DNA of 64,000 nt, taken from NCBI GenBank assembly GCA_964036045.1, contig OZ038392.1, positions 21,416,090 through 21,480,089 of the forward strand, in the 5' to 3' direction. Position numbers and translations under genes: made by a program. The DNA comes from Eutreptiella sp. 'Long Island Sound 2002'. Lineage: Eukaryota; Euglenozoa; Euglenophyceae; Eutreptiales; Eutreptiaceae. Under the pieces are notes generated by a model, which did no database searches, was not told the DNA's origin, and saw only the letters and a list, made by a program, of their open reading frames with translations. Of this stretch, positions 1 to 64,000 are shown piece by piece. How positions within the stretch are numbered: the stretch's first letter is position 1; each line of letters opens with the position of its first letter.

Positions 1-372
1 AGGGCTGAGGGTGCCAAGGCCCCCGCCCCCCCGGGTGACAGGGGGGGGGCCAGTGCTGCCGGTGTCCGGTACCTCCTGGCCGGCGCACAGGCCTGGCATG
101 CCCAGGCCGAGGCATGCGCCGGCCAGATGTCCGCAGTGTCCACCGGCCTGCGGATGGCCATGATGGCCAGTGGCAAGCAGGTCGATGTGGACAGCGTGGC
201 CCCGGACGCCCCCAAGGTGACTGCCGCACTGGAGGAAGTGCGCCGGCAGTACCCCCCCCACCGCCTCACGTCGGCGGCCATGGACCCCTCCTTTGTGGAG
301 GCGGTGGCGGAGCAGAGCTCCCAGGGCTCCGCTAGCCGGAGCTCTGCTCCCGGGGGGGGGGGGGGTGCGTAG
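1..372 (+). CDS. 3' end of the coiled-coil exon of X' (partial)
   Basis: The window opens inside this exon. The frame ending at 372 reads Ala/Gln-rich helix, then MSAVSTGLRMAMMASGKQVD, then a tail ending in a poly-Gly run coded by a G tract (351-365). The same sequence, slightly diverged, closes exon 2 of X (minus strand near 26.43-26.73 kb). The true end is unclear: TAG at 370-372 may be read as Gln, and the G tract makes the frame uncertain. An intron of about 0.6 kb with X-family palindromes follows. Function is unknown; a coiled-coil partner of the transposase or oxygenase is an inference. Confidence 0.6.
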   Translation, partial: RAEGAKAPAPPGDRGGASAAGVRYLLAGAQAWHAQAEACAGQMSAVSTGLRMAMMASGKQVDVDSVAPDAPKVTAALEEVRRQYPPHRLTSAAMDPSFVEAVAEQSSQGSASRSSAPGGGGGA

Positions 373-990
373 GTACCCTCCGGAGCACCTGTCCTTTCTA
401 ACCACAACGAATGTTATCCTGCCCCCCCCCCCCCAAGCATGGGCAGTTTGACCGATATGTGGGGTACTCCCCCCCCACTGTGCGAAATTTTCTGCAGCAC
501 TGTTTGTACATTACCCCCTGACCTGATGTGCCCCCTGACCTGTTAACCTGTTAACCTGTTAATTTGCGATTCCTTTCTGCGGAACTGTTTGTATATTACA
601 CTGCTGGCTGAGTGACAGCCGGAATGACAGCATGAGACAATGACAATGACAATGACAGCATGAGCACCATCCTGAGCTTGCTTTGTGAGGGTCAACGAGG
701 GCACAAGGATGAGGCTTTGGCAGAAATTCTGTGACAGTCATGTGAAATTCGCACGAAATTCGTACGAAATTCGTACGAATTTCGTACGAATTTCGTACGA
801 ATTTCACATTTTCAGAATATTCACACATTTCTATTCATGTGAAATTCGTACGAAATTCGTACGAATTTCGTACGAATTTCGTGCGAATCTATGTGAATTT
901 CTTTTAATTGCATGCGAATCACAGTAGAGAGAGTGGTCTGCGGCAGGGGGATGGTAGAAACTTTGCGATGATTGCCTGCCCATTCAACAG
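373..990 (+). other. Spacer/intron of X' with X-family palindromes
   Basis: No coding frame is convincing. At about 721-890 lie repeated GAAATTCGTACGAATTTC units in both orientations. The stretch ends in a good splice acceptor (CATTCAACAG, ending at 990), 17 bases before the transposase ATG. X has the matching spacer at 25.78-26.42 kb on the minus strand. Confidence 0.65.
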
Positions 991-1007
991 GTCCTGTATC
1001 TCACATC

Positions 1008-2771
1008 ATGCCACGGCCCAAGGAGCCATTCCATCTGGTAGCGGATCGTACACGACGGCGGCGCCTACAAGAGCTCCAGGAGGTTGTTACCAAGGAGCTT
1101 GCAGCACCCTACACCGTCAAGTACCTGCCCGACACGGGGCAAATAGTGCTTACCCCCGAAACAAGAATTGTAGCCACCGTCCAGCCCGAGCCCACCCAGG
1201 AGGAGAGGTTGATTATGGCCGTGTGGAGGATCCGGTCATTGCACCTCTCTAGGACAGAGTCCCGGTACCTGGTGGGGAGCATGACGTACGGTGTGGTATG
1301 GGAACAGGTGTACGGCATGCTCCGGCAGCTAGCGTTGCCGGAGTCCCGGGCGTTCACTGCCTATACGGGTGACGACACGGCCATCAATGGTGCGGCCTGC
1401 TACCTACCTGACCGCGTCGCCCACCTATTCAAGTGTCGACCACCACCACCCTCGGCCATCATGCAGCCCGGGGACCGACGGCTGCATTGTATGCCTATTG
1501 CGGTGGACGGTACATCGAGGCATGAGGCCTCGTACGTCCATTGCACGCTTGGTGGCACCGCCAGCCCCAACCAACTATCTAGTTGGTGGCTACTAGGGGG
1601 CAGTGAAAAGTGGGAGACCCTCTACGCGGCCTCCCAGGAAATTGATTTTGATGATGAGTTGCGCAAGGCCGCAGCCGTAAGTTTTAAGGATACGGCAGGG
1701 AACGATAGGCAGTCCCTTTTTTTTCTGTGTGCAGATGGTAAGGCACAGGTGCTCATGGCGGGCTGCCAAAACTGGAAGGCAGAATCCCCTGGTGCCACTG
1801 TGTGTTGGGTCTGCATGCGTAACCGTGCTCTGTGCCTTGCTACCTTTGGCACAGCAAGTGCGATAGACGGCAACTGGGAACCAGCCGTTGCCATAAGTGC
1901 TATATATAGGACCATTATGAGTGATAGGCGAGTGCCTGATTATGGCCTCCATGGGGTCCTTCGTGTCCTGTTGTGTGCAGTCAACGGGACACGGGACCTA
2001 GTTGTACAATTGACAGGGAAGGCACCGGCCACTGTGGCACGCACCATGCTGCAACCGGTTTTAGATGAGGCACGGCTTGCTGCACGAACTTGCACCCGTG
2101 CCTCATTAAATAATGACAAGGCAAACAGCAAGGGGAAGGTGAGGATGGAGTGTGCTGCTGCCATCCATTTCATGCGCAATAAGGGTTGGGAGAAGATAAT
2201 AGATGCTTGCCTAGAGCAGCCTAGTGTCAGGCAGCATCAAGTAGGGGGAAAAAGTTGGGAGTCGGTGTGCAAAACGTGGTGGGAGAATTTTGCAAGCATG
2301 TGTGTATACGCGTGGCGTTCCGCATGGTTCTCCGGGGCCGACTTGGGGCGGCTCCGGAACCATAGCATAGCCATGGGCGCTGCCCACAATGAGCTCCAGT
2401 GGGGCAAACTTCTGTGGACGCATCTTTGGATCGACCACATGTATTATTTTGCAAAGAAGTGGAGAATCTTGTCAAAGTTCTCCTGCTTTGCCATGGAGGG
2501 AAGTCACCGGAGGCTGAAGCGCATGTTGCGCAACAGCGGGGGCCTAAGCCTCCTCCGGGGGAGACTAGGGGTGCAAGTGGTTGTGGACAACCACACCATT
2601 GACGATAGCCTTTGGTTGCATGGGTGGGATGCGACCAAAAGGGCTCAACATGGGCAAGGGCCCATAAGTGTACAAACGTATGCAAGCCGCACAAGAAGAC
2701 GGCTTCTAACCGACATGCAGCACCTTCAGACTCTACAGCGGTGGTTCCGGTGCCGCAAGAGACGGACATGA
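1008..2771 (+). CDS. Transposase-like protein of X' (587 aa)
   Basis: A complete 587-residue frame from ATG 1008 (MPRPKEPFHLVADRTRRRR) to TGA. In-frame codons upstream come from the splice-acceptor region. Candidate catalytic acids for an RNase H-fold DDE enzyme are Asp167 in VDGTSRHEAS, Asp243 in CADGKAQVL and Glu497 in AMEGSHRRLKR. Between the second and third lie a Cys-x2-Cys pair (C266/C269, CWVC) and an HG motif (DYGLHGVLR), as in the insertion seen in hAT/MULE-type enzymes. The same motif series recurs in the transposases of X, B, C and, more distantly, D. The C terminus is basic (RCRKRRT). It should act in the nucleus on the X terminal repeats. I do not recognise the superfamily, and the catalytic assignment is inference from motif order. 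Confidence 0.78.
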   Translation: MPRPKEPFHLVADRTRRRRLQELQEVVTKELAAPYTVKYLPDTGQIVLTPETRIVATVQPEPTQEERLIMAVWRIRSLHLSRTESRYLVGSMTYGVVWEQVYGMLRQLALPESRAFTAYTGDDTAINGAACYLPDRVAHLFKCRPPPPSAIMQPGDRRLHCMPIAVDGTSRHEASYVHCTLGGTASPNQLSSWWLLGGSEKWETLYAASQEIDFDDELRKAAAVSFKDTAGNDRQSLFFLCADGKAQVLMAGCQNWKAESPGATVCWVCMRNRALCLATFGTASAIDGNWEPAVAISAIYRTIMSDRRVPDYGLHGVLRVLLCAVNGTRDLVVQLTGKAPATVARTMLQPVLDEARLAARTCTRASLNNDKANSKGKVRMECAAAIHFMRNKGWEKIIDACLEQPSVRQHQVGGKSWESVCKTWWENFASMCVYAWRSAWFSGADLGRLRNHSIAMGAAHNELQWGKLLWTHLWIDHMYYFAKKWRILSKFSCFAMEGSHRRLKRMLRNSGGLSLLRGRLGVQVVVDNHTIDDSLWLHGWDATKRAQHGQGPISVQTYASRTRRRLLTDMQHLQTLQRWFRCRKRRT

Positions 2772-2859
2772 GATGACCTTACGAACCCAGACCATTGTTG
2801 CCTGTGACCGGGGTGCATGCTGGGGGGCTTACTAGGGGTGTGAGGACAAATCTGGGGGT

Positions 2860-2975
2860 GCACACGGGTAAAATTTGTGTAAATTCACGTGAATTCACGT
2901 GAATTCACGTGAAATTCGTACGAAATTCGTACGAAATTCGTACGAATTTCACGTGAATTCACGTGAATTCACGGC
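2860..2975. repeat. X-family palindrome cluster near the 3' end of X'
   Basis: Repeated CACGTGAATTCACGTG and GAAATTCGTACGAATTTC units lie between the transposase stop and the terminal repeat. The same cluster follows the transposase in X (about 23.81-23.90 kb) and lies near the Y end (32.83-32.95 kb). Confidence 0.85.
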
Positions 2976-3210
2976 TGTGAATCGGCTACAGGCTTGCCGG
3001 GTTCCGGCACCTCTCGTTTTGGGCACGGTGCGGTCATGATGCATGCTTTTGGGGCGGGACTTTCATTGGATGATGCGTAACAAAGCTAGGGGAGGAATTT
3101 TGGCCCCTCAAAGCCCTTGAAATGAACCAAGAATATGGCATTTTCCCCCAAAAACCTCAAATTTTGGGTAAATTCACGTGAAATTCACGCAATTATTCAA
3201 ACGGCCACTT

Positions 3211-3233
3211 AACGGCCGTTCACGAAGGGTACA
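3211..3233. repeat. Terminal inverted repeat, right end of X'
   Basis: AACGGCCGTTCACGAAGGGTACA, the inverse of the left end of X at 23551. The gypsy reading frame runs from 3234 straight into this repeat and stops within X' at 3174-3176. Confidence 0.9.
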
Positions 3234-6200
3234 TAGCGGCTCCAGTTCCTCCGGTTCGACGGCGGCTTCAGTGTCGAATTGGGGGGCTGGTTCCGCAAGT
3301 TCATCAGCGTCAGGATCCTTCCCCACGGAGCGTCCGCTTCGAAGCGAAACGTACAGGTGGTCGTACGGCTGGGGCCACACCTCGTCATGAGAGAATGAGT
3401 GTTCGAGTACATGTAGGAACTCATCGACAGGTTCTCCTTCCGGTGAAGCCCAATTTTCGACCAGGGGAATTACGAAAGCCCGTGTACGTGTGGCATTTTC
3501 GATATCCATCAACTGTTGCGAAGTCAGACGGGAGCAGGCGTCTGCCGCAGGATTCTCGAGGCCCGGTACGTACCACAACGTCAGGTTGTATTCTTCGAGG
3601 AATTGGGACCATCGTGCTTGCCGTGGTGTCAGCGGTCGAGGACATGTCTTGAGATATCGAAGACTTTCGTGGTCAGTGTGCACGTGCACCTGCTGCGGTC
3701 CTCGAAGTAGGTGGAACCATTGTTTCAAGGCTAATACGATGGCCAACAACTCCTGTTCTCGAATCGGGTATCGAGTTTCGGCAGGCTGCATTTTCCGCGA
3801 CATGAAGGCAATAGGTCGAAGATGTCCCTTGTACTTTCCATGCGCACATCGTTGCGCCAGCGTAGCACCCACGCAGTCTTTCGAAGCGTCCGTGTACAGG
3901 TGATACGGCTGTCGAGGGTTGATAGCACTGAGATGTGTCGCATTGATGATCGCCTGCTTCAGCTTGTCGAAGGAAGCCTGATGGACGGCTGTCCATTCCC
4001 ACTCGAAGTCTGCCTTAAACATCGCGGTCAGAGGGGCTGCGACAGCTTGGAACCCTTCGACAAACTGCTGGTAAAATCCACACAATCCAATGAATTGTCG
4101 AACTTCATGAACCGTAGTCGGCGGAGGCCAACCTCGAATGACCTTGATCTTTTCGGGGTCCATGTGTACTCCATCTTTGTCGATGATGTATCCACAGAAG
4201 GGTACTCGACTCTGGAAGAATGTGGATTTATCGATGCAGGGAAAGAGCTGGTGTTTACGGAGTAGTTCATGTACCAAATCGAGATGTCGTTGGTGTTCAT
4301 CCGCATCCTTCGAGAAGACGAGGATGTCGTCGATGTACACCCATACAAAGATCCCCAAGTGGTCTCGAAGGACATCATTCACGACGCGTTGGAACATTGA
4401 TGGCGCATTACAGAGGCCAAAGGGCATAACAACCCACTCGAAGGCGCCAAACTGTGTGTTGAAGGCGGTTTTCTCGATATCTTCGTCTTGGATTCGGATC
4501 TGGTGGAACCCACTAACAAGGTCGATCTTTGAGAATACGGTGGAACCGCTCAGTGTACTTAAGATGGATTGGATCGATGGTAAAGGATACCAATCTCGTA
4601 CAGTTCGCGTATTCAACGCTCGGTAGTCGACGCACATGCGCCATTTACCATTCGCTTTCTTCACCTGTAGGCAACCCGCTCCGTATGGACTCGAAGATGG
4701 TCTGATCCGACCGGATCGATGCAACTTGTCGAACTGTCGTCGAAGTTCATCTAGTTGGCTCGGATCCATTTTGTAAGGGTGTACCCACGGTGGATTGTCT
4801 TCCGAATCGAGGTGTATTCGATGATCTCTTCCAGGTCGATACGGAGGTAGGTCTCCATACTCCGCTTTCTCCCGGTCGTAGAGGTCCGCCCACTTGTGTA
4901 ATCGATTCGGCAGTTTGCGTCGAACGGGTTCAAGCCCGTCATCATTGCCATCACTGGGTTGCATCTGATACATTTGATCGACCGGCACTGCTGGTCGAGG
5001 CATGCAGCACAGAAATACTTGATCTCCCATGAGATCAGATCGACGGATCTCTCTTTTGAGCTTCGGCAACGAAATGTACTCAATCTCCATATCGCTGCAA
5101 TCCTCATCGGTGATACCATCTTCCGTTTCGGACGCATCGTACATGTCAGTACCGCGCTGAACGTGTGTCGACGAGTGTAGGTCAAGGTGTTCTTTGGCAT
5201 GTGGGGTAGGATTCCCAACCGGACTCACTTTCGAGGGGCTGGATGAAAGTATCGAAAGAAGGTTCACCTTCGAAGCAGCTTGAAACTGCAGCTGGGTGGA
5301 ATGTCTTGGTTCGCCAAAAGATAACCGGTACGAATTCGAACCATGTTGGATGTCGGCGTACCGTTCCTTCCAGTTGACAGTTGGATTGTAGCATCGAAGC
5401 CATGGTAGTCCAAGTACTACATCCGGCAAAATCTCCAAGATTTTGAAGTGATGACGAAATACAAGCTCTCCAACTCGAACATAAGCTCTCGTGTAGTACC
5501 GTACTTCAACTTGGACACCTCCGGCTGTCAAGAAGTGTCCAGGGTTTCTCAGTTTATAGAGGGGAAGTCGCGCCCTCTTTGCAGTTTGCATCGACATAAA
5601 GTCACTGGTCGCTCCACAGTCGACCAACAGTTCCACGCTGGAGTCAAAGGAGTCTTCACGACATGCGCAAATGCGCCCTCGAACCGTGAACAGAGACGCA
5701 TGCTCAGGTTCTGTTCCTTCGACATTGACACCTCCAAGTGTCGAATTCTTTTCGGGGTTATTGGTGCTAGTGGTGGTGTTCAGCTCTTCTCGAGGACGTC
5801 CGCCACCAGGTCTTCGGAATTGTTTTCTAGGCCGTTGTAGGCCTTTCTCTGCTCTTGGAGCGGGATCGAAACCGTCCCTTGCTGTCTCCACTTTGATCTC
5901 GTCTCGGTGTGTTCGACCTTGATTCCCGACGTTCTCGTCCTCGGGATGGCGGTCGACATTTTGGACAGTCACGGGCCAAGTGGCCTTGTTCACCACAATT
6001 GTATCAACGCCTACTTTCTCGACCATCTTGGCGTCCGAACCGTTCATTACGACGTTCGCCAATGTAGGCATGTAGTTGTCTCGGAGCTTGGCAATTGCAT
6101 CGAGGTTCATCGGCTCTGCCACGGTCGAAGCCGTGGGCGCTGCAGCTGGAGTCGGCATGGGATTGACGTGTGGCGTTGGCATAGGGTTGGATGGGAACGT

Positions 6201-7447
6201 GGAAGTCGAAGTAGGTGGAACCATCATAGGGAGGGGTCTCGACACTGCAGGACCCAGAGTGTGATCTGATGTCGTTCTCGATGCGTTCTGTACCTCTTCG
6301 AGCTGATACCCAGCCGCAATGTAGGCTTCCGCGATGGTCTCTACCGAGGTATCGAATCCAAATGGTCTATTAGAACGCCATCTCGAAGGGACTTCAACGA
6401 TGTACTGCCGATGAACAGCGTCATTCGACAAACCTTCAACAAATCGAGAGTTGACGAGGTAACCCATCTGGAGGTCACTGGTGTTAACCTTCGACTTGAT
6501 AACGCAGGTACGAAATTCCCGCACGTAATCTGCATGTCGAGGGAACTCGCTCTCTTTCAAGCTCAACATCCTCGACAAATACAGTGGCTTATGGGATATG
6601 CAGTCGAAACGTTGGCCTAACACACGCATGAGCTCGAACCAGTCATCCTGTACAGCCTTCGCCAAGCTATGATAATACTCGGCAGCATCACCATCGAGGA
6701 GGAATGACATGGTTGTCGCCTGATCGACGGGTGAGGTGATATCCGACAGGGTGAAGGCTCGTAACAAATCCTCCTTCCATGTTCGAAACTCTTCACATCC
6801 AGGTCTTCCAGAGAACCTCTTGACCAGTTTATTCAAGCGACGGCGTCCCAAAATCTCTTGCGTAGGAGCACGGTGGACTGCGAACTCATGTGCTGGATGT
6901 GGTTCGAAGGCAGGTGGTTGTGGAAGTGGTTGTTGTGGAGGGTGAGGTGAACGGCTCGGCGGTGCATACAGCGGTTGATTCAGTGGTTGTGGATGGAGCT
7001 GTGGTTGTGGCTGTGGAAACTGGATGTTGTTCGAAGGTGGTTGACTCGAAGTTTGTACAAATTCGTTGAGCAAGACATAACATTGCGACAATTCATGCTC
7101 TACGCGTCGAAGTTCGTTTGCATCAGCTTGAGTTGCATTTTCCGTCGAGGACTGCAAAGTGTCGACTCGCTGACCAGTTGCTGCTGTAGACTTGCTGCTG
7201 TTGCCTGCAATGCATCGATGCGTTGTTCCAATTCGATAACTTTGGCTTGAGTATCTGCAAGCTTCTGCGAACACCTGTGAAGATCACGAGAGAGACATGG
7301 AAACCACTCGCTTTCTCGACTTGCGATGCGCTCTGCGATGAACTTTTCTGACGAAACCGAAAATTCGTGATGCAAGGGTGAATCACTTCGACACAGACTG
7401 TCTCTGATGAAGTGCCGCATAGCTCCATCGTCGAAGGACCGCTCCAT
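3234..7447 (-). pseudogene. Gag-Pol polyprotein, Ty3/gypsy type, lacking integrase
   Basis: From ATG 7447 (MERSFDDGAM...) the gag N terminus includes a coiled coil. A frame change near 7.15 kb joins it to the long frame that covers 7274-3174. Gag (EFRTWKEDLLRAF) is followed by an aspartic protease with LLVDCGATSDF, where Cys takes the usual Ser/Thr place. The RT has VDYRALN, FSKIDLVSGFHQI and the catalytic YIDD; RNase H has LYTDAS, REQELLA and HTDHESL. The frame ends 20 codons inside X' (stop at 3174), after a C-terminal region rich in Pro and Glu, so integrase is missing. No TAG/TAA occurs inside this long frame. It is not functional as it stands. Confidence 0.9.
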
Positions 7448-7512
7448 TGTAGATCGAAAGCCAAATCAAGTTGACGGCGTCGAAGATTGATCTCGAATAT
7501 TGATCTCCCCGC

Positions 7513-7531
7513 CACCTAGCTGGCTACCACT
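7513..7531 (-). other. Putative primer binding site
   Basis: The minus strand reads AGTGGTAGCCAGC directly after the LTR end. TGGTAGCCAG resembles the initiator-Met tRNA type of site (TGGTATCAGAGC) in its first bases. Position supports it; sequence support is moderate. Confidence 0.5.
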
Positions 7532-7818
7532 TGTTGTGGTTTGTTTCTTGGGAACTCTCTTGTACTCCTGTGCCTCTTTGTTACTCCAAATCCGAAATCC
7601 AAAATCCCAAATCGACAAACCTCGCAGGATCTTTAGACGGGGCACCAATAATATCACAACCTCGAAGACATAAACCCTGTTCAGAGATCGAAGTATCTTA
7701 CAGCGCTCATTCACAGTTGGCATTCGATGCTTCTTTATTATTCACAGACTCCAGTGCGATTGCGACTGCGACTTGCGACTTGCGCGCTGCTGCGCTGCTG
7801 CTGTTCGAAGCCATAACA
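7532..7818 (-). repeat. 5' LTR of the gypsy element
   Basis: On the minus strand it begins TGTTATGG and ends ACAACA (TGTT...AACA ends), 287 bp. The outer boundary is set by where homology between D' (7819 on) and D (36440 on) breaks off. The inner boundary abuts a likely primer binding site. No second LTR is in the window for comparison. Confidence 0.65.
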
Positions 7819-8138
7819 CCACGGGCTGCATGGGCAAGAGGGTTACATTAAGTACCCCTATTCCAGCAGTAATACAAAAAGAAAAATGCAGTAACAAAAA
7901 AATAGAAAACACCAAAAAAAACGGACAGAAAAGGAACAAATCTCTGTGTCTGTCAATGCATTTGCAATTGGAGGCACATTTGAAGTGCGTAGTCATAGCA
8001 CGCTACTTCCAATTGTATATCGCGATTTCAAGGGTTCAGGCGCTTGAAAACAGCATAGCGCGCGCGATAGTGGTCATTGCGCGCACTAGATAGCATGTAG
8101 CGCGCGCTAAAAAACAAATAGCGCGCGCTACCACAGTT

Positions 8139-8371
8139 GGGGGTGTCCCACAGTAAGGGGGTGCATAGTAAGATATCCTTATGTGAGCCCCCCTTACTAT
8201 GGAGCACTTTTTGTGGGAGATGGTGTCTCACTCCCGATACCCCCTCAATTTGGGTGTGACGAATGCATTTTGACCCACATCACATTGTATCTAAACCAAA
8301 AAGGGGGCAAAAGTGGGGCAAAACTAGTAGGATCAAGCTGGTATCTGACCCCCTTACTGTGGGACACTCCA
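8139..8371. mobile_element. MITE, 233 bp, with TT target duplication
   Basis: The ends are inverted repeats containing GTGTCCCACAGTAAGGGGGT (left 8142-8161; inverse at 8349-8368). D lacks the block: its CCACAGTTCCTCATCC is continuous at 36749-36764, while here it is split after CAGTT. TT is present on both sides, so the 2-bp duplication is confirmed by the empty site. There is no coding capacity. Confidence 0.88.
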
Positions 8372-8374
8372 TTC

Positions 8375-9950
8375 CTCATCCGCAAAATATGCCCTAACGT
8401 CGTTAGCCAATTTTTGTGCATTGCACAGGTTGCTTCTGGAGGTCCCATTCCACCTTGGTACTTCAAAGTACAGGAACAGACACTCATTAACCTGCCTGAG
8501 CATCTTAATGCGGCGCGACACGAGGCTTCCTGCCCCCCCACCTCTGTCACAAAAGGAGGACCAAATGTCCTTCAGCACCCTGTTGCTCCCTTCCAAAAGA
8601 TCCCCCGAAAACATTCCTAGGCCATAGGGCCGTATGGCCTGAATAGTGACTGTAGCATCGTGCAACATCCAGTTAATATAAGGTGATTTTTTTTTCGGAC
8701 AAACCCACCTCTGGAAAGCCTGGGCAACCTCTGGAGCATGCAATGCTCCCTCGTCAAACATTGTGCCATACATGTCCCCCAGTAGTATGTACGTGGCAAC
8801 CACTGCTGTGTGCATCCTCATGTCACCCCCAAGGAGGGGGGCCAGGTCCTCCCAAACCTTTAGAAGGCACCAAGTCTCTTCCCCATCTGGCTCTGCCGTC
8901 CCCTATAGTGCTATGTGACAACCCGACCTGTGAAGAATAGCCTGAACAGCGACCCTAGTACTGGGACGCACAGACTTGGCCAATCTGCGTACCAAGTGAC
9001 CTCCCTCCCTACAAAAATCAGAAGGTGCAGAACACATGGTATGAGGTGACGCCGCCTCAGAGGCACCTTCAACAATCTGCTCTGGACAACACCAAATATA
9101 TCCATGGGCCTGCACTTGGCCCCGGGTGCAATAAGCCCTAGCAACTGCTCATCTCGCTCGGTGGTTCTATCCACATCCTGTTGCAACCATGTTGCAGTGG
9201 ACTTGCACCACGTCATGTAAGTGAACAGACTACCTGCCATCCAATGTGTAGTGACACCCGACAACCGACGCAGCCAAGGGCTATCCCCACCGTAGAAATT
9301 CCTGCAGCGTCTGGATGCATCCCGGATGGGAACCACACCACTGTCAATGGCACTCTGGAGAAAAGCAAGATTGTTAGCCTAGACCTGGGACAACACAGAG
9401 GTGGACTTCTCACCACAAAGGGCGACGTTAACAGTCCAGTGGTAGGACAACGTCCTTGCCAAGTGACCATGGTTGGCAAAGGAAATGGACATCTGGCACC
9501 ACGATTCCCCCCCACTTACTTCTCGTCCAAGTAATCAAATCTTTGTACCTGAGGAAAATAGCGCGCGCAACATGAGGACGTAGCGCGCGCACAGGTCAAC
9601 AAAGCGCGTGCTATGAGCGGAAGTGCGCGCAATGTCACATGCAAAGCGCGCGCAATATTACCTTCTTCTTGGAATCTTCAGGAGCAGGACCAAGTCCACC
9701 ACCGACAGGGGTGTGACGGCGTTGGCAGCCTCGGTCCTGCGACGCTTCTTCTCTGCTTCAGACACGGGGACCCTTTTTTCCAACCTAGCCCACAAAGACC
9801 GTTGGACGGCAGACCCTGAGCAAAAAAACTCAACTAGGTCCGCCAAAAGGTCCTCGTTCTTCCACAAGGACCACCCATAGTGGGGGCCCAAAATGCTGGC
9901 AATCTTTCCTGACATTGACAGCGTCACTTGCCGTGCCGGAAGCATCTGAA
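8375..9950 (-). pseudogene. Transposase of D' (decayed)
   Basis: Minus-strand fragments match the D transposase at 36750-38580. They include the C-terminal block around SGDLLEGSNRVLKD (Glu region), the middle block GDSPWLRRLSGVT and the N-terminal block MSGKIASILGPHYGWSLWKN. Frames are broken by the deletion near 9.52 kb and small indels near 8.99 kb. At the site where D has an in-frame TGA (37367-37369), D' has AGA (Arg). The intron with TAGCGCGCGC repeats is kept at about 9.55-9.66 kb. Confidence 0.75.
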
Positions 9951-10103
9951 ACTTTACAGAAATAGGCGTTTTTGCCCTGCTTATTAGGACATGGGGTTAC
10001 AAACCCAAGACCCCGAGCCATAGCGCGCGCTATGTTGCGCGCTATGTTTTTGTAGTGCGCACTGAGCCATCGCGCGGCAATACCCTGTAGCGCGCCCGCA
10101 GGG

Positions 10104-11680
10104 AATATTTTGCTTCCATGACCCATGGTGAATATTTTTGCCTAGGTGTCAAATTTTGGAGTTGTTGCATGACATGGGTTCAATCACTTCACCCATGCTT
10201 TCCTCTCTCTTTCTCCTCCTCTCTCTCCCATGATGTGTTGTCTCCTTTGTCACAAAGTAATTGCTCCATATCTCAGGACCTCCTTCTCCTTGCCCATATA
10301 CAATTATATGTTTCAATCTCAATTCGTCTCCATGCCGTGAGTTCATTGATCCACCGAGTTCATTGATCCACCGAATCAATTTATTCGAATCAAGGAATCA
10401 GAATTTCGAGAACTCGTATTGGTGACTTACCGAGGTTTTGAACCACACATCTTCATTTGTTTGGGTTTCGTCTAGTGTCTGTTTGTGCTTCAAGGGATTG
10501 CTGAATTTTGCATAACTAGGGTGAGCCCCATTAAAACAAACACCAAGGCATCTCAATCACCACATTCAACTTCCTAAAGTGCTTCCTTTAGGTTTTACAT
10601 TATCTTAAACTTTTTGGATTGCATTTTTCGAAGGATTTTCCTTTTTCTGATTTTTTTTCTCTGCTTGGAGAATAAGTTTTGATCCTGCGCTCCATGGCTC
10701 AAACAACACCACCCGCCATGGATAAGATAATAAGCTCCTCTCCAAGCTTATTACAGTGTTTCCCATGAGCGGTGTACTGCTTTTCTAGGAATTCTGTAGG
10801 ACACAAAGTGGGCACGTGGTGCACTATCACAAGCACGTGCACAGGCAGCGGTGCGGCGGTATGTGTGCAAACAGGGCACTGCGACCTGTGCTCTTAGGAG
10901 AGCAAGGGTACAAGCAACCACAAAGGGTAGCAGCATAATGCTGCCGTGCTGCACACCGCCGTGTACTTTGAGGAGGCCATATCGCACAGTCCCACACAGT
11001 TAAAGGGCCATGCTTGTTCACGTCCATGAGCCCTGTCTCCAACGTTGGCCCACATGCGCCCAATGTTCGGGAGAGCATGCTCCATCCAACAGGGAAGCGA
11101 CGAGGAGGAGGAGGAGGGGGCCACAAAGAAGAGCGGCAGGCCAGTGACAGCGAAGCGCTAGGAGGGCGACATGAGGGCGACAGGGTGGTTTTGGGCGACA
11201 TGAAAGCGAAAGGAAAGCGACAAGAGAGCGACAAGCTTCGCAAAGACGGCAAAGTGACACCGAATCATACTACAATGCTGTATGAACTTTATATAGGTTG
11301 ATTATCCGGGGACTGTAGGCAAATTCTTCCATTTACACAGGATCGTTTTAGGGGTTGCCCCTGGCGCAGTACGTGCGCAGTGCGGGCACGGTGCAACTAT
11401 TTTGGGCTTCTAGCCGTAGTGGAGACCCATACTTTGTGACACTAGGGGCATCAGTGTTGCCCCTAGCATAGGTTTTGATGCTTCTTCCACATGGGGGATA
11501 CAACATTTTTGGATTTTCACCCACTTTCACCCATTTCCACCCCTTTTCACATTTTTTTCTGTTCATCTTCACTATGGGCTCCCGAACTTTGGTGTGTGTC
11601 CTTGAGTTGGGGTGATGGACTCTCACGCTTTGGCTTGGCCCCTCGAGTTGACGTGACGTTTTTGCCTGACCACAGTTGAA
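10104..11680. other. Background DNA with no gene seen
   Basis: AT-richer sequence with short tracts. I find no frame that looks coding on either strand. 11106-11235 holds a purine-rich, irregular repeat of GCGACA/GCGAAA type whose long minus frame is only low-complexity Ser/Leu/Arg. The right part may contain 5' remnants of the RT element that follows, but I cannot show it. Confidence 0.4.
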
Positions 11681-11742
11681 TGCCCTATGCAGCATCCCTG
11701 TTGATGAGGAAGCATGGTTGTACCCCAAGTTGAAAACAGAGG

Positions 11743-13536
11743 TTGACGTGGTTTTCCCTCCTGGGAAAAATTGTGCCCCCCGGTCTAGTTGAGGATGAGG
11801 TGGACACTCCAGCCATTCCGCGTATGAAGTTTCGTGATATTTATGCGTATGTTGGGACACCATTGAAACATACCTCCCAGGTAGTAAGCAGATGCATGCA
11901 GGTGTTGTATATGCAGGCACTGCAAGCAGTGCAGACCATGGGCCTGCCTACGATGCTAGGGGTGAGAGATCTCTGGCTGGCGGTCCAACGCATCACCAAT
12001 GTGGCAGGTCACATGCATCTGTGTGAACGCGACATGGATGACATGTATTGGCGTATACCAAAAGCACAGGTAATTCAGGCACAGGTGGACACGGCCAAAT
12101 GGGTCGCAAAGTGGCGCCGACTCCCGTCCATATGGTTCAGCATACATAGAGGGGGTGACCACTCTCTGGATCGTATAGGGAAGGGAGCCAGCTCACAGTT
12201 CTGGACGATACCCCTGACCTTTGTGCTCAAGTTCCTCCGCTGGGAACTTACACACAATGTGCTGGTGTGCTTTGGGAGATTGATCCTAAAGCAAGGGGAT
12301 AGTGGGGTCCCCATCGGGAACTGTATTTCACAGCAAGCCTCTGAAATTTGGTGCCTGTGGTGTGCACACAGGGCGTTTGATCCCCTGTTTAACAAGGACA
12401 CCTCCACTCAGTGTAAAAGTGACCTGCTGGTACGCTCAAGAGGTTTACAGGTGCGAGTGCCAGCAGATGCAGCGGTATGTCTGCCTGGATTGACGGAGTT
12501 TGTGCCGCTTGATGCTCATTTGGAGCCACTTGATGGCGTCCGGGCATCACCCAAGAGGCACCTGGCTGAGATGCCTACGCTGATGGCAGAGGGTTTCGAT
12601 GGTTGGTGGGAACCCATGCAGTACACTGTAGGCTGGTTCACCTGGGATGGGCAGGACATACCCATCATCATTCCTGCCCTGTGGGACTCAGCCCCCCTGG
12701 GGAGGGTGGGAAAAATTGTGCACGCTGCACCCAGGAAGGACAGGCACAGGCTACGCACATTCTTTGAACAATTTGACCCTGTCACCGCGATCCTGCCCGA
12801 ACTGAAGTTCAGGTACAGCCCCGGGGCAGAGACTGCTGACAGCGATCTCGCGGATCTGCGCACCGAACAGCAAGCGTGTACACATACGCCAGCATACGTG
12901 CACACACACACCGAAGGGCAGACACGGACAGCCACACACTGTGCGCCACAGACGCAAATTACCCCTGCATTCCCCGCTATTGTCATGGCTAGACTGAAGG
13001 ACAATATATATATGATTTTGTGCAATATGCAGTAGGACCTGCAGACTGGTATGGCTCTGGCTCTGGAGTCACTGCTGCAGACCATTTATGGTATTGCATT
13101 TAAATGGGAGCTGCATACCACGCAAATAAATTGGTGTGAATCCATGCTCACACGCTACGAGGGACGCTGGGCCCTGTTTAGGAAAGGAGTCTGCCTGCAG
13201 TTGCCGGTATCCGCCCAGCGCATACAGGGCGACTATGAATGGCAGAAATGGACACCAGTGTCGTCCCCCAATGCGGCAGATGTTATTAAAACATTTTTGC
13301 CCTCATTGGCCCTCAAAAGTGTGTGGCATGCCAGTGATTTGCAGTGCGTGGTCATAAATATGCGGTCCATGTTTTGGGGTGTGGGGGCAAACCACTATCC
13401 TGTGGCTTGGTGGAAACCCCCAGTGAAGCGTTTTCTGCACCGCTACTCCCTGCATGATGTCTTTCATGAAGCCAGGTTTGAGGCATGGGTACGACAAGGG
13501 GCTGCGGCCTTCCCCCATGCCGCGACATCGGACTGA
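11743..13536 (+). pseudogene. Penelope-type reverse transcriptase, diverged
   Basis: One frame runs from about 11743 to TGA 13536, crossed only by TAG at 13033-13035 (possible Gln). Alignment by eye to the Penelope-like RT at 60.9-62.5 kb gives motif A CERDMDDMYWRIP (against ELDVEEMFPNI), motif B GDSGVPIGNCISQQAS (against GVAIGGCTSAQTAS) and the C-terminal YPVAWWKPPVKRFLH (against YPPSWWRPMVLRH). Motif C aligns as CKSDLLV against YRDNILV, so the first catalytic Asp is Ser and activity is unlikely. The N-terminal part is frameshifted near 11.77 kb in a C run. No GIY-YIG partner is visible nearby. Confidence 0.68.
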
Positions 13537-15751
13537 GGCGGCGGGATACCATGGGGCGCATCCAGGTAGGGAGGAGGGGACAAGCACATGCATGGCGCCC
13601 TGTGTTGTTGGGTCTGTGGTCCAGGGGTTCCTGAGCTCAGTGTTCGACAGGCCAGGGGGAGGGCGTGCGCATGTGTTTGCGTCGGGAGCAACAAGGTCGG
13701 GCGCCGCGAGCCTGCTTCGCAGGCTCCACAGCGGCGCCCTTCCCTTGTTGCGTCAGACCAGTAATGTGACTGCTTGTGGGCACTCGCTGAGCTGAACCCC
13801 AGAATGTAGCCTGTCTGCAGCGTTAGCTGTGCAACGAAAGGTGGGGTGCACAGGGGGTTGGTGACCGATCGGGTACAAATCTTTTCTTGACCGCGTGCAT
13901 TGTACCCAGGGACAGTTTCTGTACCTGGAGTGTTTGCCTGTGGAACCCGGACACTGCATGTGTACACAGAAATGCTGCTGTGTGTGATAGTAATGGTTGG
14001 AAAGGGAGGAATGTGCTCTTGGCCGAACATTGCCCACGCTCTGTGTGCCATACCCTGTGCAGCCTCACAATCATGATTGTCTGTTGAGTTTGTGCAGTGC
14101 AAGCGTCTGTGATCGCCTAGCTCCCAACATACGCGGCTTTGGGACTAGCTGGTAGAGTGGGTGAGCTTTCAATTGAACAAAAAAGAGGATATGTGCGTGG
14201 CTTTCTGCATTTTGCATGGTGTCTTTTATAAAGTGAAGGTAGCTTGCATTTGTCTTGAGCTAGGGTAGCTTGAGTGACTTAAATTTAGGGGCATTAGGGT
14301 AGCTAGGGTGGCCTAATTTTGAGGGTGTTTGGAAGGGGTCGGTATGGGGGTTCTTCATAGAGGAATCTAGTCTAAAAGTAGTGGGCAGTGCGCATGCAGT
14401 GCAACAGTTCCCCCTTAAGAGTGTTCATGGTTCGGTCAACTATGACTTTGATTCTCCTTCTTCAAAAAGCAACGACACGGCTAAATTGTTTTCCGGGGAT
14501 AGAGTAACTGCGGTAATATGGGCCGGAAGATTGTGGGGACGTGGTAAGGGAGCGTAAGCCCAAACGGTGGCAAAGTGCCACACATAGCGACTACAAGTCA
14601 ACCGCTGATTCGATCAACGCATCAACCTCAAGCATAATGTCATTGGACTCCGCCCAATTAACAATCTGTTTGGCAATTTCACTGTGGACTGTCAAATGTC
14701 CTTTGCGGTGTACAGTTGAAAAGTTGTTTTGTATTGTTATCTGGCCTAGCTGGCCACCATTTGCTGTTCCGATTCTGCAAGGGTTGACATGGTATAAACC
14801 CCTGTGATGGGCAAATTTTTCTCAGGCCCAAGACCCCCCAGCCAAACTAATCTGGCTATGTGTCCTAACTTGATTTCATACCAGAATAAGCAAGTTTGTG
14901 AATTTTTGCTGAAGGGTGGCATTGTTCAAAAGAATTTTCTTTTGCCATTTGCAGCACTTTGACAACAGAGTCAATGTGGGAGATGCATAGAACCTGCATG
15001 GAGGTTTAGTGGAACGAAAGAAGAAGGGCTTGTGGAAACGGTCACAGAGATCTTGGCATACATATGCCAAGATTTTCTAAATTGCTATGTTCTCTCATGC
15101 AATGATTTCAACAATAGAGTGTAACTTAGGGTAGTCAATGCGTACCGACCCCTGGGGGGTATGGGAGCTGCATCCAAGACCCCCTTTTCACCGGAAATTT
15201 GCGTATTATCGCCGGATCATGAGAAAAGTACTAGTTTGCAGAAACCGCTGAATTCGGCGTTTTCTCATTTCTCCAAAAGATCTTCAGAAGACCTTTCACC
15301 GGATCCGGTGAAACAGTTTTAGATTACAATTTGATGGATTCTCTCCGGCGACCCTCCAAATCATACTCGAAAGAGATTGAAAGCCTGACTTTTTGCGACC
15401 ACAGCACCTATTTCTCACGAAATGTCCTCAGTCGCCTAGTAGATGTATGTTGTTTTTCTAACAACATTTGTAATACTGTCTTTGGCAATCGGACTCCAGG
15501 CATTGTATTAAAACCCAAGCCCTGCCTTTTCACCTGATCCGGCAAAATGAGTTGTATGTGTGGTGTCCGAGTGTAATATGGAAGTGCTGCGGAGAATAGT
15601 ACATCAAGCATGGCTACGAAACCTTGAGAACCATACTGTTGGTACAAAAGTAGAGCATTTGCTCTTGAATACCTTCGGGCATGGTAAGAAGACAGATTAG
15701 ATGCAGTGCGTGAGTGATACATAGTTGAACAACGACCGTGTTGGTACACAA
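13537..15751. other. Background DNA without a recognisable gene
   Basis: No protein-like frame is seen. It is AT-richer than the element bodies. It holds the palindrome TTTCACCGGATCCGGTGAAA (15294-15313) and degenerate forms near 15.19, 15.21 and 15.53 kb. It ends at the left boundary of D. Confidence 0.5.
15294..15313. repeat. Perfect 20-bp palindrome of the background DNA
   Basis: TTTCACCGGATCCGGTGAAA. Close variants lie at 40481-40500, 40785-40800, 41625-41644, 63051-63070 and 63161-63180, all outside the DNA transposons. Confidence 0.75.
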
Positions 15752-16044
15752 CCCTGTGTGCGCGCAATGGTGCATTTTTTCCATAGTGCGCGCAAATTTT
15801 GAAAAATATGACCTTTGTAGCGCGCCTATTGCGCGCGCTCCACCGCGCTATATTGTCCCGTTTTTCAAGTTTTTCAAAACCTGAAAATGTTTCAAAACCA
15901 TGCTTTTTCCAGTGTCCTGTGTTTCTCAAGAACTCCTTGGTTTTCAAAAACATTCCCTGTTGCTTACCCAACCCAAGACACATGCAAAAACACTTTCTGA
16001 AAGGTCTGAAAAGTGTGCAACACTACAGGTCCTCATGGGCAACA

Positions 16045-16127
16045 ACAATGTAGCGCGCGCAAAATATTTACAGCGCGCGCTATGGATCTTACGGCGCGCG
16101 CTATACCATATATAGTGCGCACTATCA
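16045..16127. repeat. D-family palindromes at the D 3' end
   Basis: TAGCGCGCGCAAAATATT..., CAGCGCGCGCTATGG and GGCGCGCGCTATACC-type units lie just past the acidic exon. More are at about 15.77-15.85 kb. Confidence 0.8.
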
Positions 16128-17129
16128 TCCAGTGATCTCCTTAATGCTTTCGACCACCACTTCGGCCTCCCACTCCTTCTCCCATGCTGGTCTTTGGTCT
16201 TCTGCCCCGGCTGCAGCTGGGGCTGTGTCCCCTTCTTCTTGTGCACTTGGGTCGCCTTCTTGGGTTGCTCCTTCTGGTGCCTCTTCTTCTTTCGGGGCTG
16301 CTCCTTCTCCTTCTGTTGTCTCCCCTTCTTGTGGCGCGGCCGCTGGTGCCTCTTCTTCTTGTGGTGTCAATGGGGCTGGTGCGTCTTCTTCTTGTGCAGC
16401 TGCTGCTGGGGCTGGTGCCTCTTCTTCTTGTGCAGCTGCAGCTGGTGCTTCTGCTTGTGCTGCAGCTTCGGCAGGTCCCTCTCCTTCTTGTGGGGGGGCT
16501 GGTGGCTGGGCTGGTGGGTCTCCTTGGGGCTGCTTCTTCTTTGGGGTTGGTGGCTTTGACGGGGACATCCTCATGGTCTTTGGGTCGGGGGTGAGGTCCA
16601 CAATTTCATCGGGCTCGTACGTCTCCCACCACGACTGCCACTTGTCCAACCCCTCATACGCTTTGCTTTTGGCGGAGAACACCTGGCAGCTGGGCATGAA
16701 CTCCGACCAGTCGTCCTCTTCCTCCTCCTCCTCCCCTTGTAAGCTGGGGCTCCACTGATCGTTGCGGATGATGACGGCCACGTGGTCCTGAGGGGCCCTC
16801 CTAGCCCCTGCTGGCTTGATTTCGGCTCCTTCCACAATCATCGGCGCGATCGCAGTGGTGCAATAGATGATCCACCGGGGCTTGTAGCCGTCTTTGTAGG
16901 ACCAATCTCGGCGCTGCATGAGCTCATCTCTTGCCAGCTTGTCCGTGTTGGCTTTGCTCTCCTGCTTGGCCTTGGGAGCCGTACTGGGTGGGGTGGAACC
17001 GCACGTACCTCCTTGTTCTTGTGGCTGGTCTGGGACTGGGAGCGGCTGCTCCGTTGATGGCTTTGATGCTACCTGCGGCTGCGGTGCCTGCTGTGGTGCC
17101 TTCTTCACGATGGGGCCAGTCTTGCTTGC
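16125..17129 (-). CDS. Last exon of the D downstream gene: acidic, Pro/Ala/Glu-rich tail
   Basis: The exon opens after the acceptor CTTCTCTTTCCAG on minus, in phase 0 with exon e (34366-34929); A lies in the intron between them. It is 334 codons to TGA at 16125. A Pro/Gln-rich start leads to a small globular-looking stretch (KPRWIIYCTTAIAPMIVEGA, then WSPSLQG), an acidic run (EEEEEEDDW) and a Trp-rich piece (DKWQSWWETYEPDEIVDL). About 130 residues of low-complexity Gln-Glu-Glu/Pro-Ala repeat end at WEKEWEAEVVVESI. The disordered acidic tail could be a protein-interaction segment (inference). No family is recognised. Confidence 0.65.
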   Translation of the reverse strand, partial: ASKTGPIVKKAPQQAPQPQVASKPSTEQPLPVPDQPQEQGGTCGSTPPSTAPKAKQESKANTDKLARDELMQRRDWSYKDGYKPRWIIYCTTAIAPMIVEGAEIKPAGARRAPQDHVAVIIRNDQWSPSLQGEEEEEEDDWSEFMPSCQVFSAKSKAYEGLDKWQSWWETYEPDEIVDLTPDPKTMRMSPSKPPTPKKKQPQGDPPAQPPAPPQEGEGPAEAAAQAEAPAAAAQEEEAPAPAAAAQEEDAPAPLTPQEEEAPAAAPQEGETTEGEGAAPKEEEAPEGATQEGDPSAQEEGDTAPAAAGAEDQRPAWEKEWEAEVVVESIKEITG

Positions 17130-17345
17130 CTGGAAAGAGAAGCGTAGAGGCATAGCACGCGCATGGGATGCAGCGTTCTAGGGCGTGGTGCGGAACCCCC
17201 CCAATTTTGGGTGTTGTTAATATGGTTGGAACCCGGAATTTCACATGTTACATGGGTGCACTATGATGCAACAATGTGTCTTGCATTTTTCGTTTGCTCG
17301 GTATTGCCCGTTTTACACTTTTTGCGATTTGATCTTTGTGTGCTC

Positions 17346-17520
17346 TAACTAGTTAGAACGGGGTTAGAACGGGGTTAGAGCACTAGTTATATCACTAGTT
17401 ATATATATATCGCGTGGGTTATCGCGCGATAACCTAGTTATCGCGGGGGTTATCGTGGGGGTTATCGCGCGATAATTAGTTATCGCGTGAGTTATCGCGT
17501 AGGTTATCGCGCTTGATTTT
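17346..17520. repeat. A/B-family palindromes in the 5' intron of A
   Basis: Repeated GTTATCGCGCGATAAC and TCTAACTAGTTAGAACGGGG units. Counterparts in B lie at 48150-48300. The block ends in the acceptor TTCGCTTTAG before the first coding exon. Confidence 0.85.
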
Positions 17521-17568
17521 ATGTTTCCCCTTTTCGCTTTAGCTCTCAAAGCTTTCATATTCTTTGTA

Positions 17569-19267
17569 ATGGCCCTTGCTGCTGCCCACGCTTGGTGCGA
17601 GCACCATCAAAAGCTCCTTGGGGTCCGTCCCCTTGGCGGTCCCGAGGGGTTTACGATGGGTGACGCAAACGTGAGGCGCCCTGTGGCGACTCGCTTTGAA
17701 CGTGGTGTGGACTTTGGACTCCTTGTCCATAAGTCCCCCTTCATGGCCGACCACAGAGACCCCCTTGTTCTCAGCAGCTACATCTTCGAGTTGCTACAGG
17801 TAAATCCAGGGGTTGCTGGATTCTTGATTCAGCTGCATCTCGAGGATGTGGACGCCGTGTTGGAGTCTGTCACCGCCCATGCCGAGAAGGGTGCGGGGAC
17901 AAAGACGACCCTTTATGTGGGTCAGGAGGAAGTGGGGGAAGTGGAGGAGGTGGGGGCTGGGAGGGGGAAGGAGAAGCCCCACAGCCCCCTCATGATTAGT
18001 GTGCACAAGGGAAGGATCCGACCGGGTAAGGGGAAGGGGAAGTCGGATGGATGGTTCCCCCAACCCCTCACCCACAACACTTGCCGGGTCTGCACTGACG
18101 ACCCCGAAAACAAGTTCCTCATGCACTCCTTTTTGGAGCGTGAGTGGTATGCGGTCACCACTCCCAACATTATTTCGGGGCGGGGGGTGATTCTTTTTCC
18201 TTTTGGGGCAACACCCCCCCTTATTGGGGAGGCGGAGGAGGTGGTTGCCGCCGAGCCCTTGCATGGGGGCCTTTAATAGGGATCCCAATGACCTTGTGCT
18301 CACTGTGGGGGGAAGGCTGGTGGTCAACCACCTCCTGGAGCACGATTTTTTGAGTGATGTGCAGCTGCAAAGTCTTTTGGACGATCTGGATAGGGTGCCT
18401 CTCTCAGAGAAGGCACCCATTTTCAATGAGAACCCCCCCATTGTCGGCAGGCCCCAAGATTCTGGGACCCGCCGCACATTGTATGGCAAGTATGGGGGTG
18501 CCAACCACCACAAGCACAAGCCCCACAAGCTCCATGATCTGCCAGTCCTCAAAAGGGTGGCAGATCGTGTGCTGGAGACGGCGAAGAAGACTGTGGTGGG
18601 GGGTGTCGGATGGAGCTGCACCTGGTGGGCGGGTGGCCAAGACAGTCCAGTGTGACGGGGCGGTTAGGTGTAGGGGGAAGGTCGTAGCCAAGTGCTACGG
18701 CTACAACCGGGCGGTTTTGCGCGCCGCCCACAAAGATGGCCTTTGTGTGCCATGCCAGGAGGGGGAGGAGGTGGAGGGGGGGGAGGAGGAGCTAGGTGGT
18801 GGTGGAGGACCCCAATGGGGTCAGCATTGAGCAATCTGCTCAGTGCTAGCACTGAGCAGATTGCTCCTGCTGGGAACAACCACCAGGCATTTTTTGTTGT
18901 CGGGGTGGGGGAATGGGATGGAGGTGATTGCCCCCCTCACTAATGAGGAGGTGGGGGGGGTCGCAGGCCACCCCGATCAGTGCCCCTTGGCCAAGGTGTG
19001 CCATGGGGAGGCACTGCCGTGGCCCTCCCCGCAAGGGCATGTTGGGATTAGGGTGCCGCCGGGCTGCATTTTGGTGGTGAGGAAGGGATTGTATGGAGGA
19101 GTGGCAAGGGTGGCCCCTGAGGTTGAGGGGGTGGCCCAGGTGGTGTGGTGGAGTGGAGGCAAGTCGGGGAGTATGCGGCCGTCACGGACTTCGTGTGGCT
19201 GCGGAGGTTGAACCTGGTGCTGGACGACGCCAAGAAGGAGGGCCAAGGCATGTGCCCATGTCACCAG
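17569..19267 (+). pseudogene. Dioxygenase-like exon of A, catalytic core deleted
   Basis: Starts at ATG 17569 (MALAAAHAWCEHHQKLLG), matching B at 48356. Compared with B, a 4-bp CATG insertion at about 18260 shifts the frame. About 410 bp are then missing at 18619, where the sequence jumps from GAGCTGCACC to TGGTGGGCGGGTGG; in B this span (49437-49847) encodes the HxD motif and distal His. Short direct repeats (GCACC) at the deletion ends in B suggest slippage or microhomology repair. The rest stays alignable to the splice donor CACCAG|GTGTGA at 19267/19268. Confidence 0.85.
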
Positions 19268-19507
19268 GTGTGAAAACTTCCCACAACACCCTGCACTAAC
19301 CCCTGCTCTAACTAGTTATCGCGCTAGGTTATCGCGTTCTAACTAGGTGCTCTAACTAGTTATCGCGCTAGGTTATCGCGTTCTAACTAGTTATCGCGGG
19401 GTTATCGCGGGGGGTTATCGCGGGGGTTATCGCGTTCTAACTAGGTTATCGCGCGAGTTATCGCGGCTGTTATCGCGTGTTTTTTTTTGTTTTTTTGTTT
19501 TTCTCAG
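19268..19507 (+). other. Intron of A with A/B palindromes
   Basis: Donor CAG|GTGTGAAAAC, acceptor TTTTTCTCAG, 240 bp. It is filled with CTAACTAGTTATCGCG units. The B intron (50468-50708) is at the same place and phase. Confidence 0.85.
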
Positions 19508-20350
19508 GCCACCATCCTGCAGCTGCCGCATTTTTTTGCCAAGGACGAAGCCCAGGCGCCAAGGGGGGAAGGCCGGGAAAGCAGACGAAGCGGCGGCTTG
19601 AGGTGGTGGTTGTTGAGGCGGATGCCCCCCCCCCCCCAATAGTGGTAAGGGCCCCACCCCCTCCCCCAAGCCGTGGAAGGTGGCGAAGGTGGCAGCCCAG
19701 CCCCCCCCCCGAGGCCCTGGATGTGGAGGCCTTGGGGGCCAGTGTGGCCACCCACGTGACGGACGCTTGCCAGGTTTTGGTGGAGCAAGCGGCCGCCACG
19801 GGTATTGAGGCCGCACTGGCCAAGGGTCGGTCGGCCGACCACAAGTCGGCCTTGGCGAACGCCGAAAAGGTCCAGGGCAACTCCCAGCGTGCCCTGGACC
19901 AGGCCCTCAACCTTGCCAACAAGAGGGGGGAGGAGGTGGAGGCGATGAGGGGGTCCCTGAGGGAGGCCGAGAAGGGGAGGCGGAAGGCGGAGGTGGAGGC
20001 GCCCTAGCTCAGGGTGGAGGTGGAGGCGCAGCGGAGGAGGGGGGATGACCTCCAGCAGCGCCGGGGGTTTGCTGAGGCGCAGGTGCGCACCCTCGCCTCC
20101 ACATGGTGTAGCATCCAAGTTGTTCGCTCCCAAGGGACGGACACCATGAGCCTTCACGCCCATTTGCGTGATGGGGCGCCCATGGCGCTTATTGTGTGTG
20201 TGGGGTCTTTCACCGGGGGTGATTTTTGGGTGGAGAGTGGTGGTCTGCTGAATCCCTCCCTGAGGGAAAAAAAGCGGCACACCCGTGTGTGCAAGGGTAG
20301 GGCGGTGGAGGGTTGGGCATGCAAGGCCACCCCCAAGCCCCATGTTTCGT
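19508..20350 (+). pseudogene. Coiled-coil exon of A, internally deleted
   Basis: Aligned with B exon 2 from ATI-QLP-FVKDEAQA onward. It keeps the long Ala/Lys/Glu coiled coil (about 19.73-20.09 kb), lacks about 0.4 kb present in B at the start, jumps near 20.10 kb (CCTCCACATGGTGTAGC) past about 0.3 kb of B, and ends near 20.34 kb. Codon 20005-20007 is TAG where B has CAG (51717-51719), and codon 19520-19522 is CAG where B has TAG (50721-50723). A G/C-run frameshift lies near 19.63 kb. Confidence 0.78.
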
Positions 20351-20391
20351 TTGCTCGATATTGCCCGTTTTGCACTTTTTGCGATTTGATC

Positions 20392-21160
20392 TTTGTGTGC
20401 TCTAACTAGTCAGAACGGGGTTAGAACGGGGTCTTTGTGTGCTCTAACTAGTCAGAACGGGGTTAGAACGGGGTCTTTGTGTGCTCTAACTAGTTAGAAC
20501 GGGGTTAGAACGGGGTCTTTGTGTACTCGAACTAGTTAGAACGGGGTTAGAACGGGGTCTTTGTGTGCTCTAACTAGTTAGAACGATGTTAGAACGGGGT
20601 TAGAACGGGGTCTTTGTGTGCTCTAACTAGTTAGAACGGGGTTAGAACGGGGTCTTTGTGTACTCGAACTAGTTAGAACGGGGTTAGAACGGGGTCTTTG
20701 TGTGCTCTAACTAGTTAGAACGATGTTAGAACGGGGTTAGAACGGGGTCTTTGTGTGCTCTAACTAGTTAGAACGGGGTTAGCACGGGGTCTTTGTGTGC
20801 TCGAACTAGTTAGAACAGGGTTAGAACGGGGTCTTTGTGTGCTCTAACTAGTTAGAACGACGTTAGAACGGGGTTAGAACGGGGTCTTTGTGTGCTCTAA
20901 CTAGTTAGAACGGGGTTAGAACGGGGTCTTTGTGTGCTCCAACTAGTTAGAACGGGGTTAGAACGGGGTCTTTGTGTGCTCTAACTAGTTAGAACGGGGT
21001 TAGAACGGGGTCTTTGTGTGCTCTAACTAGTTAGAACGGGGTTAGAACGGGGTCTTTGTGTGCTCTAACTAGTTAGAACAGGGTTAGAACGGGGTTAGAA
21101 CGGGGTCTTTGTGTGCTCTAACTAGTTAGAACGGGGTTAGAACGGGGTTAGAGCACCAGT
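20392..21160 (+). repeat. Tandem array of about 42-bp units
   Basis: About 17 copies of a unit built from TGCTCTAACTAGTTAGAACG followed by GGGTTAGAACGGGGTCTTTG. Some units carry an extra GATGTTAGAACG step, giving a higher-order pattern. The unit itself occurs once at the start of A (17330-17390) and B (48140-48190), so it was expanded here. Confidence 0.92.
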
Positions 21161-21405
21161 TAGTGCGCATGTGCATAGTGCACTAACCTCTGCTCTAACT
21201 AGTTATCGCGGTAGTTATCGCGCTCTAACTGGGTGCTCTAACTAGTTATCGCGGGGGGTTATCGCGTTCTAACTAGTTATCGCGGGGGCTTATCGCGGGG
21301 GTTATCGCGCGATAACCTACTTATCGCGGAGGTTATCGCGTGGGTTATCGCTTGTGTTTTTTGGGCCCTTGCTTCAAAACCCTCCCTCATTTCCTGCCCA
21401 GGCCC
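21161..21405. repeat. A/B-family palindromes before the transposase exon of A
   Basis: Repeats of GTTATCGCG / CGCGATAAC, ending in the acceptor CATTTCCTGCCCAG in front of the A transposase exon. B has the same at 52550-52765. Confidence 0.85.
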
Positions 21406-21418
21406 TCTTATATTCTTC

Positions 21419-21728
21419 ATGGATAATGCTGTTAACGAGGCCCTCAGGGCTCTGAACACAGCTAACCTCCGCCGGTACACTGATTTGCAGTGCCCCAAGG
21501 CCCGGCGACGGCGGTTGAAGGCTGTTCAGCGGCTGGTGCGAGTTCTATTGGGTGATCCGAACATTGCGTGTGGCACCAACACCAAAGGAGAAGTTTGTTT
21601 AAGTGATGGGGCGTGCACTGCCCTGTTTGGCCCACTTGGTGGCCATCTTGCATTCACAGCTCAGGAGCACGAGGTCTGAGCAGGCTACCCATGGCATGCA
21701 GCATGCATCTTTCCCAGCACGCCCTTTT
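21419..21728 (+). pseudogene. Transposase exon of A, 5' part (split by Y)
   Basis: ATG 21419 (MDNAVNEALRALNTANLRRY), near-identical to B from 52780. The coding sequence is cut after GCCCTTTT by element Y and resumes at 33198. A small indel near 21.68 kb already shifts the frame relative to B. Confidence 0.85.
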
Positions 21729-21949
21729 TGTACCCTTCGTGAACCGGCCGTTGGAATCCGAGATTCACGGTACCGTGAATTTCACCTATTTTTGCTGTGT
21801 TTTGCTCGTAACTTGGTGCTATCGTGTGCTTTTGTCGTGCTATCTTCGCCCAAAGTAAGATCCAACAAATGTGTGCAATTTACAGTTTTGAAGTAGCCGC
21901 ATGGTTCAACACATTTGGTGAGATCGCCGTGAATGTAAAATTCACGCAC

Positions 21950-22085
21950 CCAAATTCACGCATAAATTCACGCTAGATTCACAGATTCACGAGAATGTGA
22001 AATTCGCACGAATTTCGTACGAATTCGTACGAATTTCGTACGAATTTCGGGCGAATTTCTTGCGAACTCGTACGAATCGGCCTGA
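21950..22085. repeat. X-family palindromes near the left end of Y
   Basis: TTCACGC units followed by GAAATTCGTACGAATTTC-type units, mirrored at 30215-30340 at the matching end of X. Confidence 0.85.
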
Positions 22086-22089
22086 ATTT

Positions 22090-22860
22090 TGTCTTGTCAC
22101 TGCTATTTGTTGCACACATTGGATATTGAAAAATTTCGTTTTGTAGATCCCTAGATACACGCTAGCAAGCACAATTTCGTTCCAGCCTAAAACGACATCG
22201 CGAGGGCGTTCTACCCTACAACATCTAGCTAGAACGTAGACTAGAACAGGAATCATTCTAGCCTAGATTTGTTCTACACTAGAACACACATACCAAATCA
22301 AACCATTATACACATTACACTTCTTATGCTTTGTTGCGTTGCTCACAAATTTGTTGGGAAGGGCATAGGTTATAGGTGATAGTGGATGCAGTGGTGGGGG
22401 GTCCATTGGGGTCAAACCATTGTTGCATTGCTCACACAGTTGTTGGGAAGGGCAAAGGTGATAGTTGCTAGTAGATGCATGAGGGTGGGCCGGGGGGGTC
22501 CATTGGGTCAAACCATAGGAGCGTAATCAACCACGTCTAGTGTTGGGAGGGGGGGGGGGGGGCAAGGAGACCCCCACTTACACCTGATGTGGGGTTAGGA
22601 GGGTGTCTTGCTTGTTGCAGTGCGGTTAAGGTTAGGGAGGGTACTCCTTTTCTCTTCACAGGTTCTTTCTACTGTTTGATTCTTCGATGTCGGCTCTTCC
22701 AAGCTTCTCGCCTGCAGCTGGGTAGAAGAGTTGGATTGTTCACCCACCAACAGGGATCGTGACACGTGTTCACACGCCATGGGGTAGCAGCATCCGTGTT
22801 CATGGCTCCGTGCGATTGGGTGCATCCAGACCGAGGTATGTTGCGTGTAGTTGTTTCGTG
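22090..22860. other. Y interior, no gene seen
   Basis: Contains a roughly 70-bp duplication (GTTGCTCACA...GTTGGGAAGGGCA at 22330-22370 and 22425-22460) and a G13 run near 22549. No coding frame is supported. Confidence 0.45.
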
Positions 22861-22870
22861 CTGCCACATA

Positions 22871-22871
<1 letters not shown>

Positions 22872-22952
<81 letters not shown>
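22872..22952. repeat. (GT)n microsatellite
   Basis: About 40 uninterrupted GT units, with shorter GT-rich tracts to 23140. Open frames across it encode only Cys-Val or His-Thr repeats and are not genes. Confidence 0.97.
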
Positions 22953-22955
<3 letters not shown>

Positions 22956-23139
22956 CCTCGGGAACTGTGGTGCATGAAATAAGGGGTGGCCCCCCAGTGA
23001 TCGACCAGGGGGGGCGCCAGCCCCCCCGGGAGCTTCTTTGGATATTGCGGTACATGAAAGAAGGGGGGCCCCCCTCCTCTTGTGTGTGTGTGTGTGTGTG
23101 TCTGTGCGGTGTGTGTGTGTGTGTACATTGCTGCACTGT

Positions 23140-23445
23140 ATGTGCGTGTGGGTGCCGGGGGGGCAGGTATAGGGAAATGTGTGTGGGTGTGGGGACTTCG
23201 GTACATGCATAGGTGGTGTTGGTGTGGCTCTTCTGCCAGTGTCCTGCAAAAATGGTCCGAAATTCGTACGAAGTTCGCACGAAATTCGTACGAAATTCGT
23301 GCGAATTTCGTACGAATTTCGTACGAATTTCGTCCCTCAAGTACCGTGAATACGTACCGTGAATGTGGTTGTTACGAATTTTGTACGAATTTCGTACCAA
23401 ATTCGTACGAATTTCGTACGAATTTCGCACGAAGTTCAAACAATT
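23140..23445. repeat. Left arm of Y's internal inverted duplication, with X palindromes
   Basis: The stretch with ATAGGTGGTGTTGGTGTGGC and TGTCCTGCAAAAATGG recurs inverted at 31289-31337, with the AATTCGTACG cluster on the inner side in each case. X separates the two arms. Confidence 0.8.
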
Positions 23446-24006
23446 TGCATGAATTTGTGTCATTTTTGTGTGTGTGTGGGTGTGCCTGGTCGGAGGGGTT
23501 GTTGTTTGTGTGGGCGTGGGGGCATGGTGTGCGTGCCTGGGTGATATGTGTGTACCCTTCGTGAACGGCCGTTAAGTGGCCGTTTGAATAATTGCGTGAA
23601 TTTCACGTGAATTTACCCAAATTTTGAGGTTTTTGGGGGAAAATGCCATATTCTTGGTTCATTTCAAGGGCTTTGAGGGGCCAAAATTCCTCCCCTAGCT
23701 TTGTTACGCATCATCCAATGAAAGTCCCGCCCCAAAAGCATGCATCATGACCGCACCGTGCCCAAAACGAGAGGTGCCGGAACCCGGCAAGCCTGTAGCC
23801 GATTCACGGCCGTGAATTCACGTGAATTCGTACGAAATTCGTACGAAATTCGTACGAATTTCGTATGAATTTCACGTGAATTCACGTGATTTTACACAAA
23901 TGTTACCGGTGTGCACCCCCTGATTTGTCCTCACACCCCTAGTAAGCCCCCCAGCATGCACCCCGGTCACAGGCATGCTACAATGGTCTGGGTTCGTAAG
24001 GTGATC

Positions 24007-25770
24007 TCATGTCCGTCTCTTGCGGCACCGGAACCGCCGCTGTAGAGTCTGAAGGTGCTGCATGTCGGTTAGGAGCCGTCTTCGTGTGCGGCTTGCATAC
24101 GTTTGTACACTTATGGGCCCTTGCCCATGTTGATCTCTCTTGGTCGCATCCCACCCATGCAACCAAAGGCTATCGTCAATGGTGTGGTTGTCCACAACCA
24201 CTTGCACCCCTATTCTCCCCCGGAGGAGGCTTAGGCCCCCGCTGTTGCGCAACATGCGCTTCAGCCTCCGGTGACTTCCCTCCATGGCAAAGCAGGAGAA
24301 CTTTGACAAGATTCTCCACTTCTTTGCAAAATAATACATGTGGTGGATCCAAAGATGCGTCCACAGAAGTTTGCCCCACTGGAGCTCATTGTCGGCAGCG
24401 CCCATGGCTATGCTATGGTTCCGGAGCCGCCCCAAGTCGGCCCCGGAGAACCATGCGGAACGCCACGCGTATACACACATGCTTGCAAAATTCTCCCACC
24501 ACGTTTTGCACACCGACTCCCAACTTTTTCCCCCTACTTGATGCTGCCTCACACTAGGCTGCTCTAGGCAAGCATCTATTATCTTCTCCCAACCCCTATT
24601 CCGCATGAAATGGATGGCAGCAGCACACTCCATCCTCACCTTCCCCTTGCTGTTTGCCTTGTCATTATTTAATGAGGCACGGGTGCAAGTTCGTGCAGCA
24701 AGCCGTGCCTCATCTAGAACCGGTTGCAGCATGGTGCGTGCCACAGTGGCCGGTGCCTTCCCTGTCAATTGTACAACTAGGTCCCGTGTCCCGTTGACTG
24801 CACACAACAGGACACGAAGGACCCCATGGAGGCCATAATCAGGCACTCGCCTATCACCCGTAATGGTCCTATATATAGCATTTATGGCAACGGCTGGTTC
24901 CCAGTTGCCGTCTATCGCACTTGCTGTGCCAAAGGTAGCAAGGCGCAGAGCACGGTTACACATGCAGACCCAACACACAGTGGCACCAGGGGATTCTGCC
25001 TTCCAGTTTTGGCAGCCCGCCATGAGCACCTGTGCCTTACCATCTGCACACAGAAAAAAAAGGGACTGCCTATCGTTCCCTGCCGTATCCTTAAAACTTA
25101 CGGTTGCGGCCTTGCGCAACTCATCATCAAAATCAATTTCCTGGGAGGCCGCGTAGAGGGTCTCCCACTTTTCACTGCCCCCTAGTAGCCACCAACTAGA
25201 TAGTTGGTTGGGGCTGGCGGTGCCACCAAGCGTGCAATGGACGTAAGAGGCCTCATGCCTCGATGTACCGTCCACCGCAATGGGCAACCAATGCAGCCGT
25301 CGGTCCCCGGGCTGCATGATGGCCGAGGGTGGGGGTGGTCGACACTTGAATAGGTGGCCGATGCGGTCAGGTAGGTAGCAGGCCGCACCATTGATGGCCG
25401 TGTCGTCACCCGTATAGGCAGTGAACGCCCGGGACTCCGGCAACGCTAGCTGCCGAAGCATGCCGTACACCTGGTCCCATACCACACCGTACGTCATGCT
25501 CCCCACTAGGTACCGGGACTCCGTCCTAGAGAGGTGCAATGACCGGATCCTCCAGACGGCCATGATCAACCTCTCCTCCTGGGTGGGCTCGGGCTGGACG
25601 GTGGCTACAATTCTTGTTTCGGGGGTAAGCACTATTTGCCCCGTGTCGGGCAGGTACTTGACGGTGTAGGGTGCTGCAAGCTCCTTGGTAACAACCTCCT
25701 GGAGCTCTTGTAGGCGCCGCCGTCGTGTACGATCCGCTAGCAGATGGAATGGCTCCTTGGGCCGTGGCAT
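24007..25770 (-). CDS. Transposase-like protein of X (587 aa)
   Basis: Full-length, same length as the X' protein with scattered substitutions. Start ATG 25770 lies just downstream of the acceptor CATTCTACAG; stop is TGA. Candidate DDE residues are as in X': VDGTSRHEAS, CADGKAQVL and AMEGSHRRLKR, with CWVC and DYGLHG between. The open frame, despite flanking decayed elements, suggests recent activity or recent acquisition (inference). A gene upstream on the same strand (coiled coil) ends about 0.65 kb away across a palindrome-filled spacer, so the two may be spliced together or transcribed separately. Confidence 0.8.
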   Translation of the reverse strand: MPRPKEPFHLLADRTRRRRLQELQEVVTKELAAPYTVKYLPDTGQIVLTPETRIVATVQPEPTQEERLIMAVWRIRSLHLSRTESRYLVGSMTYGVVWDQVYGMLRQLALPESRAFTAYTGDDTAINGAACYLPDRIGHLFKCRPPPPSAIMQPGDRRLHWLPIAVDGTSRHEASYVHCTLGGTASPNQLSSWWLLGGSEKWETLYAASQEIDFDDELRKAATVSFKDTAGNDRQSLFFLCADGKAQVLMAGCQNWKAESPGATVCWVCMCNRALRLATFGTASAIDGNWEPAVAINAIYRTITGDRRVPDYGLHGVLRVLLCAVNGTRDLVVQLTGKAPATVARTMLQPVLDEARLAARTCTRASLNNDKANSKGKVRMECAAAIHFMRNRGWEKIIDACLEQPSVRQHQVGGKSWESVCKTWWENFASMCVYAWRSAWFSGADLGRLRNHSIAMGAADNELQWGKLLWTHLWIHHMYYFAKKWRILSKFSCFAMEGSHRRLKRMLRNSGGLSLLRGRIGVQVVVDNHTIDDSLWLHGWDATKRDQHGQGPISVQTYASRTRRRLLTDMQHLQTLQRRFRCRKRRT

Positions 25771-25859
25771 GGTGTGAGATACAAGACCTGTAGAATGGGG
25801 AGGCAGTCATCGCAAAGTTTCTACCATCCCCCTCCCGCAGACAACTCTCTCAACTGTGA

Positions 25860-26050
25860 TTCGGATGCAATTTCGAGAAATTCACATAAATTCGCACGAA
25901 ATTCGTATGAAATTCGTACGAAATTCGTACGAATTTCACGTGAATAGAAATGTGTGAATATTCTGAAAATGTGAAATTCGTACGAAATTCGTACGAAATT
26001 CGTACGAATTTCGTACGAATTTCACGCGAATTTCACATGACTGTCACAGA
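25860..26050. repeat. X-family palindromes between coiled-coil and transposase exons
   Basis: Units of GAAATTCGTACGAATTTC and CACGTGAAT, the counterpart of 721-890 in X'. Confidence 0.85.
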
Positions 26051-26419
26051 ATTTCTGCCAAAGCCTTCACCTTCTGCCCTCGTTGACCCTCACAAAGCAA
26101 GCTCAGGATGGTGCTCATGGGTTATCACACACCCAGTCCAGTGGCTGTCATTCCGGCTGTCACTCAGCCAGCAGTGTAACACGTCAAGGGGGCATAGCAT
26201 ACCCCAAATAAAATACAAACAGTGCCGCAGAAAAAATCGCAAACAGGTCACGGGGCACACCGTACTTCAATTAATGTACAAACAGTGCTGCAGAAAATTT
26301 CGCACAGTGGGGGGGGAGTACCCCACATATCGGTCAAACTGCCCATGCTTTGGGGGGGGGGGGCAGGATAACATTCGTCGTGGTTAGAAAGGACACGTGG
26401 TCCGGAGGGTAAAGGGTCA

Positions 26420-27937
26420 GCTACGCACCCCCCCCCCCTGGAGCAGAGCTCCGGCTAGCGGAGCCCTGGGAGCTCTGCTCCCCCACCGCCTCCACAAAGG
26501 AGGGGTCCATGGCCGCCGACGTGAGGCGGTGGGGGGGGTACTGCCGGCGCACGTCCTCCATTGCGGCAGTCACCTTGGGGGCGTCGGGGGCCACGCTGTC
26601 CACATCGACCTGCTGGCCACTGGCCATCATGGCCATCCGCAGGCCGGTGGACACTGCGGACATCTGGCCGGCGCATGCCTCGGCCTGGGCATGCCAGGCC
26701 TGTGCGCCGGCCAGGAGGTACCGGACACCGGCAGCACTGGCCCCCCCCCCTGTCACCCGGGGGGGCAGGGGCCTCGGCACCCTCAGCCCTCTCCACTGCC
26801 TCTGCTGGCTGTGCCGCTGGCTTTGCCTTGCGCAACGCCGCCACGTCGCGCTCAAGAGTCTTCACCTTGGAGGCCAGCCAGCCACGCTCCTTGGTGACGT
26901 CCGCCAACCGCGACTCGACGTCCCGCCTGTCCTCGTTGGCCCTGGACAGACGGGCCTCGAGGTCGCGGTTGGTGGCCTCCGCGCTGATGGCGCGTGCCTC
27001 CCACGCCCCCGCCCGCTGCTGGTCCACCCACTCCTGCACCACCCCCCTCTGCCCCCGCCCCCCCACCGGCTCCGCCTGCTCCGCCCGCACTGCCCGCTCC
27101 CGCTCCGCCGGGGTGGCCGTACGCGGGGCTTTGGGGGGGGGGGTGGGGCCCGTGTCCCCTTCGGGGCGCCCTTTGCGCTTGCGCGTTGGGGGGGGGGGGT
27201 TCGTCCTCCTCGACGTCAATGACGTCAACCCCCACCCCCATCTTCCGCTGCCTCCCCACATGGACGCGCATGGCAAGCCATGCCACGTCCACCTACTCCG
27301 GCCTCCGCTGCTCCCAACCCGTGAGCACATTCAGCCCAAAAACCCCAGCCGTCGTCACCGTCCCTGCCTCCCCGATCCCCGCCACCCCCGTCTGCACCCG
27401 CCAGTGCCCACTCACAAGCCGGTAGGCAAACATGCCCACCAGCTCCTGCCCCGCAGGCAGGTTGGTCCCCCCCCGGACCACAATGGGGCACGGGAAGGAG
27501 ATGCGGAGGGTGCCCTGCATCCCCCGCCACTCCAACACCATGTCCCAGACGGCACTCAGGTGCCGCTGCCGCCCATCCGGCCCCGGCGGCACCTGCTGGG
27601 TCCAGGCCGGATCCGGCTGCCTGGCGGCCAGCGTGACCCGGTCCAGGGGGGGGTCGTTGTGGGCGTCGCCCAACTCGTCGCGGGACGCCTGGGGCACCAC
27701 CACCTCGCGCGCCACATGCCCCCGGGCGGTGCTGGCCTCGCTGCCTCCCGAACGTCGAGAGCGCTGCGACCCCTCACTGCCCACACTGCCGGCCTCGCTT
27801 GGTGCCCGTCCACAGCCGGGCCGGTCGCCACCGGGGCCTTCGGCGGGCTCGGCGTGCTCCTCGGGCAATCGGGGCCGGGGCTTGTACTTGCGCTTGGTGT
27901 GGTGCCGAATATCCGGCGACCAAGCGGTGAACGGGAC
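26420..27937 (-). CDS. Exon 2 of X: coiled-coil protein
   Basis: The exon opens after acceptor CATCTGCATGCAG with VPFTAWSPDIRHHTKRKYKP, in phase with exon 1. A Pro/Ser/Arg-rich linker is followed by a small folded-looking region (WDMVLEWRGMQGTLRISF ... FAYRLVSGHWRVQTG). A TAG at 27293-27295 sits in the open frame (next residues VDVAWLAMRVHVGR). After an acidic IDVEEDE and a poly-Pro/poly-G tract (frame lost at 27190 and 27130) comes a clear coiled coil (RDLEARLSRANEDRRDVESR). The C-terminal block holds MSAVSTGLRMAMMASGQQVD. Homopolymer indels break the frame, so whether the copy is functional depends on sequence accuracy. It may oligomerise or bridge the oxygenase and transposase (inference). 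Confidence 0.65.
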
Positions 27938-28230
27938 CTGCATGCAGATGTGGGGAGGTGTGCCAGGCACAAATTGAGAAAGGGGGAGTGGACACGAGGC
28001 AATGCAAGAGCAAAAGGAGCAAATTGGACGAAATTCACAGAAATTCGTACGAAATTCGTACGAATTTCGTACGAATTTCATGCGAATTTCACATTTGAGA
28101 AAATTCAAACAAATTTATTCACGTGAAACTCGTACGAAATTCGTACGAATTTCGTACGAATTTCGTACGAATTTCACGTGAATTTCGTCCAATTTGCCAA
28201 TACACAAAGCAAACACACAAGCAAGCACAC
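27938..28230 (-). other. Intron 1 of X, filled with X palindromes
   Basis: Donor CTGCAAG|GTGTGC (minus strand), acceptor CATGCAG|GTCCCG, phase 0, 293 bp. It contains two clusters of AATTCGTACGAATT (28025-28090 and 28125-28190). The position, directly after a Cys-rich CPCDCK, matches the introns of C (after CSCSEK) and B (after CPCHQ). Confidence 0.85.
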
Positions 28231-30150
28231 CTTGCAGTCGCATGGGCAAGTGATGCTCCATGCCCCGGTCCTTGCGCACTTGGGCGAGCGCCACGCTGGG
28301 ACCGTGTTAACCAAGTGCCACAGCGTGGTCGGCCGACCCGGGGGGGCAATGCCGGACAAGGCGAAGTGGACCTCCGACTCCGCGTCGACATCGCCCCCCT
28401 TGCACACCTCCAGCTGATGCACGCTGCCCACGAAGAACAGCATGCACTGGGGGCCGACCTCGATGACGGCGAGGTCGGAGGCCGGGGCCGACCGGGAGAT
28501 GAAGGTGGGGTGGAGGGGGCAGGTGGGGGGGCCTGCCGGGAGCGTCTCGGGGGGGTCGGCGAAGAGGGCCTGGGCAGCCTCCCCCTCCCACAACCCCACC
28601 CTCCCAACCGCCCCTTTCCCCACCCACAGCACCTGGTCCACGCTGGGGAGGTCCCAGCTGGACAAATCCCCAGCAACGTCCAGGGCCTCCTTGCGGGGGG
28701 CGGCGTCCAAGTGTGTGGTGTTGGGCTGGTGGTGTTTGTGTCGGGGGTCGGGGCTCCACAAGTTAAAAAGAGCCCCCTGCAGCCCATCCTTGGCGTCGGG
28801 GAGGGCAGGCAATCCATGATGGCGGCTGGTGGCCACCATCAGCAGCATGTCCCCCCGATGCAGCTGAACGGTGTCCCAGCGCGCCTCCCCCGCCTCCCCC
28901 AGGGCCGTCCCCGCCTGCACCGCCACCTGGTAGTCCTCTGACAAGCAGAGGAAGCTACTCAGGTGGCAGTCCCCCACCTCCCTGTCGTGGGGGGGGAGGA
29001 CCTCGGGGTGGGTGGCCACGTCGGTGTGGGGGAGCTGCGGCCCACTCCCGACACTGGCCACAATGACGCTGCCCGGCGTCATTGGGTGGAGGTCCCCAAC
29101 CCCAGGGACACTTTCGGTGAGGTGGGGGTGGAACTTCTTGAAGAGAGGCACCCCCACCCCCGACCCCAAGGTGCTCTTGCTTTGCCACCGGCGGGGGAGC
29201 GCAGGATCCTTGGCCTGCTCCTCACTCCGCGCGGCGTTGAAAAGGAGCTCAAAATTCTTTGCGACGACTTTTTCGTCGCCGCTGCCCCACGCCTTCATCA
29301 CCTTGTTCCACCCCACCTCACAATCCCGTGCCTCCACAAGCCCCCGAAGCACAATGTAGCCGTTCCCATCAACAAAGTTGAGGGGCGGCTGAGAGGGGCC
29401 AACCCTGTCGGGGGCGGGGTCAGGGCTGCCCGTCACCCCATGAGGGGGGTCGGGAAGGGGTTCGGTGCGGAGGGGGGGTTCACTCGAAATGAAGGGGGGG
29501 GCGCATGAGGCACCACGGTACCATTGCAAAGAAGTTGTGCTGTACAAGGTGGGGTGGGTGACGTCGGGGACGTGCACCTGGGGGGGGATGGTGGGATGGA
29601 AAGGGGCGACGCCCAAATCATCCCACCACCGGGGGTTGGCAAGATGCCAAGAAAAGGGGAAAAAAGAGTGGCGTGCTGGTGCACCTGCAGCAAGATCCTG
29701 CAGGCACACCATATCGCAGTGGGGGGGGGTGTGGACGAGGTTAGTGGTGGGGTACACCTGGACGTGGGCGTCCTTAGGCTTCCCCACAGGGTTATTCCTC
29801 ATCGAGTTGAGGAGCTGGTCAACACTGGAGGGGAGAGGGGTTAGATGGAGAAATTTGAGGTCGGGGAGTGGACGGCGCAGTTCCCTCCACAGGTTTGTGG
29901 CCCATCCCCTCCCCCCGAGGTAGCTGTTGCGGGTGGGGCTGCGCATGTCGATGTGGATGACATCGGGGGAGGGGTCGAGGGAGGCTGCCCAGCCCACGAT
30001 GTCATCCACCCTCAGTGCCTCCGACTCGTACGTTGCCTCCTCCAATTGATGGTGGGCAACGGGGAGGGCTTGGTAATGGGCGAGGGTGTCGGCTGCGGGG
30101 TCGGGGCGAGAGGCCAGGCTGGCGAGCTGCGACATAGTCTGCTGGGACAT
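28231..30150 (-). CDS. Exon 1 of X: 2OG-Fe(II) dioxygenase-like protein
   Basis: 640 codons from ATG 30150 (MSQQTMSQLAS) to the splice donor. The N-terminal half carries PDVTHPTLYST (also in C). A PhyH-like opening (GYIVLRGLVE) leads to the metal-binding signature QLPHTDVA (His375, Asp377) and distal His at about 444-445 (ATSRHHGLP). These are the elements of a double-stranded beta-helix, at nearly the same residue numbers as in C and B. The usual 2OG-binding Arg is not obvious. The C terminus ends CPCDCK at the intron. Members of this fold hydroxylate protein, small-molecule or nucleic-acid substrates; action on DNA is inferred only from the transposon context. Confidence 0.7.
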
Positions 30151-30214
30151 TGTCAAAAGAGAATGCGAAGAAAGGCTTTGAGAGCTGTGAGAAAGCGAAA
30201 CAGTGGAAATGAGG

Positions 30215-30345
30215 GTAAGATCGTACGAAATTCGTACGAATTTCGTACGAATTTCGTGCGAATTTCACATTCTGTGAATCTGTGAATCTAGCGTGAATTT
30301 CTGCGTGAATTTAGGTGCGTGAATTTTACATTCACGCAAATCTCA
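30215..30345. repeat. X-family palindromes at the dioxygenase end of X
   Basis: GAAATTCGTACGAATTTC units followed by TTCACG-type units, 5' of the dioxygenase start (minus). Mirrored near 21.95-22.08 kb in Y. Confidence 0.85.
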
Positions 30346-30535
30346 CCAAATGTGTTAAACCATGCGGGGACTTTAAACCTCTAAATTGCACACATTTGTT
30401 GGATCTTACTTTGGGCGAAGGTAGCATGACAAAAGCACACGATAGCACCAAGTTACGAGCAAAACACAGCAAAATTGGGTGAAATTCACGGCACCGTGAA
30501 TCTCGGACTCAAACGGCCGGTTCACGAAGGGTACA

Positions 30536-31160
30536 TGCATGCATTAGTGGTTCTTGGGTTCTTGGGTGGTTTTGTTGAATCATGCGGGACAATACTTTTG
30601 TGTTGTTTGTAGTTTGTGACTGTCTGTCGTTTGTGTTTGGTGCTGCTGATTGTCATTATGTGTGTGTAATGCCTGCCTTTCGACTGTGTTGGTATCGCTG
30701 TTTTGCTTGCTGCTTGTTGTGCTTCGTCTGTCTGCTGCTCCTCACTGGTGACTATTGCTGATGACCTGACTGTGTTGTTCTTCTGTGTTGTTGTTGTGTT
30801 GCTGTGCTGTGTGCTATGAGTGGGTGTGGATGGTTGGATGGGTGGCTGCCTGTTGTTGAATCATGTGGGACAATACTTTTGTGATGTTTGTTGCTGATTG
30901 TCATGATGTGTGTGTAATGCCTGCTTTTCGGTTGGTAACGTTGTTTTGCTTGCTGCTTGTTGTGCTTCGTCTGTCTGCTGCTTGGTGACCGTTGCTGATG
31001 ACCTGACTGTGTTGTTCTTCTGTGTTGTGGTGTTGCTGTGCTGTGTGATATGGGCTGACTGTGTTGTTCTTCTGTGTTGTTGTTGTGTTGCTGTGCTGTG
31101 TGCTATGGGTGCTATGTGTGTTTGTTCTGCACAAAACTGATACAAATATATGCAAATTGG
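30536..31160. other. Y interior: diverged tandem duplication
   Basis: A block of about 280 bp (GTTGTTTGTAG... to GCTGTGTGCTATG) at 30590-30830 recurs at 30860-31115. It is rich in TGTTGT, and no gene is supported. Confidence 0.6.
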
Positions 31161-31399
31161 TCGAAATTCGTACGAATTTCGTAACAACCACATTCACGGT
31201 ACACTTTGGGGACGAATTTCGTACGAAATTCGCACGAAATTCACACGAATTTCGTACGAATTTCGCACGAATTTCATGCGAATTTCGTACCATTTTTGCA
31301 GGACACTGGCAGAAGAGCCACGCCAACACCACCTATGCAATAACGAAGTCCCCACACCCACACACATTTCCCTGTACCTGCCCCCCCCCCCCCCACGGC

Positions 31400-31440
<41 letters not shown>

Positions 31441-31450
31441 GACACACACA
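31160..31450. repeat. Right arm of Y's inverted duplication, X palindromes and (CA)n
   Basis: Inverse of 23140-23445, including CCATTTTTGCAGGACACTGG. (CA)n tracts start at 31398. Confidence 0.8.
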
Positions 31451-31595
31451 CACCCATGCACAAACACACACATACCCTCAATGAAAGCAAACAGCCCCCC
31501 ACTCGACCCACACCCACACACTGCCCGCCCACACACCCTCATACGTACCTGGACAGTGGATGTGTCACGGTTAGATGTTTAGGGGGGGGGGGTTC

Positions 31596-31627
<32 letters not shown>

Positions 31628-32166
31628 TCTGCCTGTGTTTGTGGATGGGTTTCTGCGGATGTGTGTGTGTGTGTGTGGGTGGGTGGGTCGTTGTGTCCAT
31701 GTGTAGTTGGGTGTCCGGTTGTGTGTGTTTGTGTGTATGCGCGTGTTGGTGTGAGGTGCGGGAAGGGTGTGTCTGTATGTTTGTGTGTGTGTGCACATGT
31801 GTGTGTATGGCTTGTGCGTATATCTGGTTTGGTGCTCCTCACATCCTCACCCTCCCCACACACACAGGCGCACACCCACACCCATAACCAAAAAGACAGT
31901 CATACACCCCCCCCCCCCTGCCACGTACCATCAATAAAAGCAAAGAGCCCCCCACTCGACCCACACCCACACACCGCCCGCCTGCACACCCTCATACGTA
32001 CCTGGACAGTGCATGTGTCACGGTTAAATGTTTAGGGGGGTGATTCTGCGTGTGTGTATGCGTATGGTTTGTGCGGATGCGTGTATGTGGGTCGGTGTGT
32101 CCATGTGTAGTTGGGTGTGTGGTTGTGTGTCTTTGTGTGTGCGCGTGTGTTGGTGTGAGGTGCGGG

Positions 32167-32198
<32 letters not shown>

Positions 32199-32422
32199 AA
32201 GGCTTGTGCGTATATGTGCATGGTTTGGTGCTCCTCACATCCTCACAGATAGTCGTACATGTACCCCCCCCCCCCACACACACCCACATGCCATTAGTGG
32301 AATCGCCCTGCCACCCCACCCACACCCACACACTGCCCAGCCACACATACGCACACACACCTGCATAGTGGATGTGTCGTGGTTAGGTGTGTGGGGCGGG
32401 ATCATTGTGGGTGTGTCTATGT

Positions 32423-32453
<31 letters not shown>

Positions 32454-32820
32454 GATTGGTTTGTGCGCGCGGGAGGGTGTTTGTGTGTGGGTGTGTATCC
32501 ATGGGTCCGTGGTTGTGTGTGTGGGTGTGTGGGTGTTGGTGTGAGGTTTGGGACGGGTTTGTGTGCGTATGTGGTCGGGTGGCCCCCACATCCTCACACA
32601 CACCAACACACAGACGCACGCCCGCACGTAGAAACAAACAGGAAGTCACGCATCCACCCACATGCAAACCCAACCATACAACCATACACAAACCCACACA
32701 AACCCACACACCCCACACAAAGGCACACCCACACACATGTGCACATGTTGCCTGTAGCTAGGGTGCCTGCAGGGGTGTTTGGGGGGGAGGTACCCCGGGT
32801 GTTAGGACAAATGAGGGGGT
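31450..32820. repeat. TG/CA-rich tandem region of Y
   Basis: Three related blocks of about 400 bp (starts near 31.54, 32.01 and 32.36 kb) share CATACGTACCTGGACAGTG, GTGTCACGGTTA and TCCATGTGTAGTTGGGTGT. These are tandem duplicates of a TG-rich unit. Open frames are repeat artefacts. Confidence 0.8.
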
Positions 32821-33197
32821 GCACAAGGGTGAAATTTGTATGAATTCACGTGAAATCACTTGAAATTCGTACGAAATTCGTACGAAATTCGTGCGAATTT
32901 CGTACGAATTTCGTACGAATTCACGTGAATTCACGGCCGTGAATCGGCTACAGGCTTGCCGGGTTTCGGCACCTCTCGTTTTGGGCACGGTTCGGACATG
33001 ATGGATGCTTTTGGGGCGGGACCTTCATTGGATGATGCGTAACGAAGCTAGGGGAGGAATTTTGGCCCCTCAAATCCCTCGGAATGAACCAATAATATGG
33101 CATTTCCCCCCAAAAACCTCAAAATTTGGGTAAATTCACGTGAAATTCACGCAATTATTCAAACGGCCACTTAACGGCCGTTCACGAAGGGTACATT

Positions 33198-34122
33198 GCG
33201 AATGCCCCGCCGTTGCACACAACGGGACCTAAGGACCGTTCGGCAACGGGTCATGCCCTACTTTCCCCAAGCAACCATTGTAAAGTCTACCACAGGCCGC
33301 AATAGGGCAGCCGCCCATGTGCCTTTGCAGTCAATTGTGCAAAATGCAATATTCATGGCCCGAGTTATTGGGAAGCCCCCCCCTAGTGGCGTTGCCATTG
33401 TTGTTATTTCAGTTGATGCGACTTCCTTGTGGAAGGCATCCTCTACCCGTGCAGATGTATGGGTCAATGTATGGGGGGGGGGGGGGCAAAGTATGCTTCA
33501 AAGGTGAAGCTATGGGCCTCATGGTTTTGCATGGATGGCGGGGATGAACAGGCTTTTTTGAGAAGCTTGGACATCTCCGCCTACCTCAACCAAGAGGTGA
33601 GGGATGTGCAGGAGGACGTTGTCCTCTTTGCAAACCAATTTTTGACTTGCACTGTCATTTTGACGCGGGATGGGAAGGGGATGCAAGCAACGGGGGGGGG
33701 GTGGGTCTAAGTGTTGGTTGTGCAAAGACCCCAATGGTATTGTTGAGCAAATGGGGGTGGAGTCCACCTCAAGATGGGGGGCATTCTTGAGAAGTGTGAC
33801 CCTGACAGGCGGCCGGGGGACTACCAACATGCGGCATGCCGCATTCTAAACGGCATTGCAAAGCGCACTGAGACCACCCTTCAGGCCCTCCCCCTTGGTA
33901 CCGCCCGAAATGGAGGAACATTTTTCAGTATTCCTCCATCCCAACGGAGTATCGGCATGGGCCTTACAAGAGGAGGCTCAAAAATTGTTTTAGGGGTTGG
34001 TCCTTGGTGAGGCCAAGTATGTCCCTCCGCCACATGCACCATTGCATGTCCATGAACGCCCTGGAGCAAGGGCTTTTGGGACTGGAGGCAGCCAAGGCCT
34101 CAGACATTGATGACTTTATATG
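33198..34122 (+). pseudogene. Transposase exon of A, 3' part
   Basis: Resumes the A transposase after Y (GCGAATGCCCCGCCGTTGCA). It contains VISVDATSLWKAS (first candidate Asp), then a G14 run (33473-33486) where B has G10, then ILTRDGKGMQATGG, where GD of the consensus is RD. KCWLCKDPNG is followed by PGDYQHAACRILNG. About 0.35 kb present in B (53.80-54.15 kb) is deleted near 33.90 kb, before EYRHGPYKRR. At 33546-33551 codons are GAA CAG where B has TAA TAG. Ends with TGA after DIDDFI. Confidence 0.8.
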
Positions 34123-34179
34123 AAAAAAGACCATACATGCTTTGTGCCAAGTGTTTTGTGTTGTTTGTCCTAGTGGGGG

Positions 34180-34265
34180 ATGGAGGAGGGGTGCGCGATA
34201 ACTACCCGCGATAACTACGCGATAACTGAGTTATCACGCGATAACTAGCGCGATAACTAGTTAGA
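34180..34265. repeat. A/B-family palindromes at the right end of A
   Basis: CGCGATAACTAC, TTATCACGCGATAACTAGCG and similar units just inside the terminal repeat. B has the same at 54508-54585. Confidence 0.85.
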
Positions 34266-34365
34266 GCACGCCCTAGAACGCTGCATCCCACAATACAGGG
34301 CATAGCACGCGCGACGAAATGCATAGCACGAGCCATGACATCTATAGCGCGCGCTGCAGCATTAC

Positions 34366-34929
34366 CTTTTCTGCTTTCTCCTCCTCTGCTTTCTTCCGTC
34401 TCTTCTCCTCCTCTTCCTTCTCCTTCTTCTTCCTCTTCTCTTCCTCCTCCTTCTCCTTCTTCTTCCTCTTTTCCTCCTCTTCCTTCTTCTTCTTCTTTCC
34501 TTCGTCCTCTTTCTTCTTGTTCTGTTCCGCTTGACGTTGGACCGTCTGTGCCGCTGCTGCCATCAGCTGCTGGTGGGCGGTCTTCTGGGCAAGGACCTTG
34601 CCAGGCGGGTGTGGGGGCTTAGCGGTGTGGGAGGCGGAGATGGCTAGTGGTAGGTGGCTGGTGGCTGCTGGCTCCTCGGTACGGTTCTTCTTCTGCCTTG
34701 GGACTGTCACCGGTTCCGTCTCCAGCATGGCAAAGGCGTCGGCCCAATCCACCTCCAACTCCTCCATCTGCCGCTTAGCCCGGGCCAGCACCGGGGAGGA
34801 GCCTTGCTCCTTCCGTCTGTCAAGCCAGTCGGCCGCATGCTTGGACTGCCCGGCAATGTCCGCGGGCACGCTGATCATCAACGGCCCTCTGCGGGATCCC
34901 AGGCACAGGAGCTGCTCGCAGCTGCCCAC
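34366..34929 (-). CDS. D downstream gene, exon e: charged coiled-coil protein
   Basis: 188 codons between acceptor TTTTCACGTAG and donor GAGAAAAG|GTAATG, phase 0 at both ends. The N-terminal half is mixed (SCEQLLCLGSRRGPLMISV, then DWLDRRKEQ). The C-terminal half is an almost pure Lys/Glu helix (repeats of KKKEKEEEEKR) predicted as a single alpha helix or coiled coil. The downstream intron (with D palindromes) was hit by A, and the next exon is 16125-17129. Confidence 0.75.
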
Positions 34930-35054
34930 CTACGTGAAAACAGGACAGACGGTGGGGCCGTAGCGCGCGCAAACGGTCAAATCGCGCGTGCTACAGCAAA
35001 TGGAGCGTGCGCAACAATGTCGGCAGCGCGCGCAATGGCAAACATAGCGCGTAC
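34930..35054 (-). other. Intron of D with palindromes
   Basis: Donor AAAAG|GTACGCGC, acceptor CACGTAG, 125 bp, holding TAGCGCGCGC-type units. Confidence 0.75.
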
Positions 35055-35057
35055 CTT

Positions 35058-35116
<59 letters not shown>

Positions 35117-36164
35117 GGGCCATCTGCACCCGCTCCTGCTGCTGGAGCAGCTGCAGTGTTGCCTGCAGGACTGCTGCCTGCTGTTGGAGCTGCTACTGTT
35201 GTTGCACTTGCTGCTGCTGCGGCTGCTCCTCGTCCTTGACCGCCGTGGTTTTGACTTTGGCGCCGGTTGCAAGTGCCCTTGCTGCACTGGCTCCTTTCTT
35301 GGCTGACCCCCGCAGCAAATTGGCCCCCGCACTTCTCACCGAGGCACACTCGTTCTTGAAGGCCATTGCCCCCGCGTCCGTCGCATTGATAAAGCTCGGT
35401 GGGTCCTTGTTGAAGTAGAAGTGGTGGACGGTCTTTGCGGTGGCACCCGGAGGCGTGTGAGTCCGAACGTGACCCCACCTGTAACTTGCCTAGCACGAAA
35501 ACAGCAGCTCGTACTCCTCCACCTTGCAGTGTCCACAGGCAGCTTGTCCTTCTTGGGTTGGCACGGAGGGGTTCAACAGGTTCGCCAGACTGCACCAGTG
35601 GCCAGTAATGCTCTCGTCATGCCAGCAGGGTTTCGCAGCTCCGTCCGGGATCTTGGCAATCGCCGTAGCCCTTTGGCGCCAGAACTTGTAGAAGGCCACC
35701 TCGAAGAGGTAGGCCGGTGTCACGTCCTTCAGCTATGCCCAGTCGGGGCCTTGGGCGTAGATGGTGCTGTTTTGGTTGGGCCAGATTCGGTTCTTGAAGT
35801 CGCTGCTGAAGGCGAACCCCGTACGTGGCCCGGGTGGGGGAGACTGAAATTCTGCTTGCACTTGCTGTTGCTGCTGTCTCGGTTGGACTTGCTGCTGCTG
35901 CTGCTGTTGTGGGCTGCCGACTTGCTGGGCCGTAGCCTGCACTTGCTGCTGCTGCATTTGCTGCTGCTGCACTGGCAGTGGGCCGAAGAGCACTTGCTGC
36001 ACTTGGCCCACTGGAAGACTGCCGCGCACTGGGGAGCCCAAGGTACGTGACCCACCGGGGAACAGCATGGGAGACAACTGTTGTTAGGCAGTTCGTAACG
36101 GGGACTGCGGCGCCGGCCACAAAGGCTGCGTTGGGGAGAACTGGGTCAGCTGCTGGGACAGCGT
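35055..36164 (-). CDS. D downstream gene, exon d: polyQ protein with Cys/His region
   Basis: Bounded by acceptor TTGTTTTCCGCAG and donor AAAAG|GTACGC, exactly 370 codons with both ends in phase 0. The frame is continuous only if four codons are sense: TAA 36084-36086 and TAG 35733, 35490 and 35193 (start positions). Context suggests Gln: the TAA precedes CAA CAG, and the last TAG lies inside VQQQ-QLQQQ. The product has Gln tracts, then a folded-looking stretch (AYLFEVAFYKFWRQRATAI) with a Cys/His cluster (CWHDESITGHWC ... CGHCK) that may bind zinc. A helical region ends in 20 Gln from a CAA microsatellite (35058-35116). No family is recognised. Confidence 0.7.
35058..35116. repeat. (GTT)n / (CAA)n microsatellite coding for polyQ
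   Basis: About 20 GTT units on plus, read as CAA (Gln) on minus in the frame of exon d. Confidence 0.95.
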
Positions 36165-36286
36165 CTGCGGAAAACAAGACAAAGGACGCGCAACGAGGAC
36201 TTGCGTAGTGCGCACAACGAGACGGGTAGCACGCACAACAAGAGCGTAGCACGCGCAACGGAAACAGTAGTGCGCACGGCAAGAAC
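36165..36286 (-). other. Intron of D with palindromes
   Basis: Donor CCACAG|GTTCTTGCC, acceptor TTTTCCGCAG, 122 bp, containing GTAGTGCGCAC and GTAGCACGCGC units. Confidence 0.75.
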
Positions 36287-36472
36287 CTGTGGCTGCATGC
36301 TCCACGGCGTCGTCGACGGCTGCTGCAGTCCCGGTTGTACAGCTGCATGTGGCGGTGGTGGCGGCGCCCCACCAGCTGCTCTGGCCGCTGCAGCAGTTGT
36401 TGGTGGTGCTGCAGGAGGCGGATACCCCCAGCCCACGGGTTGCATGGGCAAGAGGGTTACATTAAAGTACCC
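36287..36472 (-). CDS. D downstream gene, exon c: Pro/Ala-rich start
   Basis: 62 codons between acceptor GCTGGAACAG and donor CCACAG|GT, opening GYFNVTLLPMQPVGWGYPPP. An ATG at 36445 (MQPVGW) could start the protein, as in the other families, where an ATG follows the acceptor by a few codons. The rest is Pro/Ala-rich and disordered. In D' the gypsy LTR interrupts this exon right after PMQPV. Confidence 0.65.
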
Positions 36473-36639
36473 CTGTTCCAGCAGTAATACAAAAAGGAAA
36501 ACGCAGTCTCAAAAAAATAGAAAACAACAACAAAAAAAAAGGACAGAAAAGCAACAAGTCGCTGTGTCTGTCAATGCATTTGCAATTGGAGGGACATTTG
36601 AAGTGCGTAGTCATAGCACGCTACTTCTGGTTGTATATC

Positions 36640-36750
36640 ACGATTTCAGGGGTTCCGGCGCTTGAAAACAGCATAGCGCGCGCGATACTGGACATCGCGC
36701 GCACTAGATAACATGTAGCGCGCGCTATAAAACAAATAGCGCGCGCTACC
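36640..36750. repeat. D-family palindromes after the transposase
   Basis: Several TAGCGCGCGCTA units. The first starts at the last transposase codons (GGTAGCGCGC), which may be a splice donor. If TAG is sense, the frame runs on to TGA near 36.64 kb. Confidence 0.8.
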
Positions 36751-38180
36751 ACAGTTCCTCATCCGCAAAATATGCCCTAACGTCGTCAGCCAATTTTTGC
36801 GCATTGCACAGGTTGCTTCTAGAGGTCCCGTTCCACCTTGGTACTTCAAAGTACAGGAACAGACGGTCATTAACCTGCCTGAGCATCTTAATGCGGCGCG
36901 ACACGAGGCTTCCTGCCCCCCCACCTCTATCACAAAAGGAGGACCAAATGTCCTTCAGCACCCTGTTGCTCCCTTCCAAAAGATCCCCCGAAAACATTCC
37001 TAGGCCATAGGGCCGTATGGCCTGAATAGTGACTGTAGCATCGTGCAACATCCAGTTAATATATGGTGATCTTTTTTCGGGGCAAACCCACCTCTGGAAA
37101 GCCTGGGCAACCTCTGGAGCCTGCAATGCTCCCTCTTCAAACATTGTGCCATACATGTCCCCCAGTAGTATGTACATGGCAACCACTGCTGTGTGCATCC
37201 TCATGTCACCCCCAAGGAGGGGGGCCAGTTCCTCCCAAACCTTAAGAAGGCACCAAGTCTCTTCCCCATCTGGCTCTGCCGTCCCCTGTAGTGCTATGTG
37301 ACAACCCGACCTGTGAAAAATAGCCTGAACAGAGACCCTTGTACTAGGACGCACAGACTTGGCCAATCAGCGTACCAAGGCAGTGACCTCCCTCCCTACA
37401 AAAATCAGAAGGTGCAGAACACATGGTATGAGGTGACGCCGCCTCAGAGGCACCTTCAACAACCTGCTCTGGACAACACCAAATATATCCATGGGCCTGC
37501 ACTTGGCCCCAGGTGCAATGAGCCCTAGCAACTGCTCATCTCGCTCGGTGGTTCTATCCACATCCTGTTGCAACCATGTTGCAGTGGACTTGCACCACGT
37601 CATGTAAGTGAACAGACTACCTGCCATCCAATGTGTAGTGACACCCGACAACCGACGCAGCCAAGGGCTATCCCCACCGCAGAAAATCCTGCAGCGTCTG
37701 GATGCACCCCGGATGGGAACCACACCACTGTCGATGGCACTCTGGAGAAAAGCAAGATTGTTAGCCCAGACCTCGGACAACACAGAGATGGACTTCTCAC
37801 CACAAAGGGCGACGTTAACAGTCCAGTGGTAGGACAACGTCCTTGCCAAGTGACCATGGTTGGCAAAGGAAATGGACATCTGGCACCACGATTCCCCCCC
37901 ACAAGGCAACCCATCCCCCCTCACAATGATCCACAGCTCTCCTTGGCACTCCCTGGGGTATTGGAGGTTAGAAACAATGGAATCAAAGGAAAATATATAG
38001 TCGAAAAAGTGCTGCAGGGGCCACTGCGAAAAGACCGTGACCCCATCTGTGTGGACGGCAACCTGTAAATGCTGCCTACTTGCAAGCTGGTTCCATTCTG
38101 TGGCGAAACTAGCATAGGACGGTAGAGAAAAAAGGTGTGTGGGGACCTTACTTCTCGTCCAAGTAATCAAATCTTTGTAC
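36750..38180 (-). pseudogene. D transposase, main exon (one in-frame TGA)
   Basis: About 476 codons from acceptor TTTTCCTGAG. It has a candidate first acid in HTDGVTVFSQ, then RGDGLPCGG, the block GGDSPWLRRLSGVTTHWM, a Cys/His region and the C-terminal FSGDLLEGSNRVLKD, whose Glu aligns with AMEGSHRRLKR of X. TGA at 37367-37369 interrupts LVR-LAKSVRP. D' has AGA at the same place, so this is most simply a nonsense mutation. It is a distant relative of the X/B/C transposases, about 80 residues shorter in the middle. Function in D transposition is inferred. Confidence 0.72.
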
Positions 38181-38293
38181 CTCAGGAAAATAGCGCGCGC
38201 AACATGAGAACGTAGCGCGCGCAGAAGTCACCGAAGCGCGTGCTATGAGCGGAAGTGCGCGCGATGTCACATGCAAAGCGCGCACAATAATAC
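38181..38293 (-). other. Intron of the D transposase gene
   Basis: Donor AGAAG|GTATTATTG, acceptor CCTGAG|GTACAAAG, 113 bp. Splicing joins KIPRR to RYKDLITWTR in frame. It contains four TAGCGCGCGC-type units and is conserved in D' at 9.55-9.66 kb. Confidence 0.78.
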
Positions 38294-38577
38294 CTTCTTC
38301 TCGGAATCTTCAGGAGCAGGACCAAGTCCACCACCGACAGGGGTGTGACAGCGTTGGCAGCCTCGGTCCTGCGACGCTTCTTCTCTGCTTCAGACACGGG
38401 GACCCTTTTTTCCAACTTGGCCCACAAAGACCGTTGGACGGCAGACCCTGAGTAAAAAAACTCAACTAGGTCCGCCAAAAGGTCTTCGTTCTTCCACAAG
38501 GACCACCCATAGTGGGCGCCCAAAATGTTTGCAATCTTTCCTGACATTGGCAACGTCACTTGCGGTGCCGGAAGCAT
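38294..38577 (-). CDS. D transposase, N-terminal exon
   Basis: Opens about MLPAPQVTLPMSGKIANILG and continues WSLWKNEDLLADLVEFF to the donor. Upstream (38.58-38.73 kb) are more D palindromes and the D end, so the true start and any earlier exon are uncertain. A basic stretch (EKKRRRTE) could be a nuclear signal or DNA contact. Confidence 0.6.
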
Positions 38578-38735
38578 TTGAAACTTTAGAGAAATAGGCC
38601 TTTTTGCCCTGCTTATTAGGACATGGGGTTACAAACCCAAGACCCCGAGCCATAGCGCGCGCTATGACCCGCGCTATGTCTTTGTAGTGCGCACTGAGCC
38701 ATCGCGCGGAAATCCCTTGTAGCGCGCACGAAGGG

Positions 38736-41700
38736 AAGCGGTGGTTTTCAAAAAATGACTGTTTGTATCCTCGATAAGGGTGGTTCCTTTTTTTTCATCT
38801 CGGAAAACCGTGTCAGGTGGAGCCCACCGAAATATTTCGTATGCATTTTGCCCGGAATTTTGTCGTTAGTCAGACGTGGGTGTTGGGGATTCTGTGGCGG
38901 TCGCAACGGACAACAGAAGAATGGTTTGAGAAAACGGAGAAACAGTTCTGGAAGATCGGGCGGAACACAGAATGATAGTCCATAGAAGCGTCCTCAAACC
39001 ATGTTCAGCGACTCATGCACAATGCCATCCTAATAACGCAAAACTGTTACGTAATATCCTCAAGGATGGAGATTGATAGAATCCGGAAGAAGTTCGTCAT
39101 GATAGGTAGTCCATGTGTAGCAATCCAAATTGTGCATATATTGCAACGCAGTGCCGCGCGAGTATCCGCTGCAACCGGGACTGAATGGCCGCACTGCTGG
39201 GAGCCTCCACATTAACGGAGTCGGCATTGACCATAGAGCACACAATGACGTTTTCCTCACTCATCACACTGGACAGCAATACGAAAAATAGACCTACAGG
39301 TGCAGCCAACAGCAAATATTTCGTATTGGGTTATCATTATGGGGAGTGTTCCATTTGGCATGGCCCAGATATTGCTGCGCAACTACCCTGCTATTCTGGG
39401 GTTCACCTCGTTCTAGATCATACGACAAAATTTAACATCACCCTTATCTTGTGAGGGGACAGGTAGGGAGAGCCACAATGCCGCGGCACACCTATGGGTG
39501 ACGGACATATGTTCGCCGGTGTTGGACTGGGGGTGTGCGAGCCCCTGGCTTTGGACGTACTGAATACGGTTGCCAGCAGTTGGGGAACCGTGGCTGTCCT
39601 TGGGGTCGACCACTGGCTGCTTCGGGTTTGGCTTGGGGGCGTTTGGGAGGGGGTAAGTCACCACGAGCCATCTGCGTAAGCGTGCGCACGTCCGCCTTCT
39701 GAGCCACGTGCCGCCTCGCTGGGGCAGCCTTTGCGCGTTTTTCCGTGCGGGGCGGGGTAGCGGACCGCATGGGGAGAAGCCAGGTACGGCGATGTTCCAG
39801 AAGTGCGCCCAGCGTGGGTTGGCTAGCGGTGGCCTCGAATTGTACTGCTACATCAGGTCCTGCTGGTTTGCCCCTGAGGTGTTCACGGGCTGGAGGGCAG
39901 TTGGGGTCTATGGCAAAGGCAATCGCCAATGCCCTTTCAAGGCTTGGCTCAATAAAATGGCTCCGGCTGACACACGCCCCTTGGAGGTACAACTGGAGTG
40001 ACCCCCGGCGCTGCACCGCAAATCTGTGGCGCATGAGCCCCATATCCACAAGGTCGCGCATTGTAGTTGGTTCAACAGCGTTGAGGAGGTGTTCGGTCCG
40101 CGGGGAGGTGGGATCTTGCGCACAGCGGCGGGGAGGGGTCGGGGGGTCTAGGGGTACAAGCACAGGGGGTCGGGTAAGTCGTGGGGGGCTGTTAACAGTG
40201 GGCTGGTACGAGATGCGTGGTGTGCATAGCGGGGTGAAGCTGGGGGATGAAGTCATGGCGGGGGGGGGTACGTGAACATGGGTGAAGGAGCGGCTTCGAA
40301 GTGCGGTTGTTGGGATGGTGGTGTGCAAGACGCCCGCTCAGCCAGCTCTGCCAAGGGTTTCTCGGCATCCGAGTCCCATGGGTCCTCCTGAAAATCTCCG
40401 TGTTGTAAAATTTCTGGCAGATAGGACCACCCGCATCAACATGGTTTATAAACACATCTTATCTTCCGACGCAGAGTATGTTTCACCGCATCCGGCAAAA
40501 CGGGGGAAATAGTGATTGCACGTATATCCTATCCGCTTTGTTCATTGCTACCGGGGTCATCAAGGTAGCTCAATAGCTAGTAACACATACATACAGCAAA
40601 CAAAACAACACGAACTATTCTTGCTATGCTATTGAAGCCGCGGTCCTTGCACACAACACTAGTCATAGGTGCACGTAGTCGTTTCATATCGGGGTCTGAA
40701 ATAGAGGAACCTATGAAACCGGAAAATTCGACAGCTGTGGCTCAGGTACCCGACGCGCGACGAAATAAAGTCCGTCCAAATCATGTTTCGCCGGATCCGC
40801 ACAAACATACCCTGTTAAGTTAGTGTGGATGTATTACAGTAAAAGTAGTGGTGGGTAGTTTTTTGAAACTGTACGTATGTGTGTAGAAGACCGCTGGCGT
40901 TTGCCCATTGAATGAGGACGGTGACCGAGGCATGTCATGGATAGGAACATTGCAATGCACTTACACATGTTCGTTGAGACACCTTCTCGACCCCATTTGT
41001 TCGACCGCATGATATCTACAGATATGTAAGCAGGTGGCGTACCATATCAATCAGAATGCAGAATTCATGATAACACTTCAAAATCCTCGGCCCCACACCC
41101 TTGCCTGTGCATGCCTACTATTCTCCATGCTTTCAGCCCGTCCCGTATCAGCCGCGTGTGTGGATGTTGGTGTGCATCTGTATAAGCATGTACGTACGTC
41201 TCACAAAGAGAAATATGCAACAAGAAGCGCAGGATTCCACCTGCCCCTGTCATGTTTTGTACCGATGGTTCAAATCGTCGACAACTAAAACTGGGATAGG
41301 ATAGTATACTGAATCAAAAAGTTTTGCGTGCACTAGTTCCGGATCAGAAAGCATCTTCTGGTGGCCGCGTATTCAGATACACCCTCAGGGCCGCGTCCCA
41401 TTGCGCACCATTCTGATGCAAATCCATCCCACACTCTATGTGCCCTGGTTGGTGCACCTTCGCTAAGCGCGCACGTTTTCATGGGGCATACGTCGTCGTG
41501 TATGGACAATGCATTACCGAAGGTTGGAGTAAAATGAGTGATGCACTCGTTTGCAATAGCGATAGGTCATTCCTACACGGAACTCACCTAATGAGGCTAT
41601 GCACAACACCTTGATCCTTGATCTTTTGGCCGGATCCGGTGAAAGTAATGCTCTTGCATACGAACGTGTTTCTCTTTTCACAAGGACATTGGAATGTGCT

Positions 41701-41920
41701 AATTATTTTAGACTCCACATGGGAATGTGCTAATTATTTTTGTCTGCACAGAGCGACATAGAGTCAGGTCACAAATGAGATCAGGTTTCATTGCGTTCCC
41801 AACTGTATTTTTTTTGTGAATCTACGATACTCAATGCTTTTCCCAAAACTGAAGTCCGTCGTTTGTGCAACGCTATTGTTCATTTGCCTTTATTTCCCAA
41901 ACCCTGTAATTGGCACCCAT
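38736..41920. other. AT-richer background DNA, no confident gene
   Basis: Between D and the minisatellite I see no recognisable gene other than the doubtful frame at 39492-40328. Degenerate CCGGATCCGG palindromes occur at 40481, 40785 and 41625. This may be true host intergenic DNA or very old elements. Confidence 0.4.
39492..40328 (-). CDS. Hypothetical protein, Pro/Arg-rich, 278 codons
   Basis: The longest frame in the background segment. Both ends are low-complexity (Pro/Ser/Thr at the start, Pro/Ala/Arg at the end). The middle looks more protein-like (TMRDLVDMGLMRHRFAVQRR, then RSHFIEPSLERALAIAF). Stop is TAA, so under a TAR=Gln code the frame would continue. No motif or family is recognised, and it may be an exon of a decayed element. 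Confidence 0.3.
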   Translation of the reverse strand: MHTTIPTTALRSRSFTHVHVPPPAMTSSPSFTPLCTPRISYQPTVNSPPRLTRPPVLVPLDPPTPPRRCAQDPTSPRTEHLLNAVEPTTMRDLVDMGLMRHRFAVQRRGSLQLYLQGACVSRSHFIEPSLERALAIAFAIDPNCPPAREHLRGKPAGPDVAVQFEATASQPTLGALLEHRRTWLLPMRSATPPRTEKRAKAAPARRHVAQKADVRTLTQMARGDLPPPKRPQAKPEAASGRPQGQPRFPNCWQPYSVRPKPGARTPPVQHRRTYVRHP

Positions 41921-42340
41921 GTGGCGGGGGCCTCGGTGGTCCCAAAACGGAGGAGGCCTTCATGCGGTGGGGGCCTCGTTGGCCCCAAAACGGAGGAGGC
42001 CCCCACGCCCATGCGGCGGGGGCCTCGGTGGTCTCAGAACGCAGGAGGCCCCCTCGCCCATGCGGCAGGGGCCTCGGTGGTCCCAAAACGGAGGAGGCCC
42101 CACGCCGATGCGGCGGGGGCCTCGGTGGTCCCAAAGCGAAGGAGGCCCCAACGCCCATGCGGCGGGGGCCTCGTTGGCCCCAAAACAAAGGAGGCCCCCA
42201 CGCCCATGCGGCGGGGGCCTCGGTGGTCCCAGAACGCAGGAGGCCCCCTCGCCCATGCAGCGGGGGCCTTGGTGGTCGGCCTCAGTGGTCCGAAAACGGA
42301 GGTGGCCCCCACGCCCATGCGGCGGGGGCCTCGGTGGATG
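41920..42340 (+). repeat. Minisatellite, about 48-bp GC-rich unit
   Basis: About nine copies of a unit containing GCGGCGGGGGCCTCGGTGGT then CCCAAAACGGAGGAGGCCCC, with steps of about 47-52 bp. All three plus frames and their reverses stay open, as expected of a repeat. It ends 250 bp before the Penelope-like element. Confidence 0.93.
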
Positions 42341-42586
42341 CATGCATACATTGTTACTGCCCTTCCTTGGTGTTGTATTCCGCGCCCCTACATGTGGTTT
42401 GCTCTTGCAGATGTGATAGAGGACCACCGCATTTATACCAGTACAATATGTATAGACATATATGCATTATGCATGTTATGTTTTGAGTACGGTATATCAA
42501 AAGGTACGCATATTACATATACGAAAGGCTATGTTTCTAAGTCCATTCAAATATCAACACAACTGTATTTCGACTACATTACGGGT

Positions 42587-42651
42587 TAAGGAAGCTGGGA
42601 CCGACACCAGCCGAAGCAGACGACGGAAAAAAGGAATAAAACTTTTGAGAT
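42587..42651 (+). repeat. 65-bp direct repeat, left copy
   Basis: Identical to 62851-62915 over 65 bp and bounds the Penelope-like element, as pseudo-LTR repeats do in this class. Confidence 0.9.
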
Positions 42652-42689
42652 CAGAAGCACTTTTGTCAAAGAGGACAATCGTAAGTACT

Positions 42690-43108
42690 ATGTGGAAGAA
42701 GATGTTTATGAAGCTAATCCAAAAGATGATGGAGGAAGACGATGATGAAATGCCGCCGCTCGAAGCCATCCCTTCCGACGATGATGAGCCTGAGCGTGAC
42801 AGTGCGAAGAGGAAGGAACATCGTACGAAGGGGAAAGAGCGCACGGAAACGACACCAACACCCAGCGCAAGTGGGTCCGCAGCACGCAGCGAGCCCAGCG
42901 CCAGTGGAAATCGTGATCCAAGTACGCCCCCGCCTATTGGGACGCAGAAGATCTGGTGTGACCAGTGCGGTTTCACCGACCACGAAACTGTGGAGCATGA
43001 CCAAGCCATGGAAAAATGCAAGCTTGAGAAGCAAGGTCGGAACAGTGTGAACCTCCCTTTTAATCCTGCATGGCTGGCATGCGACTCGTGCGGAAAAACC
43101 GGGCACTC
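42690..43108 (+). CDS. Penelope-like ORF1, 5' part (zinc knuckles)
   Basis: From ATG 42690 (MWKKMFMKLIQKMMEEDDDE) through an acidic, Ser/Pro-rich stretch to a Cys/His motif (CDQCGFTDHETVEH) and the first half of a second (CDSCGKTGH). Element C interrupts the coding sequence at 43109. Across the insertion, with one copy of the TC duplication, the frame continues in phase and supplies the missing Cys (SFKVCDQFDAQRVA), giving a standard C-x2-C-x4-H-x4-C knuckle. It is probably a nucleic-acid-binding protein of the retroelement particle. Confidence 0.78.
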
Positions 43109-43125
43109 TGTAACTACGAAGCCAA
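43109..43125. repeat. Terminal inverted repeat of C, left
   Basis: TGTAACTACGAAGCCAA, 17 bp, exact inverse at 56637-56653. Flanking TC at 43107-43108 and 56654-56655. Confidence 0.92.
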
Positions 43126-43330
43126 CCCCAGATACTGTACATTCGCCAACTCATGGTCAACTCCATGTCGAGAGCATTCAACTTGCTTGTACTTGTGCAC
43201 TGTGTTGTTGCTACGCCTTGTGCATGAAACGTGAGGAACTATCTATATTTTATAGCTTATGGTTGCGTTGCTTTGTTGATATGTTGCAATATGTGGGTTT
43301 TTTGGGTCGAAGCCAACTTTTTGGAAGCCA

Positions 43331-43480
43331 AGTCAAAGTTGGCGCGCCAATTTGGCACTTGGCGCGCGCCAACTGGAAAGTTGGCGCGCCAAGTGCCAAG
43401 TTGGCGCGCCAAGTGCCAAGTTGGCGCGCCAACTCTTGAGTTGGCGCGCGCCAAGTCCGGTTTTGGCGCGCGCCAATTGC
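43331..43480. repeat. C-family palindromes, 5' intron
   Basis: Eight or so TTGGCGCGCC / TTGGCGCGCGCCAA units spaced by 5-10 bp. The segment ends with acceptor TTTGCCTTCTAG at 43549. Confidence 0.9.
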
Positions 43481-43567
43481 CCCATTCTTCTTGTTCCTTT
43501 GCACCCCATGTTTCATTTACACCCTTCATGCATTCCCTTTGCCTTCTAGGCATCTCATCAATTTATT

Positions 43568-45817
43568 ATGCCTGCAAAGCAACCCAAGAAGGGCAAGGGG
43601 AAGAAGGTGACAGTCACTGACCCCACGTCTGCCCCCGCCAACCCCGAGGTGCAGGCGGTGCTCGACACCCACATCGCCAACGTCGGCTCCGAGCACTTCC
43701 CCGCGGGCTATTTTCCCATCCCCTACACCCTCACCCCCCCGGACGCCGAATCCTTCCCCCAGCTCCCCCCCCTCCGCGAACCCCTGGAGGCCGCCCTCTT
43801 CGGCAAGTGGGACCACCCGGGCAATCCCTACTTGGTCTGGCGAATTGACGCCACCCGCGTCAACTTCGCCCTGACCAAGGGGGTTCTTAGCAGGTTCTGC
43901 TGTGCCGCGATGGGGCGGTATCCCACGACGCTCGCTGTCGAGTTGAAGCTTTCTCAAGTCACCCTTGAGGGCCTCAACAAGACCCTGAAGCTGTGCACTG
44001 CTGCAGCGTCAAAAGAGTTCGTCAACGTTCTCGAGCTGCAGGAGTAGCCGCCTAAGTGTCTCGACCCCGAGGAGCAGTGGCTGTGGGTGGATCCAGTCAA
44101 AAAAAGTGGCTGGACGCACCGCACGGCCACTGACGCCGTCGTGCGGTACCAGACGGTGAAGGTGCAGGCGTGGGATGCAGTAGCTCCCACGGAGTTCTCC
44201 ACCAACCGTCGCCTGCGCACCCACATCCCCGACATCACCCACCCCACCCTCTACAGCACCAACGCCCCCTTCACCATGCTTGGCATGGGTTGCCCCCACC
44301 CCTCCTTCCACAACTCCTACCCCGTCGCCTCCCACGACATCCCCAACCCCCCCATCGTCACGGAGGAGGGTTTTGCCGCGGCGGGCTACCGCCAGTATGA
44401 CCGCATCATCCCCGAGGATCTGTGGGCCAGACTGGCGGAGCTCGCCACGGTGGAACTCAACCCGTCGATGCTCGAGGAGGTGGACCTCCAGGCCCCCGGG
44501 GAAGGTGGGGGGCGCTATCAGACGACGGTCTCCAGCGTCCCCCACTGGCTCCCGGACGACCTCTGGCAGGCAGCTCTGGCCCTGCTGGGGTTCTCCCTCC
44601 CACCGCCGGAGGGACTTGAGGCCTTGTGCCCCAAGATCATCGAGCGGTGGGAGGCAGAACCCTGGAAGGGCTTCCAGATCCCCCACCGCGATTTTGCACT
44701 GTCAGTGAAACAGTCACTGCAGTGCATGGTCGTGTTCATCCCCCTCACCACCTCCCCCCCGTCCAAGTCCCTCCAGGTGTGCCCGGGCACGCAGGGGGGC
44801 TATCACGCTGCGAATCGGTGGGATATTGTTATCCCACCGCTTCGCAGCGTCACGCTCCTGCGCGGGACGGTGATCCATCGCGGTGCGGGCGGGCCTGGCC
44901 GGGCACTGTTCATCCCGTTTGCACCCGTCGGCTACCGGTCGCGCATGCTGACCGTGGAGCCTGAGAGTGTAACGGAGCTGATGAACAGTGTTCCGGTGAT
45001 GCCCTCCGAGCTTCTGGCCGAGGGGGCTGCAGTCGGGTCTCCTCTGGGCACAGAGGCCAGTTTGAACTTCAGCCCCCTCGACCAGGGGTCTGAGGAGGCC
45101 GAGGCAGACCCCGCGACAGACCCCGTGCCTGCCCCCCAAGAGGAGGACATGCCGGAGGCGCCGGCGGATGCGGAGGACACGCCGGCCGCGCCGGCTGATG
45201 CGGATGCCCCCCCCCCCCCCACAGAGTGCGGCAGAGGAGGCCGACCCCGTGCCCGATACCCAAGAGGAGGACATGCCGGAGGCGCCGGCGGATGCGGAGG
45301 AGAGGCCGGCCGCGCCGGCTGATGCGGATCCCGCCCCCCCCCCCCCACAGAGTGCGGCAGAGGAGGACGTCCTCACTCCCGACGCGATCCCCCAGCCAGT
45401 CTGCTTCGTGTCGCAGGTTGAGCAGCCGTTGGACCCCCCGGTGCCCTACATGGGGGACGTCCTCCTCCTGCAAGAGGGGATGTCTGCGGGGCTGTTTATG
45501 ACCCCCACCGACCACGCGCACGCGGGACCCACCGCCAAGGCGGCCAGAGCGGATGCCTGCCTCACTCCGCACATCCACCGGTGGTGGCTTCCCCCCCCGA
45601 GGCGACCGACCGGTGCCTCGTGCGCTGCACGGCCGGCACGGTGGTGTACTCGTTCGCTGCGCTGGGCGCCGCGTTCGTGCGGGAGCCAGGGGCCGCCCGC
45701 ATGGCCTGGATGGCAATGGCCCACTTCACGCCGCCCCTGAGCTCCCAGGACGCCGAGATGTTGGGCCTCGTCCGCGTGGACAAGGCACGCCGCACCATCT
45801 GCTCCTGCAGCGAGAAG
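43568..45817 (+). CDS. Exon 1 of C: 2OG-Fe(II) dioxygenase-like protein
   Basis: ATG 43568 (MPAKQPKKGKGKK) lies 18 bases after the acceptor. TAG at 44045-44047 sits between VLELQE and PPKCLDPEEQWLW in the same frame (likely Gln). It shares PDITHPTLYST with X, then has the metal-site motif IPHRDFA (His373, Asp375, counting TAG), distal His437 in GTVIHRGAGG and an Arg in GPGRALFIPF. Spacing matches X and B. A Glu/Pro/Ala-rich repeat follows (EEDMPEAPADAE, twice), with poly-C tracts at 45209, 45336 and 45592 that shift the frame, then a final folded part (GTVVYSFAALGAAFVREPGA) ending CSCSEK at the donor. The substrate is unknown. Confidence 0.7.
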
Positions 45818-46202
45818 GTGTGCCCGCGCGGTGCTTTGCATGCACGCGATTTTGTCACACGTCATACGCATTTGGCGCGCGCCAAATACCAGATTGGCGC
45901 GCCAACTTCGCAGCTGGCGCGCGCCAATTTCCATCTTGGCGCGCGCCAACTCATCGGTTGGCGCGCGCCGAGTGACAAGTTGGCGCGCCAAGTGTCCGGT
46001 TGGCGCGCGCCAAGTCCAGTTTTGGCGCGCCAAGTAGCTAGTTGGCGCGCGCCAAGTCCAGTTTTGGCACTTCAATTTAATTGGTTGGGTTTTATCGGAA
46101 ACGTTGTTGTGTGGCTGGTTTTTTTGTTGTCTGGGTTGTCGCATTGGTGTCGTTGTGTGCATTTGTTCAATGCTTGTTCAATGTGATCTTGCGTATTTGC
46201 AG
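45818..46202 (+). other. Intron 1 of C, filled with C palindromes
   Basis: Donor GAGAAG|GTGTGC, acceptor GCGTATTTGCAG, 385 bp, phase 0. It holds about ten TTGGCGCGCGCCAA units (45870-46060). Same position as intron 1 of X and the B intron. Confidence 0.85.
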
Positions 46203-47441
46203 GTCCCAATCCACTACGCCAATTTTCAATTGGAAGTGGACCCGCGTCCAGTGCCCGTGCCGGCCGGAGCGGAGCAGCTGGAGGAGCAGCCGCAGGAGCA
46301 GCGGCAGGAGCAGCAGGAGGGGTTGGAGGTGGATGTGGACGTGGAGGTGGATTGGGAAGTTCCGGAGGTCCCGGAACCGGCAGACTTCGGGGACGACTTG
46401 CACAGCCCCGATAAGTTTCTGAAGGTGACGTCCGCCGAGGCGACGGCGGTGGACGTCATCGATGGGGGGGAGACGAGGATCAGCCGCCTGTTCCAGGCGC
46501 AGGTGATTCGGCGGGGGTCCGGACCGAATAGGGTGGTGGAGTGCCCGTTCTGGGCAGTGGTGCAGGGGAAGGCGGGGGTGCAACCATGGGTTGTCTCAGT
46601 TGTGCCATTTGTGCAGGTGCGCCCCCCCTCCACGCACAACCGGCTCCTCCTCTGCAGCATTGACGCTCTGGGACAGCTGCAGAGGTGGAAGCACTGCGAG
46701 TGGAGCGACGTGCGGGCCATTGCCCCTGCCCCCCACTTGAAGGAAGCAGCGCAGGCATTTCTCCTCCGCTTCCAGAAGCAGCTCGTGGGGAGAGGGACCA
46801 AGGGGGAGAAGGGGGGCAGGGCCGGATCCGACGCGTCTGGGGACCCCTCCCTGCGGAGCAAGGGCCGCACGGAGCAGCAGGCCAGGGGCTCCAGGCGCCC
46901 TCGCCCCACGACCACCCCCCAGGAGGCAGCACAGGCAGCCCAGGCAGCGGAGGCAGCGGGAGACGGGGGGGGGGCATGGGAGAAGGCGGAGATTCTCCGC
47001 CTGGAGGCGGGAAACAAGCTGCTGCGCGAGCAGCTGAAGGCGGTGGAGGCCGCCCGCAAGACGGCGCAGGAGGCGCTCACCGGCGAGCGCGCCTTGTGGG
47101 AGCGGCGCGAGAAGGGGTGGGAAAAGCAGAGGGTGGAGTTGCAGCAGCAGCTGACCGCCACGGCGCAGGTGCGTGCAGTTGGGGGGGGGGCAGAGGGTGG
47201 TGCCGACCCCGACCATGTGCAGCATGTGCCGTACCTGCAGGCCGCGGCGGTTGAGTTGCACTCTGCACTCAGCGCCCAACGCCATGTGGCCATCAACATG
47301 GGGGTCAAAGAGGCCACCCTCACGGAGCTGAAGGGCCTGCTGGACAAGCACCCGGTTGCGCACCTGCTTGACCCCAAGCGCAGGCGGGCGGAAGAGGGCG
47401 AGGGGAGTCAGAGTCAGGGCAGCAAGCGGTCGAGGAAATGA
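46203..47441 (+). CDS. Exon 2 of C: coiled-coil protein
   Basis: 412 codons from VPIHYANFQLEVDPRPVPVP to TGA. The opening VP parallels exon 2 of X (VPFTAW). After a Gln/Glu-rich region comes a globular-looking part (TRISRLFQAQVIRRGSGP, then WAVVQGKAGVQPWVVSVV) and a basic linker (KGEKGGRAGSDASGD). A coiled coil (EILRLEAGNKLLREQLKAVE) follows, then a conserved tail (LHSALSAQRHVAINMGVKEA) and a basic end (KRRRAEEGEGSQSQGSKRSR). The own stop shows the transposase is a separate product, unless alternative splicing skips it. Function is unknown. Confidence 0.72.
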   Translation, partial: VPIHYANFQLEVDPRPVPVPAGAEQLEEQPQEQRQEQQEGLEVDVDVEVDWEVPEVPEPADFGDDLHSPDKFLKVTSAEATAVDVIDGGETRISRLFQAQVIRRGSGPNRVVECPFWAVVQGKAGVQPWVVSVVPFVQVRPPSTHNRLLLCSIDALGQLQRWKHCEWSDVRAIAPAPHLKEAAQAFLLRFQKQLVGRGTKGEKGGRAGSDASGDPSLRSKGRTEQQARGSRRPRPTTTPQEAAQAAQAAEAAGDGGGAWEKAEILRLEAGNKLLREQLKAVEAARKTAQEALTGERALWERREKGWEKQRVELQQQLTATAQVRAVGGGAEGGADPDHVQHVPYLQAAAVELHSALSAQRHVAINMGVKEATLTELKGLLDKHPVAHLLDPKRRRAEEGEGSQSQGSKRSRK

Positions 47442-47465
47442 GCAGGCACTGCACGTCGACATGGC

Positions 47466-47660
47466 TTTGGCGCGCGCCAAGTGGTAAGTTGGCGCGCCAA
47501 CTCCTGATTTGGCGTGCGCCAACAGGGGAGTTGGCGCGCACCAAATGAGAAGTTGGCGCGCCAACTCACGACTTTGCGCGCGCCAACTCAGGACTTGGCG
47601 CGCGCCAACTGACGAGTTGGCGCGCGCCAAGTCCCGAGTTGGCGCGCGCCAACTGCGTGC
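47466..47660. repeat. C-family palindromes before the transposase exon
   Basis: About eight TTGGCGCGCGCCAA units. A perfect donor-like GTAAGT lies at 47484, and the acceptor CGTGCCGCAG ends at 47744. Confidence 0.9.
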
Positions 47661-47761
47661 CAACTGTGTGCCAACTGTGTGCCAACGTGCACCAACCTTC
47701 CGTTGTATGATCCAACCCGCCTGCCACGTCCTCACGTGCCGCAGGTCTTTGTTTGTGCACC

Positions 47762-47969
47762 ATGCAGCGGGCCTTTGAGCAGCTGGCGCCCTCAAACTAC
47801 CGCGACAGGCGCGCGCGGCTGGCGCGCCTTCGCGAAGTCCTGGGGGAGATTTTGGGGCCACAACGGCAAGTACACGTCAAAACCGGCCGCCGCCGCATCC
47901 ACCTCGTTTTCGGGGAGGGCAAACCCCCCACCCCCAATTTGGAGCTGTTGGTCGCGGCCATTCTGTGGG
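47762..47969 (+). pseudogene. Transposase of C, 5' part (split by B)
   Basis: ATG 47762 (MQRAFEQLAPSNYRDRRARL), 17 bases after the acceptor, as in X. The N-terminal region aligns with X (RTRRRRLQELQEVV) and B (KARRRRLKAVQRLV). B cuts it after ATTCTGTGGG. Resuming after B with one GG removed gives LWESCKNGDSFRKLQYSRA in frame. Confidence 0.8.
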
Positions 47970-48149
47970 TGGGATGCAGCGTTCTAGGGCATGGTGCGGA
48001 ACCCCCCCAATTTTGGGTGTTGTTAATATGGTTGGAACCCGGAATTTCACATGTTACATGGGTGCACTTTGATGCAACAATGTGCCTTCCATGTTTCGTT
48101 TGCTCGATATTGCCCGTTTTGCACTTTTTGCGATTTGATCTTTTTGTGC

Positions 48150-48300
48150 TCTAACTAGTTAGAACGGGGTTAGAACGGGGTTAGAGCACTAGTTATCGCG
48201 GGCCTTATCGCGCGATAACCTAGTTATCGCGGGGGTTATCGCGGGGGTTATCGCGCGATAACTAGTTATTGCGCGAGTTATCGCGTAGGTTATCACGCTT
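48150..48300. repeat. A/B-family palindromes, 5' intron of B
   Basis: TCTAACTAGTTAGAACGGGG followed by GTTATCGCGCGATAAC units, ending at acceptor TTTTCGCTCTAG (48328). Confidence 0.88.
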
Positions 48301-48355
48301 CATTTTATGTTTCCCCTTTTCGCTCTAGCTCTCAAAGCCTTCGTATTCTTTGATA

Positions 48356-50467
48356 ATGGCCCTTGCTGCTGCCCACGCTTGGTGCGAGCACCATCAAAAG
48401 CTCCTTGGGGTCCGTCGCCTTGGCGGTCCTGAGGGGTTTACGATGGGTGACGCAAACGTGAGGCGCCCTGTGGCGACTCGCTTTGAACATGGTGCGGACT
48501 TTGGACTCCTTGTCCATAAGTCCCCCTTCATGGCCGACAAGAGAGACCCCCTGGTTCTCAGCAACTACATCTTCGAGTTGCTAGAGGTAAATCCAGGGGT
48601 TGCTGGATTCCTCATCCAGCTGCATCCCGAGGACGTGGACGCCGTATTGGAGTCCGTCACCGCCCATGCCGAGAAGGGTGCGGGGACGAAGACGACCCTT
48701 TATGTGGGTCAGGAGGAAGAGGAGGAAGTGGAGGAGGAAGTAGAGGAGGTGGAGGAGGTGGGGGCTGGGAAGGGGAAGCCCCACAACCCCCTCATGATTA
48801 GTGCCCAAAGGGTAAGGATCCGACCTGGTAAGGGGAAGGGGAAGTCAGATGGTTGGTTCCCCCAACCCCTCAGGCACAACACCCGCCGGGTCTGCAGTGA
48901 CGACCCCAAAAACAAGCTCCCCATGCACTCCATTTGCCCCACAAGGGAGTGGGAGCGTGAGTGGTATGGGGTCACCACCCCCAACATTATTTCGGGGCAG
49001 GGGGTGATTCTCTTTCCATTTGGGGCAACTCCCCCCCTTATTGGGGAGGCGGAGGAGGTGGTTGCCGCCGAGCCCTTGGGGGCCTTTAATAGGGACCCCA
49101 ATGACCTTGTGCTCACGGTGGGGGGAAAGCTGGTGGTCAACCACCTCTTGGAACACGATTTTTTGACTGATGTGCAGCTGCAAAGTCTTTTGGATGATTT
49201 GGATAGGGTGCCTCTCTCAGAGAAGGCACCCATTTTCAATGAGAACCCCCCCATTGTCGGCAGGCCCCAAGATTCTGGGACCCGCCGCACATTGTATGGC
49301 AACTATGGGGGTGCCAACCACCACAAGCACAACCCCCACAAGCTCCATGATCTGCCAGTCCTCAAAAGGGTGGCAGATCGTGTGCTCGAGACGGCGAAGA
49401 AGACTGTGGTGGGGGGGGTTGGATGGAGCTGCACCATCCTTGAAATGGCCGAAATTTCGAGCTATGACCACACCCCCCAACACCTCCATTGCGACGCCCC
49501 CCCCTACACCATTCCTGAAGGCACATTGATTGTCAATTGCCTTATTATGCTAACCCATAATCATGAGGAAGAGGATGGGTCACATTTTCTTTTTGTGCCC
49601 TCCAGTAGTTCGGGGTTCCCTGACCCTTGGGTGGAGAGGGCTGTGCCATTCCAGAGGGGCACTGCCTTTTTTTTTAATGCCCTTGATGTCCACCGGGGGT
49701 CGGGGATTCCCAAGGCCTCCCCCACGGGGGTGAGGGACCCCCGCCTCATGGCATTTTTTGCCATTGAGCTAACCCAGGGGGGGAATCTTCGATTCCCCAA
49801 CCTGCACGTGACACAGTCCATTAAAAGGCCCCAGCTGGGGGCACCTGGTGGCCGGGTGGCCAAGACAGTCCAGTGTGATGGGGCGGTTAGGTGTAGGGGG
49901 AAGGTGGTAGCCAATTGCTACGGATGCAATTGGCTGATTTTGTGCACCGCCCACAAAGATGGCCTTTGTTTGCCATGCCAGGAGGGCGAGGAGGCGGAGG
50001 GGGGGAAGGAGGAGGAGGTGGTGGAGGACCCCAATGGGGTCAGCATTGAGCAATCTGCTCAGTGCTTGCTCCCGGTGGGAACAACCAGCGGCCTTTTTTT
50101 GTTGTCGGGGTGGGGGAATGGGAGGGAGGTGATTGCCCCCCTCACTAATGAGGAGGCGGGGGGGGTCGCAGGCCACCCCGATCAGTGCCCCTTGGCCAAG
50201 GTGTGCCATGGGGAGGCACTGCCCTGGCCCTCCCTGCAAGGGCATGTTGGGATTAGGGTGCCGCCAGGGTGCATTTTGGTGGTGAGGAGGGGATTGTATG
50301 GAGGAGTGGCGAGGGTGGCCCCTGAGGTGGAGGGGGTGGCCCAGGTGGTGGAGTGGAGGCAAGTGGGGGAGTATGCGGCCGTCACGGACTTCGTGTGGCT
50401 GCGGAGGATGAACCTGGTGCTGGACGACGCCAAGAAGGAGGGCCAAGGCATGTGCCCATGTCACCAG
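48356..50467 (+). CDS. Exon 1 of B: 2OG-Fe(II) dioxygenase-like protein
   Basis: 704 codons from ATG 48356 (MALAAAHAWCEHHQKLLG) to the splice donor CACCAG|GTGTGA. The TGA seen right after is inside the intron. The N-terminal half includes a poly-Glu run and FNRDPNDLVLTVGGKLVVNH. The catalytic part has QHLHCDAPPY (His378, Asp380), a hydrophobic strand (GTLIVNCLIMLTHNH), distal His446 in DVHRGSGIP and Arg463 in DPRLMAFFAIE, a full HxD...H...R set. A Cys-rich region (CDGAVRCRGKVVANCYGC) and a second beta-rich region end in CPCHQ. The substrate is unknown; an RNA or DNA base is an inference from the setting. A carries a copy without the catalytic core. Confidence 0.75.
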
Positions 50468-50708
50468 GTGTGAAAACTTCCCACAACACCCTGCACTAAC
50501 CCCTGCTCTAACTAGTTATCGCGCTAGGTTATCGCGTTCTAACTAGGTGCTCTAACTAGTTATCGCGCTAGGTTATCGCGTTCTAACTAGTTATCGCGGG
50601 GTTATCGCGGGGGGTTATCGCGGGGGTTATCGCGCGATAACCTAGTTATCGCGGGGGTTATCGCGCGGGTTATCGCGTGTTTTTTTTTGTTTCTTTTATT
50701 TTTTTCAG
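50468..50708 (+). other. Intron of B, filled with A/B palindromes
   Basis: Donor CAG|GTGTGAAAAC, acceptor TTTATTTTTTTCAG, 241 bp, phase 0. Contains CTAACTAGTTATCGCG and GTTATCGCGCGATAAC units. Homologous in place to the introns of C and X. Confidence 0.87.
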
Positions 50709-52538
50709 GCTACCATCATGTAGCTGCCCCGTCTCTTCGTCAAGGACGAAGCCCAGGCAGCCGAGGCAGCAGGAGGAGCAGCAGAAGTAGCAGGGGCACG
50801 GCCCGCCAAGCCGGTGGCGGGCCGTGTGGAGCTGGAGGGGGAGAAGAGGCTGCCGGAGGGGGCGTCGTGCCGGTGGGGGGAGCCTGGGGATGAGGCCTGC
50901 AGGATGGGGGGGACGGGATGGTACCGGCAGGTCACCATCACCGAGAAGGAGGGGGGTGTGGAGAGGAAGACCAACCTCACCCTCCCCTCCTATGTGTGGG
51001 TTGGGGGGGAAACGGCCAAGTGGCCGAATGCCACAGAGGGGGAAACGGTTGCGGCTTTTTTGTGTTTGTTTGGGATGAGCGACCCCCCCCAAAGGAAATC
51101 TTATTTCCTTTTGAGGGTGTGTTTTTTGTGGGAGGGGGAGTACACTGGGAGGGAAGTGTGGCAGAAGCTGCACAGGGGGGGGGGCATCCACCAGGTTGGT
51201 GGGTATCACCCCCCCCCTTCTGTGGTGGACGCCACTGCCGAATGGATTCGGCAGTATGCACCCAAGGGGGGAAGGCCGGGAAAGCAGACGAAGCGGGGAC
51301 CTGACGTGGTGGTGGTTGAGCCGGATGCCCCCCCCCCCCTTAAGGGTAAGGGCCAAACCCCCGCCCCCAAGCCCTCCCCCAAGCCGTCGAAGGTGGCGAA
51401 GGTGGCGGCCCAGCCCCCCCTTGAGGCCCTTGATGTGGAGGCCTTGGGGGCCAGTGTGGCCACCCACGTGACGGACGCTTGCCAGGTTTTGGTGGAGCAG
51501 GCGGCCGCCACGGGGGTCGAGGCCGCACTGGCCAAGGGTCGGTTGGCCGACCACAAGTCGGCCTTGGCGAAGGCCGAAAAGGTCCAGGGCAACACCCAGC
51601 GTGCCTTGGACCAGGCCCTCAACCTGGCCGCCAAGAGGGGGGAGGAGGTGGAGCCGATGAGGAAGGCCCTGAGGGACGCCCAGGAGGGGAGGCGGAAGGC
51701 GGAGGTGGAGGCGGCCCAGCTGAGGGTGGAGGTGAAGGGGCAGCGGAGGAGGGGGGATGACGTCCAGCAGCGTCTGGGGGTGGCTGAGGCGCAGGTGCGC
51801 AGCCTCACCTCCACCCTCAGTGCCTCCTTCACCGCCCAGCAGGGGCTGGAGCCGCAAGGGGTGCAGAGTCAGGGTAGCGGGAGTAGGAGTGGGAGTCAAT
51901 GCCTCGTGGGTTTGCTAAGGGGGTTGCCTAAGGGCATTTTTCGTGGGGAGGAGCGATATGGGGCCCAAGTGGACATGTGCCACTTCGGCCTCGTGGGAAG
52001 TGGAAACCCCAACCCCTCTAATTTTAGGGCGACCCACATGGCCGCTGCTACCCTGAGGCCTGCCCTCACCCCCTTGGTTGCAGACCTCAATGCGTATTGC
52101 ACCTCCAATGCTCCACCATGGTTCACATGGTGTAGCATCCAAGTTGTTCGCCCCCAAGGGACGGACACCATGGGCCTTCACGCCCATTTGCGTGATGGGG
52201 CGCCCATGGCGCTTATTGTGTGTGTGGGGTCTTTCACGGGGGGTTATTTTTGGGTGGAGAGTGGTGGCCTACTGAATCCCTCCCTGAGGGAAAAAAAGCG
52301 GCACACCCGTGTGTGCAAGGGTAGGGCGGTGGAGGGTTGGGCATGCACCGCCACCCCCCAAGCCCCGGTGTTGTTCAACACCAGGGCACTACACGCTCCA
52401 TTGCCATGGGAGGGCGAGCGATGGAGCCAGATTTTTTACAGTGCGGGGGGGGTGCTGCAGTGCACGCCTCTGTGGCGGCAGCAGCTGGTGTCCATGGGTT
52501 TTAGGGTGCCCAATGCTTGCTCTAACCCCACCAATTAG
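50709..52538 (+). CDS. Exon 2 of B: coiled coil plus second oxygenase-like domain
   Basis: Opens ATIM-TAG-LPRLFVKDEAQA; the TAG (50721-50723) is CAG in A. A folded stretch (WYRQVTITEKEGGVERKTNL, then GWVG/CLFGMSDPPQRKSYF region) precedes a Pro/Lys linker and a coiled coil (51.55-51.80 kb, KVQGNTQRALDQALNLAAKR). The last 200 residues resemble another double-stranded beta-helix oxygenase: TWCSIQVVRP, GLHAHLRDG (an HxH where HxD is usual), GSFTGGYFWVE, and NTRALHAPLPWEGERWSQIF with His and Arg. TET/JBP-like families have this order, but I cannot prove membership. The end may be spliced before 52538. Confidence 0.65.
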
Positions 52539-52549
52539 TGCGCACTAAC

Positions 52550-52765
52550 CCCTGCTCTAACTAGTTATCGCGGTAGTTATCGCGCACTAACTGGGTGCTC
52601 TAACTAGTTATCGTGGGGGGTTATCGCGTTCTAACTAGTTATCGCGGGGGGTTATCGCGGGGGTTATCGCGCGATAACCTAGTTATCGCGGGGGTTATCG
52701 CGTGGGTTATCGCGTGTGTTTTTTGGGCCCTTGCTTCAAAACGCTCCCTCATTTCCTGCCCAGGC
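52550..52765. repeat. A/B-family palindromes before the transposase exon of B
   Basis: GTTATCGCG / CGCGATAAC units, ending with acceptor CATTTCCTGCCCAG at 52764. Confidence 0.87.
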
Positions 52766-52779
52766 CCTCTTATTCTTCA

Positions 52780-54439
52780 TGGATAATGCTGTCAATGAGG
52801 CCCTGAGGGCTCTCAACACAGCTAACCTCCGGCGGTACACCGATCTGCAGTGCCCCAAGGCCCGGCGGCGGCGTTTGAAGGCGGTTCAGCGGCTAGTGCG
52901 AGTTCTATTGGGTGACCCGAACGTTGTGTGTGGCACCAACACCAAAGGAGAAGTTTGTTTAAGTGGTGGGGCGTGCACTGCCCTGTCTGGCCCACTTGGT
53001 GGCCATCTTGCATTAACAGCTCAGGAGCATGAGGCCCTGAGCATGCTACACATGGCATGCAGCATGCATCTCTCCCAACGGGCCCTTTTGCGAATGCCCC
53101 GCCGTTGCACACAACGGGACCTAAGGACCGTTCGGCAACGGATCATGCCCTACTTTCCCCAAACAACCATTGTAAAGTCTACCACAAGCCGCAATAGGGC
53201 AGCTGCCCATGTGCCTTTGCAATCAATTGTGCAAAATGAAATATCAATGGCCCGAGTTATTGGGAAACCCCCCCCTAGTGGCGTTGCCATTGTTGTTATT
53301 TCAGTTGATGCGACTTCCTTGTGGAAGGCATCCTCCACCCGTGCGGATGTATGGGTTAATGTATGGGGGGGGGGCAAAGTATGCTTCGAAGGTGAAGCTA
53401 TGGGCCTCATGGTTTTTCATGGATGGCGGAGATTAATAGGCTTTTTTGAGAAGCCTGGACATCTCCGCCAACCTCAACCAAGAGGTGAGGGATGTGGAGG
53501 AGGACGCTGTCCTCTTTCAAAATCAATTTTTGACTTGCACTGTCATTTTGACAGGGGATGGGAAGGGGATGCAAGCAATGGGGGGGGGCTGGGTCTAAGT
53601 GTTGGTTGTGCAAAGACCCCAATGGTATTGTTGAGCAAAGGGGGGTGGAGTCCACCTCAAGATGGGGGGCATTCTTGAGAAGTGTGACCCCTGATAGGCG
53701 GCCGGGGGACTACCAACATGCAGCATGCCGCATCCTAAACGGCATTGCAAAGCGCATTGAGACCACCCTTCAGGCCCTCCCCCCTGGTACCCCTGGTAAG
53801 GCCCAAGCTCTTGCAGCTTTGCAGGCTTTCAAACAAGCCCTCAAGGATGAGACCTCAGGCATCCCTCTGAGGGAACGTCTCCCTTCGGCCTCAAGGGCCA
53901 CAGAAAAAGATTTCGATCTAACAAGCACCAAATTTTTCCTAACCCCCCCCCCCTTCCAAAGGCAATTTGTGGATTGCCTCAAAGATCATGTCCCCACAGT
54001 GAGGACCCCTGGGGGACCTTTGTTATGGGTTGTTGTGCATGTCATGGTGAAATGCATTGAGGGTTTGTATGAGCTTTGGAGGGTGAGGGAGATGTACACT
54101 CTAACCCAAGTGGAACGCCACCGTGCGTTGACCACCAAATTTTCAAAAGCGTGGGGAGACTCAGGTTGGTCCCCCACGAGGTGGATCCATTGGTGCTTGG
54201 CACATTCAACCTTTTTTGCCGAGAAATGGAGGAACATTTCTCAGTTTTCCTCCATCCCAACGGAGTATCGGCATGGGCCTTACAAGAGGAGGCCCAAAAA
54301 TTGTTTTAAGGGTTGGTCTTTGGTGAGGCCAAGTATGTCCCTCCGCCACATGCACCATTGCATGTCCATGAACGCCCTGGAGCAAGGGCTTTTGGGACCG
54401 GAGGCAGCCAAGGCCTCAGACATTGATGACTTTGTATGA
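52780..54439 (+). CDS. Transposase-like protein of B (frame changes at G runs)
   Basis: ATG 52780 (MDNAVNEALRALNTANLRRY), 15 bases after the acceptor, to TGA 54439. Motif order is as in X: VISVDATSLWKAS, ILTGDGKGMQAMGG, KCWLCKDPNG, PGDYQHAACRILNG and TEYRHGPYKRR (candidate Glu). The frame is broken at a G10 run (53365-53374) and a G9 run (53580-53588), and TAA TAG occur at 53434-53439 where A has GAA CAG. Allowing for the homopolymers and TAR as Gln, the coding sequence is whole. Either the gene is dead or the tracts are miscounted. Confidence 0.7.
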
Positions 54440-54507
54440 AAAACGACCACACATGCTTTGTGCCAAGTGTTTTGTGTTGTTTGTCCTAGGGAGGGAGGGA
54501 GGAGGGG

Positions 54508-54590
54508 TGCGCGATAACTACACGCGATAACTACGCGATAACTGAGTTATCGCGCGATAACTAGAGCGATAACTAGTTAGAGCAAGGTGC
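54508..54590. repeat. A/B-family palindromes at the right end of B
   Basis: CGCGATAACT and TTATCGCGCGATAAC units just downstream of the transposase, followed by about 0.24 kb without a gene up to the terminal repeat. Confidence 0.87.
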
Positions 54591-54833
54591 TCTAATTGTG
54601 TTCTAACTCTGTTCTAACTGTGCTCTAACTTTTTGACCCCCCCCAAAAAAAACCACCCCTACAATGAGGGTCATGTGGGGAAAGAAAGGGGATGGGGGGT
54701 TTCTGAGGGTGCTGAATCCATTTTTTTAGGCGGTTTGCCCCAAAATTGAGGGTAGGTGGGTGTTCCAAAAATTGCGTTCTAACTAGGGGTTCTGCACCAC
54801 GCCCTAGAACGCTGCATCCCAGGAGAGCTGCAA

Positions 54834-56288
54834 AAATGGCGACAGCTTCCGCAAACTGCAGTACAGCCGGGCCCACAGCCAATGGAAGTGCCCATGGGGA
54901 AGCCTGATGCAGGTGCGAAAGGCATTGTCCGCCCCCCGTGTCACGGATGTCCATTTTCAGACGGACGAGGACAATGACATTTTTGGGGCCGCATGCAATC
55001 TGTGGCAGAAACTGCAGGTATTTTCACCCTGCACCAAAGCGTTTCCCGGCGACCGTTCACGGTTCACGGTGACCCGTTACACACGGCCTGTTTTCTGGCA
55101 CAGGTGATGTGGCACCGTGACGGCCCCACGTTCCTGACGGACAACGTGTGGGTGGGCATCTCCTTCGACGGGACAAAGCTCTGGCAGGCCTCCTTCGTGC
55201 ATTTTGCCGTTGGAGACCTGGGGAGTCATATGCCCTTGGGCTCTTGGATCTTGGTCTGCGGATCCGAGAAGAAGGCCATCATTACCCAATTGGCCGAGGT
55301 CTATGACCTCAACGCGGACCTCATCGAGGTGGCGCAGCAGCAAATCCCCGATAAAGGGGGCTACCTGCGTAAGGTGATTTCTTTTTTTATAGAAGACACC
55401 AAGGCGCAGGTCATTTCGGGGGGTTGCTCCTTTTTTTTTTTTTTTTTTTTTGTAAAACAAGTCCAAACTCACTGCTCGAGAGTCCTCAGGAGGCCAGCCC
55501 ATCATACAACGTAACACCCACATCCCAGGTCACGGTCAGTGGGTGGGGCAGTAGGGAGGAGAAAGGAGCCGTGGTGCAGAATGGTTGCTCCTCGTTCACA
55601 GCCAAAAACCCCGCAGCCACTGTTTGTTGGCTGTGTGGGAAGAATCGGGCAACCATTCTGCACGAATTTGGTTGCGGGATGGGGGTGATTGTCGAGGAGT
55701 GGCTCTGGGCAGGGATGATATGCCCGATCGTGCGCCCCCCCCCCGGCGGCCCCCCGATTATGGGCTGCATGGCGTGCACCGGCAAGTGCACAATGGGCTT
55801 TCAGCCCTCGTGAACAGCCTCCACACGTTGCATCGGTGGAAGAGGGGAAAGGCCGTGAGGTGGGTGCAATGGTTCTTGGATCCCATTCGGATCCAGGCAC
55901 GGACCGCCACCGGTGTGGCGTCGGAAGAGGAGAGGAAGGATAAGAAGAAGGTGCCCCTGAAAATCGAGCAGACGGCGGCTGCAGAGTGGGTGAAGAGAGA
56001 GGGATGGGACACCATGTGTGACCATCTGGAGGGGGAGCGCCTCCTGCAGCATGTCGTTGACATGGGGGGGGTCCAGGTGTCCTGGACGGACGACTTCCGG
56101 CAATGGGGAAAATCCCTGTTGGCAACAAGCGATGTCGTCTGGAAATCCGGACCGTTGCAGTTGCCCGACTCCACAATGTATACTACATCGGGAGGCACAT
56201 CTCTTGCACATTGTTTTACACATTCTTTTGCACATTCCTAAAAAAAAGATGGAACAATGCTTTCTTCGTGCCAAGTGTGCAAGGGCAG
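54834..56288 (+). pseudogene. Transposase of C, 3' part
   Basis: Continues after B (ESCKNGDSFRKLQYS). A small intron 55018-55103 (donor CTGCAG|GTATTT, acceptor TTCTGGCACAG) joins NLWQKLQ to VMWHRDG. Motifs are ISFDGTKLWQAS, FIEDTKAQVISGG, then (after the SINE-like insertion) TVCWLCGKNRA and DYGLHGVHRQV. A C run near 55735 and a change near 56.1 kb shift the frame. The helix with FLKKRWNNAFF matches X, but the Glu motif is gone: after a donor-like GCAG|GTGAGG (56288) only palindromes remain. So C cannot encode a full enzyme. Confidence 0.75.
55432..55582 (-). mobile_element. SINE-like retroposed insertion with 10-bp duplication
   Basis: A T21 run (55431-55451) opens a 151-bp insert that is an A-tailed sequence on the minus strand. 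GGTTGCTCCT flanks both sides (55422-55431 and 55583-55592). Removing it joins KAQVISGGC to SSFTAKNPAATVCW in frame, matching KAQVLMAGCQNWKAESPGA of X. I see no clear tRNA-type promoter box, so SINE or processed RNA both remain possible. Confidence 0.82.
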
Positions 56289-56353
56289 GTGAGGGACGGA
56301 ATTTCCAGTGACAACAATAGTGTGCAAGTCGATGGTTGGATCGGTGGGGGGAC

Positions 56354-56425
56354 ATTTGGCGCGCGCCAACTTGACAGTTGGCGCACGCCAAGTCCGGACT
56401 TGGCGCACCAACTTGTGAATTTGCG
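56354..56425. repeat. C-family palindromes near the right end of C
   Basis: TTGGCGCGCGCCAACTTGAC, GTTGGCGCACGCCAAG and a decayed third unit. Confidence 0.88.
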
Positions 56426-56655
56426 CGAGCCCAGGCCCGGGAAGCCAACTTTGGCACTTTTTTACCGTGTAGGAGTGTTTTCAGCACGAGAGGGGCGTGA
56501 AACCCGGGGTTTTTCAGGGTAAAAAGTTTCCATTTACACCAAAAAGGAGGGAAAAATCCCTAGGTAGCCAGTGTAACAACATAATAGACACCCGCCATGA
56601 TTTGGCTGCATTCCGAAGCAAGTTGGCGAATGTCTCTTGGCTTCGTAGTTACATC

Positions 56656-58100
56656 GTTCAAGGTGTGTGACCAGTTCGATGCCCAACGTGTTGCATAGTC
56701 CATTGAGTTGCGGGAAAAGCGAAAAGCAGCACGAGAGGGCAACGTTGAAGAAGTGAACGGCATTCTGAGAGCGCGAGGACTGGACGTCACGAATATGGGC
56801 CACAACAAATTCCGTGAACGGAAAGACTCATCGTCCCCTTCGCCCTCGTCGTCTCGGAGTTCACCAGTTCGGAGTGAACCAGCCAACGCGCCCATCACCT
56901 CAGACGGATACCCAGCGCTCCCCACCGGCTGCAGGCTCACAGCGCCCACCTGCCCCTGAGCGAGAGGGGGGTAAAGATTCTGATACCCAGCTCCTGATCA
57001 CCCTCATGAAGGCACTGCAACAATGCCTGAGCGATGACAAGGACAAAAACCTCAAGGGCGACGAGAAGCAGAGCCCAGCCCAGAGCTCCAAGAAGAGCCC
57101 GACCCAGGAGGACAAGGAAGCGGACCGACGAAGTATGCCCCCTCCTGCCCCCGTGCCAAAACCCAAAGCTGCCTCCAGCTCCACAGCGTCGGGCCACTCG
57201 GGTCCAGAGAACCTCATGAATGTGACCCCATCGGACCCCAAGAAGCGTACCCGCGACAGTAGAACACCCACACCCGCTCCTCTCCTGGCGACGCCCTCAC
57301 CGGCCCCCAAACGCCAAAATGTGGATGAAGACTCTGACGATGAGATCCTTCGACAGCCGGTGTTCGACGTTGACGGTGACGATGTAGCGCGGAACAAGGC
57401 GGCCCAGCAGGCGAAAAGGAACTCCACGGGCAGTGGGTCGAGGGCAGACCCGCTGGACCTGTTCGAGTTCCTGAACCAAGCGGAGAAAAATTCGACGTCG
57501 AAAGCTGATTCCCCGCGTACACCCCAGGCCAGCTCCTCTTCCTCGAAGTCCGCCCCGCCCAGTTCTTCAGGGAGCTCGAAGACGGAGGACAAAGGAAAAG
57601 GCCGCGCCTCTGACCCGCCCCCGCCCTCAGATACTGCGGAACTGGAGTTGTTGAAGAAGCGCCTCGCTGAGGCAGAGTCGTCCATCGAATCCGTGAATAA
57701 GAACGTGCAGAATTTGCTCTCCATGTCAACGAAACGAGGGAAGTCGACTTGGCACGACCGCGGCACCCTGGACACCAGAGCGCGCCAAGCCCTGACAGGC
57801 TGCATCCGCTCTGCCAAAACTGGTGACAATCTCTATGTCATCTCCCTTGGCTCTGATGACCTGTACTGCTACCAAAAGTGCATGGTCTTGGAGTACTCCG
57901 CGGGTAAAGTCGACTGTGCAGCAAATGGAACCGATGATGAAGACGGAGATCTGATTCAGGCCGAGAAACCATGGTGCTTCCGCGAAGAGTCGAAGGCCCA
58001 GAAGGCGATCACTGACCTGAACGATGTCCTGAAGACCCAGGATGAGGCTCTGGGGGATAACGAGTTATCCTTCAGCGCGTGCAAGGACGGGGGCCCCTGA
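56656..58100 (+). CDS. Penelope-like ORF1, 3' part
   Basis: Resumes at the second zinc knuckle. TAG at 56696-56698 lies in the open frame between DAQRVA and SIELREKRKAAREG (possible Gln). After a frame change near 56.9 kb comes a long Ser/Pro/Lys-rich disordered segment (ITLMKALQQCLSDDKDK, then PKKRTRDSRTP), a helix (LELLKKRLAEAESSIESV) and a folded-looking C terminus (ALTGCIRSAKTGDNLYVISL, then YCYQKCMVLEYS). Stop TGA 58100. ORF2 starts 59 bases earlier in the +1 frame, so translation may couple or shift frame there. Confidence 0.68.
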
Positions 58101-61100
58101 CCCTGCGGGACCCATGGGACCGAGCGCACAGCGACCGCATGCCGGATTGGACGGGCACCCAGACCAACCAGCCCTAATGGATTGGGCTCTAAGTCTGGCA
58201 TCAGCCTGTACCTGCCTCCTGGAGGCCTTCCCTGGTGGCCCCACCTCGGCAAAACCAAGGAAAATCCTGACCCAGCTACGCGAGATGCTGCTCCGCGCGC
58301 CCCTCCAGGAAACCCCAAAGCCCGCCCCAGTACCCCATGGCTTGCATGGGCTACGTGAGGCCTGGCGCCGGCTGAAGATGACCCGGGACACCCTGCGCCA
58401 TCACATGGAAGCCCTCCTGGCCCATGAGGAGGCCACGAAGTTGAATGGACCCTACTACCTCCTACACCCCGTCTCCCCTGCCTTCAACATACATGCCCCT
58501 CTCCCACCACCACCAGCCCCGCCCCATACCCAGCACCTCCCTTTTGTTGCATTCTGCTCTGATTTCCTGCGGACCGCCCCAGACTTGGGACCAGCCTTTG
58601 CCAGGTGGATGACTAGGGGATCCCTCGCCACCTGGGCCACGGTTGATTGGACACTTCTGATGACGTTCGCCACGGGTACACTGCAGGATCTTCGCGCCTG
58701 GCAATCGGATATTGATCAGGGGAAAGGGAGCGTGCGCATAACCAATGCATGGGCAAACACCTTACACACACACTTAAATGTAATCTGGGACTGGTGCCCC
58801 AGCCTGTGTCCGACACTGTCCCCCTTCGTCCCCTTTACCCAGTCCTACGCCACACCCGAGCTGAAAAATGCCGCAGGCATATGTCTGCCCGAGTTCACCT
58901 GGGTGGACAGTGCATGTACCTGGGATCTCTCCACTGCCCCCATAGAACACTTCCTGCACGAGATGTGGGACTCTGACCGCGACTTCACGGCTGTGGCCGT
59001 ACTGCCTGCGGATATGTCCCCTGCGGAGTTCGCCCCACATGCGAGTGACACTCGGCAGTTTTTCACACACCCCATGACCATGCCTTTTCCCATGTCCCGG
59101 ATTGGTGAAACACCTGTGAACCCCCACGACCTGCCACTGGTCAGGATCTGGGCCTGTGGCAGAGGTACCTTCACGCCTCAGTGGATGCCTCTGCTCAATG
59201 CGCTCACGCCCCTTACAGGGCCGACTAAGGCCTGGCAAGTACCACAGTCTTCCCCAGAGCACAGACCACCACTCCAACACTCCATGACTAACGGTCTGCA
59301 GTCCCTGCCCGACCTCCATGATGTGTTTGACGAGATGTGGTCAAATGAAGTAGAAACACGCCGAACAGCAATGGCCCCCAGATGGGTACAACGCTCGCGA
59401 CGCATCGTGTGCAGAAAAAATTGGGGAGATGTACTGGAATCGTGGGACCGGGTAAATGCATGTCTACACACATCCAAACACAAACACATAAAAAAGATAC
59501 ACTCCATGCGCTTGTGCCACACCTCAGTTTTCGAGGAGGGATGCTTCATCTACGCCCTATGGTGTGTTGCGGATGGCCGCATATACATAGGGCAGACCGG
59601 TGGGCGGGAGCCCCTGGGGAGAGAGGCAAGGAGCACCTGAGGGCGGGTGGTGATTTCTTGCGCTTTTGGGAGTCCCACTCCCTGGGCTTGCCTACGGACG
59701 TGTATCGCTGGATTGCTCAGAGGGGGCTGGAAAATTTCGTTCTGACCCCCCTTGAGCATACCTGCCCACAGTGGGTGGACCAGCGTGAACAGTGGTGGAT
59801 GCGGCGTTGGGGAGTGGGAGGCTTGATGAACAGGGCGGTACCACCACTGTCCACCGAGAAGTGGTCCTTCCTCTTGAAACGGAAAGTGTGGAAGCAAGAG
59901 TTGCGGAGTTTGGGTGGTAACTTAGTGACACGTGCAACCGCCATTGTTGCTCAGGGATGCCCACTGCACCCAAACCAGTTAGCCCCACCACTGATGCTCA
60001 GCCTGTTGAGTTCCACGGATGGACTGATACCGCCCGGGGACCACAGGATCCTGTACGATAAGATCAACCAGTGTTTTTTTGCGCCACTATAGAGTAGGTT
60101 TTCCCTATAGGCTCACGCTTAAGTTGCCGCTGCTCAGCAAGGGCCAGAAGTCCGATCTCAAACGCGAACTGTCCGGGATCATCAGTGCTTGCGATTTCTG
60201 GCCAACACACTTGCAATGCTATATAAAGGACCGTCTGAAAATTGTTGCCTGCCGTACGTGTAGGGTCAGTGATGTGTTGCGAACAGTGGCGTATACCAAG
60301 TATCCCACAGATTTCTTGACACTGCAGGAGGGCGATACCTGTCCTTGCCACCGTCTTCGGGGCGTCGACGGCGTCGCTTTTGTGCAGGGTCATGCGATTT
60401 TTCGTGACCCTGAAATCCTGAGTGCATGTGCCCCAGGGGTTGATACTAGTGTCTACAGGCGACGATATGCGCGCGTCATCCAGGACAGCCTGAATTCTCT
60501 TTCTGCTGCTTGGCCAGACCACCGCCACGATTTAACACAGCGTGTCCTCTCCCCCATTGTGAATGCGTGTTCTGAGGCGTACAAAGCGTTAAAGCACTCG
60601 ACCTCTAAGTCAGTGTTTGCCCCCCATCTGCGTGCACAGCACAACAAACTGCCCCCTTGGCTTGTCATGGAAGTTTTTGATAAAGGGGTGGAGGTCCCCA
60701 GCTTTGCCTGCATTCACCTGTGGAAAGCCAAGCAATCCCAAACATTCCTGGGAACCCAGCGTTTCCAAGAAGTCCTGAGGCTGCAATCCCGTGAAGATGC
60801 ATGTTTTTGGCTCTATTGGCGGTTGGTGGATAGCTTCTCCCTGACCACTAAGGGCCAATACTCGCGTTTTTCGTGACTGCGAGAGAGGTCACCGCTCCCA
60901 CACTCAGAAGCACTGCATTTAAGGGATTCCACCAACACCCACCCTCCAACGCGGTTAGTCGGTTGACGTCCGAGCTCATCTCTGTGGCGGAGCAGAAATT
61001 GCTAAAGGCTTCACCGACAATTATACCGGGCCCGGTACTGTCCACGCACGCACACTCACTCCTCACGAAACGGGAGATGAAAGATGGCACGCGTGACAAC

Positions 61101-62525
61101 GCTGAGGGCAGGGCACCAGAGGGTGGACGAGGCAGGGGCAGGGCCCGCGACGCATCCCGCCCACGAGCCAGACAACTCACTCCGCGGGAACGCCGACGTG
61201 CAACGGCGCGGGAGCCCAGGGACCTGTCCACCCCAGCCTCGAGGAAACCCCAGTCTGCCACCAGTGCGCTCTGGGTGTTGCAGCAGTGCTCTAACCTCAG
61301 GGTGCGGGAAGAGGAGCGGCCTGACGCCGCATGCCCTGCTATTGGCCTCCGCAATGATTCGGCATGCGCTGGCGTGCCGGATGCCCTGCTCCTGTTGAAG
61401 CATAAAATGCAAGAGCATGCCAGCCCCCCTGTTGTCAAAGCCAGAGAGGTGATGCGCCAGGCACGCCATCCGTTCGGCCACTATGCTAAACTTTTCAGTC
61501 GCTGTTTGACTGTGCTGTGGAAGCGAGCGGCGGAACTACCCGACTCAACAGAATTCGTTTCTATGCGTGAGTTGCGTAAAGTTATACTAAAATGGGAAGC
61601 TGAAGACAGTGGGCCTGGTGTGGCGTGGGGTGAACTGGATGTGGAGGAAATGTTTCCGAACATCCAACGCTCAGAGGTGGCGCAGGCAGTACAGGCGTTT
61701 TTCACTGAGGTAACCCGCGGCGCCCGCATACCAACGCATGAGGCCTTTTTCAAGATCCATAAAGGTGGCGTCAAGAGGATGGATGGCATTGCGCGAAAGA
61801 CTAGAGATAATGCATTCCAGTTTGTGCCCCTGGGTGATCTGTTGAATTTCCTGTGGTTTGAACTATGGTCAAACGACCAGTTTGTACATTTCTCTTCTGT
61901 GTTCCGCCAACGCACTGGCGTGGCGATCGGTGGCTGCACGTCAGCCCAAACAGCCTCACTGTCCGTCATGTACCGTGAAAAGGCCCTGGATCGCTCAAAA
62001 ATTCCCCCGACAGCACGATACAGAGATAACATCCTTGTTCGTCTGCGGGCAGATGCATCAGGTGTGGCCCCACAGGACGCGCTGGAGCGCACCCAGAGAG
62101 CCTATGCAGCAGCCACAGGTCTGACCTTTACGGTTGAAAACTGCTCCAGCAGAATTCAGTTTCTGGATGTAGAACTGGGATGGGAACCATCAGGGACACC
62201 AACGTTAAATGTCAAGCAGCCGTGCTTTTCTGAAACTCCAGGACAGCCCAACCCACCAGCCCACAAACGTCTACTTGATGCACACAGCCCCACCGCCTCC
62301 ACCATGCTGCAATCGTATATCCCTGCCTGCATGAAACACTGCGCACACAATGCCATTCCGGTTTCACAGTATCCAGAGAATGTATCACGTGTAGCCACCC
62401 TGTGTTTAGCAAAATTGTACCCCCCATCCTGGTGGCGACCAATGGTGCTGCGACACGCGGACCGCATCGGGAAACTGAAAGAAGCGGTCCAAGGGCTGGC
62501 GAGCAGGTGCAATTCTGGTGTTTAA
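58042..62525 (+). pseudogene. Penelope-like ORF2: GIY-YIG endonuclease then reverse transcriptase
   Basis: ATG 58042. About 430 residues of unknown N-terminal sequence lead to the GIY-YIG nuclease: FIYALWCVADGRIYIGQTGG, then, after a frame change near 59.61 kb, ERGKEHLRAGG, REQWWMRRW (Glu) and GGLMNRAVPP (Asn). A further change in a T run at 60.08 kb precedes a Cys-containing linker, and another at 60.87 kb precedes the RT: EQKLLKASPTIIPGP, motif A GELDVEEMFPNI, motif B GVAIGGCTSAQTAS, motif C RYRDNILVRL (second Asp of the usual YxDD is Asn) and QFLDVELGWEP. The thumb is near YPPSWWRPMVLRH. The TAA end at 62523 may not be the true stop. Three frame changes make it inactive as read. Confidence 0.8.
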
Positions 62526-62853
62526 CCGCTGTAAATATGTGCCTGATATGTCCCTTGCACATACGTATAAGCTGTTGCATGTCCCATTACACCCACGGAT
62601 GATGAGTAAACGTGTCAACCAAGAGGAAGGACGAACAACAACAGGCAAGATCAGTGGTAAACAATTCCTTTACAGAGTGCCCAGACCCCGAACACTGATG
62701 GTCTGTGCAGAGTGCAATTTGTGCCCTGCGCGTTCATTGGAGCTTGCACACTGGATGTCACTCCCGTTGTCTGCAGAAAGGCCTGTGCCTTGTGGCCTGA
62801 TTTCTTTGCTTTGCATTTGCTTTGTTCGTGAGTTCGGAGTGACTTTGGAGTAA
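62518..62853 (+). pseudogene. Possible C-terminal remnant of Penelope-like ORF2
   Basis: In the frame +1 to the RT, NRCKYVPDMSLAHTYKLLHV continues with a Cys-rich end (MVCAECNLCPARSLELAHWM) up to the 65-bp repeat. This could be the last part of ORF2 after one more indel. No motif confirms it. Confidence 0.4.
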
Positions 62854-62915
62854 GGAAGCTGGGACCGACACCAGCCGAAGCAGACGACGGAAAAAAGGAA
62901 TAAAACTTTTGAGAT
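62851..62915 (+). repeat. 65-bp direct repeat, right copy
   Basis: Identical to 42587-42651; marks the right end of the Penelope-like element. Confidence 0.9.
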
Positions 62916-64000
62916 TATAACCTTACACTCTCTCGGTAAAAGTACACTTGAGCGCATTTGACATATAAAAGTACTGTACATGTATATGAATATGTCACAT
63001 GCTATGAAATAGGTCACGTACAACAGCAATGTTATCCTTATACTACCTGGTTTCACCGGATCCCGTGAAACATACATAGGTACATTCAGGATCACACTGT
63101 ACAATACGAATATGGGGATACAATACACGGAACCTGATTATTTTACCGGTTATCCGCTTTTTGCCCGGATCCGGTGAAACAATGTTTGTTACCATAGTGT
63201 TGACAAATGTGCTTTTTGAGAAAATGATAGAAGGCAAAAACTGGAAAACTCTTTTCAAATGTCGAGATCACCCAAATAGTCCTCTTTTGAGCAGAAAAAA
63301 AAACGGGGAAAACTTTCCGGTAAAACATCCGGTCAAACAAAAATTCAACCTCCTTGTGTGGGTTTGGTGGTCTCTGGGACTGCCTGGTACGCATTGACTA
63401 CCCCAAGTGTAATGCAGTCATCTCCGGGATCTTCCAAAAAGGATGCTCTCTTGTGGGGTGGGATTCTTTGGGTGCAACACTTGGTAGGGGTACCATTTGC
63501 CAATGGACCCATCAAGACTACAGAACTCTGATGCACTCTCCCTCCAAAGCAAGTATTCCTTCGGTATCACATTAATTTGGCATTGAACTGGTGGTTACCC
63601 CGACACCCAGTTTTTGCTGCTGCTTAGTCGCAGTTCTGACCATCTGACAATCTGAAAATCTTCGATTTGTAGTCAAGCAGTTTGGAGCATCGTGCAATTC
63701 AGAAACGATGTGTGCGGTCCTTCACATCGTTTCCAAATGCCATGGTGTCCCTGTGACTGATGGTCCCCCTTGTGTCATATGGCACAAGCGTCGGCTTTTA
63801 CAGCCTGGACCCTCTGCGGGACAGGATTTCTTTGGTGCCTGGGCATAGCTGGGACTAGGCTGCCATGGACAGCGGTTTTATCCAGTGTGGTAGAAGACTG
63901 CATTTGGGATTCTTCAAGGCTGGGTACTGTTGTGCAAGGGCGAGCTGTGTTCATTGGTCTGCCCTTGTGCTCAACTGTAATGCTTTTTGTGCAGACCAAA
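62916..64000. other. Background DNA, no gene seen
   Basis: AT-richer, with short non-protein-like frames. Two copies of the CCGGATCCGG palindrome lie at 63051-63070 (one mismatch) and 63161-63180. Nothing else is recognised to the window end. Confidence 0.5.

Follow-up and report, generated by a model that had tools for sequence, protein, structure and literature searches.

Three described systems come closest to the elements analysed here. In the VANDAL/VANC system of Arabidopsis, family-specific short motifs form dense arrays in introns and in intergenic and terminal non-coding DNA; these arrays are tandem repeats with rapid turnover, and related VANC proteins have different targets (PMC5735166, PMC10398659). 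In the CACTA/EnSpm transposons, the element-encoded DNA-binding protein TNPA recognises subterminal repeats, which vary from one family to another (PMC2613891), and C(2)C and Hx4H transposase residues occur in CMCT members (PMC12730594). Fungal TET/JBP transposons carry a dioxygenase gene beside the transposase, for which an escape from methylation-based silencing has been proposed (Kojima 2025, PMC12730594); the main text of that paper uses “palindrom” once, on gene borders, and contains neither “subterminal” nor “CpG”. Among the open-access papers listed in literature searches, no title or abstract opening described dioxygenase-bearing transposons with palindromic arrays.

The window, i.e., the whole 64,000-nt stretch of DNA that was analysed, contains DNA transposons of the families X/Y, A/B, C and D (Table 1). 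Like the VANDAL elements, they hold family-specific motif arrays in (predicted) introns, spacers and termini; the VANC21 motif YAGTATTAY is non-palindromic and has a single orientation (PMC5735166), whereas the words found here are CpG-containing palindromes. The excerpts of PMC5735166 name no enzyme for VANDAL/VANC, whereas the present elements encode a dioxygenase-like protein; and while VANDAL/VANC is linked to hypomethylation, the likeness suggested here is drawn from array layout. With CACTA/EnSpm they share a non-autonomous copy that keeps the cis sites (PMC2613891), here Y, and the C(2)C and Hx4H residues of CMCT members (PMC12730594); they differ in that their target duplications measure 2 bp rather than 3 bp, and in having ends reading TGTACCC, TGGGATG and TGTAACT instead of CAC...GTG, a palindromic motif, additional internal arrays and no Pfam transposase match. 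As in the fungal transposons, a dioxygenase(-like) gene and a transposase lie in one DNA transposon (PMC12730594), although the fungal proteins are TET/JBP members and those here are dioxygenase-like by motif, no Pfam TET/JBP domain being matched among the ten window proteins. The initial annotation, which knew of no described transposon group with this feature, was too strong on this point because close analogues in function are known from the VANDAL/VANC arrays and the subterminal repeats of CACTA elements; precedent exists, and what is new is a palindromic variant with an enzyme.

Table 1. Transposable elements of the window and their parts (TSD, target duplication)
Feature	Position	Strand	Remarks
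X element, full length, nested in Y	23551..30535	-	ends TGTACCC...GGGTACA, 2-bp target duplication TG
Subterminal X array 1, before the dioxygenase ATG	30221..30262	-	
X exon 1, 2OG-Fe(II) dioxygenase-like, HTD...H, 640 codons	28231..30150	-	motif by eye, no Pfam match
X intron 1, GT-AG, phase 0, after CPCDCK	27938..28230	-	predicted; contains array 2, 28044-28172
X coiled-coil-like second coding region	26440..27937	-	no continuous open frame in this copy
X array 3, upstream of transposase ATG	25891..26020	-	
X transposase, CWVC, Hx4H, EGSH	24007..25770	-	
X array 4, subterminal	23827..23859	-	
X copy 1, cut by window edge	1..3233	+	arrays about 748-887 and 2915-2946
Y, apparently non-coding	21729..33195	+	4482 bp without X; TSD TT, ends resembling those of X, four arrays of the X type
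A element, interrupted by Y (21729-33195)	17164..34290	+	right end shortened
A arrays	about 17419-17511, 19316-19477, 21203-21340, 34194-34256	+	
A intron 1, phase 0, after CPCHQ	19268..19507	+	predicted; contains array 2
B element, 36-bp inverted ends	47970..54821	+	TSD GG
B arrays	about 48193-48285, 50516-50677, 52565-52714, 54510-54560	+	
B intron 1, phase 0, after CPCHQ	50468..50708	+	predicted; contains array 2
C element, interrupted by B	43109..56653	+	ends TGTAACTACGAAGCCAA, TSD TC
C arrays	about 43339-43476, 45872-46055, 47467-47652, 56356-56411	+	
C intron 1, phase 0, after CSCSEK	45818..46202	+	predicted; contains array 2
D element, ends uncertain	15752..38740	-	many positions with TAGCGCGCGC-type arrays
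D transposase intron, 113 nt, phase 2	38181..38293	-	predicted; filled by D array
Second D copy, partial	8056..10100	-	arrays at about 8056-8130, 9559-9650, 10021-10095

Transposases and Class Membership

The X transposase contains CWVC (267), HLWIHH (473) and EGSH (498), and that of B contains CWLC, HWCLAH and EYRH, following the residue definition in section 3.1.5 of PMC12730594 and with the catalytic D and E assigned by eye; the full residue set was not found in the C and D pieces. Two-bp duplications flank all 10 of the 10 X/Y copies with both ends found, and the target duplications read by eye are CA in A, GG in B and TC in C. A Pfam search with 10 window proteins and 17 transposase relatives gave no usable family match, and no VANC or VANDAL-transposase domain appeared in the window proteins (E <= 1) or in the relatives. 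PDB sequence and Foldseek searches with the transposase returned no usable match, its structure model being too poor (pLDDT 51); the X transposase had no relative in IMG/VR, and searches of a large protein collection found relatives without names. D, which is taken to continue across A because its arrays lie on both sides, has a private word of its own (27 of 27 cores in the window); with a best transposase match at E 0.056, its membership in the same superfamily is not clearly indicated.

Palindromes Private to Each Family

The exact palindromes AATTCGTACGAATT, GTTATCGCGCGATAAC, TTGGCGCGCGCCAA and TAGCGCGCGCTA are present in the window in 12, 6, 12 and 6 copies, respectively, and maximal palindromes of at least 14 bases number 74, against about 4.7 in local dinucleotide shuffles. 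Core motifs lie inside their own family in 43/43 cases for X, 69/69 for A/B and 46/47 for C, which with D gives 185/186 for the four words pooled; a looser 7-base C motif falls outside the arrays, as singles, in 5 of 52 instances. Across the 2.28-Gb assembly, the X, A/B, C and D palindromes are counted 3662, 5029, 4684 and 1477 times, versus 1, 0, 1 and 19 for the control words, each being the family's palindrome reversed. The palindromes are real, clustered and private to families; the self-complementary repeats that the initial annotation assigned to each family and called rare elsewhere are borne out. Neither of its two refuting outcomes, an equal frequency in unrelated DNA or a failure to track family membership, appeared in the material covered, namely the reversed control words and the sampled X palindromes (see below). 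Cluster sizes in the window are 3/6/7/3 for X, 8/11/10/5 half-sites for A, 8/12/10/5 half-sites for B and 7/9/9/3 units for C, 7 of these 28 units carrying one mismatch. Every word contains one to three CpG, but the CpG had been placed at the core throughout, which fails for the X word, centred on TA, and for the short C form and the E word (see below), centred on GC.

The words also follow their families in other copies. With the arrays masked beforehand, X palindromes proved to lie inside X/Y-related DNA at nine of nine places drawn from the initial portion of a single contig, and several flanks there have an identity of just 68–77%. In the 8 of 12 fetched X loci that entered the count, 128 motifs fall within 54,791 bp of element versus none in 25,209 bp of flank; one C-type core was found inside these elements. 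The joint X/Y family holds in that both carry X-type arrays, Y being an apparently non-coding partner whose similarity to X at E <= 1e-5 is confined to ends and array DNA.

A Shared Plan with Exchanged Words

X, B and C have a common order, in which an array is followed by a dioxygenase-like exon, an intron array, a coiled-coil region, an array, the transposase and a last array. Words W and E, from outside the window, occur in an intron of the intron-1 type, while word F lies near an element end (one locus), and seven distinct words were seen in the genome. Clusters of CCACATGTGG (L023, L042) were rejected as a further family: in L042 they are part of a satellite of about 90 bp, and the word has no CpG. 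The equivalent predicted intron is present in six loci (X, A, B, C, W and E) with five words, always in phase 0 and directly after a CxC motif, in keeping with the annotated claim of a shared intron position with a replaced word. That every intron is filled holds for those placed by eye, namely the first introns of X, A, B, C, W and E together with one intron of the D transposase; further introns may exist, for example in the X coiled-coil region.

Two internal arrays, at least as large as the terminal ones, are placed before coding blocks; at the six places looked at, array 1 or 3 lies upstream of a predicted splice acceptor, itself 15–34 nt before the ATG. Such positions would suit a role in which host factors read the arrays as promoters or boundaries and every array opens a transcription unit; this is improbable, as a host factor is expected to have one word whereas seven are seen in the genome, and the four words tested in the window stay within their own family. 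Arrays in predicted introns and upstream of predicted acceptors would equally suit a function at the RNA level, with palindromic introns folding as hairpins that govern splicing or retention, but arrays also lie near both ends, past the transposase stop and in Y, and in C, E and for the most part X they are spaced by turns of the DNA helix, which makes this very improbable. An intron-marking system, the other option of the initial annotation, is less likely, given that Y and the regions near both element ends contain arrays too.

The subterminal arrays lie about 220–370 bp from both element ends, except that the right array of A, just 34 bp from the end, is read as the result of a deletion. 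For Y they measure 274 and 276 bp. Of eight X loci, seven have an array 273–277 bp from the left end and six have one at this distance from the right end (contig orientation); one end array is absent in L042 and in L041, and the right-end distance in L040 is 285 bp, that end being matched inexactly. If the arrays were pure transposition sites, they would bind the transposase complex only, with the internal arrays as extra sites or dosage decoys and the dioxygenase acting elsewhere or everywhere. That the distance to either end hardly departs from about 274 bp, though the two ends differ by eye past the first 16 bases, is in line with this, as are the retention of ends and arrays in Y and the binding of Spm/En TNPA to family-variable subterminal repeats (PMC2613891). 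We nevertheless consider it unlikely, as the internal arrays are as large or larger and stand before coding blocks, for which transposition alone has no need.

Spacing along the DNA Helix

Motif spacing matches helical turns in C and E and for the most part in X; the match is loose in D and absent in A/B. All 24 of the 24 adjacent C gaps measure 20–22 bp with variable spacers, and the C genome list has a best period of 10.64 bp (jitter null 0/20000); for E, 8/10 gaps measure 21–22 bp. The X genome list gives a best period of 10.8 bp (jitter null 19/20000), gaps of 103 and 176 being poor fits; X units are 11 bp, with block-to-block distances of 52/53/64 bp that are not independent because the copies are about 95% identical. 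The loose fit of D was obtained on loosely defined centres and without a null, and a helical phase was not supported for A/B (10.5-bp score 0.44, best period 6.17). Slippage of neutral minisatellites in non-coding DNA would account for the 1–12 motifs per cluster among X copies and for the simple 11-bp tandem spacing of 161 of 196 X gaps; it is most improbable as a general explanation, for the C palindrome is kept while its spacers vary, the layout is common to families with different words, and genome counts reach 78 times to several thousand times the reversed control.

The Dioxygenase-like Protein and the Proposed Role of the Arrays

The B dioxygenase-like protein has a weak Pfam match (PF13640, E 0.098), with motifs by eye as the other support. 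Because a comparison of its exon with those of X and C gave no match at E <= 1, the evidence for its equivalence to theirs is HxD...H, the order of the genes and the intron. The structure model of the X dioxygenase-like protein (pLDDT 32) is too poor to use, and no DNA-binding domain was recognised in the element proteins. CpG transitions amount to 1.18% in coding DNA versus 0.57% for other C/G transitions, and to 1.14% versus 0.67% in other non-coding DNA; in the arrays the values are 1.64% versus 2.78%, with no CpG excess, from about 16 and 12 changes in a poor alignment.

We infer with good confidence that the arrays are sites recognised, through binding, by an element-encoded protein, and by analogy their mode of action is best read as resembling that of the Spm/En protein TnpA and the VANDAL protein VANC. 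The one word of each family would dock a sequence-specific protein encoded by that element; arrays near both ends would probably aid assembly of the transposase complex, and those before each coding block would probably attract this protein or a companion of it, keeping transcription units open. The cis-recognition code private to each family that had been proposed is well supported because of family specificity, genome enrichment, the same layout with different words, retention in Y and helix-phased spacing in several families. On balance, the explanation we favour combines family-private docking sites with a putative targeting of the dioxygenase by the internal arrays. The bolder step, a putative dioxygenase-linked anti-silencing through the arrays, is advanced tentatively: the internal arrays would most likely bring the dioxygenase–coiled coil enzyme to the DNA of its own family, where methylated CpG would be oxidised and silencing lifted at that family alone. 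Such guidance is suggested by two features: a 2-oxoglutarate/Fe(II) dioxygenase-like protein linked to a coiled coil is among the element's products, and CpG is found in every word.

More speculative still is a lineage-wide, sequence-addressed epigenetic self-marking, in which each family might have its own CpG-containing palindrome, arrayed ahead of all coding blocks and close to the two ends, and its own dioxygenase–coiled coil protein, editing modified cytosine solely there; word and reader would change together, so that many families could coexist in one genome without mutual help. If true, transposons would here have invented sequence-specific anti-silencing separately, with the enzyme built in. 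The seven words, five of them in the equivalent intron, form a natural series for testing the joint change of DNA-binding specificity and target, and readers that bind in the predicted way would add new addressable proteins for DNA modification.

Palindrome Arrays Across the Genome

The palindromes are real, family-specific and genome-wide, and the arrays they form are probably functional. The four palindromes described by the initial annotation are present in the window as claimed and are grouped into compact clusters; perfect palindromes of at least 14 bases number 74, against 4.7 in local dinucleotide shuffles (about sixteen-fold). When the core motif of each family is assigned by element territory within the window, it falls inside its own family's territory in 43/43 cases for X, 69/69 for A/B, 46/47 for C and 27/27 for D. 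The further statement that CpG forms the core of every family's short palindrome (its "word") holds in part: each word carries one to three CpGs, but X is centered on TA and both the short C form and E, a family met outside the window, on GC.

The claim of specificity extends to the 2.28 Gb assembly, where exact palindromes and the same palindromes reversed, used as the control, occur 3662 and 1 times for X, 4684 and 1 for C, 5029 and 0 for A/B, and 1477 and 19 for D. The X words also track their family in other copies, all nine sampled places being X- or Y-related DNA with the arrays masked, several at only 68–77% identity; these places (L001–L004 and L049–L053, from those listed on contig C1) are not a random sample and, because they were chosen by exact palindrome, their retention of the word is not independent evidence. 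In eight of 12 X loci of 10 kb (L036, L043, L044 and L045 left out; L035, which has an internal deletion, included), the 54,791 bp of element contain 128 copies of the motif and the 25,209 bp of flank none. The tip-to-array distance in these eight is 273–277 bp at seven left and six right ends (contig orientation); one end array is absent in each of L042 and L041, and the right end of L040, which was not matched exactly, gives 285 bp. Distances are similar in B (223/261 bp), C (229/242 bp) and at the left of A (255 bp), while the right array of A lies just 34 bp from the element end, which is read as the effect of a deletion.

Element Organization and Transposase Class

X, B and C have a common plan: subterminal array 1, a dioxygenase-like exon, intron 1 with array 2, a coiled-coil region, array 3, the transposase and subterminal array 4. 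In the window, A lies inside D (whose ends are uncertain), Y inside A and X inside Y, and separately B inside C; several of the compared copies contain stops or frameshifts. X is 7.0 kb long with termini TGTACCC...GGGTACA, and a 2-bp target duplication flanks 10/10 X/Y copies with both ends located (window X and Y, L029, L035, L037, L038, L039, L041, L042 and L046); by eye, 2-bp duplications also flank A (CA), B (GG) and C (TC).

Fourteen window protein pieces were compared, a small set that makes the E-values lenient. The C and X transposases share 35% identity over 93 residues (E 1.7e-14) and 33% over 136 (2.9e-9), those of B and X 39% over 54 (4e-7), and the C and X dioxygenases 34% over 61 (1.3e-9); at E <= 1 the dioxygenase-like exon of B matches neither X nor C dioxygenase. 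As the best match for D reaches only E 0.056, D is treated separately from X/B/C. By its residues the X/B-type transposase is CMCT-like, having C(2)C and H(4)H ahead of an E as CMCT members do, yet X and B have neither the CAC ends nor the 3-bp duplication of EnSpm, no Pfam model matched the X transposase, and the type is left unassigned.

Intron 1 junctions and additional features (window coordinates unless a locus is named; all junctions placed by eye, with a slash at the intron)
Feature	Position	Strand	Remarks
X junction			CPCDCK/V; word TTCGTACGAA
A and B junction			CPCHQ/A; word TTATCGCG(CGATAA)
C junction			CSCSEK/V; word TTGGCGCG(CG)CCAA
W junction	L047		CPCECE/E; word TTCGCGCGAA
E junction	L037		CICNQ/V; word GTATACGGCCGTATAC
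F, seventh word	L043 (single locus)		AGTGAGCGCTCACT; ~254–316 bp inside a new element end
Second X palindrome	2880–2975		TTCACGTGAA; one CpG, 10-bp steps next to array 4; also near right end of many X loci
Gypsy-type gag-pol-like frame	3174–7283	minus	1369 aa, by eye; adjoins end of X copy 1
Reverse-transcriptase-like frame	11734–13536		by eye; similar kind to that at 58033–62525
Perfect palindrome in A, 38 bp	18829–18866		unrelated to the A family word
A minisatellite	20400–21150		mostly 42-bp steps, palindrome TCTAACTAGTTAGA; no counterpart noted at the equivalent position in B
Tandem repeat, ~49 bp	41913–42337		eight copies, left of C
B second exon, C-terminal part	52020–52530		by eye resembles another domain of dioxygenase type, GGYFWVE...ALHAPLPWEGERWSQIFY; Pfam gave no hit of that kind
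Penelope-like retroelement	58033–62525		GIY-YIG-like stretch (RIYIGQTGG) upstream of reverse transcriptase, by eye; an order presumably like that of the algal and protist Chlamys type
Satellite, ~90 bp	L042:1100–1690		adjoins end of an X copy

Equivalent Introns with Different Words

By eye, a phase 0 GT...AG intron lies just past the terminal CxC motif of the dioxygenase exon in X, A, B, C, W and E, with stop codons four codons past the junction in B and upstream of it in E. W was located through a dioxygenase 44% identical, and E was a chance find adjoining an X copy. The position was aligned directly for X and W, and matched by motif, phase and gene order for A, B, C and E. The predicted intron carries a different word in each of X, A/B, C, W and E; those of X and W have an 11-bp frame in common and differ in the central dinucleotide, a pair that looks like a word caught mid-change.

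Y, the apparently non-coding partner of X, measures 4482 bp without its X insertion, and its largest open frames are 332, 258 and 248 aa. Its matches to X at E <= 1e-5 cover the first 315 bp (93%) and the last 399 bp (91%) and are elsewhere confined to array DNA. Of its four arrays, the outer two are set back 274 and 276 bp from the termini, and pieces of Y recur at ~92% in L001 and L003. That a partner of this kind keeps ends and arrays is the strongest single reason to think that the arrays work in cis.

Helix Phase and CpG Transitions

In C, 24/24 adjacent palindromes are 20–22 bp apart with spacers differing in sequence, and the center spacing is unchanged between long (14) and short (12) forms. 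For positions listed on contig C1, the best period is 10.64 bp in C (31 gaps, score 0.85; 0/20,000 jitters as good) and 10.8 bp in X (12 gaps, score 0.69; 19/20,000), where the fit is poor for gaps of 103 and 176. Among the 12 X loci, 161/196 gaps are 11 bp, and 22 between-block gaps of 52, 53 or 64 bp, which come from related copies and thus represent few independent events, lie near whole 10.6-bp turns and are no multiples of 11. Gaps in E are 21, 21, 21, 21, 21, 33 and 22 bp, and 21, 22 and 35 bp; the fit for D, 10.58 (score 0.69), used loosely defined centers and no null. Such helix-phased spacing speaks for a DNA-bound protein, A/B being the exception, whose spacing does not fit a helical period (half-sites at 12–13 and 18–19 bp, best period 6.17).

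Across 12 X sequences, transitions are more frequent at CpG than at other C/G positions, both in coding DNA (1.18% versus 0.57%) and in non-coding DNA outside the arrays (1.14% versus 0.67%), which is what methylated CpG would lead one to expect. Within the arrays, CpG does not change faster than the other class (1.64% versus 2.78%, from ~16 and 12 changes in poorly aligned arrays), a hint of the pattern that demethylated arrays would produce.

A Candidate Reader of the Words

Each family's word would most likely be read by an element-encoded protein. Two known systems operate in this manner: TNPA of Spm/En acts on subterminal repeats, which vary from one CACTA family to another (PMC2613891), and VANC21 acts on YAGTATTAY arrays in VANDAL21, in its introns, spacers and ends, and lowers methylation there (PMC5735166). 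Compared with both, the present elements join the two layouts and encode a dioxygenase-like enzyme besides. Transposons bearing TET/JBP genes have been described in fungi and are proposed to evade silencing; the sections of that source consulted here describe no motif arrays for them, and section 4.2 offers the speculation that in one group of mushrooms these enzymes lack target specificity (PMC12730594). Given that speculation, a version in which the enzyme would be addressed is noteworthy. Self-recognition by transposons is already known, and the palindrome arrays of these Eutreptiella elements are a new variant of it.
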